Made by a program: the position numbers and the translations under genes. A DNA stretch of 64,000 bases from contig NZ_JABRPL010000001.1 in NCBI RefSeq assembly GCF_013249015.1, positions 186,001 through 250,000 on the forward strand, in the 5' to 3' direction. The notes under the pieces were generated by a model that did not search any database, was not told the DNA's origin, and worked only from the letters and a program-made list of their open reading frames with translations. Positions 1 through 64,000 of this stretch are shown here, one piece after another. Position 1 is the first letter of the stretch; every line of letters starts with the position of its first letter. This DNA comes from Rathayibacter agropyri (lineage in GTDB: Bacteria > Actinomycetota > Actinomycetes > Actinomycetales > Microbacteriaceae).

Positions 1-1174
<1,174 letters not shown>

Positions 1175-1178
<4 letters not shown>

Positions 1179-2056
1179 GCACCGACGCGGCGGGCACCGC
1201 CTCCTTCGGCTCACGCCTTGAGGCGGCGTTCGCCGCGTACGGCCAGCTCTGCGTCGGGATCGACCCGCACGCGTTCCTGCTCGACGCGTGGGGGCTCGCC
1301 GATGATGCGGCCGGGCTCGAGAGCTTCGGTCGAAGCGTCGTCGAGGCCGCCGCGGGACGGGTCGGCATCGTGAAGCCGCAGGTCGCGTTCTTCGAACGTC
1401 ACGGCTCCGCGGGCTACGCCGCGCTCGAGCGGGTGCTCGCCGATGCGCGTGCAGCCGGGTTACTTGTGATCGCCGACGCGAAACGCGGCGACATCGGAAC
1501 CAGCGTGACCGCCTACGCCGAGGCGTGGCTGGCCCCGGGCTCGCCGCTCGAGGCCGACGCCATGACCGCCGCCGCCTACCACGGTCTCGGCTCGCTTCAG
1601 GGCATGCTCGCTCTGGCAGAGGAGGCGGGTAAAGGCGTCTTCGTGCTTGCGGCCACCTCGAATCCCGAGGCGCGCCCCGTGCAGCGCGCGGTGGTTCAGG
1701 ACGGTGAGCGAGCAGGGACGACGGTGGCGCACGCCGTCCTCTCGGACGTGGCATTCTGGAACGAGGGACACGCGCGCTCGCCGATCGGCTCGGTCGGCGT
1801 GGTGCTCGGTGCAACACTCGCCCTGGGCGACTACGGCATCAGCACCGGTGAGCCGCTCCGGCCCGCACTCCCGGTGCTCGCGCCGGGCTTCGGCCACCAG
1901 GGCGCGGCCGTTGCGGATGCACGTCGGTTATTCGGGGCGATGAGCGCCACCACCGTCATCAGCGAGTCGCGCAGTGTCCTCGGCGCCGGTCCCACGGGGA
2001 TTGCCGCCGAGATCGACCGCCGCGCCACCGACATCCAGGAGAGCCGTGTCCGCTGA
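1175..2056 (+). CDS. pyrF: Orotidine-5'-phosphate decarboxylase (type 2)
   Basis: Converts OMP to UMP, the last step of de novo pyrimidine synthesis in the cytosol. The 293-residue product has the actinobacterial type 2 signature: substrate motif GIDPH at residues 28-32, a KPQVAFFE segment, and the catalytic [10 protein letters not shown] at 101-110. LAATSNPE lies near 158. The GTG start overlaps the carB stop by 4 bp (GTGA). The following mIHF-Gmk reading frame begins 11 bp before the pyrF stop, so the three genes form a coupled unit. Length is normal for the family. Confidence 0.97.
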
Positions 2057-3047
2057 AGCCGTCAGCCCCGTTCCCGGATCCGATGCGGCGCACGAGCTGT
2101 GCACGCAGGTCGTGCCCGCTGTCCGCCGCGCGTCGCCACCCGAGGTCGACCGGCGCGCCGCCTCCGAGGCCGCCGTCGCCGCCCGCCGCGCGCGCGCCGT
2201 GGTGAAGAAGGCGGTCGCCTCCGGTCACCGGCCGGCGACGTCGGTGCTTGCCGCGGCGCAGGCCGAGCCGCTCGGGATCGAGGGACGGATGCGCGTCAGC
2301 GAGCTGCTGCGGGCGGTGCCGTCCCTGGGCGTGGTCAAGACGCCCCGGGTGATGGACCAGTTGCACATCGCGGACGCGAAGCGGCTCGGCGGCCTCGGTC
2401 GGCGCCAGGTCGAGGGCCTGCGCTCCTTCCTCGAGGAGCGCGAGTCGCGCCAGCGCCGCTCGGGCCGGAATCGCCTGCTGGTGCTCGCCGGTCCGACCGC
2501 GGTCGGCAAAGGCACGGTCTCGACTTACATCCGCGAGAACTATCCCGGGGTGCTGCTCTCCGTCTCGGCGACCACCCGGGCGCCGCGGCCCGGCGAGGTG
2601 GATGGTGTGAGCTACTACTTCGTCGATGACGCCGAGTTCGACCGGATGATCGAGGCGGGGGAGTTCCTCGAGTACGCCGTCGTGCACAACGCGCACCGCT
2701 ACGGCACCCCGCGAGGCCCGATCGACGCCGCGCTGGAGCAGGGCCGCCAGGTCATGCTCGAGATTGACATTCAGGGTGCGCGCCAGGTGCGCGAGCGGAT
2801 GCCGGACGCGCGGCTCGTCTTCCTTCTGCCCCCCAGCTGGGACGAGTTGGTGCGCCGTCTCGTCGGCCGCGGCACCGAGAGCGCCGAGGAACAGGAGCGC
2901 CGCTTGGCAACAGCGAGGGTCGAGATGGCCGCGCAGGACGAGTTCGATGTCGCCGTCGTCAACACGACCGTGCCCGAAGCCGCCCGCGAGGTCGTAGAAT
3001 TGATGTCGCCTCGTGCCGACGGCGTACCCGATCACCCGGGTCGCTGA
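2046..3047 (+). CDS. gmk: mIHF-type H2TH DNA-binding domain fused to guanylate kinase
   Basis: Guanylate kinase phosphorylates GMP to GDP. The 333-residue product is longer than a usual Gmk (about 200 residues). Residues about 22-131 match the actinobacterial integration host factor (mIHF): an Arg/Ala-rich helix, then [18 protein letters not shown] and the RLGGLGRRQ segment typical of the helix-two-turn-helix fold. The kinase follows, with P-loop GPTAVGKGT at 149-157, then [12 protein letters not shown] and the [10 protein letters not shown] segment. I chose GTG 2046, preceded by GGAG and overlapping pyrF by 11 bp; the frame is open further upstream but that would overlap pyrF more deeply. 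In mycobacteria and streptomycetes mIHF is a separate gene just before gmk. A TAGAAT box at 2994-2999, inside the 3' end, may be the rpoZ promoter. Confidence 0.93.
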
Positions 3048-3168
3048 GCCCGGGCCACCGACCATCTCCGGGCCGACTTCCCGGACACCTCAGGGCACTG
3101 CCCTCCGGCGTCCTCGTGCCATTCCGGAGCCGCAGATCGGCGCTCATGCGCCCCGCAAGGAGACCCTC

Positions 3169-3423
3169 ATGGCCAATAACCTCGGCATCATCGACCCGCC
3201 CATCGACGAGCTGCTCTCGAAGGTCGACTCCAAGTACGCGCTGGTGATCTTCGCCTCCAAGCGTGCGCGCCAGATCAACGACTACTACGCCGACCTGCAC
3301 GAGGGCAGCCTGTTCGACAACGTCGGCCCGCTGGTCGACTCCACCATTGACGACAAGCCCCTCTCGGTCGCGCTGCACGAGATCAACGAGGACAAGCTCG
3401 TCGCCCAGCCCCTCGCCGAGTAA
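3169..3423 (+). CDS. rpoZ: DNA-directed RNA polymerase subunit omega
   Basis: Omega is the small RNA polymerase subunit that chaperones beta-prime assembly. The 84-residue protein begins [16 protein letters not shown] and contains the conserved [20 protein letters not shown] helix region, with a [12 protein letters not shown] segment near the C-terminus typical of actinobacteria. ATG 3169 is preceded by AAGGAG at 3157-3162 with good spacing. It follows gmk after 121 nt, a conserved neighbourhood (gmk-rpoZ-coaBC-metK-priA). Transcription may start from a TAGAAT box inside the end of gmk (inference). Confidence 0.96.
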
Positions 3424-3424
3424 C

Positions 3425-4660
3425 TTGGCTCGGGTGCGCTCCTCGCGCAAGGCCGCTCGGCGGCTCAACGTCGTCGTCGGCATCACCGGCGGCATCGCCG
3501 CATACAAGGCGGTCGGAGTCGTGCGCGCGCTGGTCCTCGCTGAGCACGACGTGCACGTCGTCGCCACGGAGGCGGCGCTGCGCTTCGTGGGCATGCCCAC
3601 GCTCGAAGCGATCTCGCGGAACCCGGTGCACACGGAGCTCTACGAAGGGGTTGCCGAGGTGCGGCACGTCGCGATCGGTCAGGCCGCCGATCTCATCGTG
3701 ATCGCTCCGGCCACGGCGCACACCCTCGCCAAGCTGGCAGCGGGGCTCGCCGACGACCTGCTCGGTAACACGGTGCTCGCCAGCACCGCGCCGATCGTCG
3801 TCGCTCCGGCAATGCACAGTGAGATGTGGGCGAACGCCGCGACCGTCGCCAACCTGGCGACCCTCCGCTCGCGCGGGGTGCACGTGATCGGCCCGGCGGT
3901 CGGCCGCCTCACCGGCGCCGACTCGGGGCCAGGACGCATGGAGGAGCCGGAGACGATCGTCGCCGAGGCCCTCGCCATCCAGGCCCGCGCGGCAGGTGCG
4001 CGCCGCGATCTCGAGGGCCTACGGGTCCTCGTGACCGCCGGTGGCACCCGCGAGCCGCTTGACCCGGTGCGCTTCGTCGGCAATCGCTCCAGCGGGCGTC
4101 AAGGTGTCGCGCTGGCATTGGCCGCCGCTGCACGCGGGGCGCGGGTCACCCTCCTCGCGGCCAACCTCGACATCGAGGCGCCGCAGGGCGTGTCGGTGCA
4201 GCAGGTGGGCACCGCGCTCGAGCTGCGGGAGGCGGCCCTCGCGGCGGCTCCCGACGCCGACATCGTCATCATGGCCGCGGCCGTCGCCGACTACCGGCCC
4301 GCCGCCATCGCCGACGCGAAGATCACCAAGGAGCAGCAGGGCGACCGGCTGACCCTCGAACTGGTGAAGAATCCAGACATCCTCGCCGAGATCGCCGCAG
4401 TCAAGCGGGAGGGACAGCTCGTCGTCGGCTTCGCCGCCGAGACCGAACCCGACCGTGAGGCGATGCTGGCGCTCGGCCGCGCCAAGATCGCGCGGAAGGG
4501 CTGCGACCTGCTCGTGGTGAACAGGGTCGGTTGGGCCGAGGGTTTCCAGAGCGACAGCAATACCGTCGTGGTGCTCGATCGGGCCGGCGATATAGTGAGC
4601 GAGGCTTCCGGCAGCAAGGCGTCGGTGGCTGATCGCGTCCTCGACGTGGTCGCGCGCTAG
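3425..4660 (+). CDS. coaBC: Bifunctional phosphopantothenoylcysteine decarboxylase / phosphopantothenate-cysteine ligase
   Basis: Carries out two successive coenzyme A steps: CTP-dependent coupling of phosphopantothenate to cysteine (CoaB) and FMN-dependent decarboxylation (CoaC). The N-terminal CoaC half shows GITGGIAAYK at about 19-28, the VRHVAIGQ active-site histidine and APAMHSEMW. The CoaB half starts near residue 200 with LVTAGGTREPLDPVRFVGNRSSG and continues through AAAVADYRP and GFAAETE. The start is uncertain: TTG 3425, immediately after the rpoZ stop, or GTG 3434; no ATG fits. About 411 residues, normal for the family. A TATAGT box at 4591-4596 near the 3' end could serve metK. Confidence 0.93.
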   Translation: MARVRSSRKAARRLNVVVGITGGIAAYKAVGVVRALVLAEHDVHVVATEAALRFVGMPTLEAISRNPVHTELYEGVAEVRHVAIGQAADLIVIAPATAHTLAKLAAGLADDLLGNTVLASTAPIVVAPAMHSEMWANAATVANLATLRSRGVHVIGPAVGRLTGADSGPGRMEEPETIVAEALAIQARAAGARRDLEGLRVLVTAGGTREPLDPVRFVGNRSSGRQGVALALAAAARGARVTLLAANLDIEAPQGVSVQQVGTALELREAALAAAPDADIVIMAAAVADYRPAAIADAKITKEQQGDRLTLELVKNPDILAEIAAVKREGQLVVGFAAETEPDREAMLALGRAKIARKGCDLLVVNRVGWAEGFQSDSNTVVVLDRAGDIVSEASGSKASVADRVLDVVAR

Positions 4661-4761
4661 GCCTCTCCTGACTGCTCGCGGAGGCATCACGCGCCCGCCC
4701 GTCCCGCCGTCACCGGCACGAACGACCCCGGCCAGCACGACGCCGGGACGAGAAGAGAAGC

Positions 4762-5967
4762 ATGATCTCCGGTCCCCTCCGCCTGTTCACCTCCGAGTCG
4801 GTCACCGAGGGCCACCCGGACAAGATCTGCGACCAGATCTCGGACCGCATCCTCGACGCTCTGTTGCGCGAGGACCCGCACAGCCGGGTCGCGGTCGAGA
4901 CGCTGGTCACCACCGGCCTGGTGCATGTCGCCGGTGAGGTATCGACCACCGGCTACGTCGAGATTCCCACGATCGTCCGCGACACCATCGTCGAGATTGG
5001 CTACGACTCGTCCGACAAGGGCTTCGACGGCCGCTCGTGCGGCGTCTCGGTTTCGATCGGTCAGCAGTCGCCCGAGATCGCTGCGGGCGTCGACACGGCG
5101 CTCGAGGTTCGCTCGTCCAAGGCGGGTGAGGACGCCTTCGACCGCCAGGGCGCAGGCGACCAGGGCCTCATGTTTGGCTACGCGACCGATGAGACCCCCG
5201 AGTACATGCCGCTGCCCAGCTGGCTCTCGCACCGCCTGGCCGAGCGGCTTGCAGCCGTGCGCAAGTCGGGCGAGCTTGACTACCTCCGTCCCGACGGCAA
5301 GACCCAGGTCACCGTCGGCTACGACGGCACGACCCCCTCGACCATCGACACCGTCGTGCTCTCGACCCAGCACGCCGAGCACGTCAGTACCGAGACCATT
5401 CACGCGGAGATCGAGGCCCGCGTCATCCGCCCCGTCCTCGAGACCGTCGACCTCGACTCCTCCGCGGTGCGCCTGCTGATCAATCCGACGGGCCGCTTCG
5501 AGATCGGCGGCCCCCAGGGCGATGCTGGGCTCACCGGCCGCAAGATCATCGTCGACACGTACGGTGGCGCCTCCCGTCACGGCGGCGGAGCCTTCTCAGG
5601 CAAGGATCCGTCGAAGGTGGACCGCTCGGCGGCCTACGCGATGCGCTGGGTCGCGAAGAACGCGGTCGCCGCGGGTCTCGCCTCCCGGATGGAGGTTCAG
5701 GTCGCCTACGCGATCGGCAAGGCCGCGCCCGTCGGCCTCTACGTCGAGACCTTCGGCACCGGCACTGTCTCGGACGAGACGATCACCGCGGCGATCCGGT
5801 CGGTCTTTGATCTGCGCCCGGCCGCGATCATCCACGCGCTCGATCTGCTCCGCCCGATCTACGCGCAGACCGCGGCCTACGGCCACTTCGGTCGTGAGCT
5901 TCCCGACTTCACCTGGGAGCGTCTCGACCGCGTCGATGACCTGCGCTCCGCCGCGGGCCTCTCGTAA
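4762..5967 (+). CDS. metK: S-adenosylmethionine synthetase
   Basis: Makes S-adenosylmethionine from methionine and ATP. The 401-residue protein has GHPDK at 17-21, [12 protein letters not shown] near 130 and the phosphate-binding [16 protein letters not shown] at about 273-288, all hallmarks of bacterial MetK. ATG 4762 follows an AGAAGAGAAG purine stretch that can act as ribosome binding site. The 101 nt between coaBC and metK contain no SAM riboswitch that I can recognise. It lies between coaBC and priA, the usual actinobacterial order. Confidence 0.97.
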
Positions 5968-5987
5968 CGGGCTCCGAAGCGGCGGCC

Positions 5988-7958
5988 ATGGCGACAGCAC
6001 CGGGCAACGCCGTCGCGCGTGTGCTCCTGGACTCGCCGCTCCCGCAACTCGACCGGCTCCTGGACTACGCGGTGCCCGAGCGGATGCGCGCCGAGGTGCG
6101 CCCCGGCGTCCGCGTGCGCGTGCCGCTGCGCACCGGGGGGCGGATCGCCGACGCTTTCGTCGTCGAGACGGGAGAGGGGTCGGAGCATGTCGGCGCGCTG
6201 AGCGAGATCGAGGAGTTGGTCTCACCGCTCGTCGTGCTGACACCGGAGGTCTGGGCGCTCGCGCGGCGGGTTGCCGACCGCGCGTCGGGCGGAGCGAGCG
6301 ATGTGCTGCGCGTGGCCATCCCGCGGCGGCACGTGCGTGTCGAGAAGGCGCGCCTCGCGGCGGGTCCGGCGCCCGCGACTCCCGCGATCGAGGCGAGCGG
6401 AGTGACGGGGTACGCCGCCGACGCCTGTGCGGGCCTCGCGGACGGCGCGCGCCTCGCCGTTGGAGCCGTCCCCACACCGGTGCAGCTCGTCTCAGGAACC
6501 TGGGTGGGCGGCTGGGCCGTCACCCTGGCCGAGCTGGCGCGCGACACGCTCGCGGCCGGTCGCGATGTGATCCTCGCGGTCCCCGACTACCGCGACCAGG
6601 AGCAGCTCGAACTCGCCCTCGCCGCCCTCGTCCCCGAGGAGGCGGTGGTGCGGCTCGACGCGCGGCAGAAGGGCGCCGAGCGCTACGCCGCATTCCTGCG
6701 CTGCCTTGATCCCGGGCCCCGGATCGTCGTCGGCAACCGCTCTGTGCTCTACGCGCCCTCTGCCGCCCTCGGTCTGATCGCACTCTGGGACGACGGGGAC
6801 CCGCTCTTCGCCGAGCCGCTCGCGCCGTACGCGCACGCCCGCGACGTGGCCCTGGTGCGCCAGGAGCAGAGCGGAGCGGGGCTGGTCCTGCTCGGCAACA
6901 CGCGCACGGTCGAGGTCGAACGGCTGGTCGAGATCGGTTTCGTTTCCGAAGTCGAGCCGCGGCCCGCTCGGCGCCCGCACGTGGTGCCGACGGCGCAGCA
7001 GTGGGCAGCGGACGAGCACGACGCCGGCGCGCGCATCCCCTCGTCCGCCTGGCGCGAAGCACGGAAGGGGCTCGACTCCGGTCCCGTGCTGGTGCAGGTC
7101 GCGCGTCCCGGCTACGCGCCGGTCGTCGCGTGTGCCCGCTGCCGCACGGTCGCGCGATGCAACCGCTGTCAGGGTCCGCTCGCCGTGCACGCCGAGGGCG
7201 GACATCCGAGCTGCGGCTGGTGCGGGCTGATCGCGGCCGACTGGACCTGCTCGGTCTGCGAGGCCACGAGCCTGCGCCTGGTGTCGCTCGGTGCCGGTCG
7301 CACCGCGGAGGAGCTGGGCCGGGCGTTCCCGGGCGCGAAGGTGATCGTCGCCGACGGCCAGCGCCCCGTCCTGACTCTCCCGGACGAGCCCGCGCTCGTG
7401 GTCGCCACGCGCGGCGCCGAGCCGCGAGCCGACGGCGGCTACCACGCGATCCTCCTGCTCGACGGCGAGCGGATGCTGGCGCGCGAGAGCCTGCGGGTCG
7501 CCGATGATGCGCTGCGCACCTGGTCGAACGCCGCCGCCCTCGCCCGCCCAGGCGCTCCCGTGCTGCTGGTCGGAGTCGGCGGTCGGCTCGCCACCGCGCT
7601 GGCGACCTGGCGGCAGGCGGAGTACCTCCGTGCGGAGCTGCACGAGCGGCGGTCCCTGCGCTTCCCGCCCGCCGTGCGGCTCGCGACGGTGACGGGCGAC
7701 GCGCACGCCGTGGAGGAGGCGCTCGAGGCGCTCGAGGAGAGCGACCGCCACGAGGTGCTCGGCCCGGTCGGGCTCGAGGACGGCTCGGTCCGGGCCATCG
7801 TGCGCTTCGACTACGCTCGCGGTGCGGAGGTGGCCGCCCGCCTCCGGTCTGCCGTCATCCGCAATGCGACGCGGCGCCGCCGACCGCCCACCACGCCTGG
7901 CCGCTTCCGGCCAGCCCCGAAGCTGCGGGTCCGCCTCGACGATCCCGACATCCTCTGA
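5988..7958 (+). CDS. priA: PriA-like replication restart protein lacking helicase motifs
   Basis: PriA recognises stalled forks and helps reload the replisome. The 656-residue protein has the N-terminal 3'-DNA-binding domain (VLLDSPLPQLDRLLDYAVPE) and an intact zinc-binding array of CxxC pairs at about residues 381-424 (CARC, CNRC, CGWC, CSVC). The helicase core is degenerate: I find no GKT Walker A or DEAH box between residues 180 and 300. This matches what is known for actinobacterial PriA homologues, which keep the fold but have lost the ATPase residues. ATG 5988 begins 20 nt after metK; the gene is followed by fmt after 17 nt. Confidence 0.9.
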   Translation: MATAPGNAVARVLLDSPLPQLDRLLDYAVPERMRAEVRPGVRVRVPLRTGGRIADAFVVETGEGSEHVGALSEIEELVSPLVVLTPEVWALARRVADRASGGASDVLRVAIPRRHVRVEKARLAAGPAPATPAIEASGVTGYAADACAGLADGARLAVGAVPTPVQLVSGTWVGGWAVTLAELARDTLAAGRDVILAVPDYRDQEQLELALAALVPEEAVVRLDARQKGAERYAAFLRCLDPGPRIVVGNRSVLYAPSAALGLIALWDDGDPLFAEPLAPYAHARDVALVRQEQSGAGLVLLGNTRTVEVERLVEIGFVSEVEPRPARRPHVVPTAQQWAADEHDAGARIPSSAWREARKGLDSGPVLVQVARPGYAPVVACARCRTVARCNRCQGPLAVHAEGGHPSCGWCGLIAADWTCSVCEATSLRLVSLGAGRTAEELGRAFPGAKVIVADGQRPVLTLPDEPALVVATRGAEPRADGGYHAILLLDGERMLARESLRVADDALRTWSNAAALARPGAPVLLVGVGGRLATALATWRQAEYLRAELHERRSLRFPPAVRLATVTGDAHAVEEALEALEESDRHEVLGPVGLEDGSVRAIVRFDYARGAEVAARLRSAVIRNATRRRRPPTTPGRFRPAPKLRVRLDDPDIL

Positions 7959-7975
7959 CGCTCCTGGAGAACCCC

Positions 7976-8881
7976 GTGCGCCTCGTCTTCGCCGGCACCC
8001 CTGCCGCCGCCGTCCCGACCCTCCGAGCCCTCGCCGCCTCCGCGCACGAGGTCGTCGCCGTGGTTACGCGGGCCGACGCCCCGGCCGGCCGCAAGCGCGT
8101 GCTGACCCCGTCGCCCGTGGCCGTTGCCGCTCAGGAGCTGGGGCTCCCGATCCTCCGCGCGAACCGCCTCGACGAGGAGACGACCGATCGGATCGCGGAA
8201 CTCGCGCCGGACCTCGGTGTGATCGTCGCCTACGGCGGCCTCGTCCGCGCTCGGCTGCTGGCGGTGCCGCGGCTCGGCTGGATCAACCTGCACTTCTCGC
8301 TCCTGCCGCGCTGGCGCGGGGCCGCGCCGGTGCAGCGCGCTCTGATGGCGGGCGAGACGCGGATCGGCGCGAGCGTGTTTCAGCTCGTCGCCGAACTCGA
8401 CGCCGGCGACGTCTACGCCGAGCTGGCGGAGGAGGCAGGGGAGCGGACGGCGGGCGAGCTGCTCGAGGTGCTCGCCCGCGGGGGAGCCGACCTCACCCTC
8501 GGCGTGGTCGACGCTCTGGCGGAGGGCAGCGCGGTCGCGACTGCGCAGACCGGCGAGGTCACGCTCGCTCCGAAGCTGGACGACACCGACGGCCGGATCG
8601 ACTGGAACCTGCCCACCGCGCAGGTCCTCGCCCTGGTCCGCGGCGTGACGCCCGAACCCGGCGCCTCGACCGCCGTCGGAGACGCGCGTCTCAAGGTGCT
8701 CGCTCTGCGCGCCGCCGAGGGCGGGCTCGAACCAGGGGCCGTCCGGCTCGACTCCCGGCGCGCTCTGGTCGGCACGGGTGACGGCGTAGTGGAGCTTGTG
8801 ACCGTCCAGCCCGCAGGGAAGCTGCCGATGCCCGGGGTCGACTGGGCGCGGGGCCTGCGCGAGAGCACGGTGCTCTCGTGA
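7976..8881 (+). CDS. fmt: Methionyl-tRNA formyltransferase
   Basis: Formylates initiator Met-tRNA using 10-formyltetrahydrofolate. The 301-residue protein begins MRLVFAGTPAAAVPTL and carries the catalytic NLHFSLLPRWRGAAPVQ region around residues 102-118 (Asn and His), followed by a conserved LDAGDVYAE stretch. GTG 7976 is preceded by a GGAGAA ribosome binding site. The stop overlaps the GTG of rsmB by 4 bp, so Fmt and RsmB are translationally coupled. Confidence 0.96.
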   Translation: MRLVFAGTPAAAVPTLRALAASAHEVVAVVTRADAPAGRKRVLTPSPVAVAAQELGLPILRANRLDEETTDRIAELAPDLGVIVAYGGLVRARLLAVPRLGWINLHFSLLPRWRGAAPVQRALMAGETRIGASVFQLVAELDAGDVYAELAEEAGERTAGELLEVLARGGADLTLGVVDALAEGSAVATAQTGEVTLAPKLDDTDGRIDWNLPTAQVLALVRGVTPEPGASTAVGDARLKVLALRAAEGGLEPGAVRLDSRRALVGTGDGVVELVTVQPAGKLPMPGVDWARGLRESTVLS

Positions 8882-10263
8882 GTGAACGCCGCGACGCCGC
8901 TCCTGCCCGGCAGGTCGCCTACGACGTGTTGCTCGCGGTGAGCGGATCGGACGCGTACGCGAACCTGGTGCTGCCCGCCCGCATCCGCGCGGCCGACCTC
9001 TCGCCGGCGGACGCCGGGCTCGCGACCGAACTCTGCTACGGCACGCTGCGCATGGCTGGCTACTACGACCGCGTGATCGCCCTCGCCGCGGGGCGCCCGG
9101 TCGACAGCATCGATGCTCCGGTGCTCGACGCGCTGCGCCTGGGCGTGCACCAACTCCTGGCAACCCGGGTCGCTCCGCACGCGGCCGTGAACGAGAGCGT
9201 CGCGCTGGTCGCGGCGGTCTCCTGGCGAGGGGCCGTCGCGTTCGCGAATGCAGTGCTGCGCACGGTCTCGCGCTCCAGCGCTGAGGAGTGGCGCGAGCGG
9301 GTCTCGGCTGCCGCGACCTCGGGTGACGAGCGGATCGCCGCGCTCAGCTCCCATCCTGTCTGGATCGTGCGCGCCCTGCGCCGAGCCCTCGCCGCGGAGG
9401 GAGCGGCCGATGAACTCGAGGCACTCCTCGCCTCGGACAACGCCGCGCCGCGGGTGAACCTCGTGGCGCTGCCTGGGCTCGCCTCGGCCGGCGAGGTCCC
9501 CCACGCCGAGCCCGACCGCTTCTCTCCCGTCGGCCTGACCGGATCGGGCGGCGATCCTGAGACGATCCCCGCCGTCCACGAGGGTCGGGTGCGCGTGCAG
9601 GACGAGGGCTCGCAGCTCGCCGCTCTCGCGCTGTCGCGGGCCCGCCCGGTGCAGCCAGGTGAGCGCTGGCTCGACCTGTGCGCCGGTCCGGGCGGCAAGG
9701 CGGCGCTGCTCGCGGCGGAGGCGCGCACTCAGGGCGCGACGCTGCTCGCCAACGAGGTCGTGCCGGGTCGCGCAGGACTGGTGCGACAGGCCCTGGCGGC
9801 CGTCGATCCCACCGTCGAGGTTCGAACCGGCGACGGGCGCACCCTCGGCACTGAGCAGCCGGGCGCCTTCGACCGCATCCTGCTCGATGCGCCCTGCACC
9901 GGCCTCGGGGCACTGCGGCGCCGTCCGGAGGCGCGGTGGCGCAAGTCCGCGTCCGACGTCGAACCGCTGGCGACGCTCCAGGGCGAGCTACTCGACTCCG
10001 CCGTGCGGGCGCTGGCGCCTGGCGGACTTCTCGCCTATGTCACGTGCTCGCCGCACCTGGGGGAGACGCGACGGGTGCTGGCGCTCGCCCAGGAGCGGCA
10101 CGCGCTCGAGTTCGTCGACACCCCCGCGGTGCTGCGGGGCGTGACATCCGTCCCGCTCCCGCTCCCCGACGGCACGCCCCATGTGCAGCTCTGGCCGCAC
10201 CGCCACGGCACCGACGCGATGTTCATCCAGCTCCTCCGCCTCCGCGCTGTCCCGCTCCGCTGA
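8878..10263 (+). CDS. rsmB: 16S rRNA (cytosine-967-C5)-methyltransferase
   Basis: Methylates C967 of 16S rRNA with SAM. The 461-residue protein has an N-terminal NusB-like RNA-binding domain (about 1-140) and a Rossmann methyltransferase domain with the SAM site WLDLCAGPGGKAALL. The two cysteines of the m5C family are present in DAPCTGLGALRR (about residue 340) and VTCSPH (about 389). It starts at GTG 8878, inside the fmt stop (GTGA). It ends immediately before a run of G tracts that overlaps the rpe promoter. Confidence 0.95.
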   Translation: MSERRDAAPARQVAYDVLLAVSGSDAYANLVLPARIRAADLSPADAGLATELCYGTLRMAGYYDRVIALAAGRPVDSIDAPVLDALRLGVHQLLATRVAPHAAVNESVALVAAVSWRGAVAFANAVLRTVSRSSAEEWRERVSAAATSGDERIAALSSHPVWIVRALRRALAAEGAADELEALLASDNAAPRVNLVALPGLASAGEVPHAEPDRFSPVGLTGSGGDPETIPAVHEGRVRVQDEGSQLAALALSRARPVQPGERWLDLCAGPGGKAALLAAEARTQGATLLANEVVPGRAGLVRQALAAVDPTVEVRTGDGRTLGTEQPGAFDRILLDAPCTGLGALRRRPEARWRKSASDVEPLATLQGELLDSAVRALAPGGLLAYVTCSPHLGETRRVLALAQERHALEFVDTPAVLRGVTSVPLPLPDGTPHVQLWPHRHGTDAMFIQLLRLRAVPLR

Positions 10264-10299
10264 GGGGGAGAAGGGGGAGGGGGCGCCTAGGGTGGAGGC
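10264..10299 (+). promoter_or_regulatory. rpe leaderless promoter overlapped by a G-quadruplex-type G run
   Basis: A TAGGGT -10 box at 10288-10293 lies 6 nt before the rpe ATG, which predicts transcription starting at or next to the start codon. The region upstream holds four G tracts on the coding strand (10264-10268, 10273-10277, 10279-10283, 10290-10292) with loops of 4, 1 and 6 nt. This satisfies the G3+N1-7 quadruplex pattern and spans the spacer and -10 box. Folding in vivo is not shown by sequence alone. Confidence 0.5.
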
Positions 10300-10962
10300 A
10301 TGCGCGCGCGAATCAGTCCCAGTATTCTGGCCGCCGACTTCGTGAACTTCGAGGCCGAGTTGCAGCGCATTGCGGGGGCGGATCTGGTGCACGTCGACGT
10401 GATGGACAACCACTTCGTGCCGAACCTGACCTTCGGGCTGGCGATGGTGCAGCGCCTCCAGGACGTCTCGCCCCGCCCGCTCGACCTGCATCTGATGATC
10501 GAGGACCCGGATCGCTGGGCCCCCGACTATGCCGAGACCGGCGCCTACTCGGTCACCTTCCATGCCGAGGCCGCGCACGACGCCGTGGCCCTGGCCCGGC
10601 GCCTCCGCACGATCGGTGCACGCGCTGGCCTGGCGCTCAAGCCGGGGACGATGGTGGATCAGTATCTCGATCTGCTGCCCGAGTTCGATCAGGTCCTCGT
10701 GATGACGGTCGAGCCGGGCTTCGGCGGTCAGTCGTTCCTGGCGGAGACGATGCCCAAGCTGCGCACGCTCCGCCATGTCGTCAACCGCACTGGGCTCGAC
10801 GTCTGGCTCCAGGTCGACGGAGGCATCGCCCCGGGCACGATCGAGATCGCGGCGGAGGCGGGGGCCGACACCTTTGTCGCCGGCTCCGCGGTCTTCGGCG
10901 CCGACGACCCGGAGGCGGCGATCGCGGCCCTGCGCGACACGGCAACCGCGCACCTGCACTGA
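10300..10962 (+). CDS. rpe: Ribulose-phosphate 3-epimerase
   Basis: Interconverts ribulose 5-phosphate and xylulose 5-phosphate in the pentose phosphate pathway. The 220-residue TIM barrel has the metal and catalytic motifs [48 protein letters not shown] and [13 protein letters not shown] 10300 is placed 6 nt after a TAGGGT -10 box; GGAGG also lies within those nucleotides but too close to act as a ribosome binding site if a leader is present. It is followed by hisE after 153 nt. Confidence 0.97.
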
Positions 10963-11074
10963 GGCCTCCGATCGTCCGCACGTGCGATCTGCAGGGGATC
11001 GGCGCTGCCCGCCCCGATCCATAAGCCACACCACCTGTTCACGGATGAATCACCTGCACACCGCACACCTGCCT

Positions 11075-11115
11075 CCTGAGCGGTGCACGCTCAGGGGGCC
11101 GTATACACTTCCAGC
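11075..11115 (+). promoter_or_regulatory. hisE promoter with an adjacent perfect inverted repeat
   Basis: TACACT at 11104-11109 sits 6 nt before the hisE GTG, the same spacing as in front of uvrA (63120-63131). Just upstream is a perfect 8-bp inverted repeat, CCTGAGCG at 11075-11082 and CGCTCAGG at 11088-11095, with a 5-nt centre. It covers the place where a -35 element would be, so it looks like an operator for a regulator of the his genes. A transcription terminator for rpe is a less likely alternative because no T run follows. Confidence 0.5.
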
Positions 11116-11379
11116 GTGAAAACTTTCGACGACCTCTTCGCTGAGCTGGGCGAGAAGGCCGCCAGCCGTCCCGAAGGATCGGGCACCGTCCGCGAGCTCG
11201 ACGCCGGCGTGCACGCCATCGGCAAGAAGATCGTCGAGGAGGCCGCCGAGGTGTGGATGGCCGCCGAGTACGAGGGCGACGAGCGCACCGCCGAGGAGAT
11301 CTCGCAGCTGCTCTACCACCTTCAGGTGCTGATGCTCGCCAAGGGCCTGACGACGGCCGACGTCTACCGACATCTGTGA
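11116..11379 (+). CDS. hisE: Phosphoribosyl-ATP pyrophosphohydrolase
   Basis: Removes pyrophosphate from phosphoribosyl-ATP, the second step of histidine synthesis. The 87-residue all-helical protein shows the MazG-like metal motif in [17 protein letters not shown] and ends RHL. I chose GTG 11116 ([10 protein letters not shown] follows) because a TACACT box ends 6 nt upstream, implying leaderless translation; the open frame extends 11 codons further without a ribosome binding site. It is separate from hisI, as usual in actinobacteria, and starts the local his group with hisG, hisF and hisI. Confidence 0.95.
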
Positions 11380-11489
11380 GCCTCGCCCCGCTCGCCGGGG
11401 TGCGTCGCCGATCCGCGCCGTCGCGCCCGCACGCTCCCCGCGGAGCCGTGCCGCCCCTCGAACCGCCGTTGAGTCCTGAAGGACATCCT

Positions 11490-12353
11490 GTGACCACGAT
11501 CCCCGCCAGTGCGCTTCTGCGCGTCGCCGTCCCCAATAAGGGCTCCCTGTCGGAGACCGCCGGCCAGATGCTTGCGGAGGCGGGCTACTCCGGCCGCCGC
11601 GACCCGAAGGAGCTGCACGTCGTCGATGAGCGCAACGGCGTCGAGTTCTTCTATCTGCGTCCGCGCGACATCGCGACCTATGTCGGCTCCGGCGCCCTCG
11701 ATGTCGGAGTGACGGGCCGCGACCTGCTCATCGACTCCGGCTCCGAGGCGCGCGAGATCGCCAGCCTCGGCTTCGCGAACTCGACGTTCCGCTTCGCCGG
11801 ACCGGTCGGCCGGTACACGGAGCTCACGCACATAGACGGTCTCCGGGTCGCCACCAGCTACCCCGGTCTGGTTGGCAGTTTCCTCCGCGAGCACGGCGTC
11901 GAGGTGACGCTGATCCGTCTCGACGGCGCGGTCGAGTCTGCGATCCAGCTCGGCGTCGCGGACGTGATCGCCGACGTCGTCGAGACGGGCACCACGCTCC
12001 GCAAGGCGGGGCTGGAGATCTTCGGCCCGGTCATCCTCGACTCCACCGCCGTGCTTGTCTCAGCCGCAGGTGAGCCCGAGGGCATCCCGGTGCTGCTGCG
12101 TCGCCTCCAGGGCGTGCTCGTCGCGCGCCAGTACGTGCTGCTCGACTATGACTGTCCGGTCGCCCTGCTCGAACGCGCCACCGCGCTCGCTCCCGGCTTC
12201 GAGTCGCCGACCGTCTCGCCGCTGCACGATCCGGAGTGGGTCGCCGTGCGCGTCATGGTTCCGCGCGCCGACATGAACCAGGTGATGGACCGCCTCTACG
12301 ACCTCGGCGCCCGCGCGATCCTGGTCACTTCGATCCACGCCGCACGTCTGTAA
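11490..12353 (+). CDS. hisG: ATP phosphoribosyltransferase, long form
   Basis: First committed enzyme of histidine synthesis, joining ATP and PRPP. The 287-residue product is the long HisG type with a C-terminal regulatory domain, which in this family binds histidine for feedback inhibition. Visible motifs include [15 protein letters not shown] at the N-terminus, [12 protein letters not shown], and the PRPP loop in [22 protein letters not shown] 11490 is preceded by GAAGGAC with good spacing; the longer open frame begins inside hisE and is not credible. The gap to hisE is 110 nt. Confidence 0.95.
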
Positions 12354-12366
12354 GAGAGGAGGAGCG

Positions 12367-13128
12367 ATGAGTCTCGCCGTCCGCGTCATTCCCTGCCTCG
12401 ACGTCGCCGCCGGCCGCGTCGTCAAGGGCATCAACTTCCAGAACCTGCGCGATGCCGGCGACCCCGTCGAGCTCGCCCGCCTGTACTTCGAGCAGGGTGC
12501 CGACGAACTGACCTTCCTCGACGTCACGGCCACCGTCGATGACCGCTCCACCACCTATGAGGTGGTGCGGGCGACCGCCGAGCAGGTCTTCATCCCGCTC
12601 ACGGTCGGCGGAGGCGTCCGCAGCACCGAGGACGTCTCCCGCCTGCTCGCGCACGGCGCCGACAAGGTGGGCGTCAACTCCGCCGCGATCGCCCGCCCCG
12701 AGCTCCTTGGCGAGATCGCCGACGTCTTCGGCGCGCAGGTGCTCGTGCTCTCTCTCGATGTCAAGCGAAGCGACGCCACGGCTTCCGGTTTCGTCGTTAC
12801 CACCCACGGCGGTCGTCGCGAAACCACCCTCGATGCCCTGGCGTGGGCGGCCGAGGCGGTCGAGCGCGGCGCGGGGGAGCTACTGGTCAACTCCATCGAC
12901 GCAGACGGCACCAAGCAGGGCTTTGACCTGAAGCTGATCGCCGCGATGCGCGAGGTGAGCAGCGTTCCGGTGATCGCCTCCGGAGGCGCCGGCGCCGCCC
13001 GGCACTTCGCCCCAGCGGTCGAGGCGGGCGCCGACGCCGTGCTCGCCGCGTCCGTCTTCCACAACCGCGAGCTGAGCATCGGCGACGTCAAGCACGCGCT
13101 CGGCGCCTCCGGAATCGAGATCCGATGA
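12367..13128 (+). CDS. hisF: Imidazole glycerol phosphate synthase, cyclase subunit
   Basis: HisF cyclises PRFAR, using ammonia delivered from HisH, to imidazole glycerol phosphate and AICAR. The 253-residue (beta/alpha)8 barrel has both catalytic aspartates, in [16 protein letters not shown] (Asp12) and in [10 protein letters not shown], plus the phosphate site GGAGA near the end. It follows hisG after 13 nt with a GAGGAGG ribosome binding site and overlaps hisI by 4 bp (ATGA). HisH, HisA and HisB are not in this window. Confidence 0.97.
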
Positions 13129-13493
13129 CCCCCGAGGACCTTAACGCCGTCCTCGACCGGGCGGCCTTCGACGCGAGCGGCCTGTTGCCCGCGATCATCC
13201 AGCAGCACGACACCCGAGAGGTGCTGATGGTGGGGTGGATGGACCGCGAGGCCCTCCGACGCACTCTCACCGAGGGCCGGGTCACCTTCTGGTCCCGCTC
13301 CCGGCAGGAGTACTGGCGGAAGGGTGACACCTCCGGCCACGCGCAGTTCGTGCGCGGAGCCGCGCTCGACTGCGACGCCGACACCGTGCTCGTGCAGGTG
13401 GAGCAGGTCGGAGCCGCCTGCCACACGGGTGAGCACTCCTGCTTCGACGTCGATCCGCTGACTCCGTTCACGGCTCTCGGCATCGACGGATGA
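13125..13493 (+). CDS. hisI: Phosphoribosyl-AMP cyclohydrolase
   Basis: Opens the purine ring of phosphoribosyl-AMP in the third step of histidine synthesis. The 122-residue protein has the family core [17 protein letters not shown] and the zinc ligands in [11 protein letters not shown] and CHTGEHSCF. It overlaps hisF (ATGA) and its own stop overlaps the start of the next gene by 4 bp, the trp-associated membrane protein. In other actinobacteria trpE usually lies between hisI and that gene; here it does not. Confidence 0.97.
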
Positions 13494-14122
13494 GCGGGCG
13501 TCGGCTGAAGTACTCGGCGATCCTCGGGATCGTCCTCCTGGCCGCGCTCGAACTCACCGCGTCGACCCAGCCGTGGTTCGCGCTTGTCCTCGCGGCGGCG
13601 GCGGAGGGCGACGGCCAGCGGATCGACGTGGTCGGGACGGTCGCCGCTCCCGCGCTGTCGGCTCTCGCTCTTGCTGGCTTGGCTCTCGCGGCCGCGCTGG
13701 CCATCGCCGGGCCCGCCTTTCGCATCGTGCTCGGGCTGTTGCAGGCGGTCCTCGGTGGCTCTGTGGTCCTTGCCGCAGCGACGGCGCTGGCCGATCCGGT
13801 GCGGGCGGGAGCCTCGCTCGTCACCGACGCGACGGCGATCGCGGGCGAGCAGTCCGTCGCGGCGCTGGTCGCCTCCTCGAGTTCGACCGCCTGGCCGGTC
13901 GTCGCGCTGGTCTGCGGCGCGATCACGGCCCTGCTCGGCGTCGGGGTGCTGGTCACGGTGCGCCGCTGGCCGGGCGCCGCGAGGAAGGGTGCGTCCCGCT
14001 TCGAGCCCGCTGACGGCTACGGCCACGGCGCCTCGACGGTGACGACCGAGGACGGTGACATCGACCCCGTCGTCTCCTGGGACGAACTCTCCCGCGGCGA
14101 CGATCCGACCTCCGCGCGCTGA
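13490..14122 (+). CDS. Trp biosynthesis-associated membrane protein
   Basis: A 210-residue membrane protein of the family known only from its constant position in actinobacterial trp operons; its molecular role is unknown. Hydrophobic segments are visible at about residues 8-35, 55-75, 78-102 and 138-158, giving four likely membrane spans, followed by a polar C-terminal tail of about 45 residues. WFALVLAAA after the first span resembles the conserved QPW region of the family. Its ATG overlaps the hisI stop by 4 bp, so it is coupled to the his genes instead of to trpE. Confidence 0.85.
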   Translation: MSGRRLKYSAILGIVLLAALELTASTQPWFALVLAAAAEGDGQRIDVVGTVAAPALSALALAGLALAAALAIAGPAFRIVLGLLQAVLGGSVVLAAATALADPVRAGASLVTDATAIAGEQSVAALVASSSSTAWPVVALVCGAITALLGVGVLVTVRRWPGAARKGASRFEPADGYGHGASTVTTEDGDIDPVVSWDELSRGDDPTSAR

Positions 14123-14236
14123 GGCCGAGTCGGCGTTCGCAACCGAGGTCGAGAGCGCCGAGGCGTCCCGGTAGGCCCCGTCCCGCCCTGTGACAACGGG
14201 TGCGAATGTGACCCCTCACGCAGCGCCACGGGACCG

Positions 14237-14270
14237 GGCTCCCAGGGAGCCGCAGGCTAGACTGCTCTGG
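14237..14270 (+). promoter_or_regulatory. Promoter of the HGxxPAAW-trpCBA block with a palindrome at the -35 position
   Basis: A TAGACT -10 box lies at 14258-14263, placing a start near 14270 and a leader of about 27 nt before the AGGAGG ribosome binding site and ATG 14297. A 15-bp palindrome, GGCTCCC-A-GGGAGCC, occupies 14237-14251 over the expected -35 region and is a candidate operator. This promoter would let the trpCBA block be expressed separately from the his genes. Confidence 0.45.
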
Positions 14271-14296
14271 TTCCGATGCACCCCAGGAGGAGACCC

Positions 14297-14530
14297 ATGA
14301 GCAGCGAGCACGACGACGACAACCACGGCCACTCTCCCGCAGCGTGGACGGCTGTCGTCATTATGCTGGTCGGCTTCACGATCGGCACGATCGCGTTCTG
14401 GTTCGACGTGCCCGTGGTCGTGTGGCTGTCCGCCGGCCTTGTCGTGGTGGGCTTGCTCGTCGGAATGGGTCTCGCCAAGGCGGGCTACGGCGTCGATGGC
14501 GCGAAGGCCAACCCGAAGGCGCGGGTCTGA
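14297..14530 (+). CDS. Small HGxxPAAW family membrane protein
   Basis: A 77-residue protein with the HGHSPAAW motif at residues 10-17 that names this actinobacterial family; function unknown. Two hydrophobic segments follow (about 18-38 and 41-60), with a short polar C-terminus, so it is probably a two-span membrane hairpin. ATG 14297 is preceded by a textbook AGGAGG at 14285-14290. It sits between the Trp-associated membrane gene and trpC, its usual position, and is separated from trpC by a single nucleotide. Confidence 0.85.
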   Translation: MSSEHDDDNHGHSPAAWTAVVIMLVGFTIGTIAFWFDVPVVVWLSAGLVVVGLLVGMGLAKAGYGVDGAKANPKARV

Positions 14531-14531
14531 C

Positions 14532-15305
14532 ATGCTCGCCGATCTGACTGCTGGTGCCCTCGCCGACGCGGCTCGACGCCGCGAAAGTGCCCCGTTCGAG
14601 GTCGTGGAGGCCCGTGCCCTCGCCCAGAAGCCCGCGCTCGACGCGTTGGCTGCCCTGGCCCCCGCCGACCGCGTGAAGATCATCGCCGAGGTCAAGCGCG
14701 CGAGCCCGTCGCGCGGAGCCCTCGCCGACATCCCCCACCCCGCTGAGCTGGCCGCCCAGTATGAGCGCGGGGGAGCGAGCGCGATCAGCGTCCTCACCGA
14801 GGAGCGCCGCTTCAAGGGGTCGCTCGCCGACCTTGAGGCGGTCAGGGAGCGTGTCTCGATTCCGGTCCTGCGGAAAGACTTCATCGCCGAGCCCTATCAG
14901 GTGCTCGAAGCGCGCGCCGCCGGGGCCGATCTCGTCCTGCTCATCGTCGCCGCGCTCGAGCAGCCCCTCCTCACCGAGTTGCACTCGCTCGTGCTCGAAC
15001 TGGGGATGACTCCGCTTGTGGAAACCCACTCGGCCGAGGAACTCGAGCGGGCTATCGACCTCGGCGCGCGACTCATCGGAGTCAACGCGCGTAATCTTCA
15101 GACTTTCGAACTCGATCGCGACCTCTTCGGCCGTCTCTCCGACCGCATCCCGGCCGATGCGGTGAAGGTGGCCGAGTCGGCGGTCAAGACGGCCGACGAC
15201 GTCGCGCACTACCGCCGCTCGGGCGCCGACGTCGTCCTCGTCGGCGAGGCCCTCGTGACCGGTGGCGATCCCGTCTCCACTCTCGCCAGTTTCCTGGCCT
15301 CCTGA
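14532..15305 (+). CDS. trpC: Indole-3-glycerol phosphate synthase
   Basis: Closes the indole ring from CdRP in tryptophan synthesis. The 257-residue TIM barrel shows the signature [13 protein letters not shown] near residue 52, the catalytic lysine in [20 protein letters not shown] and [13 protein letters not shown] 14532 directly follows the previous stop. It is followed by trpB after 20 nt, so it belongs to a trpCBA unit. No trpD, trpE or trpG is present in the window. Confidence 0.97.
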
Positions 15306-15325
15306 TCCCCGTAAGGCGGTACCCC

Positions 15326-16537
15326 ATGGCACTCCGGGATGAACTCGGTCCCTACTTCGGCGAGTTCGGCGGGCGCTACGTCCCCGAGTCCCTCGTCGAG
15401 GCGCTGGATGAGTTGAGCGCCGAGTACGAACGAACGAAGGTCGACCCCGAGTTCGCGGCCGAGCTGATGGAGCTGCACCGCAGTTACACCGGCCGACCCT
15501 CGATCATCACCGAGGTGCCCCGGTTCGCCGAGCACGCCGGCGGCGCGCGGATCATCCTCAAGCGCGAGGACCTCAACCACACCGGCTCGCACAAGATCAA
15601 CAACGTGCTCGGCCAGGCGCTGCTGACGAAGCGCATCGGCAAGACGCGTGTCATCGCCGAGACGGGAGCGGGTCAGCATGGCGTGGCGACCGCGACGGCC
15701 GCCGCCCTCTTCGGCCTCGACTGCGTCGTCTACATGGGCGAGGTTGACACCGAGCGTCAGGCGCTCAATGTCGCTCGGATGCGTCTGCTGGGCGCCGAGG
15801 TCATCCCCGTCACCACCGGTTCGCGCACTCTCAAGGACGCGATCAACGACGCGATGCGCGACTGGGTCACGAACGTCGGCACCACCAACTACATCTTCGG
15901 CACGGTCGCGGGCCCGCACCCGTTCCCGGCGCTCGTGCGCGACTTCCAGAAGATCATCGGCGAGGAGGCGCGCGAGCAGGTGCTCGAACTGACCGGCGCG
16001 CTGCCCACCGCCGTCACCGCCTGCGTCGGTGGCGGCTCGAATGCGATGGGCATCTTCCATGCGTTCCTCGACGACGCCAAGGTGCGCCTCGTCGGCTTCG
16101 AGGCCGGAGGCGACGGGATCGACACTCCGCGCCATGCGGCGACCATCAGCAAGGGTCGCCCCGGTGTCCTGCACGGCGCGCGCAGCCTCCTCCTTCAGGA
16201 CGAGGACGGCCAGACCATCGAGTCCCATTCGATCTCGGCCGGCCTCGATTACCCGGGCATCGGCCCCGAGCACGCCTGGCTCGCCAGCATCGGGCGCGCC
16301 GACTACCGCGCCGTCACTGACTCCGCCGCGATGGACGCGCTTATGCTGCTCAGCCGCACGGAGGGCATCATCCCGGCCATCGAGTCCGCGCACGCCCTCG
16401 CCGGCACCCTCGAACTCGGCCGCGAGCTGGGAGCCCAGGCGACGATCCTCGTCAACCTCTCCGGTCGCGGCGATAAAGACATGACCACGGCCGCGCACTA
16501 CTTCGGCCTGATGGATCAGGGGGCGGTGCAGTCGTGA
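15326..16537 (+). CDS. trpB: Tryptophan synthase beta chain
   Basis: PLP enzyme that condenses indole with serine. The 403-residue protein contains [10 protein letters not shown] at the N-terminus, the PLP lysine in [13 protein letters not shown] (about residue 92), AETGAGQHG and the phosphate loop in [10 protein letters not shown]. It is full length for the trpB1 class that pairs with TrpA. ATG 15326 follows a TAAGGCGG ribosome binding site. The stop overlaps the trpA GTG by 4 bp, as expected for the alpha2beta2 complex. Confidence 0.98.
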
Positions 16538-17334
16538 GTGGCCGTGGGCCGAGCGTCGCTGAGACCGTTCGGCGCCGGAACGAGGAGGCGGCGGGCGCCC
16601 TGATCGGGTACCTGCCCGTCGGCTTCCCCGACCTGCCCACCAGCATCGATGCCGCGGTCGCCATGGCAGAGAACGGCGTCGATGCGATCGAGTTGGGCCT
16701 GCCCTACTCCGACCCGGTGATGGACGGGCCGGTGATCCAGGAGGCGACCCAGGCCGCCCTCGCTGGCGGCTTCCGCCTGCGCCACGGCTTCGAGGCGGTC
16801 CGCGAGATTCGGGCGCGCGTCGACGCGCCGGTCCTGGTGATGACCTACTACAACCCCGTGCTGCAGTACGGGGTCGAACGCTTCGCGACTGACCTGGCCG
16901 AGGCGGGCGGCTCCGGCCTCATCACCCCCGACCTCATCCCGGACGAGGGCGCGGAGTGGCTCGCCGTCTCGGAGCGGCTGGGACTTGACCGCGTGTTCCT
17001 CGCGGCACCCTCCTCGACCGACGAGCGTCTGCGCCAGGCGGTCGAGCAGAGCCGCGGATTCGTCTACGCGGTCTCCACGATGGGCATCACGGGCGCGCGC
17101 ACCGACGTCGACTCGGCCGCGCGCACACTCGTCGACCGGCTCCGCGCAGCCGGCTCCGAGAGCGCCTGCGTCGGCCTCGGCATCTCGACGGGCGACCAGG
17201 TCGCCGAGATCCTCGCTTACGCTGACGGCGCGATCGTCGGTTCCGCTCTGGTGCGCGCTCTCGCCTCCGGAGGCGTCGACGCCGTCGCTGAGACGTCGCG
17301 CGGCCTCGCCGAGGGCACCCGCTCCGAGCGCTGA
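16534..17334 (+). CDS. trpA: Tryptophan synthase alpha chain
   Basis: Cleaves indole-3-glycerol phosphate and channels indole to TrpB. The 266-residue barrel contains the catalytic glutamate and aspartate region [19 protein letters not shown], then TYYNPV, LIIPDL-like [11 protein letters not shown] and STMGITGAR, with [10 protein letters not shown] near the C-terminus. GTG 16534 overlaps trpB by 4 bp. It is followed by lgt, whose promoter begins just after the stop. Confidence 0.97.
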
Positions 17335-17345
17335 TCGCCTCCCGC

Positions 17346-17386
17346 TACAATCGGGATGCCCGCCGGGGCACGGTCCAGCCGTGCCC
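17346..17386 (+). promoter_or_regulatory. lgt promoter and leader hairpin
   Basis: TACAAT at 17346-17351 is a near-consensus -10 box 12 nt after the trpA stop. The predicted leader then forms a perfect 8-bp hairpin, GGGCACGG at 17366-17373 and CCGTGCCC at 17379-17386, with a 5-nt loop. The lgt ribosome binding site GAAAGG lies 15 nt further on. The hairpin could be a trpA terminator or a leader structure affecting lgt; sequence alone does not decide. Confidence 0.45.
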
Positions 17387-17418
17387 GGGGACCCCCTCTT
17401 TCGAAAGGTCGAGTACCG

Positions 17419-18390
17419 GTGTCCGTACCGCTGAGCATCCCGAGCCCTCCCGACGCGTGGAGTCAGTACGACCTCACGATCGGCAACTGGACGCTCGCGA
17501 TCCACACCTACGCACTGTGCATCCTCGCGGGGATCATCGTGGCGACGATCATGACCAACCAGCGCCTGAAGCGCCGCGGCGCTGAGCCGTGGGTCGTGCT
17601 CGACATCATCATCTGGGCGGTGCCGCTCGGCATCGTCGGCGCCCGCGCGTACCACGTGCTGACGCATCCCGGCGACTACTTCTCCGCGGGGGCCGACCCG
17701 TGGGAGGTCATCCGCATCTGGAACGGCGGCAACGCCATCTTCGGCGGTCTGATCGGCGGCGCTGTCGGCGCGTTCATCGGCTGCCGCTGGACCGGCGTCC
17801 GCTTCTGGACCTTCGCCGATGCCCTCGCGCCCGGCATGCTCGCCGCGCAGGCGCTCGGCCGCCTCGGCAACTGGTTCAACCACGAGCTGTTCGGTCTGCC
17901 GACGACGCTGCCCTGGGGCCTCGAGATCGAGCCGACGAACCCCGCCTTCCCCGTCGGCCTGCCGGTGGGCACGCTGTTCCACCCGACGTTCCTCTACGAA
18001 ATTCTCTGGAACGTCGTCGGCATCGCCGTCATCCTGCTGCTGGAGCGCCGACTCAAGCTGCAGTGGGGCACCGTCTTCGCCGCCTACCTCATCTGGTACG
18101 GCATCGGCCGCGTCTGGTTCGAGTCGATCCGGATCGACCCGAGCGAGTTCTTCCTGGGCATCCGCACCAACGTCTGGGCTGCTCTGCTGGCGGTGGTGAT
18201 TGGCCTCGTGATCGTCGTGATTCAGAAGCGCGAGCACCCCGGTGCAGAACCGTCGGCGTACCGGCCGGGTCGCGAGTGGACGCCCGCTCCCGCTGAGATA
18301 GAATTCGAGGACGTCGAGTCCGACTCTGACGACGCCACTACCCCTTCTTCCGGCACCGACGCCGAGAAGTCGACGGTCTCCCGCACCTGA
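17419..18390 (+). CDS. lgt: Prolipoprotein diacylglyceryl transferase
   Basis: Integral membrane enzyme that adds diacylglycerol from phosphatidylglycerol to the lipobox cysteine of prelipoproteins. The 323-residue product has several membrane spans, and the family signature GRLGNWFNHELFG with preceding GGNAIFGGLIGG and following HPTFLYEILWN. The last 45 residues form an acidic, Ser/Asp-rich cytoplasmic tail. GTG 17419 was chosen because GAAAGG lies 11 nt upstream; an in-frame ATG at 17356 lies in the leader hairpin region and lacks a ribosome binding site. Confidence 0.94.
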   Translation: MSVPLSIPSPPDAWSQYDLTIGNWTLAIHTYALCILAGIIVATIMTNQRLKRRGAEPWVVLDIIIWAVPLGIVGARAYHVLTHPGDYFSAGADPWEVIRIWNGGNAIFGGLIGGAVGAFIGCRWTGVRFWTFADALAPGMLAAQALGRLGNWFNHELFGLPTTLPWGLEIEPTNPAFPVGLPVGTLFHPTFLYEILWNVVGIAVILLLERRLKLQWGTVFAAYLIWYGIGRVWFESIRIDPSEFFLGIRTNVWAALLAVVIGLVIVVIQKREHPGAEPSAYRPGREWTPAPAEIEFEDVESDSDDATTPSSGTDAEKSTVSRT

Positions 18391-18391
18391 C

Positions 18392-18418
18392 GGAGGTCGC
18401 GGAGCCTCCGCGACCTCC
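18392..18418 (+). terminator. Perfect 12-bp hairpin after lgt
   Basis: Starting 2 nt after the lgt stop, GGAGGTCGCGGA (18392-18403) pairs perfectly with TCCGCGACCTCC (18407-18418) across a 3-nt loop. The stem is very stable but is not followed by a T run, as is common for terminators in high-GC actinobacteria. It marks the end of the trp-lgt unit. The 209 nt from here to gltB hold no gene that I can support. Confidence 0.75.
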
Positions 18419-18627
18419 ACCCGGGTGCCCGATACCCGCACGACCGCTCACCTGCGGCGCAGCCACGAGCGCTGCCGCGGGCGGGCTGTCGCGCAGGCAC
18501 CGCCGATGGCGCGCGACGCTCGCGCCGAGGCAGTCCCGCGGCCCTCCCGATCGGGGAGCCGCCCCTCCTCCACCACCGCGGGCCAGCGACGTCCCGATCA
18601 GCCATCACCCCCGTGAGGACGGTTCCC

Positions 18628-23215
<4,588 letters not shown>

Positions 23216-23223
<8 letters not shown>

Positions 23224-24673
23224 TCCCAAGGGGTTTCTGAAGGTGCAGGACCGGGAGTTGCCCAAGCGGCGCCCCGTGTCCGTGCGCCTGATGGACTGGA
23301 AAGAGGTGTATGAGCAGGGCGACTCCGCCGTACTGCGCCGCCAGGCGGGCCGCTGTATGGACTGTGGCATCCCGTTCTGCCACAAGGGCTGCCCGCTCGG
23401 GAACCTGATCCCGGAGTGGAACGACCTGATGTGGCGCGGCGAGGGCCGACAGGCGATCGAGCGCTTGCACGCGACCAATAACTTCCCGGAGTTCACGGGT
23501 CGGCTGTGCCCGGCGCCGTGCGAGTCGTCCTGCGTGCTCGGCATCAACCAGCCGGCCGTCACCATCAAGCAGATCGAGGTCTCGATCATCGATCAGGCGT
23601 TCGGCAATGACTGGGTGCAGCCGCACCCGCCCGAGCGTCTGACCGGCAAGACCGTCGCGATCGTCGGCTCCGGTCCTGCGGGCCTCGCCACCGCGCAGCA
23701 GCTCACCCGGGCCGGGCACACCGTTGCGGTCTACGAGCGCGACGACCGCATCGGCGGGCTCCTGCGCTACGGCATCCCGGACTTCAAGATGGAGAAGAAG
23801 CACCTTGAGCTGCGACTGAACCAGATGAAGGCCGAGGGCACCCGCTTCCGCGCCGGCGTCGACATCGGCTCCGACATCACCTGGAACGACCTGCGCGCCC
23901 GCTACGACGCGGTCGTGATTGCCACGGGCGCACTCGTGCCGCGCGACCTGCCCATCCCGGGCCGTGACCTCGACGGAGTGCACTTCGCCATGGAGTACCT
24001 GGTGCAGTCAAACCACGCCATCGCGGGCGACCGGGTCTTCGAGCAGATCTCCGCCGAGGGGAAACACGTCGTGATCCTCGGCGGAGGCGACACGGGAGCC
24101 GACTGCATCGGGACGGCGCACCGGCAGAAGGCCGCCTCGGTGACGAACCTGGCGATCGGTCAGCAGCCGCCGTCGGAGCGCCCGGACAGCCAGCCGTGGC
24201 CGATGGACCCAACGGTGTTCGAGGTCTCGAGCGCGCACGAGGAGGGCGGCGAGCGGATGTTCCTCGCCTCGACGGTGGAGTTCCTCGCGAACGAGGGCGG
24301 CGAGGTCCGCGCCGTGCGCGTGGCCGAGACCGAGTACCTCGACGGACGCCGCGTCCCCAGGGCCGGCACCGAGCGCGAGATCCCGGCCGATCTGGTCCTG
24401 CTCGCCCTGGGCTTCACCGGCCCGGAGTCGGACCATCTCGGTCGCCAGCTCGAGGTGCCTTTCACCGAGCGCGGCAACGTGGCGCGCGGGGACGCCTTCG
24501 AGACGAGCGCCCCCGGAGTCTTCGTCGCCGGCGACGCCGGTCGGGGACAGTCCCTGATCGTCTGGGCGATTGCGGAGGGCCGCTCGGTCGCGGCCGAAGT
24601 CGACCGCTATCTCGAGGGCACCACGCAACTGCCCGCGCCTGTGCGTCCGAACGACCGCGGCTTCACGCTCTAG
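23216..24673 (+). CDS. gltD: Glutamate synthase small subunit
   Basis: NADPH-oxidising subunit that feeds electrons to GltB. The 485-residue protein has N-terminal cysteine clusters for iron-sulfur centres ([14 protein letters not shown] and CPAPCESSC), the FAD site [14 protein letters not shown], the NADPH site GGGDTGADC and a C-terminal [12 protein letters not shown] 23216 has GGAGGT upstream and overlaps the gltB stop by 8 bp, as expected for a stoichiometric complex. Confidence 0.97.
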
Positions 24674-24769
24674 TCCCGTGGACGCGATAGTCTCGCCCCG
24701 CCAGAAAACCAGCTCACCCTCCCTGCTAACCACGCGCCTCCGGGCACAGAACAACGGAGCACCCCCTCA

Positions 24770-26215
24770 ATGAGACGAGCGAAAATCGTCGCCACCCTCG
24801 GCCCCGCCACGTCGTCGTACGAGACCATTCGTGCGATCATCGACGCCGGCGTGGATGTGGCTCGCATGAACCTTAGCCACGGCAGCTACGACGTCCACGA
24901 GGGCGTCTACCGCATCGTTCGTCAGGCGGCGGACGACGCCGGTCGCGCGGTCGCGGTCCTGGTCGACCTACAGGGTCCGAAGATCCGCCTGGGCAAGTTC
25001 GAGGGCGGCCCGTACGCTCTCGCCGAGGGTGACGTCTTCACGATCACCACGGAAGACGTCCTCGGCACCAAGGAACTCTCCGGCACCACCTTCAAGGGCC
25101 TGCCGGACGACGTGAACCCGGGCGACATGCTCCTGATCGACGACGGCAAGGTCGCGGTCCGCGTCACCGCCGTCGACGGCCCGCGCGTCGTCACCGAGGT
25201 CGTGGTCCCCGGCAACGTCTCGAACAACAAGGGCATCAACCTGCCCGGTGTCGCCGTCAACGTCCCTGCGCTCTCGCAGAAGGACGAGGACGACCTGCGC
25301 TGGGCGATCCGCCTCGGTGCCGACATCATCGCGCTCTCCTTCGTGCGCAGCGCGAGCGACATCGTCCGCGTGCACGAGATCATGGCGGAGGAGGGCCGCA
25401 AGGCTCCCGTGATCGCCAAGATCGAGAAGCCGCAGGCGGTCGACAACCTGCAGGAGATCATCGACGTCTTCGACGGCATCATGGTCGCCCGCGGTGACCT
25501 GGGCGTCGAGCTTCCCCTCGAGGCCGTGCCGATCGTGCAGAAGCGCGCCGTGGAACTCGCACGGCGCTGGGCGAAGCCGGTCATCGTCGCCACGCAGATG
25601 CTCGAGTCGATGATCGAGAGCCCGCGCCCCACCCGCGCCGAGGCCTCCGATGTCGCGAACGCGATTCTCGACGGCGCGGACGCGGTCATGCTCTCGGGCG
25701 AGACCAGCGTCGGCGCGTGGCCCGTCGTCACCGTGCAGACCATGGCGCGCATCGTCGAATCCACGGAGGAACACGGCCTGGAGCGGATTCCGCCGCTCGG
25801 ATCGAAGCCCCGCACCCAGGGCGGATCGGTCACCCTGGCGGCCGCTGAGGTTGCGGAGTTCGTCGAGGCGAAGTTCCTCTGCGTGTTCACGGAGTCGGGC
25901 GACTCGGTGCGCCGGATGACCCGCCTGCGCCACGGCATCCCGATCATCGGGTTCACGCCGGAGCCCGCCGTCCGGCGCCGGATGGCGCTCAACTGGGGTG
26001 TGCAGTCATTCGTCACGCCGCGCGTGAACCACACGGATGCGATGTTTGCGCAGGTGGACGCGGTGCTGCTGCGCGAGGGCCTCGCCCAGCCCGGCGAGAT
26101 CGTCGTCGTTGTCTCCGGGTCGCCTCCCGGACGCGCCGGCACCACCAACGACATGCGGGTGCACGTCGTCGGCTCGTCCAGTTCGACCGACCGCGTCGAG
26201 AACTGGGACCACTGA
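24770..26215 (+). CDS. pyk: Pyruvate kinase
   Basis: Makes pyruvate and ATP from phosphoenolpyruvate. The 481-residue protein begins RRAKIVATLGPATSS and contains MNLSHG, the active-site IAKIEKPQAV, the metal-binding ARGDLGVELP and ATQMLESMIESPRPTRAE. ATG 24770 follows CGGAG with 10-nt spacing. A TAGTCT -10 box at 24688-24693 gives a leader of about 75 nt after gltD. It converges with the epimerase gene on the opposite strand. Confidence 0.97.
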   Translation: MRRAKIVATLGPATSSYETIRAIIDAGVDVARMNLSHGSYDVHEGVYRIVRQAADDAGRAVAVLVDLQGPKIRLGKFEGGPYALAEGDVFTITTEDVLGTKELSGTTFKGLPDDVNPGDMLLIDDGKVAVRVTAVDGPRVVTEVVVPGNVSNNKGINLPGVAVNVPALSQKDEDDLRWAIRLGADIIALSFVRSASDIVRVHEIMAEEGRKAPVIAKIEKPQAVDNLQEIIDVFDGIMVARGDLGVELPLEAVPIVQKRAVELARRWAKPVIVATQMLESMIESPRPTRAEASDVANAILDGADAVMLSGETSVGAWPVVTVQTMARIVESTEEHGLERIPPLGSKPRTQGGSVTLAAAEVAEFVEAKFLCVFTESGDSVRRMTRLRHGIPIIGFTPEPAVRRRMALNWGVQSFVTPRVNHTDAMFAQVDAVLLREGLAQPGEIVVVVSGSPPGRAGTTNDMRVHVVGSSSSTDRVENWDH

Positions 26216-26294
26216 GTCCACAGCAGGTCGTTTCCGCCGCGCCTGTTCGAGGTGACGGTCGTGTCGAGTCGTCGCGAGCGGTTGCTTCAGCACG

Positions 26295-26312
26295 ACGAAG
26301 GCAGCCCTTCGT
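26295..26312. terminator. Hairpin between convergent pyk and aldose epimerase genes
   Basis: ACGAAGG (26295-26301) and CCTTCGT (26306-26312) form a perfect 7-bp stem with a 4-nt loop in the 128-nt gap between two convergent genes. It could terminate transcription from both sides. No T run follows on either strand, so the call rests on position and stem stability. Confidence 0.45.
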
Positions 26313-26343
26313 GACGAGTCGATCCGGCTGTGGTGCGAGGGTG

Positions 26344-27228
26344 CTAGACGAGTGTGATGCTGAAGGACTGCCTCCGCTGCTCGCCGGGGGCGAGGACGAG
26401 CTGGCGTGGCTTGTCGATGATGTCGCCGTCCCAGCCCTCCGGGGTTGGGATGCTCTTCCAGGGTTCGAGACAGACGAAGGGCGCGCCGACCGGCTTCCAG
26501 ATGCCGACCACATCGAAGTCGCCGGTATCGACCTCGATGGAGTGGGCCGCTCCGTCCGCTTCGAGGCGGAGTGAGCGGCGGCGCGGCTCGTCGAAGATCA
26601 TTACTCCCTCGTCGAAGTGCGCATCGGTGACCGTCAGCACTCCGTTCGTCAGTGGTGCGGGGTGGCGTTGGGCGACCAGCAGGTTCTCGGGGGCGCGGCG
26701 GTACCCCTCCGGTTCGGGCTGGGCGAAGCGGATGCGGTGCTCGCCGTGGCCGCCCGGGAGCGGCAGGGCGAACGCGGGGTGGTTGCCGACCGAGACTCCG
26801 AGCGTGGTCGTTCCGCGATTCTCGACGGTCTGGGTGATCCGTAGCGTCGATCCGGTGACCGCGTAGGCGACGAGCAGTGTCCAGTCGAAGGGGAAGACCG
26901 CCCGGGTCGCGTCGTCGCTGCGGAGCCGGAAGACGGCCTCGTCGCCCGAGACACCGGCGAGGTCGAAGACGCGGTCGCGCGCAAAGCCGTGCTGTCCCAT
27001 TTGGTAATCGACCCCCTGGTGATGCAGGGTGTCGCCGGGCAGGCGTCCGATGATCGGGAAGAGCACCGGTGCGTGCCTGCGCCACTCGGGACCCGCCTGC
27101 CACAGGTACTCGCGGCCCTCACCATCGCGGAGCGACGTCATCTCGGCTCCGGCGGTGGTCAGCGCGAGACGGAGGCTGTCGCTGCCGAGGGTGAGAACGG
27201 TGGGCTCGGAGGAGTCGCTGCTGCTCAT
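26344..27228 (-). CDS. Aldose 1-epimerase family protein
   Basis: A 294-residue galactose mutarotase-fold protein, probably interconverting alpha and beta anomers of an aldose or a related sugar phosphate. Family landmarks are the early LTTAGAEMTSLRDGEGREYLWQ, the active-site histidine in VGNHPAFALPL, and the late glutamate region PFVCLEPWKSIPTPEGW. It is the YeaD/YphB-like cytosolic type without a signal peptide. Upstream of ATG 27228 a CAGAAT box lies 6 nt before the start, resembling the leaderless promoters elsewhere in the window. Its substrate cannot be told from sequence. Confidence 0.88.
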   Translation of the reverse strand: MSSSDSSEPTVLTLGSDSLRLALTTAGAEMTSLRDGEGREYLWQAGPEWRRHAPVLFPIIGRLPGDTLHHQGVDYQMGQHGFARDRVFDLAGVSGDEAVFRLRSDDATRAVFPFDWTLLVAYAVTGSTLRITQTVENRGTTTLGVSVGNHPAFALPLPGGHGEHRIRFAQPEPEGYRRAPENLLVAQRHPAPLTNGVLTVTDAHFDEGVMIFDEPRRRSLRLEADGAAHSIEVDTGDFDVVGIWKPVGAPFVCLEPWKSIPTPEGWDGDIIDKPRQLVLAPGEQRRQSFSITLV

Positions 27229-27305
27229 CCTCCGATTCTGCCCGCCGCGGCCGTGGGGGCGGGTGCCCGGGGAAGTGTGTCGGAGGTGCGTGACAGCATG
27301 GGGCG

Positions 27306-30300
27306 ATGCCCTCCGAGTCGCCTTCCCCGTCCTTCTGGCGCGCCCGCGTCGGTGAGCTCAGCGGCTCGGTCGATGACGGCACAGCCCCCGTGCTCAGGCC
27401 GACCGTGCTCACGCCGATCGGTCTGCAGTTCGAGCTGCGGAGGCTCGTGCGTCGGGCTGACGATCCGTGGCGTGCACCGGCGAGCGAGCGGGTCACGGCC
27501 AGGGGGTACGACCCGCAGGAGCGACGGGAGCACCGCCTTGCGACGCGCCCCGTGGTCCAGGGCAGGGGAGGAGCCTGGAACCGCACGACCCTCACCTGGA
27601 AGTCGCTGAACTTCCAGACCCATCGGCTCTCCCTCGACCCGGGGCACCAGCGCTGGTTCGCCGAGTTCGCCGCCCTGCACCGCGCGACCCGCACGGTACA
27701 TCTGGGGCAGGATCCCGACTGGATCCACCTTGACGACTACGAGAGCCCGCTGCTCTGGCGGCTCCTCGAGCAGGCGCAGGAGTCGGGCATCCGCTTGCTC
27801 GCGCCCGAGAAGGGCAGCGTCCGACTCGGTGGTCTTGTGCACGTGGGGGTGAGCGTGTCCGACGACTCCGGCACCCTGCACCTGCGGCCCGTTCTCCGCA
27901 TCGACGGGGAGGAGTTTCCGCTCGAGTCGGCGCGGCCCGTCGCGCGACACGGCGTCTACGCGGTCGAGAGCGGCGACCCGTCGTCACTCCTCCTCGCCCC
28001 GGCACCCCTGCCCTTCGGCGACGAGGAGCTGCGGCTGCTCGATCATCCGGACGCGACCGCGGTACCCGCGCAGGATGTGCCCGAGTTCATCCGCGAGCAT
28101 CTGCCCGCCCTGCGGAGCCGTGTCGCGCTGCGGGAGGAGGCCGTCGACCTGGTGCTCGAGGAACCCGAGCCGCCTCGCCTCGTCTGCACGGTGTCCTTCG
28201 AGCCCCGGCGGGTGGTGCGGGTCGGCTGGCACTGGCGGCGAACGCCGGATCGCGCGAGCGAGCTCGATGGCACGGCCGACCCCGCGCGTGAGCGGGCGGT
28301 CCTGCGCCGGGTGCGCTCGGTCCTGGCCGAGGCGGGGTCGACGCTCGTGCCGGAGCCGGGAGCGACCACCGTGCTGCGGGGCGCCGACGCGGCGGTGTTT
28401 GTGGTCGAGCAGCTCCCCGCACTCGAGATGGTGGGCGGTGTGCGCGTCGAGCGGGAGGGAGCCGCTCCCGACTACCGCCTCCTGAACGGGCCGCTCACGC
28501 TCACGATCACCGCCGTCGACACCGAGAACGCTGACTGGTTTGACCTCGGCGTCGTGGTGACGATCGGTGACGCGACCGTGCCGTTCCTCCCGCTCTTTCG
28601 CGCTCTCGCAGCGGGCGGCGACCGCATCCGACTGGTCGACCACTCCTACCTCTCGCTCGCGCACCCCGGTCTCGACCGGCTCCGCGAGCTGCTGGCTTGC
28701 GCCGACGAGCTCGACGAGTGGGAAACGGGTCCGCGCCTCGGCCGGCACCAGAGCGCCCTGTGGGACGAGCTGGAGGAGTTGGCCGACGAGAGCATCGCGT
28801 CCGACGCCTGGCGCGATGTGCTCGCCGCCGCCCTGGCCGCCGGCTCCCCGGAGGACGTGGCGCCGCCCGCGGGGCTGATCGCGCGGCTCCGCCCCTATCA
28901 GCGTGAGGGCTACGCCTGGCTGGTGCACCGCCTGGGCGCCGGGCTCGGCGGGATCCTCGCTGACGACATGGGGCTCGGCAAGACTCTGCAGGCGCTCGCG
29001 ATGATGCTTCACGCGGTCGAGGAGGCGCGCCGCACCGACACGCGCAGGGCGCCGTTCCTCGTGGTCGCCCCCACCTCGGTCGTGTCCGGCTGGCGCGCGG
29101 AGGCCGAGCGTTTCGCTCCGGGCCTCAGCGTTCACGTCGTCGGCAGCGCGCGGGAGGAGTCGATCGCCGCGATCCCCGCCCACGCCGACGTCGTGCTCAC
29201 CAGCTACGCGGTGCTGCGGCTCGGCGGCGAGCAGTGGGCGGCGCGGGAGTGGTCGGCGCTGATCCTCGACGAAGCGCAGTTCGTGAAGAATCCCGCGTCG
29301 CAGACCCATCGTGCGGCCCGAGGCATCGGCGCCCCCGTCACGATCGCCCTCACCGGCACGCCGCTCGAAAACTCGCTGGACGAGCTGTGGGCCGTGCTCG
29401 CGCTGGTCGCCCCCGGGTTGCTGCCTCCGCTCCGGAGGTTCCGGGAGGAGTACACCCGGCCGATCCTGCACGCCCAGGTGCCGATCGGCATCGTCTCGCC
29501 TCGATCGTCGCTTCGGCCGGGCCGGTCGGACGGGCGGACGCTTCCCCACGCGGAGGGCGCGCGACGCCGCCTCGAGCGCCTGCGCCGCCGGATCCGCCCC
29601 TTCCTGCTTCGCCGCACGAAGGAGGCGGTCGCCCCGGAGCTGCCCGAGAAGCAGGAGCAGACGATCGAGGTCGTGCTCACCCCGGCCCACCGCGTGCTCT
29701 ATGACGGCTACCTCCAGCGCGAGCGGCGCAAGCTCCTCGGGCTTGTCGATGATCTCGACCGCCAGCGGTTCACCGTGTTCCGCTCGCTCACCCTCCTGCG
29801 CCTGCTCGCGCTCGACGCCTCGCTGGTCGATCCTGCCTACCGGCACGTGCCCTCCGCCAAGCTCGACGTGCTCGTCGAGCAGCTGGACGACGTCCTTGCC
29901 GAGGGGCGTCGGGCGCTCGTGTTCAGTACCTTCACCTCCTACCTGGAGCGGGCCGGGGAGCGGCTGCGGCGCCGCGGCATCCCCTTCGTCCAGCTCGACG
30001 GCTCCACCCGTGACCGAGCCGGAGTGATCGAGGAGTTTCGCTCGGGGGCGGCGCCGGTCTTCCTGATCAGCCTCAAGGCGGGCGGCACCGGCCTCACCCT
30101 CACCGAAGCCGACCACGTCTTCGTCCTCGACCCCTGGTGGAATCCCGCCGCCGAGGCGCAGGCCGTCGATCGAGCGCACCGGATCGGTCAGGAGCGCCGG
30201 GTCAACGTCTACCGGCTGGTCGCGAAGGACACGATCGAGGAGAAAATTGTGCGCCTCCAGGAGCGCAAGGGGCGGCTCAGTACCGCGGTGCTCGATGAGG

Positions 30301-30359
30301 GCGAGCTCTTCGCGCGGGCGCTGACAGCGGATGACGTGCGCGAGCTGCTCGCGGAATGA
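27306..30359 (+). CDS. SNF2-family DEAD/DEAH-box ATPase
   Basis: A 1017-residue SWI2/SNF2 ATPase that probably translocates on double-stranded DNA or remodels protein-DNA complexes. The C-terminal half has all helicase motifs: GILADDMGLGKTLQAL (about 550), VVAPTSVVSGWRAE, the DEAQ box ILDEAQFVKN, ALTGTPLENS, LRRTKEAV, VFSTFTSYLERAGERL and the GGTGLTLTEADHVFVLDPWWNPAAEAQAVDRAHRIGQ block. The N-terminal 500 residues are not assigned to a known fold; I see no CxC...CxH zinc motif of the SWIM domain often fused to actinobacterial relatives. The gene is divergent from the epimerase. Confidence 0.9.
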   Translation: MPSESPSPSFWRARVGELSGSVDDGTAPVLRPTVLTPIGLQFELRRLVRRADDPWRAPASERVTARGYDPQERREHRLATRPVVQGRGGAWNRTTLTWKSLNFQTHRLSLDPGHQRWFAEFAALHRATRTVHLGQDPDWIHLDDYESPLLWRLLEQAQESGIRLLAPEKGSVRLGGLVHVGVSVSDDSGTLHLRPVLRIDGEEFPLESARPVARHGVYAVESGDPSSLLLAPAPLPFGDEELRLLDHPDATAVPAQDVPEFIREHLPALRSRVALREEAVDLVLEEPEPPRLVCTVSFEPRRVVRVGWHWRRTPDRASELDGTADPARERAVLRRVRSVLAEAGSTLVPEPGATTVLRGADAAVFVVEQLPALEMVGGVRVEREGAAPDYRLLNGPLTLTITAVDTENADWFDLGVVVTIGDATVPFLPLFRALAAGGDRIRLVDHSYLSLAHPGLDRLRELLACADELDEWETGPRLGRHQSALWDELEELADESIASDAWRDVLAAALAAGSPEDVAPPAGLIARLRPYQREGYAWLVHRLGAGLGGILADDMGLGKTLQALAMMLHAVEEARRTDTRRAPFLVVAPTSVVSGWRAEAERFAPGLSVHVVGSAREESIAAIPAHADVVLTSYAVLRLGGEQWAAREWSALILDEAQFVKNPASQTHRAARGIGAPVTIALTGTPLENSLDELWAVLALVAPGLLPPLRRFREEYTRPILHAQVPIGIVSPRSSLRPGRSDGRTLPHAEGARRRLERLRRRIRPFLLRRTKEAVAPELPEKQEQTIEVVLTPAHRVLYDGYLQRERRKLLGLVDDLDRQRFTVFRSLTLLRLLALDASLVDPAYRHVPSAKLDVLVEQLDDVLAEGRRALVFSTFTSYLERAGERLRRRGIPFVQLDGSTRDRAGVIEEFRSGAAPVFLISLKAGGTGLTLTEADHVFVLDPWWNPAAEAQAVDRAHRIGQERRVNVYRLVAKDTIEEKIVRLQERKGRLSTAVLDEGELFARALTADDVRELLAE

Positions 30360-30432
30360 CCGCGACCCCCAGGCCGCTCTCGACCGCATCGCGCGGCTGG
30401 ATCGCGCGCCGGCCGGTGCCTCCTGAGCTGAT

Positions 30433-30471
30433 TTTCCGAACACCTGTCCGGGAAGTGGTATGGTAGTGATA
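30433..30471 (+). promoter_or_regulatory. TetR-gene promoter with a 22-bp operator-like palindrome
   Basis: CCGAACACCTGTCCGG at 30436-30451 is an inverted repeat of the form CCGnACA-N2-TGTnCGG, extended by TT (30433-30434) and AA (30453-30454) to 22 bp. It lies 5 nt upstream of a TATGGT -10 box at 30459-30464, which is 7 nt before the ATG at 30472. This is the geometry expected for autorepression by the TetR-family product. It may also control carD through the same transcript. Confidence 0.55.
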
Positions 30472-31170
30472 ATGTCTTCCGTTCGCCTCGCCCCCGTGCA
30501 CCCGGCGGACCATTCCTCTTCTTCGGGTGTTGCACATCCCGGGTCCGCAGATCCGCGCAGTCGGCGCACGCGCGGCCGGGTGTTCGACGCGGTCGAGCGC
30601 CTCGTCATGCAGAGCGGAGGAGAGCGGGCCGAGGGTATCGCCGTGAGCGACATCGTCCGCGAGGCGGGTATCAGCCGCAGCTCCTTCTACGCGCACTTCG
30701 ACGACGCGGCCGCGGTCGCATCCGCGCTGCTCCGCGAAGACCTCCTGGTCGCCGACGTCACCGCGGGCGATGCTGGCGACCGCACCGGCGCGCAGGCGCT
30801 GCGCCGTGGCTACTCCCGCCTTGTCGAGCGCCTGGTCGACCGCCACGCGTTCCACGCTCGCCTGCGCGCTCGCGCCTCCGCCCGGGTCGCCTCCGACGAC
30901 GCCGTTCTCGACACGGCCCTCGCCCTGCACCGCGCTGTGCTCGCCCGGGCCGACGTCCCGAGCACCGTCGATGCCGAGTTCACCGTCACGTTCGCCGCCG
31001 GCGGCGTGCTGGCCGTCGTGGGCGCCTGGCTCGCCGGCTCTCTCGACGGCACCGACGAGGAGCTGGTCGAGCACCTCGTCTCCCTTTTGCCGACGTGGCT
31101 CGTCGCGGCTCCGCTGTGCCACCCTGCCTCCCCACCCCCACTACGCCCCACGATGAAAGGCACGACATGA
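30472..31170 (+). CDS. TetR-family transcriptional regulator
   Basis: A 232-residue regulator with an N-terminal helix-turn-helix at about residues 45-75 (IAVSDIVREAGISRSSFYAHFDD) and a ligand-binding C-terminal domain with no recognisable specificity. I chose ATG 30472 because a TATGGT box ends 7 nt upstream; ATG 30460 overlaps that box. An operator-like palindrome lies just upstream. Its TGA overlaps the carD start, so the two are probably co-transcribed and coupled, which is unusual for carD. No ligand can be inferred. Confidence 0.87.
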   Translation: MSSVRLAPVHPADHSSSSGVAHPGSADPRSRRTRGRVFDAVERLVMQSGGERAEGIAVSDIVREAGISRSSFYAHFDDAAAVASALLREDLLVADVTAGDAGDRTGAQALRRGYSRLVERLVDRHAFHARLRARASARVASDDAVLDTALALHRAVLARADVPSTVDAEFTVTFAAGGVLAVVGAWLAGSLDGTDEELVEHLVSLLPTWLVAAPLCHPASPPPLRPTMKGTT

Positions 31171-31658
31171 TGACATTCGAGGTCGGCGAGACCCTGGTCT
31201 ACCCGCACCACGGAGCGGTGACGATTACCGGGCTCGAAAAGCGCTCGGTCAAGGGCATCGAGAAGACGTTCATGACCATGAACGTGCACACCAGCGAACT
31301 GACGATCACCCTCCCCGTCGAGAACGCCGAACTCGTCGGTGTCCGCGAGATCATCGACGACGCTGGGGTCCAGGCCGTCTATGACGTCCTGCGCAGCGAT
31401 GTTGCGGAGGAGGCCAGCAACTGGTCGCGCCGCTTCAAGGCCAACCAGGAAAAGATGGCGAGCGGCAGCGTCTACCGCGTCAGCGAGGTCGTCCGCGACC
31501 TGTGGCGTCGCGAGCAGGCGGGTGGCGTCTCGGCCGGCGAGAAGCGGATGCTCCTCAAGGCCCGTCAAATCCTGGTGTCCGAACTCTCGCTCGCCCTCAA
31601 GGGCACGGACGAGGAGGCCTCGGCCACCCTCGACGAGGTCCTCGCTTCGGCGATCTAA
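31167..31658 (+). CDS. carD: CarD-family RNA polymerase-binding regulator
   Basis: CarD binds the RNA polymerase beta subunit and stabilises open complexes at rRNA and other promoters. The 163-residue protein starts MMTFEVGETLVYPHHGAVTI, the RNA polymerase-interaction domain, and has a helical DNA-binding C-terminal half with WSRRFKANQEKMASG and the conserved tryptophan in VVRDLWRREQ. AAAGG at 31156-31160 precedes ATG 31167 by 6 nt and ATG 31170 by 9 nt; either may be used. It overlaps the TetR gene and converges on the adenylate kinase gene 22 nt away. Confidence 0.93.
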   Translation: MMTFEVGETLVYPHHGAVTITGLEKRSVKGIEKTFMTMNVHTSELTITLPVENAELVGVREIIDDAGVQAVYDVLRSDVAEEASNWSRRFKANQEKMASGSVYRVSEVVRDLWRREQAGGVSAGEKRMLLKARQILVSELSLALKGTDEEASATLDEVLASAI

Positions 31659-31680
31659 CCTCCTGTCGCGGCGGGCCGGC

Positions 31681-32247
31681 TCACTCGGGTCGGCACGCCG
31701 CGAGGATCCGCGCGGCCACCTCGTCCTGCGCGGCCGAGCCGTCGATCCGAGCGAGCAAGCCTTGCTCGTCGTAGACGTCGGCCAGCGGAGCCGTCTCGCG
31801 CTCGTAGACCTCGATGCGATTCCGCACCACCTCGGGGTCGTCGTCGGCGCGGCCCTGCTCGGCTGAGCGTGCGTGCAGTCGGGCGAGGACGATGTCCGGG
31901 TCTGCCGTCAGCAGCACGACGCGCGAGAGCGGAGTGCCGCGCTCGTCGAGCATCGTCGAGAGGGCGCCCACCTGGGCGAGAGTGCGCGGATAGCCGTCGA
32001 GGATGAAGCCGTCGCGGGCGTCCGCTTCGTCGATGCGCTCGGCGACCAGGGCGTTCGTCACCTCGTCCGGCACGTACTCCCCGGTCTCGACGAGCGCGCG
32101 CAGGCGCCGACCCAGTTCGCTGCCGTCGGCGACGTGCGCGCGGAACAGTTCCCCCGTGGAGATCGCTGGCACGCCCAGCTCGCGGGCCAGAATGGCCGCC
32201 TGGGTGCCCTTGCCCACGCCGGGCGGGCCCATCATAATGACGCGCAT
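31681..32247 (-). CDS. adk: Adenylate kinase
   Basis: A 188-residue nucleoside monophosphate kinase with the P-loop MGPPGVGKGTQAA (residues 7-19), AMP-binding ISTGELFR and the DGYPRT motif, and a short LID segment (HARSAEQGRADDD), as in actinobacterial adenylate kinases without zinc. It transfers phosphate between ATP and AMP. Actinobacteria usually encode adk next to secY in the ribosomal protein operon, so this copy, convergent with carD, is either a relocated gene or a second enzyme. GGAGGACG precedes the ATG on the minus strand. Confidence 0.88.
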   Translation of the reverse strand: MRVIMMGPPGVGKGTQAAILARELGVPAISTGELFRAHVADGSELGRRLRALVETGEYVPDEVTNALVAERIDEADARDGFILDGYPRTLAQVGALSTMLDERGTPLSRVVLLTADPDIVLARLHARSAEQGRADDDPEVVRNRIEVYERETAPLADVYDEQGLLARIDGSAAQDEVAARILAACRPE

Positions 32248-32349
32248 CGCTCGTCCTCCTCGGTGTCGTCAGGTGATCGTAGCGGTGCAGCGCGGCGAAA
32301 GCGGTGCTGACGACGCCCGTAGGCTGGCGGGACGAGCCGAGGAGGAACG

Positions 32350-32874
32350 ATGCCCGGAGCACTCGGTGCCGCGCAGGCCGCAGCGGATCTCGCGGCACTC
32401 CTGCACGAGGTGTCCGCCGAACTCGACGCTCGCCACGTCGCCGATCAGGCACTCGCCGAGTTGCGCACCCCCCGCGCGATCCTCGGCTTTCGTCGAAAGC
32501 CCGTCATGGCTCCGGTCACTCGCGCCTGGCGCCTCGGCGTCGTGCTGCTTGGTCACGGGGGCGAACTCTTTGCCACTGGCTCCGTGACGCGCGCGGTCGC
32601 TCCGCTGCACGCCAACAATCAGTCGGAGTCGCAGGAGGAGCGTCGGGAAATTCGCCGCGCCGCCTTCGACGGTCCGTTCCGCGAGGGCGAGATCGTCAAC
32701 TACGGCTGGCGTCGCCTCCGAACGGACGTTGCCGCCCTCGAAGCCGGTGAGGAGCCGCTGGCACTGCGCGATGCCCAGGTGATGGTGCGCTGGGCGCCCC
32801 GCCTCGGCGAGCAGGGCCTGATGCCGCTGCGCCGCTATCTCGCTGAACGCCTCGACCTGTTGGACGCGGACTAA
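32350..32874 (+). CDS. Hypothetical protein
   Basis: A 174-residue soluble protein that I do not recognise. It is basic in the middle (AILGFRRKPVMAPVTRAW) and contains GVVLLGHGGELFATGSVTRAV, then a polar helical stretch NNQSESQEERREIRRAAFDGPFREGE split by a short turn, and ends in a leucine-rich helix. No signal peptide or membrane span is visible. GAGGAGG lies just upstream of ATG 32350 and a TAGGCT box at about 32320. It is divergent from adk and convergent with the DarT-like gene, so the context gives no functional hint. Codon use looks native. Confidence 0.75.
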   Translation: MPGALGAAQAAADLAALLHEVSAELDARHVADQALAELRTPRAILGFRRKPVMAPVTRAWRLGVVLLGHGGELFATGSVTRAVAPLHANNQSESQEERREIRRAAFDGPFREGEIVNYGWRRLRTDVAALEAGEEPLALRDAQVMVRWAPRLGEQGLMPLRRYLAERLDLLDAD

Positions 32875-32881
32875 CGCAGCG

Positions 32882-33667
32882 TCACTCCTCCTCGACGACC
32901 GGGTGGAACCACGGCGGGTACATCGCGACCCGGGGCGAGGCATCGACGCCCTCGAAGAGCGCCTTGACCCGTTTCCGGGCGGCGACGGAGGCGACGCCGA
33001 CGGTCGCGACCTCGTCGAGGGGGAAACGCTCGGGCACGAGAGCCTCGGCGCTGCGCAGCGCCGGCTCATCGACCAGGAGGCGCGCGAAGGTGCGCACGAG
33101 GGCGTCGCCCTCGCTGAAGCGGGTGAGCACGTGCGAGGCGTCGCCATCAGTCAGCACGGAGGCGGAGGCGAGAGAGCCGACGAGGATGACGAACTGCGAG
33201 GCCGTCGTCTCCTGAGCGCTCGGCGACCAGTGCGGGGCGACGCGTTCTCCGCGCAGGTCGGCCCAGAGCGCGGCGTCGGGGGAGAGGAAGAAAGGGACGA
33301 AGCCCGCGACGCTCCTGCCGTCCTTCACTTGCACGGCTCGGCGGTGCTCGCGGGTGGTGTCGGCGCTCACGTCGACCGCCGGACGCTCGGTGAGCACCTG
33401 GTCGGCGAGGATCGCACCGGCGGCAACGATCGCCTCGAGGTTGTCGAGGTGGGTGACGTGGTAAATCCGCTGGGCCGCGATGTCGACCTTCGGCAGGGGC
33501 TTTTCCTTGGCCGTGCCGCGAGCCGCAGCACGAGCAGTCGCTGCGCGGGAGGTGCCGGGCACCCGGGCGGGGGCGCGCGTGGCGCGACCGACGGGCTCGG
33601 GGAGCTTGGCGGGGGAGCAGACGTCGCAGAGCGCGATGTCGAGGCCGTGGATGCATTCGGTGGGCAC
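32882..33667 (-). CDS. DarT-like (DUF4433) ssDNA thymidine ADP-ribosyltransferase family protein
   Basis: DarT enzymes attach ADP-ribose from NAD to thymidine in single-stranded DNA and normally act as toxins countered by the macrodomain antitoxin DarG. In this 261-residue protein the fold is suggested by YHVTHLDNLEAIVAAG (68-83), GFVPFFLSPDAALW (121-134), FVILVGSL and AEALVPERFPLDEV, where Glu207 aligns with the DarT catalytic glutamate. An N-terminal CxHGx5CxxC module (Cys5, His7, Cys14, Cys17) may bind metal, and a basic linker follows. I chose GTG 33667 with AAGGA 8 nt upstream. No DarG lies next to it. Assignment is by motif memory, not a search. Confidence 0.65.
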   Translation of the reverse strand: MPTECIHGLDIALCDVCSPAKLPEPVGRATRAPARVPGTSRAATARAAARGTAKEKPLPKVDIAAQRIYHVTHLDNLEAIVAAGAILADQVLTERPAVDVSADTTREHRRAVQVKDGRSVAGFVPFFLSPDAALWADLRGERVAPHWSPSAQETTASQFVILVGSLASASVLTDGDASHVLTRFSEGDALVRTFARLLVDEPALRSAEALVPERFPLDEVATVGVASVAARKRVKALFEGVDASPRVAMYPPWFHPVVEEE

Positions 33668-33835
33668 TCTGGAATCCTTCTGTGCGCGGTCTCGGGATTC
33701 CGGCACAGGGACGACGTTACGCGACCGGGGCGAGGCCGCGGCTCCCGGGCGGCGATCAACGGATGCTCAATCGCCCTGCAGAGCATCGCCTGGGAGGGGC
33801 CGGTCACCCATAACCTGGCGCGTAGCGTGATCGGG

Positions 33836-34327
33836 ATGAAGCGTGTGCCGCCCGCCGAGGGCCAGGAATCCGTCTGGGACTACCCGCGACCGCCGAGGGT
33901 CGAGACCACCGGCGAGCACGTCGTCGTCCGGCTGGGCGGTGCCGTCGTCGCTGAGACGCGCGAGGCGCTTCGTGTGCTCGAGACGAGCCACCCTCCCGTC
34001 TACTACCTGCCCGCTGCATCGTTCGCGCCGGGCGCTCTCGAGCTTGCGCCAGGCCGCAGCTACTGCGAGTTCAAGGGCACCGCCGCCTACCTCACCGTGA
34101 AGGGTGGCGCGGGAGCGGTGGCCGAGGGCGCGGGCTGGACCTACCCGGAGCCGGCGCCCGGCTTCGAAGCGCTCCGTGACATGGTCGCGCTCTACCCCGG
34201 GCGGATGGGTTCGTGCACCGTCGACGGCGAGATGGTGCAGCCGCAGCCGGGCGTCTTTTACGGTGGCTGGATCACCTCCCGCGTGGTCGGCCCCTTTAAA
34301 GGGGCGCGTGGAACGCTGGGCTGGTGA
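33836..34327 (+). CDS. DUF427 domain protein
   Basis: A 163-residue soluble protein of the DUF427 family, a small beta-rich fold of unknown function. Family features are the opening RVPPAEGQESVWDYPRPPRV, GEHVVVRLGGAVVAETREALRVLETSHPPVYYLP, the YCEFKGTAAYLTVKG segment and the late VALYPGRM. ATG 33836 is 7 nt after a TAGCGT -10 box at 33823-33828, so it is probably leaderless; the frame runs open far upstream through the DarT-like gene and that part is a shadow. It is divergent from the DarT-like gene. Confidence 0.8.
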   Translation: MKRVPPAEGQESVWDYPRPPRVETTGEHVVVRLGGAVVAETREALRVLETSHPPVYYLPAASFAPGALELAPGRSYCEFKGTAAYLTVKGGAGAVAEGAGWTYPEPAPGFEALRDMVALYPGRMGSCTVDGEMVQPQPGVFYGGWITSRVVGPFKGARGTLGW

Positions 34328-34458
34328 GTGGACTGTGGCGGCTCTCTGTGCCCCTGGCAGCGCGTGGGACGTCACAGCGGGTAACACCGCGTTGTCGTAG
34401 CTCCCGCCGTGGAACCCTGGCAGCATCGCCGGTGGTCGGCGGTGAGGAGGCGGGACTC

Positions 34459-35757
34459 ATGGCGGACGTGGCGAGCATTGCGAAGGAGTGGGGCTTCGCC
34501 ACCCGGCAGTTGCACGCGGCAGGAGTCGAGGATGCTCTGCACGCGCGGCGCACGCCGATCTACCTCACCGCCGGATTCGGCTTCGACTCGTTCGAGGAGG
34601 GGCGCGAGCGCTTCGCCGGCGCGGACGGATACACCTACACCCGCGTGGGCAATCCGACGACGGACGCCGTAGAGCGACGCCTCGCTGCGCTCGAGGGCGG
34701 CGTGGAAGCGCTCGTCGTCGGGAGCGGGCAGGCCGCGATCACCGTCGCACTGCTGGCACTCGCCTCGGCGGGCGACCACGTCGTCGCCGCGGCCAGCCTC
34801 TACGAGGGCACCCGCAACCTCCTGCTCGAGAATTTCGCTCGCCTGGGCATCACGACGACCTTCGTCGCGGACGCCGGTGATTCCTCCGCCTGGGCGGACG
34901 CGATCACCGAACGCACGCGGGCCGTGCTCATCGAGCCGATCCCGAACCCGCGCAACGACCTGGTCGACATCGGTCTCGTCGCCGACGTCGCGCACCGCGC
35001 CGGTGTCCCTTTGGTCGTCGATAACACGTTCGCTACTCCGTATCTGCTCCGACCGATCGAGCACGGCGCCGACGTGGTCGTGCACTCGGCGAGCAAGTTC
35101 CTCGCCGGGCACGGCGCCGTCATCGCCGGAGTCGTCGTTGACGCCGGTCGTTTCGACTGGACGGCCCGCCCCGCGGCCTTCCCGCACCTCGCCGCACACG
35201 GTCCTGACCCCGCCCGTGCCTTCCTCCGCTACGCCCGCGACGTGGTCGCTTCCCGGATGGGTCCAACCGTCTCGCCGCTCACCTCGTTCCTGCTCGAGCA
35301 GGGTCTCGAGACCCTGTCGCTCCGTGTTCGGCACCAGTCGCGGAACGCCCTGCGCATCGCCCGCTGGCTGGAGCGGCGACCCGAGGTCGCACGCGTGGAC
35401 TACAGCGGCCTCGCCTCCAGTCCGTCGCACGCGCTGGCGCGGCGGCTCCTGCCGCTCGGGCAAGGCTCGGTCTTCTCCTTCACGCTCCGCGGGGGTGAGG
35501 AGTCGGCGCGCCGCTTCTCGGACTCGCTCTCCGTGTTCACGCGGATGACCCATCTCGGCGACGTCCGCTCACTGGTGCTGCACCCGGCGAGCACCACGCA
35601 CACTGGACGCCCCGCGGAACAGCTGGCCGCCGCCGGGATCGGGCCGGGGCTGCTCCGGCTGTCCATCGGCATCGAGGACGTGCAGGATCTGCTGGCCGAT
35701 CTGGCCCGCGGCCTCGATGCCGTAACCCTGGCGCGAGTTCTGGCGGAGGCGTCGTGA
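34459..35757 (+). CDS. metY: O-acetylhomoserine sulfhydrylase-type PLP enzyme
   Basis: Cys/Met metabolism PLP enzyme that probably makes homocysteine from O-acetylhomoserine and sulfide, or another thiol. The 432-residue protein begins [21 protein letters not shown] and shows [23 protein letters not shown], the [11 protein letters not shown] cofactor loop, [26 protein letters not shown] and the PLP lysine in [14 protein letters not shown] 34459 has GAGGAGG 8 nt upstream. The stop overlaps the following flavin monooxygenase by 4 bp, which suggests coupling of sulfur release from an organosulfur compound to its reassimilation. No SAM riboswitch was recognised upstream. Confidence 0.88.
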
Positions 35758-37067
35758 GCGTCCCGCAGCACTTCGCCTGGTTCCTCTCTCGCGGTTTTGG
35801 CCCGCAAGCGTGGGGGCAGCCCGCCTGGGAGTGGGACCATTCCTGGACGACCTCCGACCTCTACCGCCGGGGTGCCCAGGAACTCGAGCAGGCCGGGTTC
35901 GACCTCGTCCTCATCGAGGACGCGCTTTCGCTCGGCTCCGCGAGCACCCTCGACCTTCGGGTGCGCCGTGCGTACGGCGGACCCAAGCACGACCCGCTCT
36001 TGCTCGCGCCCTCGCTCTTCGACGCCACCCGGCACCTCGGAGTCGCTCCGACCGTGAATCCGATGGCGTACAGCCCCTACCAGGCCGCCCGGCAGTTCGC
36101 CACGCTCCAGCATCTCGGTGAGGGCCGGCTCGGGCTGAACGTCGTGACTGATGTGGGCAGCAGTCGCCACTTCGGCATCGACCCGCTCCCGCATGACGGC
36201 GCCTACGACCGCGCTCACGAGTGGCTGGACTCCATCCGCGAGCTCTGGCGTAGCTGGGACCACGGCGCCCTCGTGCAGGACGAGGCGACAGGCCGTTTCG
36301 CCGACGGTGACCGCCTGCGCGCCGTTCAGCACCGCGGGCGCCACTACTCCTTCGACGGACCGCTCAACGCTCTGCCCTTCGACTCCGGAGAGCCGGTGAT
36401 CGTGTCGCCGGGAGGGTCGCCCCGCGGCATCGACTTCGCTGGCGCGCAGTCCGGCGTGCAGCTGGCCCTCGCCCCGCTCGACACCGCCGCCGTTCGCGCC
36501 TACCGTGAGCGGGCGCGCGCCGCGGTCGCTGCCCACGGACGAGACCCCGACGACCTCACCGTGCTGTTCGTGGTGAAGCCGGTCGTGGTCGCGAGCCGGG
36601 AAGAGGCGGAACGTCTCGTCGCCGCCTCCGCGCACCCCGATGAGGAGGCGCTGCTGACCATCGCCGTCGGCCAGTCGAGCGACCTCGAGACCGATCTCAC
36701 CGCGCTCGACCTCGACCGGCCGGTGCACCCCTCGGCCTTCGGCGAGCACGTGTCGCGCGGCAGCGTCGCCGGCCTCTACGGGAAGGCTGGCCCGGATGCT
36801 CCGCTGCGCGAACTCCTCACCGCCAAGGCCCGGCTCGGCCTGATCGCCGACCGGAGCGGCTTCGTCGGCACCGCGGAGGAGGTAGCGGACTTCGTTCAGG
36901 AGCTGGGCGAGGACGCGGACAACGATGGTCTCGCCTTCTCGGGCGACTTTCACCCGACCACGCTGCACCGGATGCTCGACGAACTCGTGCCGATCCTGCG
37001 TCGTCGCGGGATCCTCCGCCGCGGCTACCCGGGCGGCGGGCTGCGGGGGAGTCTCGCGGAGTTTTAG
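35754..37067 (+). CDS. Luciferase-like FMNH2-dependent monooxygenase (NtaA/SnaA/DszA type)
   Basis: A 437-residue TIM-barrel flavin monooxygenase of the NtaA/SnaA/DszA branch, members of which oxidise nitrilotriacetate, streptogramins or organosulfur compounds using FMNH2 from a separate reductase. Landmarks are WEWDHSWTTSDLYRRGAQ, FDLVLIEDAL, LGVAPTVNPMAYSPYQAARQFATLQHL, LNVVTDVG and VIVSPGGSPRGIDFA. It overlaps metY by 4 bp, so a sulfur-containing substrate is the favoured inference; no reductase is adjacent. The stop codon lies a few bases from an IS481 remnant, but the C-terminus looks complete. Confidence 0.85.
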   Translation: MSVPQHFAWFLSRGFGPQAWGQPAWEWDHSWTTSDLYRRGAQELEQAGFDLVLIEDALSLGSASTLDLRVRRAYGGPKHDPLLLAPSLFDATRHLGVAPTVNPMAYSPYQAARQFATLQHLGEGRLGLNVVTDVGSSRHFGIDPLPHDGAYDRAHEWLDSIRELWRSWDHGALVQDEATGRFADGDRLRAVQHRGRHYSFDGPLNALPFDSGEPVIVSPGGSPRGIDFAGAQSGVQLALAPLDTAAVRAYRERARAAVAAHGRDPDDLTVLFVVKPVVVASREEAERLVAASAHPDEEALLTIAVGQSSDLETDLTALDLDRPVHPSAFGEHVSRGSVAGLYGKAGPDAPLRELLTAKARLGLIADRSGFVGTAEEVADFVQELGEDADNDGLAFSGDFHPTTLHRMLDELVPILRRRGILRRGYPGGGLRGSLAEF

Positions 37068-37150
37068 CTGGAATTGGTTCTGGCTGCTTCGCTAAGGTCG
37101 GGGCGGGCGTAGGCCCATTCGGTGGCGAGGGCGCGGTTGAGCAGTCGCTG
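37068..37150 (-). pseudogene. IS481-family transposase fragment
   Basis: On the minus strand 37068-37150 encodes a short piece similar to the C-terminal integrase core of IS481 transposases: RLLNRALATEWAYARPDLS, then EAAR, reminiscent of the family block N-R-T-L-A-T-E-W-A-Y-x-R-x-x-x-S-E. Only about 27 codons remain and no catalytic DDE residues are present. It abuts the monooxygenase stop. It is a decayed mobile-element scar at the edge of the accessory region. Confidence 0.6.
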
Positions 37151-37404
37151 ATGAGATCAATGAGCGCGCAGCACTTGAGTGAGCGCGGCCTGTAGAGGTG
37201 TGAAGGAAGCTACTCTGCGTACACAGGATATTCCTGACACACAGGATAGTCAGGCGCGAGATACCTGGAAAGTACTGGGTTTGGAAAGTACTGGGTTTGT
37301 TTCTTGGTCTTCTGCTTCTCGCCCTTGGTCTGGTGGTAAATGGCTGAGCTGTAAGCTTCTGGGATGCGAGTGAAGAGTGTCGGACGCTCGGTGCGGGACC
37401 GGTC
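37151..37404. other. Lower-GC intergenic scar without a supported gene
   Basis: This stretch has visibly more A and T than its surroundings, no reading frame with native codon use, and several short repeats described separately. Together with the IS481 remnant it looks like the debris of an insertion. No promoter or RNA gene was recognised in it. Confidence 0.5.
37221..37298. repeat. Two pairs of short direct repeats
   Basis: GGAAAGTACTGGGTTT occurs twice in direct tandem at 37267-37282 and 37283-37298. Slightly upstream ACACAGGATA occurs at 37221-37230 and again at 37239-37248. The tandem 16-mer is exact, which suggests a recent duplication or slippage event in the lower-GC scar. Confidence 0.8.
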
Positions 37405-37626
37405 GTGGCGCAATTTAGCCTCCCCGCGAAGGTAGTCTGCCGGGACGGCTCTTCCCTCGTACCGCCCGGAACTACTGCCCTCATTGTGGTCAGCCTGAGC
37501 GCCAGCGTCGGTTTTATCGCCTTTGCTCTTGCGGCTCGAATTCGGTCTATGAGCCTGGCAGCTCGTGTCCTTCTCTCCGTGGGAGTCGCTTTCGTCTCCG
37601 CTGTACTTCTGCTTGTTGAGGTGTAA
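37405..37626 (+). CDS. Possible small two-span membrane protein
   Basis: A 73-residue reading frame from GTG 37405. Residues about 24-44 (TALIVVSLSASVGFIAFALAA) in shortened form and 50-72 (LAARVLLSVGVAFVSAVLLL) are strongly hydrophobic and are linked by a positively charged RIRSMS turn, the layout of a small membrane hairpin. No homologue is recognised and the ribosome binding site is weak. Third codon positions are less GC-rich than in neighbouring genes, consistent with foreign origin. It could be spurious. Confidence 0.35.
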   Translation: MAQFSLPAKVVCRDGSSLVPPGTTALIVVSLSASVGFIAFALAARIRSMSLAARVLLSVGVAFVSAVLLLVEV

Positions 37627-37682
37627 CCCACGTCGTCGGGGAGGTCGTCGCTCAGGCCACCCGCCCATTCTCCCCCGGGGAA

Positions 37683-38327
37683 CTACACCGAGACGAGTAG
37701 CGCGCGTGCCCCGTCGATCCCCGTCCCGTCGAGTTGCCAATCTGGGCGCACCAACGTCTCCGGAGTAACGCGGAAGCGTCTCTCCTCGACGCCTTTACCG
37801 TCCGGCCCGACGACGCGGTGGACGCCGTTCGGACGATAGCCGAGCGCCTCCGACACGCGAATCGACGCGGTATTCCACGACAGAGCAGCGCTTTCCGCGA
37901 CCTCTGCCCCCAGGTGGTCGAAGGCGAAGAGTAGCGCCGCTGCCCGCATCTCGCGGCCGAGTCCGCGCCCCTGCGCGGAGTGCGTGAGCCACGAGCCGGA
38001 GGCGAGCGTGCGCGTCGCCGCGAAAGACTCGGCGACGATGTCCTGGCAGCCGATGACCACGCCGTCCTCGATCACCGCGAAGGCGACGCGCCAGGAGCTT
38101 GGCAACGTGTGCGCGCGCAGCGACCAGTGGTACCGGGCGAGCTCGGCGGGCAGCCGCTCTGCCGGTGCCTGCGCCCACGGCGAGGGAAACGGCGAGCGGT
38201 CGGGCTCGTGGATCCCGGCGACGGCCGCGGCACCGAGTCCTCCGAGATCGGCGTCGCGCACCGGATGCAGCACGAGCCGCGGCGTGCGCAACTCCAGCGA
38301 GAACAGGGGCCAGGGGTCGATGCTCAT
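37683..38327 (-). CDS. GNAT acetyltransferase, RimJ/RimL-like
   Basis: A 214-residue GNAT enzyme that transfers acetyl from acetyl-CoA, typically to an alpha-amino group. Landmarks are ELRTPRLVLHPVRDADLGGL at the N-terminus, the acetyl-CoA loop region GSWLTHSAQGRGLGREMRAAALLFAF, and SWNTASIRVSEALGYRPNGVHRV, as in RimJ/RimL proteins. I chose ATG 38327, 6 nt after a TACCGT -10 box, over a start 14 codons upstream. It diverges from the RiPP precursor and shares the upstream region carrying the cluster palindrome, so it may acetylate the mature peptide, as reported for an acetyltransferase in the goadsporin cluster; it may equally be an unrelated housekeeping gene. Confidence 0.85.
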   Translation of the reverse strand: MSIDPWPLFSLELRTPRLVLHPVRDADLGGLGAAAVAGIHEPDRSPFPSPWAQAPAERLPAELARYHWSLRAHTLPSSWRVAFAVIEDGVVIGCQDIVAESFAATRTLASGSWLTHSAQGRGLGREMRAAALLFAFDHLGAEVAESAALSWNTASIRVSEALGYRPNGVHRVVGPDGKGVEERRFRVTPETLVRPDWQLDGTGIDGARALLVSV

Positions 38328-38398
38328 TCGAGCACGGTACAGCGGCGCGCTGGTGCTGGCCGATGCCACTCTGCGTGCCGCGGCGGGGCAGTCAGCGC

Positions 38399-38412
38399 AT
38401 GACGTCCGTCAT
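38399..38412. promoter_or_regulatory. Palindrome ATGACG-TC-CGTCAT upstream of the RiPP precursor
   Basis: A perfect 6-bp inverted repeat with a 2-nt centre lies in the 277-nt region between the GNAT gene and the precursor. The same pattern, ATGAC-N4-GTCAT, recurs at 51810-51823 before the ABC-2 exporter operon. It is the best candidate binding site for the cluster's LuxR-type response regulator. A possible -10 box for the precursor, TACCGT, lies downstream at 38482-38487. CCGGTGATA, at 38442-38450, is also found near the second palindrome. Confidence 0.6.
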
Positions 38413-38566
38413 CCGCTCTCGCTGACAGCGCTGCGTGTGAGCCGGTGATAGGGGGCAGTGCTGCTCGCGACCGGCGGCTTCTACCGTTGTGAACATCCGG
38501 ACGACGGGCGGCGGAATGGCTGCTCGGCCCGAGGAATCCCTCCCCATTCCGGACACCACCCCCTCC

Positions 38567-38583
38567 GTCGACTGCACGTCGAC
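38567..38583 (+). promoter_or_regulatory. Leader hairpin before the precursor ribosome binding site
   Basis: GTCGAC occurs at 38567-38572 and 38578-38583 with a 5-nt spacer. Because the hexamer is self-complementary the two copies can pair as a hairpin in the mRNA leader, ending 8 nt before the AGAAAGG ribosome binding site at 38591-38597. It could stabilise the precursor message or serve as a protein site; neither is shown. Confidence 0.35.
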
Positions 38584-38604
38584 CAACCTCAGAAAGGTCC
38601 AGTC

Positions 38605-38754
38605 ATGCCCAAGAACATCGCACTGAACGACATCGAAATCGAGACCCTGGTGAGCACCGAGGATCTCGAGGCTGAGACGGGCGGTGGAACCTTCGGAACC
38701 TTCGGCAGCGCGGGCTGCCCCGGTAGCTTCGGCACCTTCGGCTGCGGTAGCTGA
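38605..38754 (+). CDS. LAP/TOMM-type RiPP precursor peptide
   Basis: A 49-residue precursor, too small to be obvious without its context. The leader (1-27) is acidic, with NDIEIETLVSTEDLEAE, and ends in Gly26-Gly27. Val16 and Leu21 fall at -12 and -7 of a C39-type double-glycine site, although -4 is Glu24 where a hydrophobic residue is usual. The core (28-49) has no charged residue. It consists of six [T/S/C]-x-G triplets followed by Cys-Gly-Ser. Thr29, Thr32, Ser35, Cys38, Ser41, Thr44, Cys47 and Ser49 are each preceded by Gly, giving up to eight azole sites of the Gly-azole type known from microcin B17. AGAAAGG lies 7 nt before ATG 38605. Enzymes for heterocyclisation, oxidation and export follow. 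Confidence 0.85.
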   Translation: MPKNIALNDIEIETLVSTEDLEAETGGGTFGTFGSAGCPGSFGTFGCGS

Positions 38755-38764
38755 TCGGCGGGCG

Positions 38765-38809
38765 CTCGGGGGCCATGGGAGTTCGCATGCTCCCCGCCCC
38801 CGAGTTTGT
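38765..38809 (+). terminator. Attenuator or terminator hairpin after the precursor gene
   Basis: CTCGGGGGC (38765-38773) pairs perfectly with GCCCCCGAG (38796-38804), and an inner GGGAG (38777-38781) pairs with CTCCC (38790-38794). This gives about 14 paired bases, followed directly by TTTGT. It begins 10 nt after the precursor stop. A leaky terminator here would produce more precursor than enzyme message, a common arrangement in RiPP clusters. Confidence 0.7.
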
Positions 38810-38836
38810 CCAACCACCACGCACGTCGCCACGACA

Positions 38837-38861
38837 GCAACTCCCCGTGCGACGGAGTTGC
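38837..38861 (+). terminator. Second hairpin between precursor and P450 genes
   Basis: GCAACTCC (38837-38844) and GGAGTTGC (38854-38861) form a perfect 8-bp stem with a 9-nt loop, 32 nt after the first hairpin and 46 nt before the P450 start. It could be a second terminator, an RNA-processing site, or part of a control that lowers read-through into the biosynthetic operon. Confidence 0.45.
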
Positions 38862-38906
38862 CGCGGTTTCGGATCGCCATACCACGAGCGCAAGGAGAAG
38901 GGGCAC

Positions 38907-40133
38907 GTGATGACTCCCGGTCGAGAGGCCCGACTGCTCGCCCATCTGGGTCTTGGCGGCCCGCGCGGTCGCCGCCTCCGCCAACTTTTCGCAGAGGCAG
39001 CCAGCGATCACCTTGTGCTGCGCCGCGGTCGGCTCGTCGCTGTGTATGGCGCGGACGAGATCCGCGCGATCACCGCCTCCGACGCGGTCCAGATGCCGAC
39101 TCCGCGGTTCCCGCAGGCCGTGCGCGACGCCGTGCCCTCCTTCGTCGATCTCTTCGCCGAGACCCTTCCCTTTCGCGAGCCGGAGGCACACGCCCGGCTG
39201 CGCGGCATCCTCCTCAGCCATTTCACTCCGCGGAACGTGACGTCCCTCGACGCGCAGATCGCGGCTCTCGCGGCCGAACTCGTCGACGCGGCAGCGACGG
39301 GTGACACGGTCGATCTCGTCTCAGCCGTCGCCGATCCGCTCTCGACTCGAGTCATTGCGACCCTGATCGGCGCCCCCCGTCCGCTCTGGGAGGCACTCGA
39401 TCGCGCGGGTCACGCGATGCTCGCGCGCGTCACCACCACCTACCTCGGAGAGGGAGCGGCCTCCACCCCGCCCATCGATGAGAGAGGCTTTACCCAGGTG
39501 TGCGCGCTGCTGCGGGAGATCCTGAGCGCGCCGACCCTGCCCGCGCACTCGGTCGGCGCCTCTCTGCAAGTGGCCGTCGCTGCTGGGGATGTGACGGCGC
39601 GCGAGGCACTCGGTCTCCTCATGCTGCTCTACATGACCGGCGTCGACACGGTGGCGGCCGCGGTCGCCACGGCCGCCCTGAACCTGCTCGAGCACCCCGA
39701 TCGGGCAGCCGAGATCGCGCGCGACCCCCGTTGTGCGGGCCCGTTCGTTGACGAGGTACTCCGCTTGGACCCGCCGCTGCCCTACTCCATCCGCGCGGTG
39801 CGCTCGAAGGCGGAGGTCGCCGGCATTCGGCTTTCCCCGGGCGACCGCGTCGTGCTCTGCCAGGCGTCGGCCGGACTCGACCCGCGGCGTTTCCCCGATC
39901 CGCTTGCCTTCCTCCCCGGCGAGCGCCCGCCCTCGCTCTCCTTCGGTCACGGCCTGCACCGCTGTCTCGGGGCGGCTCTCGCTCGGCAGCAGGTGGCGGC
40001 GGTCGTCCTGCGACTGGCGACTCTCGGCGTGAGCGCGGAGTTCGACGACCTCGCCTGGACGCCTCTCCCGAGCATCCACACGCCCATCACGCTGCCGGTG
40101 CGGATTAGTGTCGCCGCGGGAGGAGCCGCATGA
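38907..40133 (+). CDS. Cytochrome P450 of the LAP cluster
   Basis: A 408-residue bacterial P450, probably a tailoring oxidase for the azole peptide. The I-helix oxygen-activation region is MTGVDTVAAAV, the ExxR pair is in VDEVLRLDPPLP, and the haem loop is FGHGLHRCLGAALA with the cysteine ligand near residue 353. It is soluble, with no membrane anchor. I chose GTG 38907 with AAGGAG 9 nt upstream (ATG 38910 is equivalent); the longer frame from 38775 runs through the hairpins. It overlaps the next gene by 4 bp. No ferredoxin or reductase is adjacent. Its position as the first gene after the precursor makes a role in maturation likely, but the reaction is unknown. Confidence 0.9.
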   Translation: MMTPGREARLLAHLGLGGPRGRRLRQLFAEAASDHLVLRRGRLVAVYGADEIRAITASDAVQMPTPRFPQAVRDAVPSFVDLFAETLPFREPEAHARLRGILLSHFTPRNVTSLDAQIAALAAELVDAAATGDTVDLVSAVADPLSTRVIATLIGAPRPLWEALDRAGHAMLARVTTTYLGEGAASTPPIDERGFTQVCALLREILSAPTLPAHSVGASLQVAVAAGDVTAREALGLLMLLYMTGVDTVAAAVATAALNLLEHPDRAAEIARDPRCAGPFVDEVLRLDPPLPYSIRAVRSKAEVAGIRLSPGDRVVLCQASAGLDPRRFPDPLAFLPGERPPSLSFGHGLHRCLGAALARQQVAAVVLRLATLGVSAEFDDLAWTPLPSIHTPITLPVRISVAAGGAA

Positions 40134-42133
40134 GGGCGCCGTTCGTCCCTCAGTCGCAGGAGGCCGATTGCGGTCCGGCTTGTCTCTCCTCCGTGCTCGC
40201 CGCGCACGGGCGCCTCGTTCCGCTCGGTGAGCTGGTCGCTGCCTCCGGCACGGGTCGCGGCGGCACCAGCGCGGCCGGACTTCTCCGCGCCGCCGCCGGA
40301 CAGGGGCTCGAGGCACGCGCCCACCGCTTGATCGGTGACAGCGGAGTCCTCGTGGCCCGCCTGACCCTGCCGATGATCGCCCTGCGAGCCGACCATCACT
40401 TCGTTGTCGTCGATCGCGTGACGACGCACTCGGTCTCGGTCGTCGATCCGGCCTCGGGACGCTCGCTGCTGCCGCGCGGCCAGTTCATCGACTCGTGCAC
40501 GGGCCTTTTCCTCTGCTTCACCCCCGGTTCCGCATTTCGCCAGGGCGGTCGCGCTCCCGCTGGCGCGTTCGGGCGACTGTGGCGGATGCTCGCTCCGGGC
40601 CAGCGCGTCATCGTCGCTCTCGCGATTCTCGCGAGCGCCGTCGCTGCCGCAACCGTGCTCGGCATGGCGGTCCTCCTGCGCGCAGGCGGGGCGCTGGAGT
40701 GGCCGCGGGATGCGCTCGTCGGTTGCCTCTTCGCCGCCGCCGCGGCCTCCGCGCTGGCCGGCTGGTGGGGAGCCGCAACCGTGACGGCGATCAGTGACCG
40801 CACGGTTCGGCCTGCCGCTCGTGAACTCGTCTCGCGGCTCATCCGCGTGACACCGGAGTTCGCCCGTGCTCGGTTCCTGGGCGAGGTGGCCACGCGTCCG
40901 CAGCGTCTTGACTCGGCCGTGGAGTCCTCCGCCGCCCTCGCCGTGCGCGCGGTCACTGCGGTGCTCACGGCCGTCATCTCCGTCGCGGCTCTCACGGTCA
41001 TCGCGCCGCGCGCAGGGCTCGTCGCCTTTCTTGTGGCGGTCGCGGTGAGTCTCCTAGGCCGCTGGCGAGGGGAGGGCGCGGCGGCGCTAGCCCGTGCCGT
41101 CTCGTCGGCCGAGGCAGCCAGGGACGGCGAGTTGATGCACTCCCTCGGTGCCCTCGACGTCCTGCGCATGGAGGCGGCGCCCGAGGCCCTGCTCCGGCGC
41201 TGGCAGAACGAGCAGGAACAGTGCGATGCACTGGGCGAGCGCCTTGGGCGGCGCCTCATGCTCGGTGATCGCGCACACCAGGCGGTGAGCGGGCTGGGTG
41301 TCTCCCTGGTGACGGTCGTCGCGTGGCTCGACACGGCAGATTCCCTCGCTGTCGCGGTGATTCCGCTGCTCGCGGGCGTCGTCCTCGCCGGCGTCACTGC
41401 CGTTCTCGAGGTCGTGCCCTCGGCCGCGACGCTCCGGCAGGCGTGGGGCGTCCTTGATGACGTCCCGCCGATCACCCAGCGCGTCGAGCAGAGAGACGAT
41501 GCGTTAGTTCCCGGAGCGCTGCGCTGTACCCGCGCCGTCTCCGCCCTGGGCGCCATCGCAATCGACCTCGATGTGGAGCCGGGGGAGCACCTGGTGATCA
41601 CCGGTCGCAGCGGTGTCGGCAAGTCGACGCTCCTGCGAATGCTCGCCGGTGTGGACGTGCCCGCAGCCGGCCGTGTCGCTCGCGGACCAGGACTGGTCGG
41701 CTACGTCCCGCAGCGACCCCTCTTCCTGGACGGCACCGTCCGCGACGCGCTCGCCTTCGGGCGCGAGCTTGACGACGACGCGCTTGCCGTGGCGCTCAGG
41801 CTGGTCGAACTCGATGAGGTCGTGCGTTCACGCGGTGGTCTCGACGCCACCGTGGTGCACGGCGGTGCCAACTTCAGCGGAGGCGAGCGCCAACGCCTCG
41901 CTCTCGCTCGTGCGCTCGCGGGTGCGGCGCCGGTCCTCCTGCTCGATGAAGCTCTGAGCGCCGTCGAAGACGGGCTCGCTGCCCGCATCCTCGCCCGCTT
42001 GCGCGACCGCACCGTCGTCTCGGTTGCTCACCGCGTCACCGACGTCCCGGAGGCGCGCCTTCTCGTGCTCGACGGGGAGGGCCTGCACGAGGCCGCGGGT
42101 CGGTCAGGAGCCGCGCGGGTGGACGCGCGATGA
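40130..42133 (+). CDS. C39 peptidase-containing ABC transporter (PCAT), leader removal and export
   Basis: A 667-residue bifunctional exporter. Residues 1-130 are a C39 cysteine protease with PQSQEADCGPACL (Cys14; Gln8 as likely oxyanion residue), His90 in DHHFVVVD and Asp106 in VVDP. About six membrane spans follow (residues 155-430). The ATPase has Walker A ITGRSGVGKSTLL, signature FSGGERQRLALARAL and Walker B VLLLDEALSAVE. C39 domains cut after Gly-Gly, which fits Gly26-Gly27 of the precursor. It overlaps both the P450 and the next ABC gene by 4 bp. The ATPase residues look competent. Confidence 0.92.
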   Translation: MRAPFVPQSQEADCGPACLSSVLAAHGRLVPLGELVAASGTGRGGTSAAGLLRAAAGQGLEARAHRLIGDSGVLVARLTLPMIALRADHHFVVVDRVTTHSVSVVDPASGRSLLPRGQFIDSCTGLFLCFTPGSAFRQGGRAPAGAFGRLWRMLAPGQRVIVALAILASAVAAATVLGMAVLLRAGGALEWPRDALVGCLFAAAAASALAGWWGAATVTAISDRTVRPAARELVSRLIRVTPEFARARFLGEVATRPQRLDSAVESSAALAVRAVTAVLTAVISVAALTVIAPRAGLVAFLVAVAVSLLGRWRGEGAAALARAVSSAEAARDGELMHSLGALDVLRMEAAPEALLRRWQNEQEQCDALGERLGRRLMLGDRAHQAVSGLGVSLVTVVAWLDTADSLAVAVIPLLAGVVLAGVTAVLEVVPSAATLRQAWGVLDDVPPITQRVEQRDDALVPGALRCTRAVSALGAIAIDLDVEPGEHLVITGRSGVGKSTLLRMLAGVDVPAAGRVARGPGLVGYVPQRPLFLDGTVRDALAFGRELDDDALAVALRLVELDEVVRSRGGLDATVVHGGANFSGGERQRLALARALAGAAPVLLLDEALSAVEDGLAARILARLRDRTVVSVAHRVTDVPEARLLVLDGEGLHEAAGRSGAARVDAR

Positions 42134-43884
42134 GCGCCACGCGCGAGGCGCAGGGGTCGGTCTTGGCCCCTCACCTTCGCTCGGCCGCGCGCGACGTGCG
42201 CTGGACTCTCCTGCTGGCGGCGGCGGCGACTCTCGCCGCGACCCTCCTGACCGGCTCGGCTCTGCTGGCCGCGATCGTGCTGGTCCCGCAGGGGAGGCTC
42301 GCCGAGGCACTGACAGCGGCAAGTGTTCTCGTGCTCATCGGTGCGCTCGTTGGCATCGTCGCCGATCGGGCCGGACTCTCGGCGCAGCGGCGACTCCTCG
42401 CCCGGCTGGAGGAGTCGGTGTGGTCGGCGCTCCTGCGGCAACCTCTGCACTTCTTCACGTCGCGCTCGATCCGCGAACTGCTCGGTTACGCGGGCAGCAT
42501 GAGCATGGTCCGTCGCCTCCTGGGCCCGCACTCACTCGAGGCGCTTCTGGCCAGCCTCTCGGTCGCGGCGATAACGATGATGCTCGCCGTCATCGATCCG
42601 TGGCTGGCCACGCGGGCGCTCATCGTTATGACGGGCATCGGTGCCGTCGCGCTCCAGCTCTTCCATCGTCAGCAGAAGCAGGACCTCGCAGTGATGCAGG
42701 AGGTGGAGTCGGCCCAGGCCACTCTCTACCCCGCCCTGATCGGACGCGACGAGGTCGAGGTCTTCCGGGCGCACAGCCACGTGCAGGCGCAGTGGCAGGC
42801 GAGCTTCACCCGCCAGAAGGACGCCGACCGTGCGGGCTTGCGTGTCGCCGACCCGGCGACCGCGGTGCTGCAGGCGACGCCGGCGATCTTCCTCGCTGTG
42901 CTCTGCCCGGCGGTCCTTGACTCGGGCGGGGGAGCGGTGGGGATCGGCACTCTGGCGATCCTCGCCGTCCAGCTGGGATCGGCGGTCGCGCGGCTCATTC
43001 CCGTGGTCCCTGCGCTCTTCTCGCTCGCGCTTGCCGACCGCCGCCTGCGGCCTGTCCTCGGCGGGGAGCGGCAGACCCGCACGACCGAGTCGGCCGCTGT
43101 GCCCCAGCCGCAGGCGGCGAGCGGTGCCGCCGGGCGTCTCGACCTGCAGGACCTCCACTTCCGTTTCCCCGGCGCTTCCACTCCGCTGCTCTGCGGCGCG
43201 AGCGCCAGCGTGGCCCCTGGCGAGATGGTCGCCGTCATCGGTCCGTCAGGATCGGGCAAGTCAACGCTCCTGCACCTGGTACTCGGCCTCGCATCACCCG
43301 AGGGCGGCGCTGTCCTCCTCGACGGTGTCGATGTTTGCCGACTTCCCGAGCAGGATCTGCGCCGGCGTCTCGCCGTCGTCGCGCAGGGCGGTGGACTCCT
43401 GCGCGGCACGCTCCGCGAGGCGGTGACCGGCTTCCGGGAGGGGATCGACGACGCGGCGATCCGACTCGCACTGCGTCGCGCCGGGTTGGATGACCTCGTC
43501 GCGAGCCTCCCGATGGGCCTGGAGACGAGGATCAGCGACGGTCGCAGCGGTTTCTCCGGGGGAGAGGAGCAGCGGATCCTGCTGGCGCGAGCACTGGTCG
43601 GCGCACCCTCCGTTCTGCTGCTCGATGAGGCGACGAGTGCCCTCGACCCGACGACGGAGGCCGAAGTGGTCGCGGCGGTCGCGGAACTCCAGGTGACGCG
43701 GATCGTGGTGGCCCACCGCCTCAGCACGATCCTGTGCGCCGATCAGGTGCTGCTCCTGCGCGACGGTCGTCTCCACTGCGTCGCCACCCGCGACCCGCAC
43801 CGTCTCGCCTCGCTCGTCGCGTCGGCCTCCCGCCGCGATCTCGAACCCTGCCCCCTTCTCACCCCGCAAGGAGTCCGTCCATGA
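42130..43884 (+). CDS. ABC transporter, membrane plus ATPase half-transporter
   Basis: A 584-residue type IV half-transporter without a peptidase domain. The membrane region (about 20-310) starts with LLLAAAATLAATLLTGSALLAAIVL in two parts, and the ATPase has Walker A VIGPSGSGKSTLL, Q-loop AQGGGLL, signature FSGGEEQRILLARAL, Walker B VLLLDEATSALD and H-loop VVAHRLSTI. It may pair with the upstream PCAT as a heterodimer or act alone in export or self-protection. It overlaps the PCAT gene (ATGA) and the cyclodehydratase gene (ATGA), so it is fully embedded in the operon. Confidence 0.9.
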   Translation: MSATREAQGSVLAPHLRSAARDVRWTLLLAAAATLAATLLTGSALLAAIVLVPQGRLAEALTAASVLVLIGALVGIVADRAGLSAQRRLLARLEESVWSALLRQPLHFFTSRSIRELLGYAGSMSMVRRLLGPHSLEALLASLSVAAITMMLAVIDPWLATRALIVMTGIGAVALQLFHRQQKQDLAVMQEVESAQATLYPALIGRDEVEVFRAHSHVQAQWQASFTRQKDADRAGLRVADPATAVLQATPAIFLAVLCPAVLDSGGGAVGIGTLAILAVQLGSAVARLIPVVPALFSLALADRRLRPVLGGERQTRTTESAAVPQPQAASGAAGRLDLQDLHFRFPGASTPLLCGASASVAPGEMVAVIGPSGSGKSTLLHLVLGLASPEGGAVLLDGVDVCRLPEQDLRRRLAVVAQGGGLLRGTLREAVTGFREGIDDAAIRLALRRAGLDDLVASLPMGLETRISDGRSGFSGGEEQRILLARALVGAPSVLLLDEATSALDPTTEAEVVAAVAELQVTRIVVAHRLSTILCADQVLLLRDGRLHCVATRDPHRLASLVASASRRDLEPCPLLTPQGVRP

Positions 43885-46181
43885 CCGTCCCCGTCCTGCG
43901 TTTCCGCCGCGACGAGAGCATCACTCCCGTTCCCGGTGACGGCGTCTTCATCACCTCTGAGCGCGGCGCAAGTAAGCGACTGCACGGTACGGCCGTCTCA
44001 GCCGCGTTTCCCCTCCTGGATGGCACGCTCAGCCGCGCCCAGGTCGTGGATCGGCTCGGCGCAGTGCTGGGCGAGCGTGCGGCGCACCACGCCGTGGAAG
44101 CACTGCTGAACTCCGGCCACGTGATCGAGGCGGACCCGGGAATCGACAGCGCGCGCGCTGGCTACTTCGAGCAGCTGGGCTTCGACGCCGACGACGCAGT
44201 TCGCCGACTCGACGCCGCGACGCTCGACGTCCTCGCCCTCGGTCGTGCCGGTGAACTCGACATCGACGCCGCCCTTCGGGGGACGGGCCTGCCCGTCACC
44301 CGCCACCGCGAGCTGCGCGAGGTACCGGAGTCGGCTCGCTTCCTCCTGGTCGTGACCGACGATTATCAGCGTGCCGAGCTCAGGAGCATCAATCGCGAGG
44401 CATGTCGACGGGGCCTGCCGTGGATGCCGGTGCGTCCGTACGGTGAGTCGGCGTGGTTCGGCCCGATGGTCACCCCGGGTGAGACTGCGTGCTTCGAGTG
44501 CCTGCACGTGCGCCTGCACAGCAAGAATCTCTCCCAATCGTACTTCCGACAGCGAGGGGCGCTGTGCGGTGACCCGGTGCCCACTGCTCTCGGGCTCGCC
44601 TCCGGGACAACGGCGGCCCTCGCGCTCGCAGCGCACGCGGTTGCTGTCCGGCTGGCTCGTCCGGCCGAGGTGCCCACGGAGGATGCCCGCCGGGCGGGCG
44701 ACGTCACGACCGTGGACCTGGGCACCCTGCGCTCCGTCCGCCACCGACTTGACCCACGTCCGCAGTGCGCCGTCTGCGGCGACAGCACCCTCCAGACCGA
44801 CAGGATGGCCGCGCCCGTGCGGTTGCAGTCGCGAGCGGCCGTGACCACGGGCGATGGGGGCCATCGCGCGATGAGCCCGGAGGACTTCACCGCCCGCTAC
44901 CGGCACTTCGTGAGTCCGATCACCGGGCCCGTCAGCCACCTCACCGAGATGCCGCGCCACGGCGAGGACCTTTTCGTCTATACGGCCGGTCAGAACTTCG
45001 CCGTCCCCATGCGGGGTCTCGCCGATCTCCGGGCGGGGCTGCGAAGCCTGAGCTGCGGCAAAGGCAAGTCACGCGCTCAGGCCGAGGCGAGCGCCCTTGG
45101 TGAGGCCATCGAGCGCTACTCCGGCCTCTTCCACGGCGACGAGCCGCGGGTACTCGCCCGCTGGAGCGAGCTCGGCCCCGACCGCGCTGTGCATCCCAAC
45201 ACGCTGCACCACTTCAGCGAGGCGCAGTTCCGCAACCGCGACGACTGGAACGCTCGCCCGTCGCACTTCCACTGGGTGGGCGATCAGCTCGACCCGGACG
45301 CACAGATCGAGTGGACGCCGGTGTATTCGCTCACCCGCGAGCGCCACATCCTTGTCCCCACCTCCGCACTGTTCTACGCCTTCCAGCCGGAGGCGAGCCC
45401 GTTCAACGCCTCATCGAACTCCAATGGCTGCGCAGCCGGCTCGTCGCTGGAGGACGCCGTGCTGCAGGGCTTCATGGAGCTAGTGGAGCGCGACGCGACC
45501 GCGATCTGGTGGTACAACCGCCTCCGCCGGCGCCGGATCGACCTCGACAGCTTCGATGATCCGTACGTCTCAGCGTGGCGGGAGCAGTACCGTCGGCTCG
45601 GACGGGAAGCCTGGGTACTCGACATCACGACCGACCTGGGCATCCCCACGGTCGTCGCCGTGAGTCGGCGGACGGACAAGCCGGCGCAGGACATCCTCTT
45701 CGCCCTCGGCAGCCACTTCGACCTGGGAATCGCCGTGGGACGCGCGCTCAGCGAGATGAACCAGTTCCTCTCGCCGGTGGCCGATATGCCGTCGGACGGC
45801 ACTGGTAGCTACCGCTTCGATGACGTGGCGCAGGTGGAGTTCTGGAAGACCGCCACCATCGAGGACAACCCTTTCCTCGCGCCAGACGACTCCCTTCAGC
45901 CGGTCCGCTCTGGCGACTACGAGGACCTGTCGACCGGGGATCTCGCGGCGGACGTGCGAACCGCCCAGCGCATCGTCGAGGAGGCGGGGATGGAGATGCT
46001 TGTACTGGACCAGACCCGCGTCGACATCGGCCTGCCCGTGGTGAGGGTGATCGTCCCGGGTCTTCGCCACTTCTGGCCGAGGTTTGCGCCGGGACGGCTC
46101 TACGAGGTCCCCGTGCGGAGGGGATGGCTCGACTCGCCCACTCCCGAGGACGAGCTGAACCCGATCGGGATCTTCATCTGA
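43881..46181 (+). CDS. TOMM cyclodehydratase: fused leader-binding E1-like and YcaO domains
   Basis: Makes azoline rings from Cys, Ser and Thr of the precursor with ATP. The 766-residue protein joins the two usual components. The N-terminal E1-like half (about 1-310) carries the leader-binding region and a zinc site formed by CFEC (204, 207) and CAVC (296, 299). The YcaO half (about 340-766) shows the ATP-binding stretch GKGKSRAQAEASALGEAIERY around 393-413, NSNGCAAGSSLEDAV and ELVERDATAIWW. The C-terminus ends NPIGIFI and lacks the PxPxP tail of many LAP YcaO enzymes. It overlaps its neighbours by 4 bp and 1 bp. ATG 43881 fits the coupling; the frame is open upstream through the ABC gene. 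Confidence 0.93.
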   Translation: MTVPVLRFRRDESITPVPGDGVFITSERGASKRLHGTAVSAAFPLLDGTLSRAQVVDRLGAVLGERAAHHAVEALLNSGHVIEADPGIDSARAGYFEQLGFDADDAVRRLDAATLDVLALGRAGELDIDAALRGTGLPVTRHRELREVPESARFLLVVTDDYQRAELRSINREACRRGLPWMPVRPYGESAWFGPMVTPGETACFECLHVRLHSKNLSQSYFRQRGALCGDPVPTALGLASGTTAALALAAHAVAVRLARPAEVPTEDARRAGDVTTVDLGTLRSVRHRLDPRPQCAVCGDSTLQTDRMAAPVRLQSRAAVTTGDGGHRAMSPEDFTARYRHFVSPITGPVSHLTEMPRHGEDLFVYTAGQNFAVPMRGLADLRAGLRSLSCGKGKSRAQAEASALGEAIERYSGLFHGDEPRVLARWSELGPDRAVHPNTLHHFSEAQFRNRDDWNARPSHFHWVGDQLDPDAQIEWTPVYSLTRERHILVPTSALFYAFQPEASPFNASSNSNGCAAGSSLEDAVLQGFMELVERDATAIWWYNRLRRRRIDLDSFDDPYVSAWREQYRRLGREAWVLDITTDLGIPTVVAVSRRTDKPAQDILFALGSHFDLGIAVGRALSEMNQFLSPVADMPSDGTGSYRFDDVAQVEFWKTATIEDNPFLAPDDSLQPVRSGDYEDLSTGDLAADVRTAQRIVEEAGMEMLVLDQTRVDIGLPVVRVIVPGLRHFWPRFAPGRLYEVPVRRGWLDSPTPEDELNPIGIFI

Positions 46182-47722
46182 TGGGCACCTTCACCGCCCG
46201 CGCGCAGAGCGTCCCCACGTCGCCGATGGGCAGCCGCACTCGGTCCCTCGGCCTGCGACCGGGAGTCGCGTTCGCCGATTCGGGAGACGGTCGCCTCACG
46301 GTGAGCGTCCGCGGCACCCCGGTAGCCCGTCTGACGGGGCTCTCGTCGGCTCTGTCCCGAGCCCTCGCCGACCTCGACTCGGCCGCCACCTCGATCCTGG
46401 ACGAGGAGTCACTCGCCGCCGAGTTCGCTCGTCTGCCGCAGATGGTCCGCGGATGTGTCCTCACCGCCGTCCGACTCGGGAACCGGACTCTGGCGCTCGC
46501 CGAGCCCCTGCGGGCGGGGGAGTCTCCGATCGAACCGGTGCCGCTCGAGCCGGCTGACCTCGTCCGTTCTAGCCCCTTTTCGTACAGCCATCGACAGAAC
46601 GACGAGCTGCTTATGGAGTCGCCCGTCGCCGGGTCTCGCGTCATCGCCCTCGATGACGGCCTGGGCCTCCTCCTCGCCGCGACCGCGCGTGCCTCTCGCG
46701 TCGATGACCTCGAGGGGCGGCTCGCCTGCGTCCTCCCCGCCTCGGCCGCGCGCGAGATCCTGGAGCTGATGCTCGGCGCGGGCGTCCTTGAGGTGGCGGA
46801 GCGCACATCCGGGACGTTCCCCAGCGAGACCGACCCGGTGTTGCGCCAGTGGGACTTCCACGATCTGCTCTTTCACTCCCGGTCCCGGTTCGGCCGCACG
46901 GCGGAGCCGTTCGGCGGGATTTTTCCGCACACCGGTCGCATCGAGCCCCGGCCAGCCGTCCGGGAGCGCCATGCGGGGCCGCTCATCGATTTGCCGGCGC
47001 CGTCGTTCACCGACGTCCTCCAGCGCGATCCGTCTCTCCTCCTGGCAATGGAGACCCGACACTCCTGCAGGACATTCGGCGAGCAGCCGCTGACCCTGGA
47101 TGAGCTCGGCGAGTTCCTGTTCCGGACCGCGCGGGTCTCGGCGGTCCGTGAGCCTGGCCCGGGCCTGCTCTACCAGGCGTCCCATCGCCCGTATCCCAGC
47201 GGAGGCTCGGCCTACGAGCTCGAGCTGTATCTCACCGTGCGTCGTGCGGCAGGTCTCGAGCCCGGTAGCTACCACTACGAGCCCGACGCGCACCGCCTTC
47301 GACGGCTCGATACCTCCGGGACCGATCGTGAAGCACTGCTCGCGGCCGCCTCGCTCTCGGCCGGGGGCACCGTGCAGCCGGACGTGCTCCTCACCATCAC
47401 CTCGCGGTTCCAACGGTTGCAGTGGAAGTACCGCTCGATTGCCTACGCCGTCTCGCTCAAGCACGTCGGGGTGCTGTATCAGACGATGTATCTCGTCGCC
47501 TCAGCAATGAAGATCGGGGCGTGCGGTCTGGGCAGCGGCGACAGCGAGGCGTCGGTTCGGGCGTTCGGTCTCGATTACCTCGAGGAGTCGTCGGTCGGCG
47601 AGTTCCTCCTCGGCTCCGCTCCGAGCGCCTCCCGGTCGCTGCCGTCTCCGCGCGACGAGGAAGACGATCAGGGCTTCCCGGGCGCCGACTGGGGCATCAG
47701 GGCCGCTCGCGCCCGCGCCTGA
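46181..47722 (+). CDS. SagB-type azoline dehydrogenase
   Basis: FMN nitroreductase-fold enzyme that oxidises azolines to aromatic thiazoles and oxazoles. The 513-residue protein is longer than single-domain SagB; its N-terminal 230 residues are poorly defined. The catalytic domain shows RHSCRTFGEQPLTLDELGEFL near 293, YPSGGSAYELELYLTV, SYHYEPDAHRLRRL, and Lys416-Tyr417 in QWKYRSIAYAVSLKH, equivalent to the catalytic Lys-Tyr pair of McbC. GACGLGSGDSE binds cofactor. The ATG overlaps the cyclodehydratase stop by one base (TGATG). Its presence predicts aromatic azoles in the product. It ends 24 nt from the convergent response regulator gene. Confidence 0.92.
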   Translation: MGTFTARAQSVPTSPMGSRTRSLGLRPGVAFADSGDGRLTVSVRGTPVARLTGLSSALSRALADLDSAATSILDEESLAAEFARLPQMVRGCVLTAVRLGNRTLALAEPLRAGESPIEPVPLEPADLVRSSPFSYSHRQNDELLMESPVAGSRVIALDDGLGLLLAATARASRVDDLEGRLACVLPASAAREILELMLGAGVLEVAERTSGTFPSETDPVLRQWDFHDLLFHSRSRFGRTAEPFGGIFPHTGRIEPRPAVRERHAGPLIDLPAPSFTDVLQRDPSLLLAMETRHSCRTFGEQPLTLDELGEFLFRTARVSAVREPGPGLLYQASHRPYPSGGSAYELELYLTVRRAAGLEPGSYHYEPDAHRLRRLDTSGTDREALLAAASLSAGGTVQPDVLLTITSRFQRLQWKYRSIAYAVSLKHVGVLYQTMYLVASAMKIGACGLGSGDSEASVRAFGLDYLEESSVGEFLLGSAPSASRSLPSPRDEEDDQGFPGADWGIRAARARA

Positions 47723-47746
47723 GAGGTGCGCGCGCAGGGCCGCGGC

Positions 47747-48358
47747 TCAGAGCCAGCCGGCGGTTCGTGCTGCGGTGACGGCCTCGGAGCGGGTTGTCGC
47801 GTTCAGTTTCGTCATGGCGTTCGACAGGTAGTTGCGCACGGTGCCCTGACTGAGGTGCATCGCTGCCGCGATCGCTGCCGTCCGCCGGCCCGCGGCGACG
47901 TGCCGGAGTAGCTCGATCTCGCGCTCCGTAAGCGGGTTGGCTCCCGCGCGAAGCGCTTCTGCCGCGAGCTGCGGGTCGATCGCCGTGCCGCCGGCGGCGA
48001 CGGTCCGGATCCCCTCGGTGAGGCGCGAGCCGGTGGTCGACTTGACCAGGTAGCCGTTCGCGCCGGCGCTGAGCGCTCGCGGCACGTGTCCATGACCGGG
48101 AAGGGCAGTCAGCAGGAGAATCGCGCAGTCGACCCCCGCCGCCCGCAGATCGGCCGTGGCCTCGATCCCGTTGCGGCCGGGCATCTCGACGTCGAGCAGC
48201 GCGACGTCGGGTCGTAGCCGGAGGGCCGCCTCGACGACGAGGTCGCCGCGCGTCACGCGTCCGACGATCTCGAAGTCCGGTTCGATGCCGAGCAGCACCT
48301 CGAACGCCTCCGCGACGAGGTCGATGTCCTCGGCGATGAGAATGCGCAACGTCCTCAC
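47747..48358 (-). CDS. LuxR/NarL-family response regulator
   Basis: A 203-residue response regulator. The receiver domain has Asp11 in AEDIDLV, the phosphoacceptor Asp56 in ALLDVEMPGRNG and the conserved lysine in GYLVKST. The C-terminal LuxR helix-turn-helix is LTEREIELLRHVAAGRRTAAIA, then SQGTVRNYLSNAMTKL. GTG 48358 overlaps the kinase stop by 4 bp, so the pair is coupled; the frame is open further upstream through the kinase. It probably binds the ATGAC-N4-GTCAT palindromes at 38399 and 51810, which would link product sensing to precursor and exporter expression (inference). Confidence 0.92.
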   Translation of the reverse strand: MRTLRILIAEDIDLVAEAFEVLLGIEPDFEIVGRVTRGDLVVEAALRLRPDVALLDVEMPGRNGIEATADLRAAGVDCAILLLTALPGHGHVPRALSAGANGYLVKSTTGSRLTEGIRTVAAGGTAIDPQLAAEALRAGANPLTEREIELLRHVAAGRRTAAIAAAMHLSQGTVRNYLSNAMTKLNATTRSEAVTAARTAGWL

Positions 48359-49566
48359 GTCAGCTCTCCCGATCGATCCGAGTGGACGGGGGGAGTCGAT
48401 GGGGGTGAGGTCCGCCCATCGACGCCGACCGCAGCTGAGGAACGCAAGCCGCTGATGCCGACGGGGAGCCGCGCGAGCACACGGAACGTCCCGGGCTCCG
48501 GACTGCCGGCCTCCAGCACGCCCCCGATCGCCTCCCAGCGCGAGCGGAGGCTTTGCAGCCCCGTCCCGCGCGTGTTCCTCGCCGTGTTGACCGGGCAACC
48601 GTCGTTCGCGATCGAGAGTTCGAGCACCCCGTCATCCTCGCTCACCCGAACCCAGCAGCGCCGAGGGCGTGAGTATTTCAGCATGTTGGTCACCGCCTCG
48701 CGCACGATCACGGCAGCCAGTCGCTGCGTCTCTGTGTCGCCAGCGCCGTCGATTCGGCTGTCCCAAGCGATCCCGACCTGCTCGCAGAGTTCCTGCGCGC
48801 AGCGCAGCTCGACGTGGAGGTCGGCGGAAACGGGTCCGTTAGTGAGTGAGCGCAGCGCCGCCTGACCCTCAGCCACGATCGCGCTTGACGCACGCAGCTG
48901 CACCGCAGCCTCGTCAGTGCTCCCGAGCTCGAGGAGGCGCAGCACGGCCTGCTCGCGCAACGAGACGGCGACAAGAGTGCGGCCAAGGATGTCGTGCAGA
49001 TCCCTCGAGATCCGGTAGCGCTCCTCGTCGACCCTGAGTCGCGCCACCTCCTCGCGGGTGTAGACGAGGCCGTCGGTGACGACGGCGAGGCGAATGGGGA
49101 TGTACATCGCGAAGACAGTGAGCACGGGCATCGTCACGAGCAGGCTCAGATCGTCGACCGACCAGTCGGGCGTGCTGAAGACCTCAAGGACGAGGTTCGT
49201 CAGGACTGCGCAGAGCGCGATCAGCCCCGGCCCACCGCCGTAGGCGAGAAAAACGCACGCGGCCCAGACGCAGCTCAGAGTCCAGTCCGCCATCCATCCG
49301 CTTGCGAGGACGAGGGGCCCAACGACGATCAGCGCCAGGAGGAGAGAAGTTGTGCGGGGAGCACCGGACGCTACTCTCACCGACGCGACGGTCACGATCG
49401 CCACCACGATGATGAGGCCGAGCTGCGCAGCGACGGAGGTTGGCGACGGAGGGGTACTCGGCTTGGTAGCAATGATCATCGACACGATGAGGAGGAAGAC
49501 AGCGATCAGGACGCTGCCAACGAAGCTGACGCGCGATTCCGCCGACAGCCGTCGCCATCGGATCAC
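48355..49566 (-). CDS. Sensor histidine kinase (HisKA_3, NarX/LiaS/DesK type)
   Basis: A 403-residue membrane kinase. Five or six hydrophobic segments between residues 14 and 165 form the sensor region without a large extracellular loop, as in intramembrane-sensing kinases responding to cell-envelope antibiotics. The HisKA_3 phosphoacceptor is His191 in RISRDLHDILGRTL, and the ATPase domain has VREAVTNMLKYS and GTGLQSLRSRWEAIGG. I chose GTG 49566, with GAGGG 7 nt upstream. A TATGCT -10 box at 49597-49602 lies 6 nt before an alternative in-frame GTG at 49590. It is followed by its regulator and preceded on the same strand by the ABC-2 exporter operon. Confidence 0.9.
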   Translation of the reverse strand: MIRWRRLSAESRVSFVGSVLIAVFLLIVSMIIATKPSTPPSPTSVAAQLGLIIVVAIVTVASVRVASGAPRTTSLLLALIVVGPLVLASGWMADWTLSCVWAACVFLAYGGGPGLIALCAVLTNLVLEVFSTPDWSVDDLSLLVTMPVLTVFAMYIPIRLAVVTDGLVYTREEVARLRVDEERYRISRDLHDILGRTLVAVSLREQAVLRLLELGSTDEAAVQLRASSAIVAEGQAALRSLTNGPVSADLHVELRCAQELCEQVGIAWDSRIDGAGDTETQRLAAVIVREAVTNMLKYSRPRRCWVRVSEDDGVLELSIANDGCPVNTARNTRGTGLQSLRSRWEAIGGVLEAGSPEPGTFRVLARLPVGISGLRSSAAVGVDGRTSPPSTPPVHSDRSGELT

Positions 49567-49640
49567 TGGTGTTCCCTCAAGTTCGTGCACTCGTGCAGCA
49601 TACGGAAGCAAAGCTCGCCTCCGGCCGTCAAGAGATGGCG

Positions 49641-49663
49641 ACAGCATCACCGAGAGATGCTGT
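49641..49663. repeat. Inverted repeat between the membrane peptide and kinase genes
   Basis: ACAGCATC (49641-49648) and GATGCTGT (49656-49663) are a perfect 8-bp inverted repeat with a 7-nt centre. On the minus strand it lies after the small peptide gene and about 40 nt before the kinase -10 box. It could end the ABC-2 operon or be an operator for the kinase-regulator pair. It does not match the ATGAC-N4-GTCAT palindrome. Confidence 0.4.
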
Positions 49664-49783
49664 GACCAGATCAGAACTCGCCTCTCCCGTGTCGTTCCTG
49701 GTCAGGGGAGTCGATGCTGGTCGCGTCGTGTCCGTTTTTGACGTGTCGCGAGTGGTGGCGCACTGCGCTGTGAGGGGGGAGGG

Positions 49784-49900
49784 TCAGCGTTCGCGCCGAC
49801 GACGAGCGAGATTGCGCACCAGTCCGATCGCGCCGGCGCAGACGCCGAGAGCAATTCCGGCCACGAAACCGAACTGGTTGAGGAAGGTGGAGATGTCCAC
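49784..49900 (-). CDS. 38-residue membrane peptide with a polybasic tail
   Basis: A short reading frame from GTG 49900 with a strong AAAGGA ribosome binding site 7 nt upstream. The peptide starts MDISTFLNQFG, has one hydrophobic span FVAGIALGVCAGAIGLV (residues 12-28) and ends in RNLARRRRER, so it is predicted to sit in the membrane with its positive tail in the cytoplasm. It follows the ABC-2 permease after 31 nt on the same strand and is probably co-transcribed. It might be an accessory subunit of the exporter, an immunity peptide or a small stress peptide; nothing decides between these. Confidence 0.55.
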   Translation of the reverse strand: MDISTFLNQFGFVAGIALGVCAGAIGLVRNLARRRRER

Positions 49901-49931
49901 GGTGAGGTCCTTTCCGATCGGGGACGAGCAG

Positions 49932-50768
49932 TCACCGCGTCCGCGGGTCCCACCGAAAGAAGGAGTTGAAGAGCATGAGCCCGAGTCCCGCCCAGACCCC
50001 CAGAAGCACGAGGGCATGCCAGGTCGAGCCGAAGCCCTCCATCACGCCCAGTTGCCCGCCGACCGAGGAGCCGGAGACGTCGTAGCCGAGGTAGGCCGTG
50101 CGCACGGTGTCCACGATCTCGGCCGAGGGAACGTAGGGCCTCACAGAGTCCAGGACTGGCGTGTCCGGCATCGTGGCGAACGCGCCGGAGAAGAAGAGCA
50201 GGGCCGCCAGCACGGGCGTGACGATCCACGTGGCGATCTCGCCCGAGGGCAGCAGTCCCGACACTCCGAAGGCGAGCATCGCGAGGGCAGTGAGCCCCAC
50301 CAGTACGACCACGATGAGGAGCGGCCAATTGGCCGGCCACTCCACGCCGAGCCAGAGGCGTCCGGCGACGATAACCACTGTCACCTGCACGACCGCCGGG
50401 ATCGCGCTAGAAATTGCCTCCCCGAGCAGCACTGCGTGCGCGGGGACGGGAGCGCAGCGCAGGCGTTTGTAGATGCGCTGCTCCCGCCTCCTGGCCGCCG
50501 AATTGATGACGTTGTAGACGACGAAGACGAGGGCGACGGCCAGGCCGCCTGAGAGCAGCCATGACCGCGCCGACACGCCCTCGATCCGCGCGTCGACGTC
50601 GGCGAGGGCGGCGGGAAGAAGCCCGAACGCGAGCGGCATGACTGCTCCTACCAGGGCGAAGGCGACGTCCTTCCAGTACACGCGCTGGCTGAGGGCCACG
50701 TGCGCGGCCAGGAGGCGGAGGGTGCGCATCGCGGGAAGGGCAGAGTGCGTCGCAGCAGGGGGGGTCAT
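49932..50768 (-). CDS. ABC-2 type transporter permease
   Basis: A 278-residue membrane protein with about six spans, including VALVFVVYNVINSAARRREQR, AVVQVTVVIVAG, LLIVVVLVGLTALAMLAFGVSGLL and WHALVLLGVWAGLGLMLF, the layout of ABC-2 permeases that export drugs or peptides. The ATG shares one base with the stop of the upstream ATPase gene. It is probably the membrane half of a self-protection exporter for the azole peptide, given the adjacent two-component system and the shared palindrome. The substrate is inferred, not shown. Confidence 0.88.
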   Translation of the reverse strand: MTPPAATHSALPAMRTLRLLAAHVALSQRVYWKDVAFALVGAVMPLAFGLLPAALADVDARIEGVSARSWLLSGGLAVALVFVVYNVINSAARRREQRIYKRLRCAPVPAHAVLLGEAISSAIPAVVQVTVVIVAGRLWLGVEWPANWPLLIVVVLVGLTALAMLAFGVSGLLPSGEIATWIVTPVLAALLFFSGAFATMPDTPVLDSVRPYVPSAEIVDTVRTAYLGYDVSGSSVGGQLGVMEGFGSTWHALVLLGVWAGLGLMLFNSFFRWDPRTR

Positions 50769-51751
50769 CAGTGTCCTCCGTCGTGGGGGTTGTCCTCGGT
50801 GGCCAGCGTGAGGAAGAGGTCTTCGAGCGAGGAATGCGAGACCGTGATCGCGTCCAACTCGAGGCTCAGCCGCGACGCGCGCTCGAGGAGCCGGGTGAGG
50901 TCGGCTTGTGGGCCGGTGCTTGCGAAGCTCACCGCGCTGCTCCCAGCGCTCGGGCGCACGTCAGCGGCGAATCCTCGCAGCAACTCCTCCAGCTGTGTGC
51001 CGAGGGCCCTCGTCTCGAAGGCGACCGTGCTGGTGCGGTGAGAAGCAAGCACCTCGGTCAGCGTGCCCTGCACGCGGATCGTGCCGCGGTGCATGATCGC
51101 CACGCGGTCGGCGAGCTGCTCTGCTTCGTCGAGGTAGTGGGTGGTCAGGATGACGGTGAGTCCCTCATCGACAAGCGAGCGCACGATCTCGAGCGAGCGG
51201 CGACGGCCCTCCGGATCCATGCCCGTCGTCGGCTCGTCGAGGAACAGCAGCTCGGGGTGGCCGAGCAGCGCGAGAGCGAGGTCGAGTCGACGGCGCTCGC
51301 CTCCAGAAAGCTGCTTCACCCGGACGCGCGCTCGGTGTTCGAGGCCGACGAGATCAAGCGACTCCCCGATCGTCCGCGAGCGAGGGTAGAAGCGCCGCCA
51401 CGAGCCCACAGTCTGCGCCACCGTCAGGTCCTCGAAGAAGCCTGCGTCCTGCAGCATGATCCCCTGGCGTGGTGCGATGCGATCGTGGTCGACGAGCGGG
51501 TCGGCGCCGAGGACCCGGACCGAGCCCTGCGTCGGCGCCCTGAAGCCCTCCAGCACGTCCAGGGTTGTGGTCTTGCCCGCCCCATTCGTGCCGAGCAGGC
51601 CGAAAACCTCGCCCCGGCGGACCGAGAAATCGATACCGTCCACAGCGCGGGAGCGCCCGTACTCGACGACCAGTCCTGCGACGGTCACGGCGGTGTCCTC
51701 GTCGTCGGCATCGCCGATCAACGGAGGCGAGAGTGGATTCGACGCGATCAT
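50768..51751 (-). CDS. ABC transporter ATPase (drug or peptide exporter)
   Basis: A 327-residue ATPase with Walker A LLGTNGAGKTTTLDVL, Q-loop MLQDAGFF, signature KQLSGGERRRLDLALAL, Walker B LLFLDEPTTGMD and the H-loop in TTHYLDEAEQ, followed by a C-terminal DUF4162-like extension of about 95 residues, typical of CcmA/DrrA-like exporters. It heads the minus-strand unit ATPase-permease-small peptide. The palindrome ATGAC-N4-GTCAT lies 59 nt upstream of its ATG. No clear ribosome binding site is visible, so the start may be slightly different. Confidence 0.9.
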   Translation of the reverse strand: MIASNPLSPPLIGDADDEDTAVTVAGLVVEYGRSRAVDGIDFSVRRGEVFGLLGTNGAGKTTTLDVLEGFRAPTQGSVRVLGADPLVDHDRIAPRQGIMLQDAGFFEDLTVAQTVGSWRRFYPRSRTIGESLDLVGLEHRARVRVKQLSGGERRRLDLALALLGHPELLFLDEPTTGMDPEGRRRSLEIVRSLVDEGLTVILTTHYLDEAEQLADRVAIMHRGTIRVQGTLTEVLASHRTSTVAFETRALGTQLEELLRGFAADVRPSAGSSAVSFASTGPQADLTRLLERASRLSLELDAITVSHSSLEDLFLTLATEDNPHDGGH

Positions 51752-51809
51752 CAGCCCAGGTTGGCTGGACTGCCGGTCCTCGAGCAGAGTGGGGTATCAC
51801 CGGTATGGC

Positions 51810-51823
51810 ATGACAGTTGTCAT
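51810..51823. promoter_or_regulatory. Palindrome ATGACA-GT-TGTCAT upstream of the ABC-2 operon
   Basis: A perfect 6-bp inverted repeat with a 2-nt centre, located 59 nt before the ATPase start. It matches the site before the RiPP precursor (38399-38412) at all ten positions of ATGAC-N4-GTCAT. The minus-strand 9-mer CCGGTGATA (51795-51803), also present near the first site, lies between the palindrome and the gene. Candidate operator for the cluster response regulator. Confidence 0.6.
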
Positions 51824-51906
51824 CTCTCGCGGCGGACCCGAGGTGAGACGGCGCCGTCAGCCGCCTGCGATGCGTCACGGGAGATCGGCGTCAATCCGCC
51901 CCGCGG

Positions 51907-51989
51907 TACCGGTGGTGGGACTCGAACCCACACGCCCTCTCGGGCAGAGCATTTTGAGTGCCCCGCGTCTGCCATTCCGCCACACCGGC
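51907..51989 (-). tRNA. tRNA-Leu (anticodon CAA)
   Basis: The minus strand folds into a class II tRNA of 83 nt without an encoded CCA end. The acceptor 5' arm GCCGGTG pairs with CACCGGT (with a G-T at the first pair), discriminator A. The anticodon loop CTCAAAA gives CAA, reading UUG codons. A variable arm (TGCCCGAGAGGGCG region) and the T arm GTGGG-TTCGAGT-CCCAC are clear. It is divergent from pdtaR and located between that gene and the ABC-2 operon. Confidence 0.95.
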
Positions 51990-52028
51990 TCATCACGACC
52001 CTGCTGAGAATACCGTAGGCTTCCGTGC

Positions 52029-52637
52029 GTGACTGACCAGGAACCCTCGTCGACCGCGCCCCGTCGGGTCGTCGTCGCCGAAGACGAATCGCTCATCCGC
52101 CTCGACATCGTGGAAATCCTCCGCGATAACGGATTCGAGGTCGTCGGTGAGGCCGGAGACGGCGAGACCGCTGTGGCACTCGCTACCGAGCTTCGTCCAG
52201 ACCTCGTCATCATGGACGTCAAGATGCCTCAGCTCGACGGCATCTCCGCTGCCGAGCGCCTCTCGAAGGCGCATATCGCGCCGGTCGTCCTGCTCACTGC
52301 TTTCAGCCAAAAAGAACTCGTCGAGCGCGCCAGCGAAGCCGGTGCCCTCGCCTACGTCGTCAAGCCGTTCACGCCCAGCGATCTGCTTCCCGCGATCGAG
52401 ATCGCTCTCTCGCGCTACGCCCAGATCCTCACCCTCGAAGCCGAGGTCGCCGACATGGTTGAGCGCTTCGAGACCCGCAAGCTGGTTGATCGCGCGAAGG
52501 GCCTGCTCAACGAGAAGATGGGGCTCACCGAGCCCGAGGCGTTCCGCTGGATTCAGAAGGCGTCGATGGACCGCCGCCTCACCATGCACGACGTCGCCCA
52601 GGCGATCATCGAGCAGCTCAGCCCGAAGAAGGCGTAG
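52029..52637 (+). CDS. pdtaR: ANTAR-domain response regulator
   Basis: A 202-residue regulator with a CheY-like receiver (VVVAEDESLIRLD, phosphoacceptor in LVIMDVKMPQLDG, KPF lysine in YVVKPFTPSDL) and a C-terminal ANTAR RNA-binding domain (ETRKLVDRAKGLLNEKMGLTEPEAFRWIQKASMDRR). ANTAR proteins prevent transcription termination by binding paired hairpins. It corresponds to mycobacterial PdtaR (Rv1626), with the same neighbourhood upstream of polA. GTG 52029 is 7 nt after a TAGGCT box (52016-52021), so it is probably leaderless. The cognate kinase PdtaS is not in the window. Confidence 0.92.
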   Translation: MTDQEPSSTAPRRVVVAEDESLIRLDIVEILRDNGFEVVGEAGDGETAVALATELRPDLVIMDVKMPQLDGISAAERLSKAHIAPVVLLTAFSQKELVERASEAGALAYVVKPFTPSDLLPAIEIALSRYAQILTLEAEVADMVERFETRKLVDRAKGLLNEKMGLTEPEAFRWIQKASMDRRLTMHDVAQAIIEQLSPKKA

Positions 52638-52648
52638 CGCCCGTTCGT

Positions 52649-53320
52649 TCACGGCCAGAGGCGGGTGCGCTCCCACGGGGAGTCGCCCGCCTCCGATGTT
52701 CCCGCCCGGTATTCGAGGCGCACATGGTCCTGCTCGGGCGCGGCCGACCCCTGCCAGAACTCGATCCGCTCCGGCACCACGCGGTAGACGGCCCAGTCGC
52801 GGTCGAGGGTCGCGGGGGAGCAGCCGACGGCGACGCTCGTCTGCAGAGTCACGAGGCCGAAGTCCTGAGCGGTCCGCATCGGCTCGCTCTGACGACCGAC
52901 GAGGAGCGCCGTGCGTGCGGCCTCGGACCGGCGGCGGAAGTCATCGGCCGACTCCCGCGCCGAGGCCCGTTCGACGGTGCCCTCGACGCGGACTTGCCGA
53001 CCCTGCACGGGCCAAAAGAAAGTCAGGGCCGCATGCGGGTTCTCGGCCAGTGCGCGTCCCTTCGGGCTCGATGCGTGCGTCGAGAACGCCCAGCCGGTGG
53101 TGTCGATGTCGCGCAGCACGAGAATCCGCGCCGAGACAGTTCCGTCGCCGGCGGCCGTCGACAGGGTGGCACCGTGGGGGAGTAGCTGCCCGGCGTTCTT
53201 CGCCTCCTCGAGCCACTGCGCGAAGAGCTCGATCGGGTCGGCGGGCGCCCCCTCCGCATCGAAGTCGGGCAGCTCCCGCGGCAGGGACGGGAGGCTCTTG
53301 AGGAGATCACGAACAGTCAT
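52649..53320 (-). CDS. pdxH: Pyridoxamine 5'-phosphate oxidase
   Basis: FMN enzyme that oxidises pyridoxamine or pyridoxine phosphate to PLP. The 223-residue protein contains the FMN-binding SARILVLRDIDTTGWAF, FFWPVQGRQVRVEGTVER, the substrate region PERIEFWQG and the C-terminal WERTRLWP typical of PdxH. ATG 53320 was chosen, the longer frame having no support; a GACACT box lies 6 nt upstream, resembling the leaderless promoters. It is convergent with pdtaR. The 161 nt upstream of the start hold no gene that I can support. Confidence 0.88.
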   Translation of the reverse strand: MTVRDLLKSLPSLPRELPDFDAEGAPADPIELFAQWLEEAKNAGQLLPHGATLSTAAGDGTVSARILVLRDIDTTGWAFSTHASSPKGRALAENPHAALTFFWPVQGRQVRVEGTVERASARESADDFRRRSEAARTALLVGRQSEPMRTAQDFGLVTLQTSVAVGCSPATLDRDWAVYRVVPERIEFWQGSAAPEQDHVRLEYRAGTSEAGDSPWERTRLWP

Positions 53321-53481
53321 CGCACCAGTGTCACCCCTGCTCGGGACTGCATAGTACGTATCTTCTCTGTGCTTGACAGCGTTGACGGCTTGACAGCGCC
53401 GACGGTTGCCGCTGGCAGCGAGACCTCCGCCTCCCGGCGCGGAGGAGAAACCCGGCCCTAGGTGCTCTCGGGACGGACGAC

Positions 53482-53925
53482 TTACCGATCGCGGAGAATG
53501 TTCGTGATTCGTACGGTCGAGAGGCGGCGGCCTGCCTCGTCGCGGACGACGATTTCGTGCGTGGTCAGCGTCGAGCCGAGGTGAATCGCGTCGCACGTCG
53601 CGACGACGAAGCCGGAGGCGATGGAGCGGCTGTGGCTCGCGTTCAGCTCGATCCCCATCGCGAATCGGCCAGCACCCGCGTGCACGTTCGCCGCGATCGA
53701 GCCCATCGACTCCGCCAGCACCACGTGAGCACCGCCGTGCAGAATCCCCACCGGCTGGCGGTTGCCCTCGACGGGCATCGACGCGACGGAGTGCTGGGGG
53801 CTCATCTCGTGCCAGACGATGCCCATTCGCTCGGCGAGTTCTCCCATGCCGCGACCGATCGCGGTGACCAGATCGAGGGCCGGCGGGCGGATCCAGAACG
53901 TCTCGCTGGGGGGCTGCTCGGTCAC
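53482..53925 (-). CDS. PaaI-family hotdog thioesterase
   Basis: A 147-residue hotdog-fold protein that probably hydrolyses acyl-CoA thioesters. The family motif is in RQPVGILHGGAHVVLAESMGSIAAN, with HGG and the following acidic residue forming the active site, then GIELNASHSRSIASGFVVATC. GTG 53925 has GAGGAG about 6 nt upstream. It is divergent from polA, the position it holds in other actinobacteria near pdtaR and polA. The physiological substrate is unknown. Confidence 0.88.
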   Translation of the reverse strand: MTEQPPSETFWIRPPALDLVTAIGRGMGELAERMGIVWHEMSPQHSVASMPVEGNRQPVGILHGGAHVVLAESMGSIAANVHAGAGRFAMGIELNASHSRSIASGFVVATCDAIHLGSTLTTHEIVVRDEAGRRLSTVRITNILRDR

Positions 53926-54017
53926 GGTACTCCTCGTCCTGGAGCCTCGGAGCCGGTGCGGCGGACGGTCGCGACCGGGCCCGATCCGGTGTCGGAGGCG
54001 CTGTGTAGTCTGGCCCT

Positions 54018-56687
54018 GTGTCAGATCCGGAACAGCCTACCCTCCTGCTCGTCGACGGCCATTCCCTGGCGTTCCGGGCGTTTTACGCGCTCCCGGTCGA
54101 CAGCTTCCAGACCCGCGACGGCCAGCACACGAACGCCATTCACGGCTTCCTGTCGATGCTCATCCTGCTGCTGAAGAACGAGAAGCCCACGCACCTCGGC
54201 GTCGCGTTCGACATCTCGCGCTACTCGTTCCGCACGCGGGAGTACCCCGAGTACAAGGGCACTCGCGGAGAGACTCCGCCCGAGTTCAAGGGTCAGGTCC
54301 CTCTTCTCGAGGAGGCCCTGCACGCCATGAACATTCGCACGGTCTCGAAGGAAGACTTCGAGGCCGACGACATCCTCGCGACGCTTGCGCGCCAGGGTGC
54401 CGAGGCGGGCTTCCGGGTCCTCGTCGTCTCAGGCGACCGCGACACGATCCAGCTGGTCACCCCCGAGGTCACCCTGCTGTACCCCTCCACCCAGGGAGTG
54501 TCGCAGCTCACCCGCTACGACCGCGACAAGGTGTTCGAGAAGTACGGAGTCGAGCCGCACCAGTACCCCGAGATTGCGGCGCTCGTCGGCGAGACCAGCG
54601 ACAACCTGCCCGGAGTGGACAAGGTTGGTCCGAAGACCGCGGCGAAGTGGGTCAACCAGTACGGCACTGTCGCCGACATCATCGCCCACGCCGAGGAGAT
54701 CAAGGGGGTCGTGGGCGAGAAGCTCCGCGAACAGAAGGAGAACGCGCTCCGCAATCGTCGTCTCAACCGCCTCGTGACCGACGTCGAATTGCCGCTTGGC
54801 CCGCACGACCTCACTCGCCGTGCCATCGACCCCGACGCGGTGCGCGAGATCTTCAGCCGCCTCGAGTTCAAGACGCTCCAGGAGCGCGTGCTCACGATCG
54901 CCGCCGAGGAGGGGGTCGATGGAGCAGCCGCTGCTCTCGCGGGCGATGTGGTCACGACCGCTGCCCCTGCCGTGCGCACGCTGGTCGACGAGGAGCTGGC
55001 GCACTGGCTCGACCGTGTCTCGGCGCAGGGCTCGGCGCCGGTTGCGGTGCAGGTGCAGCTCGGCGCCGATGGGCTCGAGGGCGTCGGTCTCGCGGTAGAG
55101 AAGGAGACGGCGTTCGTGCCCTGGGCCGCCGAACGCCCCGACTACACCGCGCTGGAAGACTGGCTTGCAGGTCCGGCACCCAAGTACTTCGCCGATGCGA
55201 AGCCGCAGATCAAGGCGCTTCGCGGTGCCGGCCTGCCGGTGGGGGGTCTCGCCTTCGACACGCGGGTCGCCTCCTGGCTGCTCCAGCCCTCCGGCCACCC
55301 CGCGACCCTGGCCGGGCAGGTCTCGCAGCACCTCGACGAGACGATGGCACAGGGCGACCCGAATCAGCTCGTCCCCACGGTCGAGCCGATGGGCCCTGCC
55401 ACCGAAGCGTGGTACGCATTCCGGCTGGTTGGCGCTCTCACCGAGCGGCTCGGCGAAGGAATGCTGTCGGTGCTTGTCGACATCGAGCTGCCAATCGTGC
55501 AGGTGCTCGCGACGATGGAGCTCTCCGGCGTCGCAATCGACGCCGATGTTCTGGAGCGCCTGCGCGGGGAGCTGACCATCACCTCCGCCGAACTCGCGAG
55601 CCGCGCCTTCGCCGAGATCGGGCACGAGATGAACCTCGGCTCACCGAAGCAACTCCAGCAGGTCCTCTTCGAGGAGCTTGATATGCCGCGCACCCGCGCG
55701 ACCAAGACCGGCTACACGACCGATGCTTCCGCCCTCGCCGACCTCCAGGAATCGCATCCGCACCCGTTCCTCGGCCTGCTGCTTGAGCATCGCGATGCGA
55801 CAAAACTCAAGCAAATCATTGAGACGCTCGAAAAATCGATCACCGACGACCACCGGATTCACACGACCTACGACCAGACCGGAACCGCGACGGGCCGCAT
55901 CTCGTCCAACGACCCCAACCTGCAAAACATCCCCGTCCGCAGCGAGGTCGGTCGCCGCATCCGCACCGCCTTCGTGCACGGAGCCGACGCGAGCACCCTG
56001 CTCACCGCCGACTACTCACAGATCGAGATGCGGATCATGGCGCACCTTTCCGGCGACGCCGGGCTGATCGAGGCATTCCACAGCGGCGAGGACCTGCACC
56101 GTTTCGTCGGCTCGCGCATCTTTGGCGTGGAGCCGGGCGAGGTGACCTCGGCCATGCGCAACAAGGTGAAGGCGATGTCCTACGGCCTCGCCTACGGGCT
56201 GAGCGCGTTCGGCCTCTCCAAGCAGCTGCGCATCTCGAGCGCTGAGGCCAAGCAGTTGATGACCGACTACTTCGTCCGCTTCGGTGCCGTGCGCGACTAC
56301 CTCCGCAGCGTCGTCGAGCAGGCGCGTGAGACGGGATACACCGAGACGATCTACGGGCGCCGCCGGCCCTTCCCCGACCTGCAGAGCGGCAATCGGGTCC
56401 TCCGCGACAACGCCGAGCGAGCGGCTCTAAACTCTCCCATCCAGGGGTCAGCGGCCGACATCATGAAGTTCGCGATGATCCGGATCCAGTCCGATCTCAA
56501 CGAGCGCGGGCTCGGCTCGCGGATGCTCCTCCAGGTGCACGACGAGCTCATCTTCGACGTCGCTCCCGGCGAGGAGGAGTCGCTCGAGGGCATCGTCCGC
56601 GAGCGGATGGCGGGCGCCGCCGATCTGAGCGTGCCCCTCGAGGTACAGGTGGGCCACGGCGCGAACTGGGACGTGGCGGCCCACTGA
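54018..56687 (+). CDS. polA: DNA polymerase I
   Basis: Repair and Okazaki-fragment polymerase. The 889-residue protein has an N-terminal 5'-nuclease domain (LLLVDGHSLAFRAFYAL, EADDILATLAR, GDRDTIQLV, GETSDNLPGVDKVG), a middle 3'-5' exonuclease-like domain without evident catalytic acidic residues, as in actinobacterial PolA, and the polymerase domain with LLTADYSQIEMRIMAHL, the O-helix RNKVKAMSYGLAYG and LQVHDELIFDV. GTG 54018 is 6 nt after a TAGTCT -10 box (54006-54011), so translation is probably leaderless. It precedes the DUF885 gene and rpsA. Confidence 0.96.
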   Translation: MSDPEQPTLLLVDGHSLAFRAFYALPVDSFQTRDGQHTNAIHGFLSMLILLLKNEKPTHLGVAFDISRYSFRTREYPEYKGTRGETPPEFKGQVPLLEEALHAMNIRTVSKEDFEADDILATLARQGAEAGFRVLVVSGDRDTIQLVTPEVTLLYPSTQGVSQLTRYDRDKVFEKYGVEPHQYPEIAALVGETSDNLPGVDKVGPKTAAKWVNQYGTVADIIAHAEEIKGVVGEKLREQKENALRNRRLNRLVTDVELPLGPHDLTRRAIDPDAVREIFSRLEFKTLQERVLTIAAEEGVDGAAAALAGDVVTTAAPAVRTLVDEELAHWLDRVSAQGSAPVAVQVQLGADGLEGVGLAVEKETAFVPWAAERPDYTALEDWLAGPAPKYFADAKPQIKALRGAGLPVGGLAFDTRVASWLLQPSGHPATLAGQVSQHLDETMAQGDPNQLVPTVEPMGPATEAWYAFRLVGALTERLGEGMLSVLVDIELPIVQVLATMELSGVAIDADVLERLRGELTITSAELASRAFAEIGHEMNLGSPKQLQQVLFEELDMPRTRATKTGYTTDASALADLQESHPHPFLGLLLEHRDATKLKQIIETLEKSITDDHRIHTTYDQTGTATGRISSNDPNLQNIPVRSEVGRRIRTAFVHGADASTLLTADYSQIEMRIMAHLSGDAGLIEAFHSGEDLHRFVGSRIFGVEPGEVTSAMRNKVKAMSYGLAYGLSAFGLSKQLRISSAEAKQLMTDYFVRFGAVRDYLRSVVEQARETGYTETIYGRRRPFPDLQSGNRVLRDNAERAALNSPIQGSAADIMKFAMIRIQSDLNERGLGSRMLLQVHDELIFDVAPGEEESLEGIVRERMAGAADLSVPLEVQVGHGANWDVAAH

Positions 56688-56737
56688 CCGGCATGCGGCC
56701 GCCCGAGGAGCGCGCGCCCCTGGCTAGGCTCGAAGGC

Positions 56738-58414
56738 ATGAGCACCGACATCCCCCGCGAGCCCACCGCAGTCGACCGGGTCGCTGAACGCTGGGTCGAC
56801 ACGCTCGTCGACCTCGACCCGACCCTCGGCACGGCGATCGGTCGGCCCGAGGCGAACAGCCGTCTGGGCGACTACTCGCCTGCGGGTCTCGAACACGTAC
56901 GCGCCGCCTCCGCCTCCGCCCTCGCCGATCTCGAGCGCGCCGAGCCCGTCGATGACGTCGACCGCGTGACGCTTGCCGACCTCGGCGCCGAGTTGCGCCT
57001 CTCCCTCGAGAGCCACGAGGCCGGACTGCCGTTGCGCGACGTGAACGTCATCGCCTCACCCACGCAGGAGGTGCGCGACGTCTTCGACCTGATGCCGACC
57101 GACGAGGTCGCCGACTGGGAGGCGGTCGCCGAGCGGATGCTCGCCGTACCCGCCGCGCTCGCGGGGCACGCCGAGACCCTGCGCGAGGGCATCCGTACCG
57201 GAGTCGTTCCGGCGCGCCGCCAGGTGCTGCTCGTCGCCGAGCAGGCCGAGAAGATCGGCGCACCCAGGGGTTTCTTCGCCGCGCTGGCCGCCGAGGCCGC
57301 GCCAGCTGCGGGCTCGCTGCCCGCGTCGCTCGCGCAGCGGCTGGAAGACGGCGCCCGCCGGGCCTGCACCGCGTACGCAGGGCTCGCCCGGTTCCTGCGC
57401 GCCGAACTCGCGCCCGTCGCCTCCGAGCAGGACGCCGTCGGGCGCGAACTCTACGCACTGCGCTCGCGCCATTTCCTCGGTGCGGTCGTCGACCTCGACG
57501 AGACGTACGAGTGGGGGATCGAGGAACTCGCTCGCATGACGGCCGAGCAGGAGGCGATCGCGCGCGAGATTCTGCCCGGCGCCTCCGTTGCCGAGGCGAT
57601 CGCGCACCTCGACACCGATCCGTCACGCACCCTGCACGGTGTCGACGCGCTTCAGCAGTGGATGCAGGAGACGAGCGACCGGTCGGTCCGCGAACTCGCC
57701 GGCACCGCCTTCGAGATCCCGGAGGAGGTGCGCCGTCTCGAGTGCCGCATCGCACCCACGCAGGAGGGCGGCATCTACTACACCGGCCCGAGCGATGACT
57801 TCTCGCGTCCCGGTCGCATGTGGTGGTCGGTGCCGGCCGGCGTGACCGAATTCGCGACCTGGCGCGAGCTGACCACGGTCTACCACGAGGGCGTGCCGGG
57901 CCATCACCTGCAGATCGGGCAGGCCGTCTACAACCGCGCGCGGCTCAACACCTGGCGCCGGCAGCTGGCCGGCACGTCCGGGCACGCCGAGGGCTGGGCG
58001 CTCTACGCCGAGCGACTCATGGAGCGCTTTGGCTACCTCGATGACCCGGCCGACCGCTTCGGCATGCTCGACGGTCAGCGGATGCGCGCCGCCCGCGTCG
58101 TCGTCGACATCGGGGTGCACCTGCAGAAGCGGATGCCCGGCTCCGATCACCTCTGGACCGCGGACTCGGCGCTGGAGTTCATGCGCGCCAATGTGAACAT
58201 GGATGACGCCTTCGTGCGCTTCGAGGTCAACCGCTACCTCGGCTGGCCGGGGCAGGCTCCGTCCTACAAGATCGGGCAGCGGATCTGGGAGCAGCTGCGC
58301 GACGACGCCGAGGTCCGCGAGGGGGCAGCGTTCTCGCTCGCAGGCTTTCACCGGCGCGCGCTCGACCTCGGTGGAGTGGGCCTGGACACTCTTCGGGCGA
58401 GCCTCGCAGGCTGA
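56738..58414 (+). CDS. DUF885 family protein, putative metal-dependent hydrolase
   Basis: A 558-residue soluble DUF885 protein. The HEGVPGHHLQ motif (about residues 386-395) resembles a zinc metallopeptidase HExxH helix with a nearby second His pair, and GHAEGWALYAERLM follows, both typical of the family. The function is unproven, possibly carboxypeptidase-like. ATG 56738 lies 7 nt after a TAGGCT box (56725-56730), so it is probably leaderless; the open frame starts 15 codons earlier. It sits between polA and rpsA. Confidence 0.87.
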   Translation: MSTDIPREPTAVDRVAERWVDTLVDLDPTLGTAIGRPEANSRLGDYSPAGLEHVRAASASALADLERAEPVDDVDRVTLADLGAELRLSLESHEAGLPLRDVNVIASPTQEVRDVFDLMPTDEVADWEAVAERMLAVPAALAGHAETLREGIRTGVVPARRQVLLVAEQAEKIGAPRGFFAALAAEAAPAAGSLPASLAQRLEDGARRACTAYAGLARFLRAELAPVASEQDAVGRELYALRSRHFLGAVVDLDETYEWGIEELARMTAEQEAIAREILPGASVAEAIAHLDTDPSRTLHGVDALQQWMQETSDRSVRELAGTAFEIPEEVRRLECRIAPTQEGGIYYTGPSDDFSRPGRMWWSVPAGVTEFATWRELTTVYHEGVPGHHLQIGQAVYNRARLNTWRRQLAGTSGHAEGWALYAERLMERFGYLDDPADRFGMLDGQRMRAARVVVDIGVHLQKRMPGSDHLWTADSALEFMRANVNMDDAFVRFEVNRYLGWPGQAPSYKIGQRIWEQLRDDAEVREGAAFSLAGFHRRALDLGGVGLDTLRASLAG

Positions 58415-58440
58415 GGGCGCACGGGCGAGTGTCGGCAGAT

Positions 58441-58477
58441 TGCCACGCACCTCCCGGGATGACTAAAGTTGGGGAGT
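58441..58477 (+). promoter_or_regulatory. rpsA promoter with long leader
   Basis: TTGCCA at 58441-58446 and TAAAGT at 58465-58470, separated by 18 nt, form one of the clearest -35/-10 pairs in the window. The predicted start near 58477 leaves a leader of about 180 nt before the rpsA ATG at 58657. That is long enough for autogenous control by ribosomal protein S1, which is known for rpsA in other bacteria; no specific structure is proven here. Confidence 0.6.
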
Positions 58478-58656
58478 CACATCCGTGGCGCCGCTGTGCC
58501 TGTAGCGCGCGAGGAGGACCGGTCCGCCGGCCCGACGAGCGTCACCCGTCACGCGGGAGGCACATCCCTCACCATCGCGGTGGTCACCGTGTACGCGTGC
58601 CATCAGGCCCGCCGGTAACCGCCGCCCGAGACTTATCCATCCTGGAGCATCCCTTA

Positions 58657-60111
58657 ATGACAACCGCAACGACCGACAAGGCAACCAAGCAGGTCGCGAT
58701 CAACGACATCGGGTCTGCTGAAGACTTTCTTGCCGCGGTCGAAAAGACTCTGAAGTTCTTCAACGACGGTGACCTCATCGAAGGCATCGTCGTGAAGATC
58801 GACCGCGACGAGGTCCTCCTCGACGTCGGGTACAAGACCGAGGGCGTCATCCCCTCGCGCGAACTCTCTATCAAGCACGACGTCGACCCCTCCGAGGTCG
58901 TCAACGTGGGTGACAGCGTCGAAGCCCTGGTTCTCCAGAAGGAGGACAAGGAGGGTCGCCTGATCCTCTCGAAGAAGCGTGCTCAGTACGAGCGTGCGTG
59001 GGGTGACGTCGAGAAGATCAAGGAGTCCGACGGCGTCGTCACCGGTTCGGTCATCGAGGTCGTCAAGGGCGGTCTCATCGTCGACATCGGCCTTCGCGGC
59101 TTCCTCCCGGCCTCGCTCATCGAGCTGCGCCGCGTCCGCGACCTCACGCCATACCTCGGCCAGGAGATCGAGGCGAAGATCCTCGAGCTCGACAAGAACC
59201 GCAACAACGTGGTCCTGTCGCGTCGCGCGCTCCTCGAGCAGACCCAGTCCGAGAGCCGCACGACGTTCCTGAACAACCTGCACAAGGGTCAGGTCCGCAA
59301 GGGCGTCGTGTCGTCGATCGTCAACTTCGGTGCGTTCGTCGACCTCGGTGGCGTCGACGGTCTCGTCCACGTCTCCGAGCTCTCCTGGAAGCACATCGAG
59401 CACGCCTCCGAGGTCGTCGAGGTGGGCCAGGAGGTCACCGTCGAGATCCTCGAGGTCGACCTCGACCGCGAGCGCGTGTCGCTCTCGCTCAAGGCGACCC
59501 AGGAGGACCCGTGGCAGGTCTTCGCCCGTACTCACGCGATCGGGCAGGTCGCGCCGGGCAAGGTCACGAAGCTGGTTCCGTTCGGTGCGTTCGTGCGCGT
59601 CGCGGATGGCATCGAGGGCCTCGTCCACATCTCCGAGCTGTCGGGCAAGCACGTCGAGCTTGCCGAGCAGGTTGTCTCGGTCGGTGAAGAGGTGTTCGTC
59701 AAGGTCATCGACATCGACCTCGATCGTCGCCGCATCTCCCTCTCGCTCAAGCAGGCGAACGAGGGTGTCGACCCGGAGAGCACCGAGTTCGACCCGGCTC
59801 TCTACGGCATGGCGACGGAGTACGACGACCAGGGGAACTACAAGTACCCCGAGGGCTTCGACCCCGAGACCAACGAGTGGCGCGAGGGCTTCGAGTCGCA
59901 GCGCGAAGCGTGGGAGCTGGAGTACGCCGCTGCACAGGCTCGCTGGGAGGCCCACAAGGCGCAGGTCGTCAAGTCGCAGGAAGAGGCGGCCACCGTCTCC
60001 GAGGGCGTCTCGGTCGGTACCGGCTTCACCGGTGAGTCCGCCGTCGGTGGCACGCTCGCCGATGACGAGTCGCTCGCCGCGCTCCGCGAGAAGCTGTCCT
60101 CGACCAATTGA
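58657..60111 (+). CDS. rpsA: 30S ribosomal protein S1
   Basis: RNA-binding protein that helps load mRNA on the 30S subunit. The 484-residue product has four S1 domains, starting near residues 38, 123, 210 and 297 (GDLIEGIVVKIDRDEVLLDVGYKTEG; GVVTGSVIEVVKGGLIVDIG; GQVRKGVVSSIVNFGAFVDLGGVDGL; GQVAPGKVTKLVPFGAFVRVADGIEGL, each quoted only as landmarks and shortened forms of one domain type), then an acidic, repeat-free tail. Four domains are usual in actinobacteria, against six in E. coli. TGGAG precedes ATG 58657. A hairpin terminator follows. Confidence 0.96.
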   Translation: MTTATTDKATKQVAINDIGSAEDFLAAVEKTLKFFNDGDLIEGIVVKIDRDEVLLDVGYKTEGVIPSRELSIKHDVDPSEVVNVGDSVEALVLQKEDKEGRLILSKKRAQYERAWGDVEKIKESDGVVTGSVIEVVKGGLIVDIGLRGFLPASLIELRRVRDLTPYLGQEIEAKILELDKNRNNVVLSRRALLEQTQSESRTTFLNNLHKGQVRKGVVSSIVNFGAFVDLGGVDGLVHVSELSWKHIEHASEVVEVGQEVTVEILEVDLDRERVSLSLKATQEDPWQVFARTHAIGQVAPGKVTKLVPFGAFVRVADGIEGLVHISELSGKHVELAEQVVSVGEEVFVKVIDIDLDRRRISLSLKQANEGVDPESTEFDPALYGMATEYDDQGNYKYPEGFDPETNEWREGFESQREAWELEYAAAQARWEAHKAQVVKSQEEAATVSEGVSVGTGFTGESAVGGTLADDESLAALREKLSSTN

Positions 60112-60128
60112 TCACGAGCACATCGCAT

Positions 60129-60160
60129 CGAACGGCCGGTCCCTCGGGGCTGGCCGTTCG
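60129..60160 (+). terminator. rpsA terminator hairpin
   Basis: CGAACGGCC (60129-60137) pairs perfectly with GGCCGTTCG (60152-60160), 18 nt after the rpsA stop, with a loop that itself contains complementary CCC and GGG. There is no T run, as for the lgt hairpin. The coaE promoter (TAGGGT at 60189-60194) begins 28 nt later. Confidence 0.7.
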
Positions 60161-60200
60161 GCGTCTCCCGACCATGCCGTGTGCTGGATAGGGTGGCTCC

Positions 60201-60797
60201 GTGCACCTCGTCGCCCTCACCGGAGGCATCGCCTCGGGCAAATCCACCGTCGCCCGCAGACTCGCCGAGCACGGGGCCGTCGTCATCGACGCCGACCGGC
60301 TCGCGCGCGAAGCCGTCGAGCCGGGGGAGCCCGCGCTCGCGGCGATTGCTGAGCGGTTCGGCCCGACCGTCATCCGCCCAGACGGGGCGCTCGACCGCGC
60401 AGCACTCGGCGCGATCGTGTTCTCGGATGCGGCCGCGCGGGCGGATCTGAACGCGATTACCCATCCGGCGGTGACCCTCCTCTCGCAGCGCCTCTTCGCG
60501 GCGGCGGCGGAGGCCGACCCGGACGCCGTGGTGGTCTACGACGTCCCGCTCCTCGCTGAGGGCCGCGGCTCGGGGGAGTTCGACGAGGTCGTCGTTGTGC
60601 ACGCCCCGCAGCAGGTCCGCGTTGAGCGCCTGGTCTCCTTACGCGGCATGACGGAGGAGGACGCGCGCGCCCGGGTCTCCTCGCAGGCGAGCGACGAGGA
60701 GCGTCTCGCCCTCGCCGACGTCGTGGTCGACTCCTCCGGCACCCTGGACGAGACGCTCATGCGCACCGACGCGCTCTGGGAGCACCTCGCACGCTGA
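60201..60797 (+). CDS. coaE: Dephospho-CoA kinase
   Basis: Last enzyme of coenzyme A synthesis, phosphorylating the ribose 3'-hydroxyl of dephospho-CoA. The 198-residue protein has the P-loop LTGGIASGKSTVARRL (about 6-21), VIDADRLAREAVEPG, the HPAV segment, and YDVPLLAE. GTG 60201 lies 6 nt after a TAGGGT box, so it is probably leaderless. It occupies the conserved rpsA-coaE-uvrB position. Some actinobacterial CoaE proteins carry a C-terminal extension; this one does not. Confidence 0.96.
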   Translation: MHLVALTGGIASGKSTVARRLAEHGAVVIDADRLAREAVEPGEPALAAIAERFGPTVIRPDGALDRAALGAIVFSDAAARADLNAITHPAVTLLSQRLFAAAAEADPDAVVVYDVPLLAEGRGSGEFDEVVVVHAPQQVRVERLVSLRGMTEEDARARVSSQASDEERLALADVVVDSSGTLDETLMRTDALWEHLAR

Positions 60798-60985
60798 CCC
60801 CGTACGATTCGCAGGGCCTCGTGCGATGTGCAGGACTTCTGAGCGCGGGAGCGCTCTCCGCCGCATCCCCGTGACTGATGGACGCCGAAACCCCTGCAAA
60901 CCGCGCAGTGTCGGGCCCGGGGAGCACCGTTCGCCGGGAGCGCACCGCGCCCGCAGTGTCGGTGGTCGCGGCTACGCTTCAGACC

Positions 60986-63052
60986 ATGGAGCCAACCCGT
61001 GCCGTGCACCCGTTCGAGGTCGTCAGCGAGTACAAGCCGAGCGGTGACCAGCCCGCGGCGATCGCCGATCTGAGCGCTCGGATCAACGCTGGCGAGACCG
61101 ACGTCGTTTTGCTGGGCGCCACTGGCACAGGCAAGTCGGCCACCACGGCCTGGCTGGTCGAGGCGGTTCAGCGCCCGACCCTCGTGCTGGCCCACAACAA
61201 GACGCTCGCCGCGCAGCTCGCCAACGAGTTCCGCGAACTCTTCCCGAACAACGCGGTCGAGTACTTCGTGTCGTACTACGACTACTACCAGCCAGAGGCC
61301 TACGTCCCGCAGACCGACACCTTCATCGAAAAGGACAGTTCCGTCAATGCCGAGGTGGAGCGCCTGCGGCACTCGACCACGAACTCGCTGCTGAGCCGCC
61401 GCGATGTGATCGTTGTCTCCACCGTCTCCTGCATCTACGGCCTCGGCCAGCCGGAGCAGTATCTCGAGGCGATGGTGGCACTACAGGTCGGCCAACGTGT
61501 CGACCGCGACCGTCTGATCCGCAAGTTCGTCTCTATGCAATACGCGCGCAACGACGTCGATTTTGCGCGCGGCACTTTCCGGGTGCGCGGTGACACGATC
61601 GAGATTATCCCGATGTACGAAGAACTCGCGATCCGCATCGAAATGTTTGGCGATGAGATCGAGGCGCTGTACACGCTGCATCCGCTCACCGGCGACATCG
61701 TGCGCAAGCTCGAGTCCGTGTCGGTGTTTCCCGGCTCGCACTACGTCGCCAGCCAGGACGTCATGCACCGCGCGATCGACACCATTCAGCAGGAACTTGA
61801 GGTGCGTCTCGCCGATCTCGAGAAGCAGAACAAGCTGCTCGAGGCCCAGCGGTTGCGGATGCGCACCACTTTCGACCTCGAGATGATGCAGCAGATTGGT
61901 TTCTGCTCCGGCATCGAAAACTACTCCCGCCATATCGACGGGCGTGAGTCTGGTGAGGCTCCGCACTGCCTGCTCGACTACTTCCCCGACGACTTCCTGG
62001 TCGTCATCGACGAGTCGCATGTCACCGTTCCGCAGATTGGCGCGATGTACGAGGGCGACGCCTCCCGCAAGCGGACGCTCGTCGAGCACGGCTTCCGCCT
62101 GCCCTCGGCGATGGACAACCGCCCGCTGAAGTGGGAGGAGTTCAAGGCCCGCGTCGGTCAGACCGTCTACCTCTCGGCGACGCCGGGTCGTTACGAAATG
62201 GGGATCGCCGATGGCATCGTCGAGCAGATCATCCGGCCCACGGGCCTCATTGACCCGGAGATTGTGGTCAAGCCGACCAAGGGCCAGATTGACGACCTGC
62301 TCGAGGAGATCACGCGCCGAACCGAGCGCGACGAGCGCGTCCTCGTCACCACGCTCACCAAGCGCATGGCGGAGGAACTCACCGACTTCCTCACCGAGGC
62401 CGGCGTCCGCGTGCGCTACCTCCACTCCGACGTCGACACCCTCCGCCGGGTCGAATTGCTCTCCGAGCTGCGCGCCGGCGTCTATGACGTCCTCGTGGGC
62501 ATCAACCTGCTCCGGGAGGGACTCGACCTGCCCGAAGTCTCGCTCGTCGCGATCCTCGACGCCGACAAGGAGGGCTTCCTCCGCTCGTCCACGTCGCTCA
62601 TCCAGACCATCGGCCGCGCGGCCCGCAACGTGTCGGGTGAGGTGCACATGTACGCCGACCGGGTCACCGACTCGATGCGCCTCGCAATTGACGAGACCGA
62701 TCGCCGGCGCGAGAAGCAGGTCGCCTACAATCTCGATCACGGCATTGATCCGACGCCGCTGCGCAAGAAGATCGCCGACATCACCGATGCCCTCGCTCGC
62801 GAGGGGGCCGATACCGCGAAGCTCCTCGCGGGGCGCGACTCGAAGAAGAAGAGCCCCACGCCCAACCTGCGCCGACAGGGTCTGGCGGCCAACGGCGGCA
62901 ACGATCTCGAGGCGATCATCGCCGACCTCAACGGGCAGATGCTCCAGGCCGCAGGAGAACTCAAGTTCGAACTGGCGGCGCGGCTGCGCGACGAGGTCCA
63001 GGAACTCAAGCGCGAACTCAGGCAGATGGAGAAGGCGGGCCACCTCTCGTGA
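60986..63052 (+). CDS. uvrB: Excinuclease ABC subunit B
   Basis: Damage-verifying helicase of nucleotide excision repair. The 688-residue protein has Walker [15 protein letters not shown], the beta-hairpin [17 protein letters not shown] that clamps the damaged strand, the [11 protein letters not shown] box, helicase motifs ([42 protein letters not shown]) and a C-terminal UVR motif ([17 protein letters not shown]) that contacts UvrC. ATG 60986 is 7 nt after a TACGCT box (60973-60978); the open frame extends 36 codons further upstream without support. Confidence 0.97.
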
Positions 63053-63119
63053 TTCACAGGGATAGGGGCTTCGCGATCAGCGGCCAGCGAACGCTCCGAG
63101 CGATGTCGGTGGTGCCGCA

Positions 63120-63131
63120 TACACTTTCGGA
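63120..63131 (+). promoter_or_regulatory. uvrA leaderless promoter -10 box
   Basis: TACACT at 63120-63125 ends 6 nt before the uvrA GTG at 63132. This is the same hexamer and the same spacing as before hisE (11104-11115). It supports the GTG as both transcription and translation start. No SOS (LexA) box was recognised around it. Confidence 0.5.
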
Positions 63132-64000
63132 GTGTCGATCCTGAACGCCGTTACGGACCCTTCCTCCACCCCCTCTCCCTCCTTCCACCGTTTCGTCTCC
63201 TCACTTGACGAGTCGGTATCGAAGCTGGTGGTGAGTGGCGCGCGGGTACACAACCTGCAAAACGTCGACCTCGAGATCCCGCGTGACTCGATGGTGGTCT
63301 TCACCGGCCTCTCGGGCTCCGGCAAGTCGTCCCTCGCGTTCGACACGATTTTCGCCGAGGGACAGCGGCGTTACGTCGAGTCCCTTTCCGCCTATGCCCG
63401 CCAGTTCCTCGGGCAGGTGGACCGGCCCGATGTCGACTTCATCGAGGGCCTCAGCCCCGCAGTCTCGATCGACCAGAAGTCAACAAACCGCAACCCGCGC
63501 TCCACCGTCGGCACGATCACCGAGATCTTCGACTACATGCGCCTGCTCTGGGCGCGCATTGGCGTGCCGCACTGCCCCATCTGCAGCGAGCGGATCTCGG
63601 CGCAGACGGTCCAGCAGATTGCCGACCAGCTGATGGAACTCGAGTCCGGCACCCGCTACCAGATCCTCAGTCCCGTCGTTTCACAAAAAAAGGGCGAGTT
63701 CGTCGACCTTTTCAAGGAGCTGACCGCCGGCGGCTACTCCCGTGCGATGGTCGACGGGACCCTCGTCCAGCTGAGCGACCCGCCCACGCTCAAAAAGCAG
63801 TACAAGCACGACATCTCGGTCGTGGTCGATCGCCTCGTCGCCGGCCCCGACATCCTCGGCCGCCTCACCGATTCCCTCGAGACCGCCCTGCGCCTCACCG
63901 ACGGGATCGTGCAGATCAACTTCGTCGACGGCGAGGGCGAGGGCGCCTGGACCACCTACTCCGAGAAGCTGTCCTGCCCGAACAACCACCCCATCTCCTT
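63132..64000 (+). CDS. uvrA: Excinuclease ABC subunit A, N-terminal part (cut by window end)
   Basis: Damage-recognition ATPase of nucleotide excision repair. About 289 codons are visible. After a poorly conserved N-terminal extension of about 33 residues, the protein reads [21 protein letters not shown], then Walker [61 protein letters not shown], and the first zinc motif half CPICSERI. The frame stays open to the window end. GTG 63132 follows a TACACT box by 6 nt. The gap to uvrB is 79 nt. Confidence 0.95.

Follow-up and report, generated by a model that had tools for sequence, protein, structure and literature searches.

A gene cluster at positions 38605-51751 of the analysed stretch of Rathayibacter agropyri DNA (64,000 nucleotides, hereafter the window) very probably, to judge from its sequence, directs the synthesis and export of a short peptide with a ring at each third residue. 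Rathayibacter is a genus living on grasses, and linear azole peptides (LAPs) are a class of natural peptides that are often antibiotics. We consider it likely that these genes are an intact RiPP cluster whose product is a linear peptide with alternating azoles, tailored by a cytochrome P450, in a branch that has lost the dehydratase LanB, with an ABC-2 exporter for self-protection. The product is probably antibacterial. The window was compared with five related loci: L001 (R. iranicus), L002 (Flexivirga caeni), L086, L087, and L144. All genes of the cluster that are named below are present and have open reading frames:

38605..38754, + strand: precursor peptide, 49 aa, with homologues in L001, L002, L086, L087, and L144
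38752..38830, + strand: stem-loop directly 3' of the precursor gene (RNA fold)
38910..40133, + strand: cytochrome P450, 407 aa (Pfam PF00067; heme motif FGHGLHRCLG, TGVDT)
40130..42133, + strand: C39 peptidase-ABC exporter, NHLM-ABC1-like (PF03412, PF00005)
42130..43884, + strand: second ABC exporter subunit, NHLM-ABC2-like (best NCBIfam model TIGR03797)
43881..46181, + strand: fused E1-like/YcaO cyclodehydratase, 766 aa (PF02624, TIGR03604, TIGR03882)
46181..47722, + strand: SagB/ThcOx-type azoline dehydrogenase, 513 aa (TIGR03605, PF22767)
47747..48358, - strand: NarL/LuxR-type response regulator, 203 aa (PF00072, PF00196)
48355..49650, - strand: membrane-embedded HisKA_3 histidine kinase with a hydrophobic N-terminal half (PF07730, PF02518)
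49784..49900, - strand: 38-aa single-span membrane peptide VDISTFLNQFGFVAGIALGVCAGAIGLVRNLARRRRER, with an RBS-like sequence upstream and a counterpart in L001
49932..50768, - strand: ABC-2 permease (PF01061)
50768..51751, - strand: DrrA-like ABC ATPase (PF00005; TIGR01188)

The class of the cluster follows from its enzymes. The fused cyclodehydratase scored 267 bits against TIGR03604 (cut-off 219) and 130 bits against TIGR03882 (cut-off 36.9), and the dehydrogenase exceeded the cut-off of TIGR03605 (SagB). Thus the YcaO and SagB homology, on which the LAP assignment of a preliminary description depended, is present. An E1-like domain is joined to YcaO, and a precursor with a leader and a C/S/T core adjoins the enzymes, as is characteristic of LAP/TOMM clusters. 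The closest solved relatives by sequence are cyanobactin enzymes: TruD (E 5e-151) and LynD (E 1.3e-150) for the cyclodehydratase, CyaGox (5lq4; E 1.7e-63) for SagB. No PatA/PatG-type protease was found among the window proteins scanned; the cluster has the C39 exporter instead. The YcaO C-terminus reads NPIGIFI, and NP-x-x-F-type endings were seen in the 12 relatives inspected.

The preliminary description had listed a precursor, E1/YcaO, SagB, P450, C39-ABC, ABC, ABC-2, kinase, and regulator, and each of these was found with an open frame. It had delimited the cluster as 37683..51823; the cluster is intact within this interval, but the first 0.9 kb are a host GNAT gene and a spacer. The proposed overlaps of 1-4 bp exist from the P450 gene to sagB (4, 4, 4, and 1 bp) but not between the precursor and P450 genes, which lie 155 bp apart. 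Both of the claimed exporters are encoded, though they resemble a single NHLM-type pair more than two separate systems. The 38-aa membrane ORF at 49784-49900(-) and the three-residue period of the core were absent from that description, as were the division into triplets, the Pro that never varies, the occurrence of a P450 in all members, and LanB's apparent loss.

The precursor consists of a leader (residues 1-27, 38605-38685) ending in ETGG and a core (residues 28-49, 38686-38751) that reads GTF GTF GSA GCP GSF GTF GCG S. The core begins at the Gly-Gly site, which should be the cut site of the C39 peptidase, and follows the formula (Gly-[Cys/Ser/Thr]-X)x7-Ser with a strict period of three. 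Such phasing is rare in shuffled cores (P about 0.0005), and so is Gly ahead of C/S/T at all 8 of 8 positions (P about 5e-6). Eleven precursors are known, one in the window and ten in the five other loci. When they are anchored on the invariant Pro, C/S/T occupies 77 of 80 triplet centres. The period is imperfect in two of the 11 (L087a, 6/7 centres; L086a, 6/8; shuffle P 0.08 and 0.16). Between the window and R. iranicus cores, three of the eight C/S/T positions switch letter, and all eight remain C, S, or T. Among 15,261 small ORFs from 160 loci and the window, 39 contain runs of at least seven triplets with C/S/T in the middle. Where G/A/S precedes five or more of these centres and C/S/T follows no more than one, the ORF always comes from the six loci. 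Genome G652 (L157/L158) has five SCP-containing precursors with a looser triplet form, in which Ser often follows the centre.

The stem-loop at 38752-38830 has a predicted energy of -39.6 kcal/mol (z -2.6). It may set the ratio of precursor to enzyme expression. L001 and L002 have hairpins in the corresponding position (z -1.9, with equal stability in 6 of 200 shuffles, and z -5.8, respectively).

The gene content suggests how the peptide could be made. In the fused enzyme, the E1-like part would bind the short precursor leader and the YcaO part would cyclise the middle residue (C/S/T) of each Gly-[C/S/T]-X triplet; SagB would oxidise the azolines. Each Gly-C/S/T pair would thereby become one azole amino acid and the chain would alternate azoles with ordinary residues, giving (azole-X)7 followed by a C-terminal Ser, which could close as well, i.e., up to eight azoles. 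From a core mass of 2001.81 and a loss of 20 Da per azole, the predicted octa-azole has an [M+H]+ of 1841.60, and 1857.60 with one additional oxygen; for seven azoles the value is 1861.63. The C39-ABC would cut after Gly-Gly and, together with the second ABC, export the 22-residue core. The two-component system would sense the peptide or envelope stress and switch on the ABC-2 pair, possibly along with the 38-aa membrane peptide, for self-protection.

The best NCBIfam model for the C39-ABC is TIGR03796 (220 bits, under the equivalog cut-off of 853); the second ABC, a probable partner of the first, scored 302 bits against TIGR03797 (under the cut-off of 709). The DrrA-like ATPase reached 220.8 bits with TIGR01188, under the cut-off of 312; together with the ABC-2 permease it is a probable self-protection exporter. 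The 38-aa ORF has dN/dS of 0.14 over 38 codons relative to its L001 counterpart; none was found in L002. This peptide could be an immunity or signalling accessory.

A functional azole peptide need not kill bacteria: it could serve signalling, or interaction with plants, nematodes, or metals. The peptide could act as a signal to the kinase and regulator, and the cluster has a rare and patchy distribution; low concentrations of goadsporin reportedly promote morphogenesis (PMC4603692). Yet the ABC-2 pair is matched in all five other loci and the two-component system in four of them (no match within 19.9 kb in L087), which looks like self-protection, and we find a role of this kind unlikely.

The YcaOs of the window and the five loci form one clade (support 100/100), in which the window, R. 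iranicus, and Flexivirga caeni make up a nested branch. A P450 is encoded in the window and in all five other loci, compared with 0 of 13 members of the sister group, and its motifs are kept in all six P450s. We suppose that the enzyme adds an oxygen or a cross-link, with the invariant Pro as one candidate site. More distantly, the YcaO of L158 has 28% identity over 439 residues; five L158 precursors keep Cys-Pro, and the 19.9 kb searched there contained neither a P450 match better than E 0.25 nor a heme motif, which weakens the tie between Pro and P450.

YM-216391, a macrocyclic polyazole with a Phe-derived phenyl-oxazole, provides a precedent for a different role of the P450. The enzyme might beta-hydroxylate Phe on the way to a phenyl-oxazole in a similar, perhaps macrocyclic, polyazole, and the four Phe in the core and the position of the P450 beside a fused cyclodehydratase agree with this. 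However, the Phe positions vary (some are Ala or Leu in L002, and L086 and L087 contain few Phe) although all six loci have the P450, and the window proteins scanned with Pfam and NCBIfam included no macrocyclase domain. Such a product is therefore rather improbable.

LanB was claimed to be missing, and three LanB pairs used as queries (E 1e-3) indeed matched nothing in the 64 kb of the window. The same holds for 20.7 kb of L001 and for 22.3 kb of L002, apart from a weak out-of-frame match over sagB. The L086 query gives this L002 match (E 7e-5) because its ORF starts inside sagB; it also weakly matches L089 (E 6e-4). A split LanB is encoded in L086, L087, and L144. The L087 elimination-protein query is probably in a wrong frame; with the elimination proteins of L086 and L144 as queries, L087 is matched at 15065-15865. 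LanB matches are also present in the more distant L158 with its SCP-type precursors, as expected if LanB is the older state. The cores differ accordingly: Ser/Thr precedes the azole position in 0 of 21 triplets of the window, L001, and L002 versus 14 of 55 in L086, L087, and L144 (P 0.008), or 14 of 59 if four irregular L086a/L087a triplets are kept (P 0.016). This difference is weaker than its P, because the sequences entered in the Fisher test are related and probably reflect a single loss event. The likely ancestor would have dehydrated Ser/Thr via the split LanB, which the window branch would then have lost. As far as sequence comparison can tell, the window peptide would derive from a dehydrated-azole RiPP family but be made without a dehydratase.

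The product could still be of a thiopeptide type or otherwise dehydrated, similar to goadsporin or thiocillin, if a LanB were encoded elsewhere in the genome. Three of the related loci do have split LanB, and the model NF033482 ('thiocillin family RiPP', cut-off 25) is passed by five of the ten clade precursors tested (of 11), namely those of L001 (30.3) and L002 (25.8) and L087c, L086a, and L086b; the window precursor falls below it with 20.1 bits. But LanB is unmatched throughout the three stretches of the nested branch, whose cores lack Ser/Thr before the azoles. A pyridine-forming enzyme, also denied by the preliminary description, was not seen among the window proteins scanned (no TIGR03891/PF14028 hit; 20 proteins scanned with Pfam, 10 with NCBIfam), so the pair of LanB and cycloaddition enzyme that defines thiopeptides was not found in the window, nor was the split LanB of goadsporin-like clusters in any of the three stretches. 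We regard a dehydrated product as very unlikely.

The gene ahead of the cluster belongs to the host locus. In ten of 15 Rathayibacter genomes the interval from a luciferase-like gene to pdtaR measures 826-906 bp and contains GNAT and tRNA-Leu but no cluster, and GNAT adjoins tRNA-Leu without the cluster in two further Rathayibacter (L120, L121). GNAT (37683-38369) is therefore part of this locus; by analogy with goadsporin it was considered as an N-acetyltransferase of the cluster and was rejected. It is unmatched in L001 and L002. The segment 37068-37690 (59% GC, short matches to IS481 transposase genes) was likewise rejected as a cluster part.

The cluster occurs in one of the 15 Rathayibacter genomes, and this patchy occurrence suggests that it likely arrived earlier within the genus; arrival after the split from R. 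iranicus is not supported, as cluster dS (0.18-0.39) is similar to that of two flanking genes (0.28-0.35). The P450, YcaO, SagB pieces, two-component, and ABC-2 genes have dN/dS of 0.11-0.31 with dS similar to the flanking genes. The copy in R. iranicus is damaged, with most of both exporters gone and sagB frameshifted; a near relative can thus do without the trait. Its kinase stretch has one in-frame stop, most likely before the listed GTG start at 15637. That the window copy is likewise decaying and silent is highly improbable: the losses in L001 and the IS481-like scrap nearby would fit, but all window genes are open, the P450 and ABC motifs are intact, and dN/dS is low.

Phazolicin, a Rhizobium LAP, is linear with eight azoles, one every third residue, as predicted here (PMC6783444). 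The available text names no P450 in its phzEACBD cluster, whereas the window has one, and phazolicin Arg residues contact rRNA while the window core has no charged side chain (PMC6783444). Nostatin A, an azole proteusin, shares three-residue azole blocks and an invariant central Pro, which is chemically altered; the alkylation is ascribed to a radical SAM enzyme in the portion of the report available (PMC11583998). It is described there with an NHLP-type leader, a LanM-like dehydratase, and Dha/Dhb before most azoles, in contrast to Gly/Ala before each azole and a P450 in the window. No NHLP or Nif11 model is listed for the 49-aa precursor up to E 5, which argues against a proteusin leader. 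Goadsporin likewise comes from an actinobacterial fused cyclodehydratase and dehydrogenase and, like L086, L087, and L144, involves a split LanB (PMC4603692, in part); the window has no LanB, and a P450, a C39 exporter, and the ABC-2 and two-component genes instead. R. toxicus is reported, in the text available, to carry a different cluster with dehydratase domains, a cyclodehydratase, and FMN oxidases (PMC5552033).

The RiPP_CPAC and thiocillin families have an acidic leader and a C/S/T core with [C/T]P in common with the clade precursors. The window precursor scored 9.7 bits with NF033629 ('RiPP_CPAC', cut-off 60), while L144a passes it with 67; our literature search found no characterised RiPP_CPAC member. 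Thiocillin differs in its LanB, without which the window cluster should not yield a thiocillin-type product. The view that this is not a named product stands within the literature and database matches examined, and no azole peptide of such make-up was among the literature matches listed. The novelty is smaller than first supposed, since the precursor type is already in NCBIfam and triplet azole LAPs are published. The predicted peptide would be a fresh variant within a known class. Nor are related fused YcaOs unusual in Actinobacteria, being found in 30 of 394 genomes of the class at E 1e-60. Among 72,556 plasmid records, 20 have relatives at E 1e-60, all below 60% identity; these were set aside after one of them, H14, showed no annotated P450 or SagB.

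A bolder version is doubtful: the P450 would tailor an alternating azole peptide, perhaps at Pro, in a LanB-free branch with only Gly/Ala before the azoles, and the uncharged, fully azole rod would block the ribosome exit tunnel or another target in the manner of phazolicin. If the general proposal is true, the six loci would constitute a natural experiment, in which azole machinery and a P450 occur with and without a dehydratase and the cores differ accordingly. The influence of tailoring enzymes on RiPP cores, and the contribution of Dha to azole peptides, would become testable, and the exact mass prediction would be a practical lead to a new azole antibiotic.

After the ETGG sequence, the core of the window precursor reads GTF GTF GSA GCP GSF GTF GCG S. 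Gly precedes all eight C/S/T residues (shuffle P ~5e-6), and the triplet frame begins precisely at the Gly-Gly site. Between the window and its counterpart in Rathayibacter iranicus NCPPB 2253 (L001), three of the eight switch letter and all eight remain C, S or T. The same period is seen in the 11 triplet precursors of a clade of six loci: counted from the [C/T]P anchor, C, S or T occupies 77 of 80 triplet centres. Nine precursors are regular throughout (shuffle P of 1e-5 to 0.002 each); the exceptions are L087a, with 6/7 centres (P 0.08), and L086a, with 6/8 (P 0.16). Besides Met1, Pro is the sole invariant column of the alignment. Three different triplet precursors stand in a row in L144 (16188-16676), three are found in L087 and two in L086; at these loci one enzyme set would serve several products.

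The cluster includes twelve features between 38605 and 51751. The E1-like/YcaO cyclodehydratase and SagB dehydrogenase claimed in the preliminary description were confirmed, as YcaO, E1-like and SagB all score above curated cut-offs. The nearest models of the C39-ABC exporter and the second ABC exporter are the NHLM ABC1/ABC2 pair, with scores below the equivalog cut-offs. The C39 domain has QEADCG close to its start and His and Asp further on, which we take to be the catalytic residues. Both the heme motif and TGxDT are present in the P450. A single-span membrane peptide of 38 aa with an Arg-rich tail is encoded between the kinase and the ABC-2 permease (49784-49900) and has a counterpart in L001. 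A stem-loop lies directly 3' of the precursor gene (38752-38830) and is found too in L001 and in the Flexivirga caeni locus (L002).

YcaO relatives were searched for in overlapping samples of genomes: 1/15 in the genus of R. iranicus, 2/398 in its family (at 1e-40) and 1/396 in its order (at 1e-180); 10/186 in the family of Flexivirga and 30/394 in its class (at 1e-60); 14/250 in the family of genome G667 (at 1e-175). In the family and order of genome G426, that genome itself was the sole match. Wide neighbourhoods were obtained for 32 places and two more; the remaining matches were covered by stretches of about 5 kb or less, and precursors were possibly missed there. In a YcaO tree of 40 chosen rows, which leaves out the partial L101 and many further loci, the window, L001, L002, L087, L086 and L144 form one clade (100/100), within which L087 adjoins the group of L002, the window and L001. 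L088 and L089, the only sister loci inspected by eye for precursors, have precursors with NHLP-like leaders. L102 encodes, beside a related fused YcaO, four precursors in tandem (5262-7259) whose leaders are NHLP-like and whose ends are rich in Cys. In L101 (11160-11507; genome G021, family of R. iranicus) a precursor-like ORF ending in CCCPCCCCCP adjoins a YcaO relative.

At E 1e-3 a P450 match is present in the window and in all five other clade loci, and in none of the 13 sister loci (L088, L089, L145-L155) or L090. Of 16 further loci (L090-L105), four gave P450 matches (28-33%) at a threshold of 1e-5. A split LanB was detected in L086 and L144 by PF14028 and TIGR03891 (in L144 also by PF04738), and in L087 by similarity to these two. 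The claimed absence of LanB held across the window, and none was found within the stretches examined of L001 and L002. Ser or Thr right before the triplet centre occurs in 0/21 triplets of the three LanB-free cores versus 14/55 in the eight others (P 0.008, four irregular triplets omitted) or 14/59 with these kept (P 0.016), P values that overstate the evidence, since the three loci without LanB belong to a single nested branch, most simply the outcome of a single loss. A looser relative, L158 (genome G652), was reached via the NCBIfam precursor model NF033629 ('RiPP_CPAC') at 27.8 bits, under its cut-off. Here five precursors lie in tandem (9847-11119), with SCP and with triplets rich in Ser; LanB matches are found nearby, and the YcaO is only 28% identical. 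In its 19.9 kb there is no heme motif, and no P450 match falls below E 0.25. L158 favours the view that LanB is ancestral among CP-type precursors and counts against Pro being present on account of the P450.

The precursor had been described as unrecognised. This stands insofar as no paper characterising the CPAC family was found, in literature mostly outside subscription journals. The family as such has been seen before: NF033482 ('thiocillin family RiPP') and NF033629 match some kin, so NCBI is already aware of it. The sections of Cox et al. 2015 (PMC4603692) covered, the outline and part of the results, contain no group of this make-up, and 'P450' is absent throughout its main text. The window cluster is a variation of an already known class of azole peptides.

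Judging by the enzyme families, each Gly-C/S/T would give one azole, and the mature chain would alternate azoles and alpha-residues. The computed [M+H]+ is 2001.81 for the unmodified core, 1841.60 with eight azoles and 1857.60 with one additional oxygen. As far as the parts of the sources covered describe them, phazolicin, which blocks the ribosome exit tunnel, has an azole at every third residue (PMC6783444), like the predicted peptide, and nostatin A has three-residue azole blocks around an invariant, alkylated Pro (PMC11583998), resembling the triplets and invariant Pro of the clade precursors. Both comparisons are by analogy. Since the window core, unlike phazolicin, has no charged side chain, a common target is only a possibility.

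By sequence the window belongs to Rathayibacter. The locus nearest to it is L001, with ~88-90% DNA identity in the long aligned blocks on both sides; the pdtaR-like proteins are 100% identical over 201 residues. The G+C content of the window is 69.7%, which differs from the value tabulated for R. toxicus in PMC6965331, 61.5%. The cluster is flanked by a GNAT gene and tRNA-Leu (51905-51989) and fills the space between them. In ten of 15 Rathayibacter genomes these two stand together with the luciferase-like gene and pdtaR, and no cluster is present. In G404 and G223 GNAT adjoins tRNA-Leu, with no luciferase-like match at the limit used; in G303 and G385 this match is distant only, and the site comparison rests on the remaining 13. 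R. iranicus has the cluster, and GNAT is absent at the site. Between the luciferase-like gene and GNAT of the window, 37068-37690 has a low G+C content (59%) and short matches to IS481-family transposase genes, and no match in the cluster-free Rathayibacter loci compared.

Between the window and R. iranicus, dN/dS is 0.11 for YcaO, 0.13 for the response regulator, 0.25 for the kinase, 0.24 for the P450, 0.31 and 0.15 for the SagB pieces and 0.21 and 0.18 for the ABC-2 pair; in the precursor it is 0.12 for the leader and 0.74 for the core (22 codons). In the R. iranicus copy (L001 9361-13837) most of both exporter genes is gone and the sagB frame is broken; the precursor, P450 and YcaO remain open. 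Low dN/dS together with this decay indicates, at the level of sequence, that the cluster was under selection in the shared past of the two species and is now being lost in R. iranicus.
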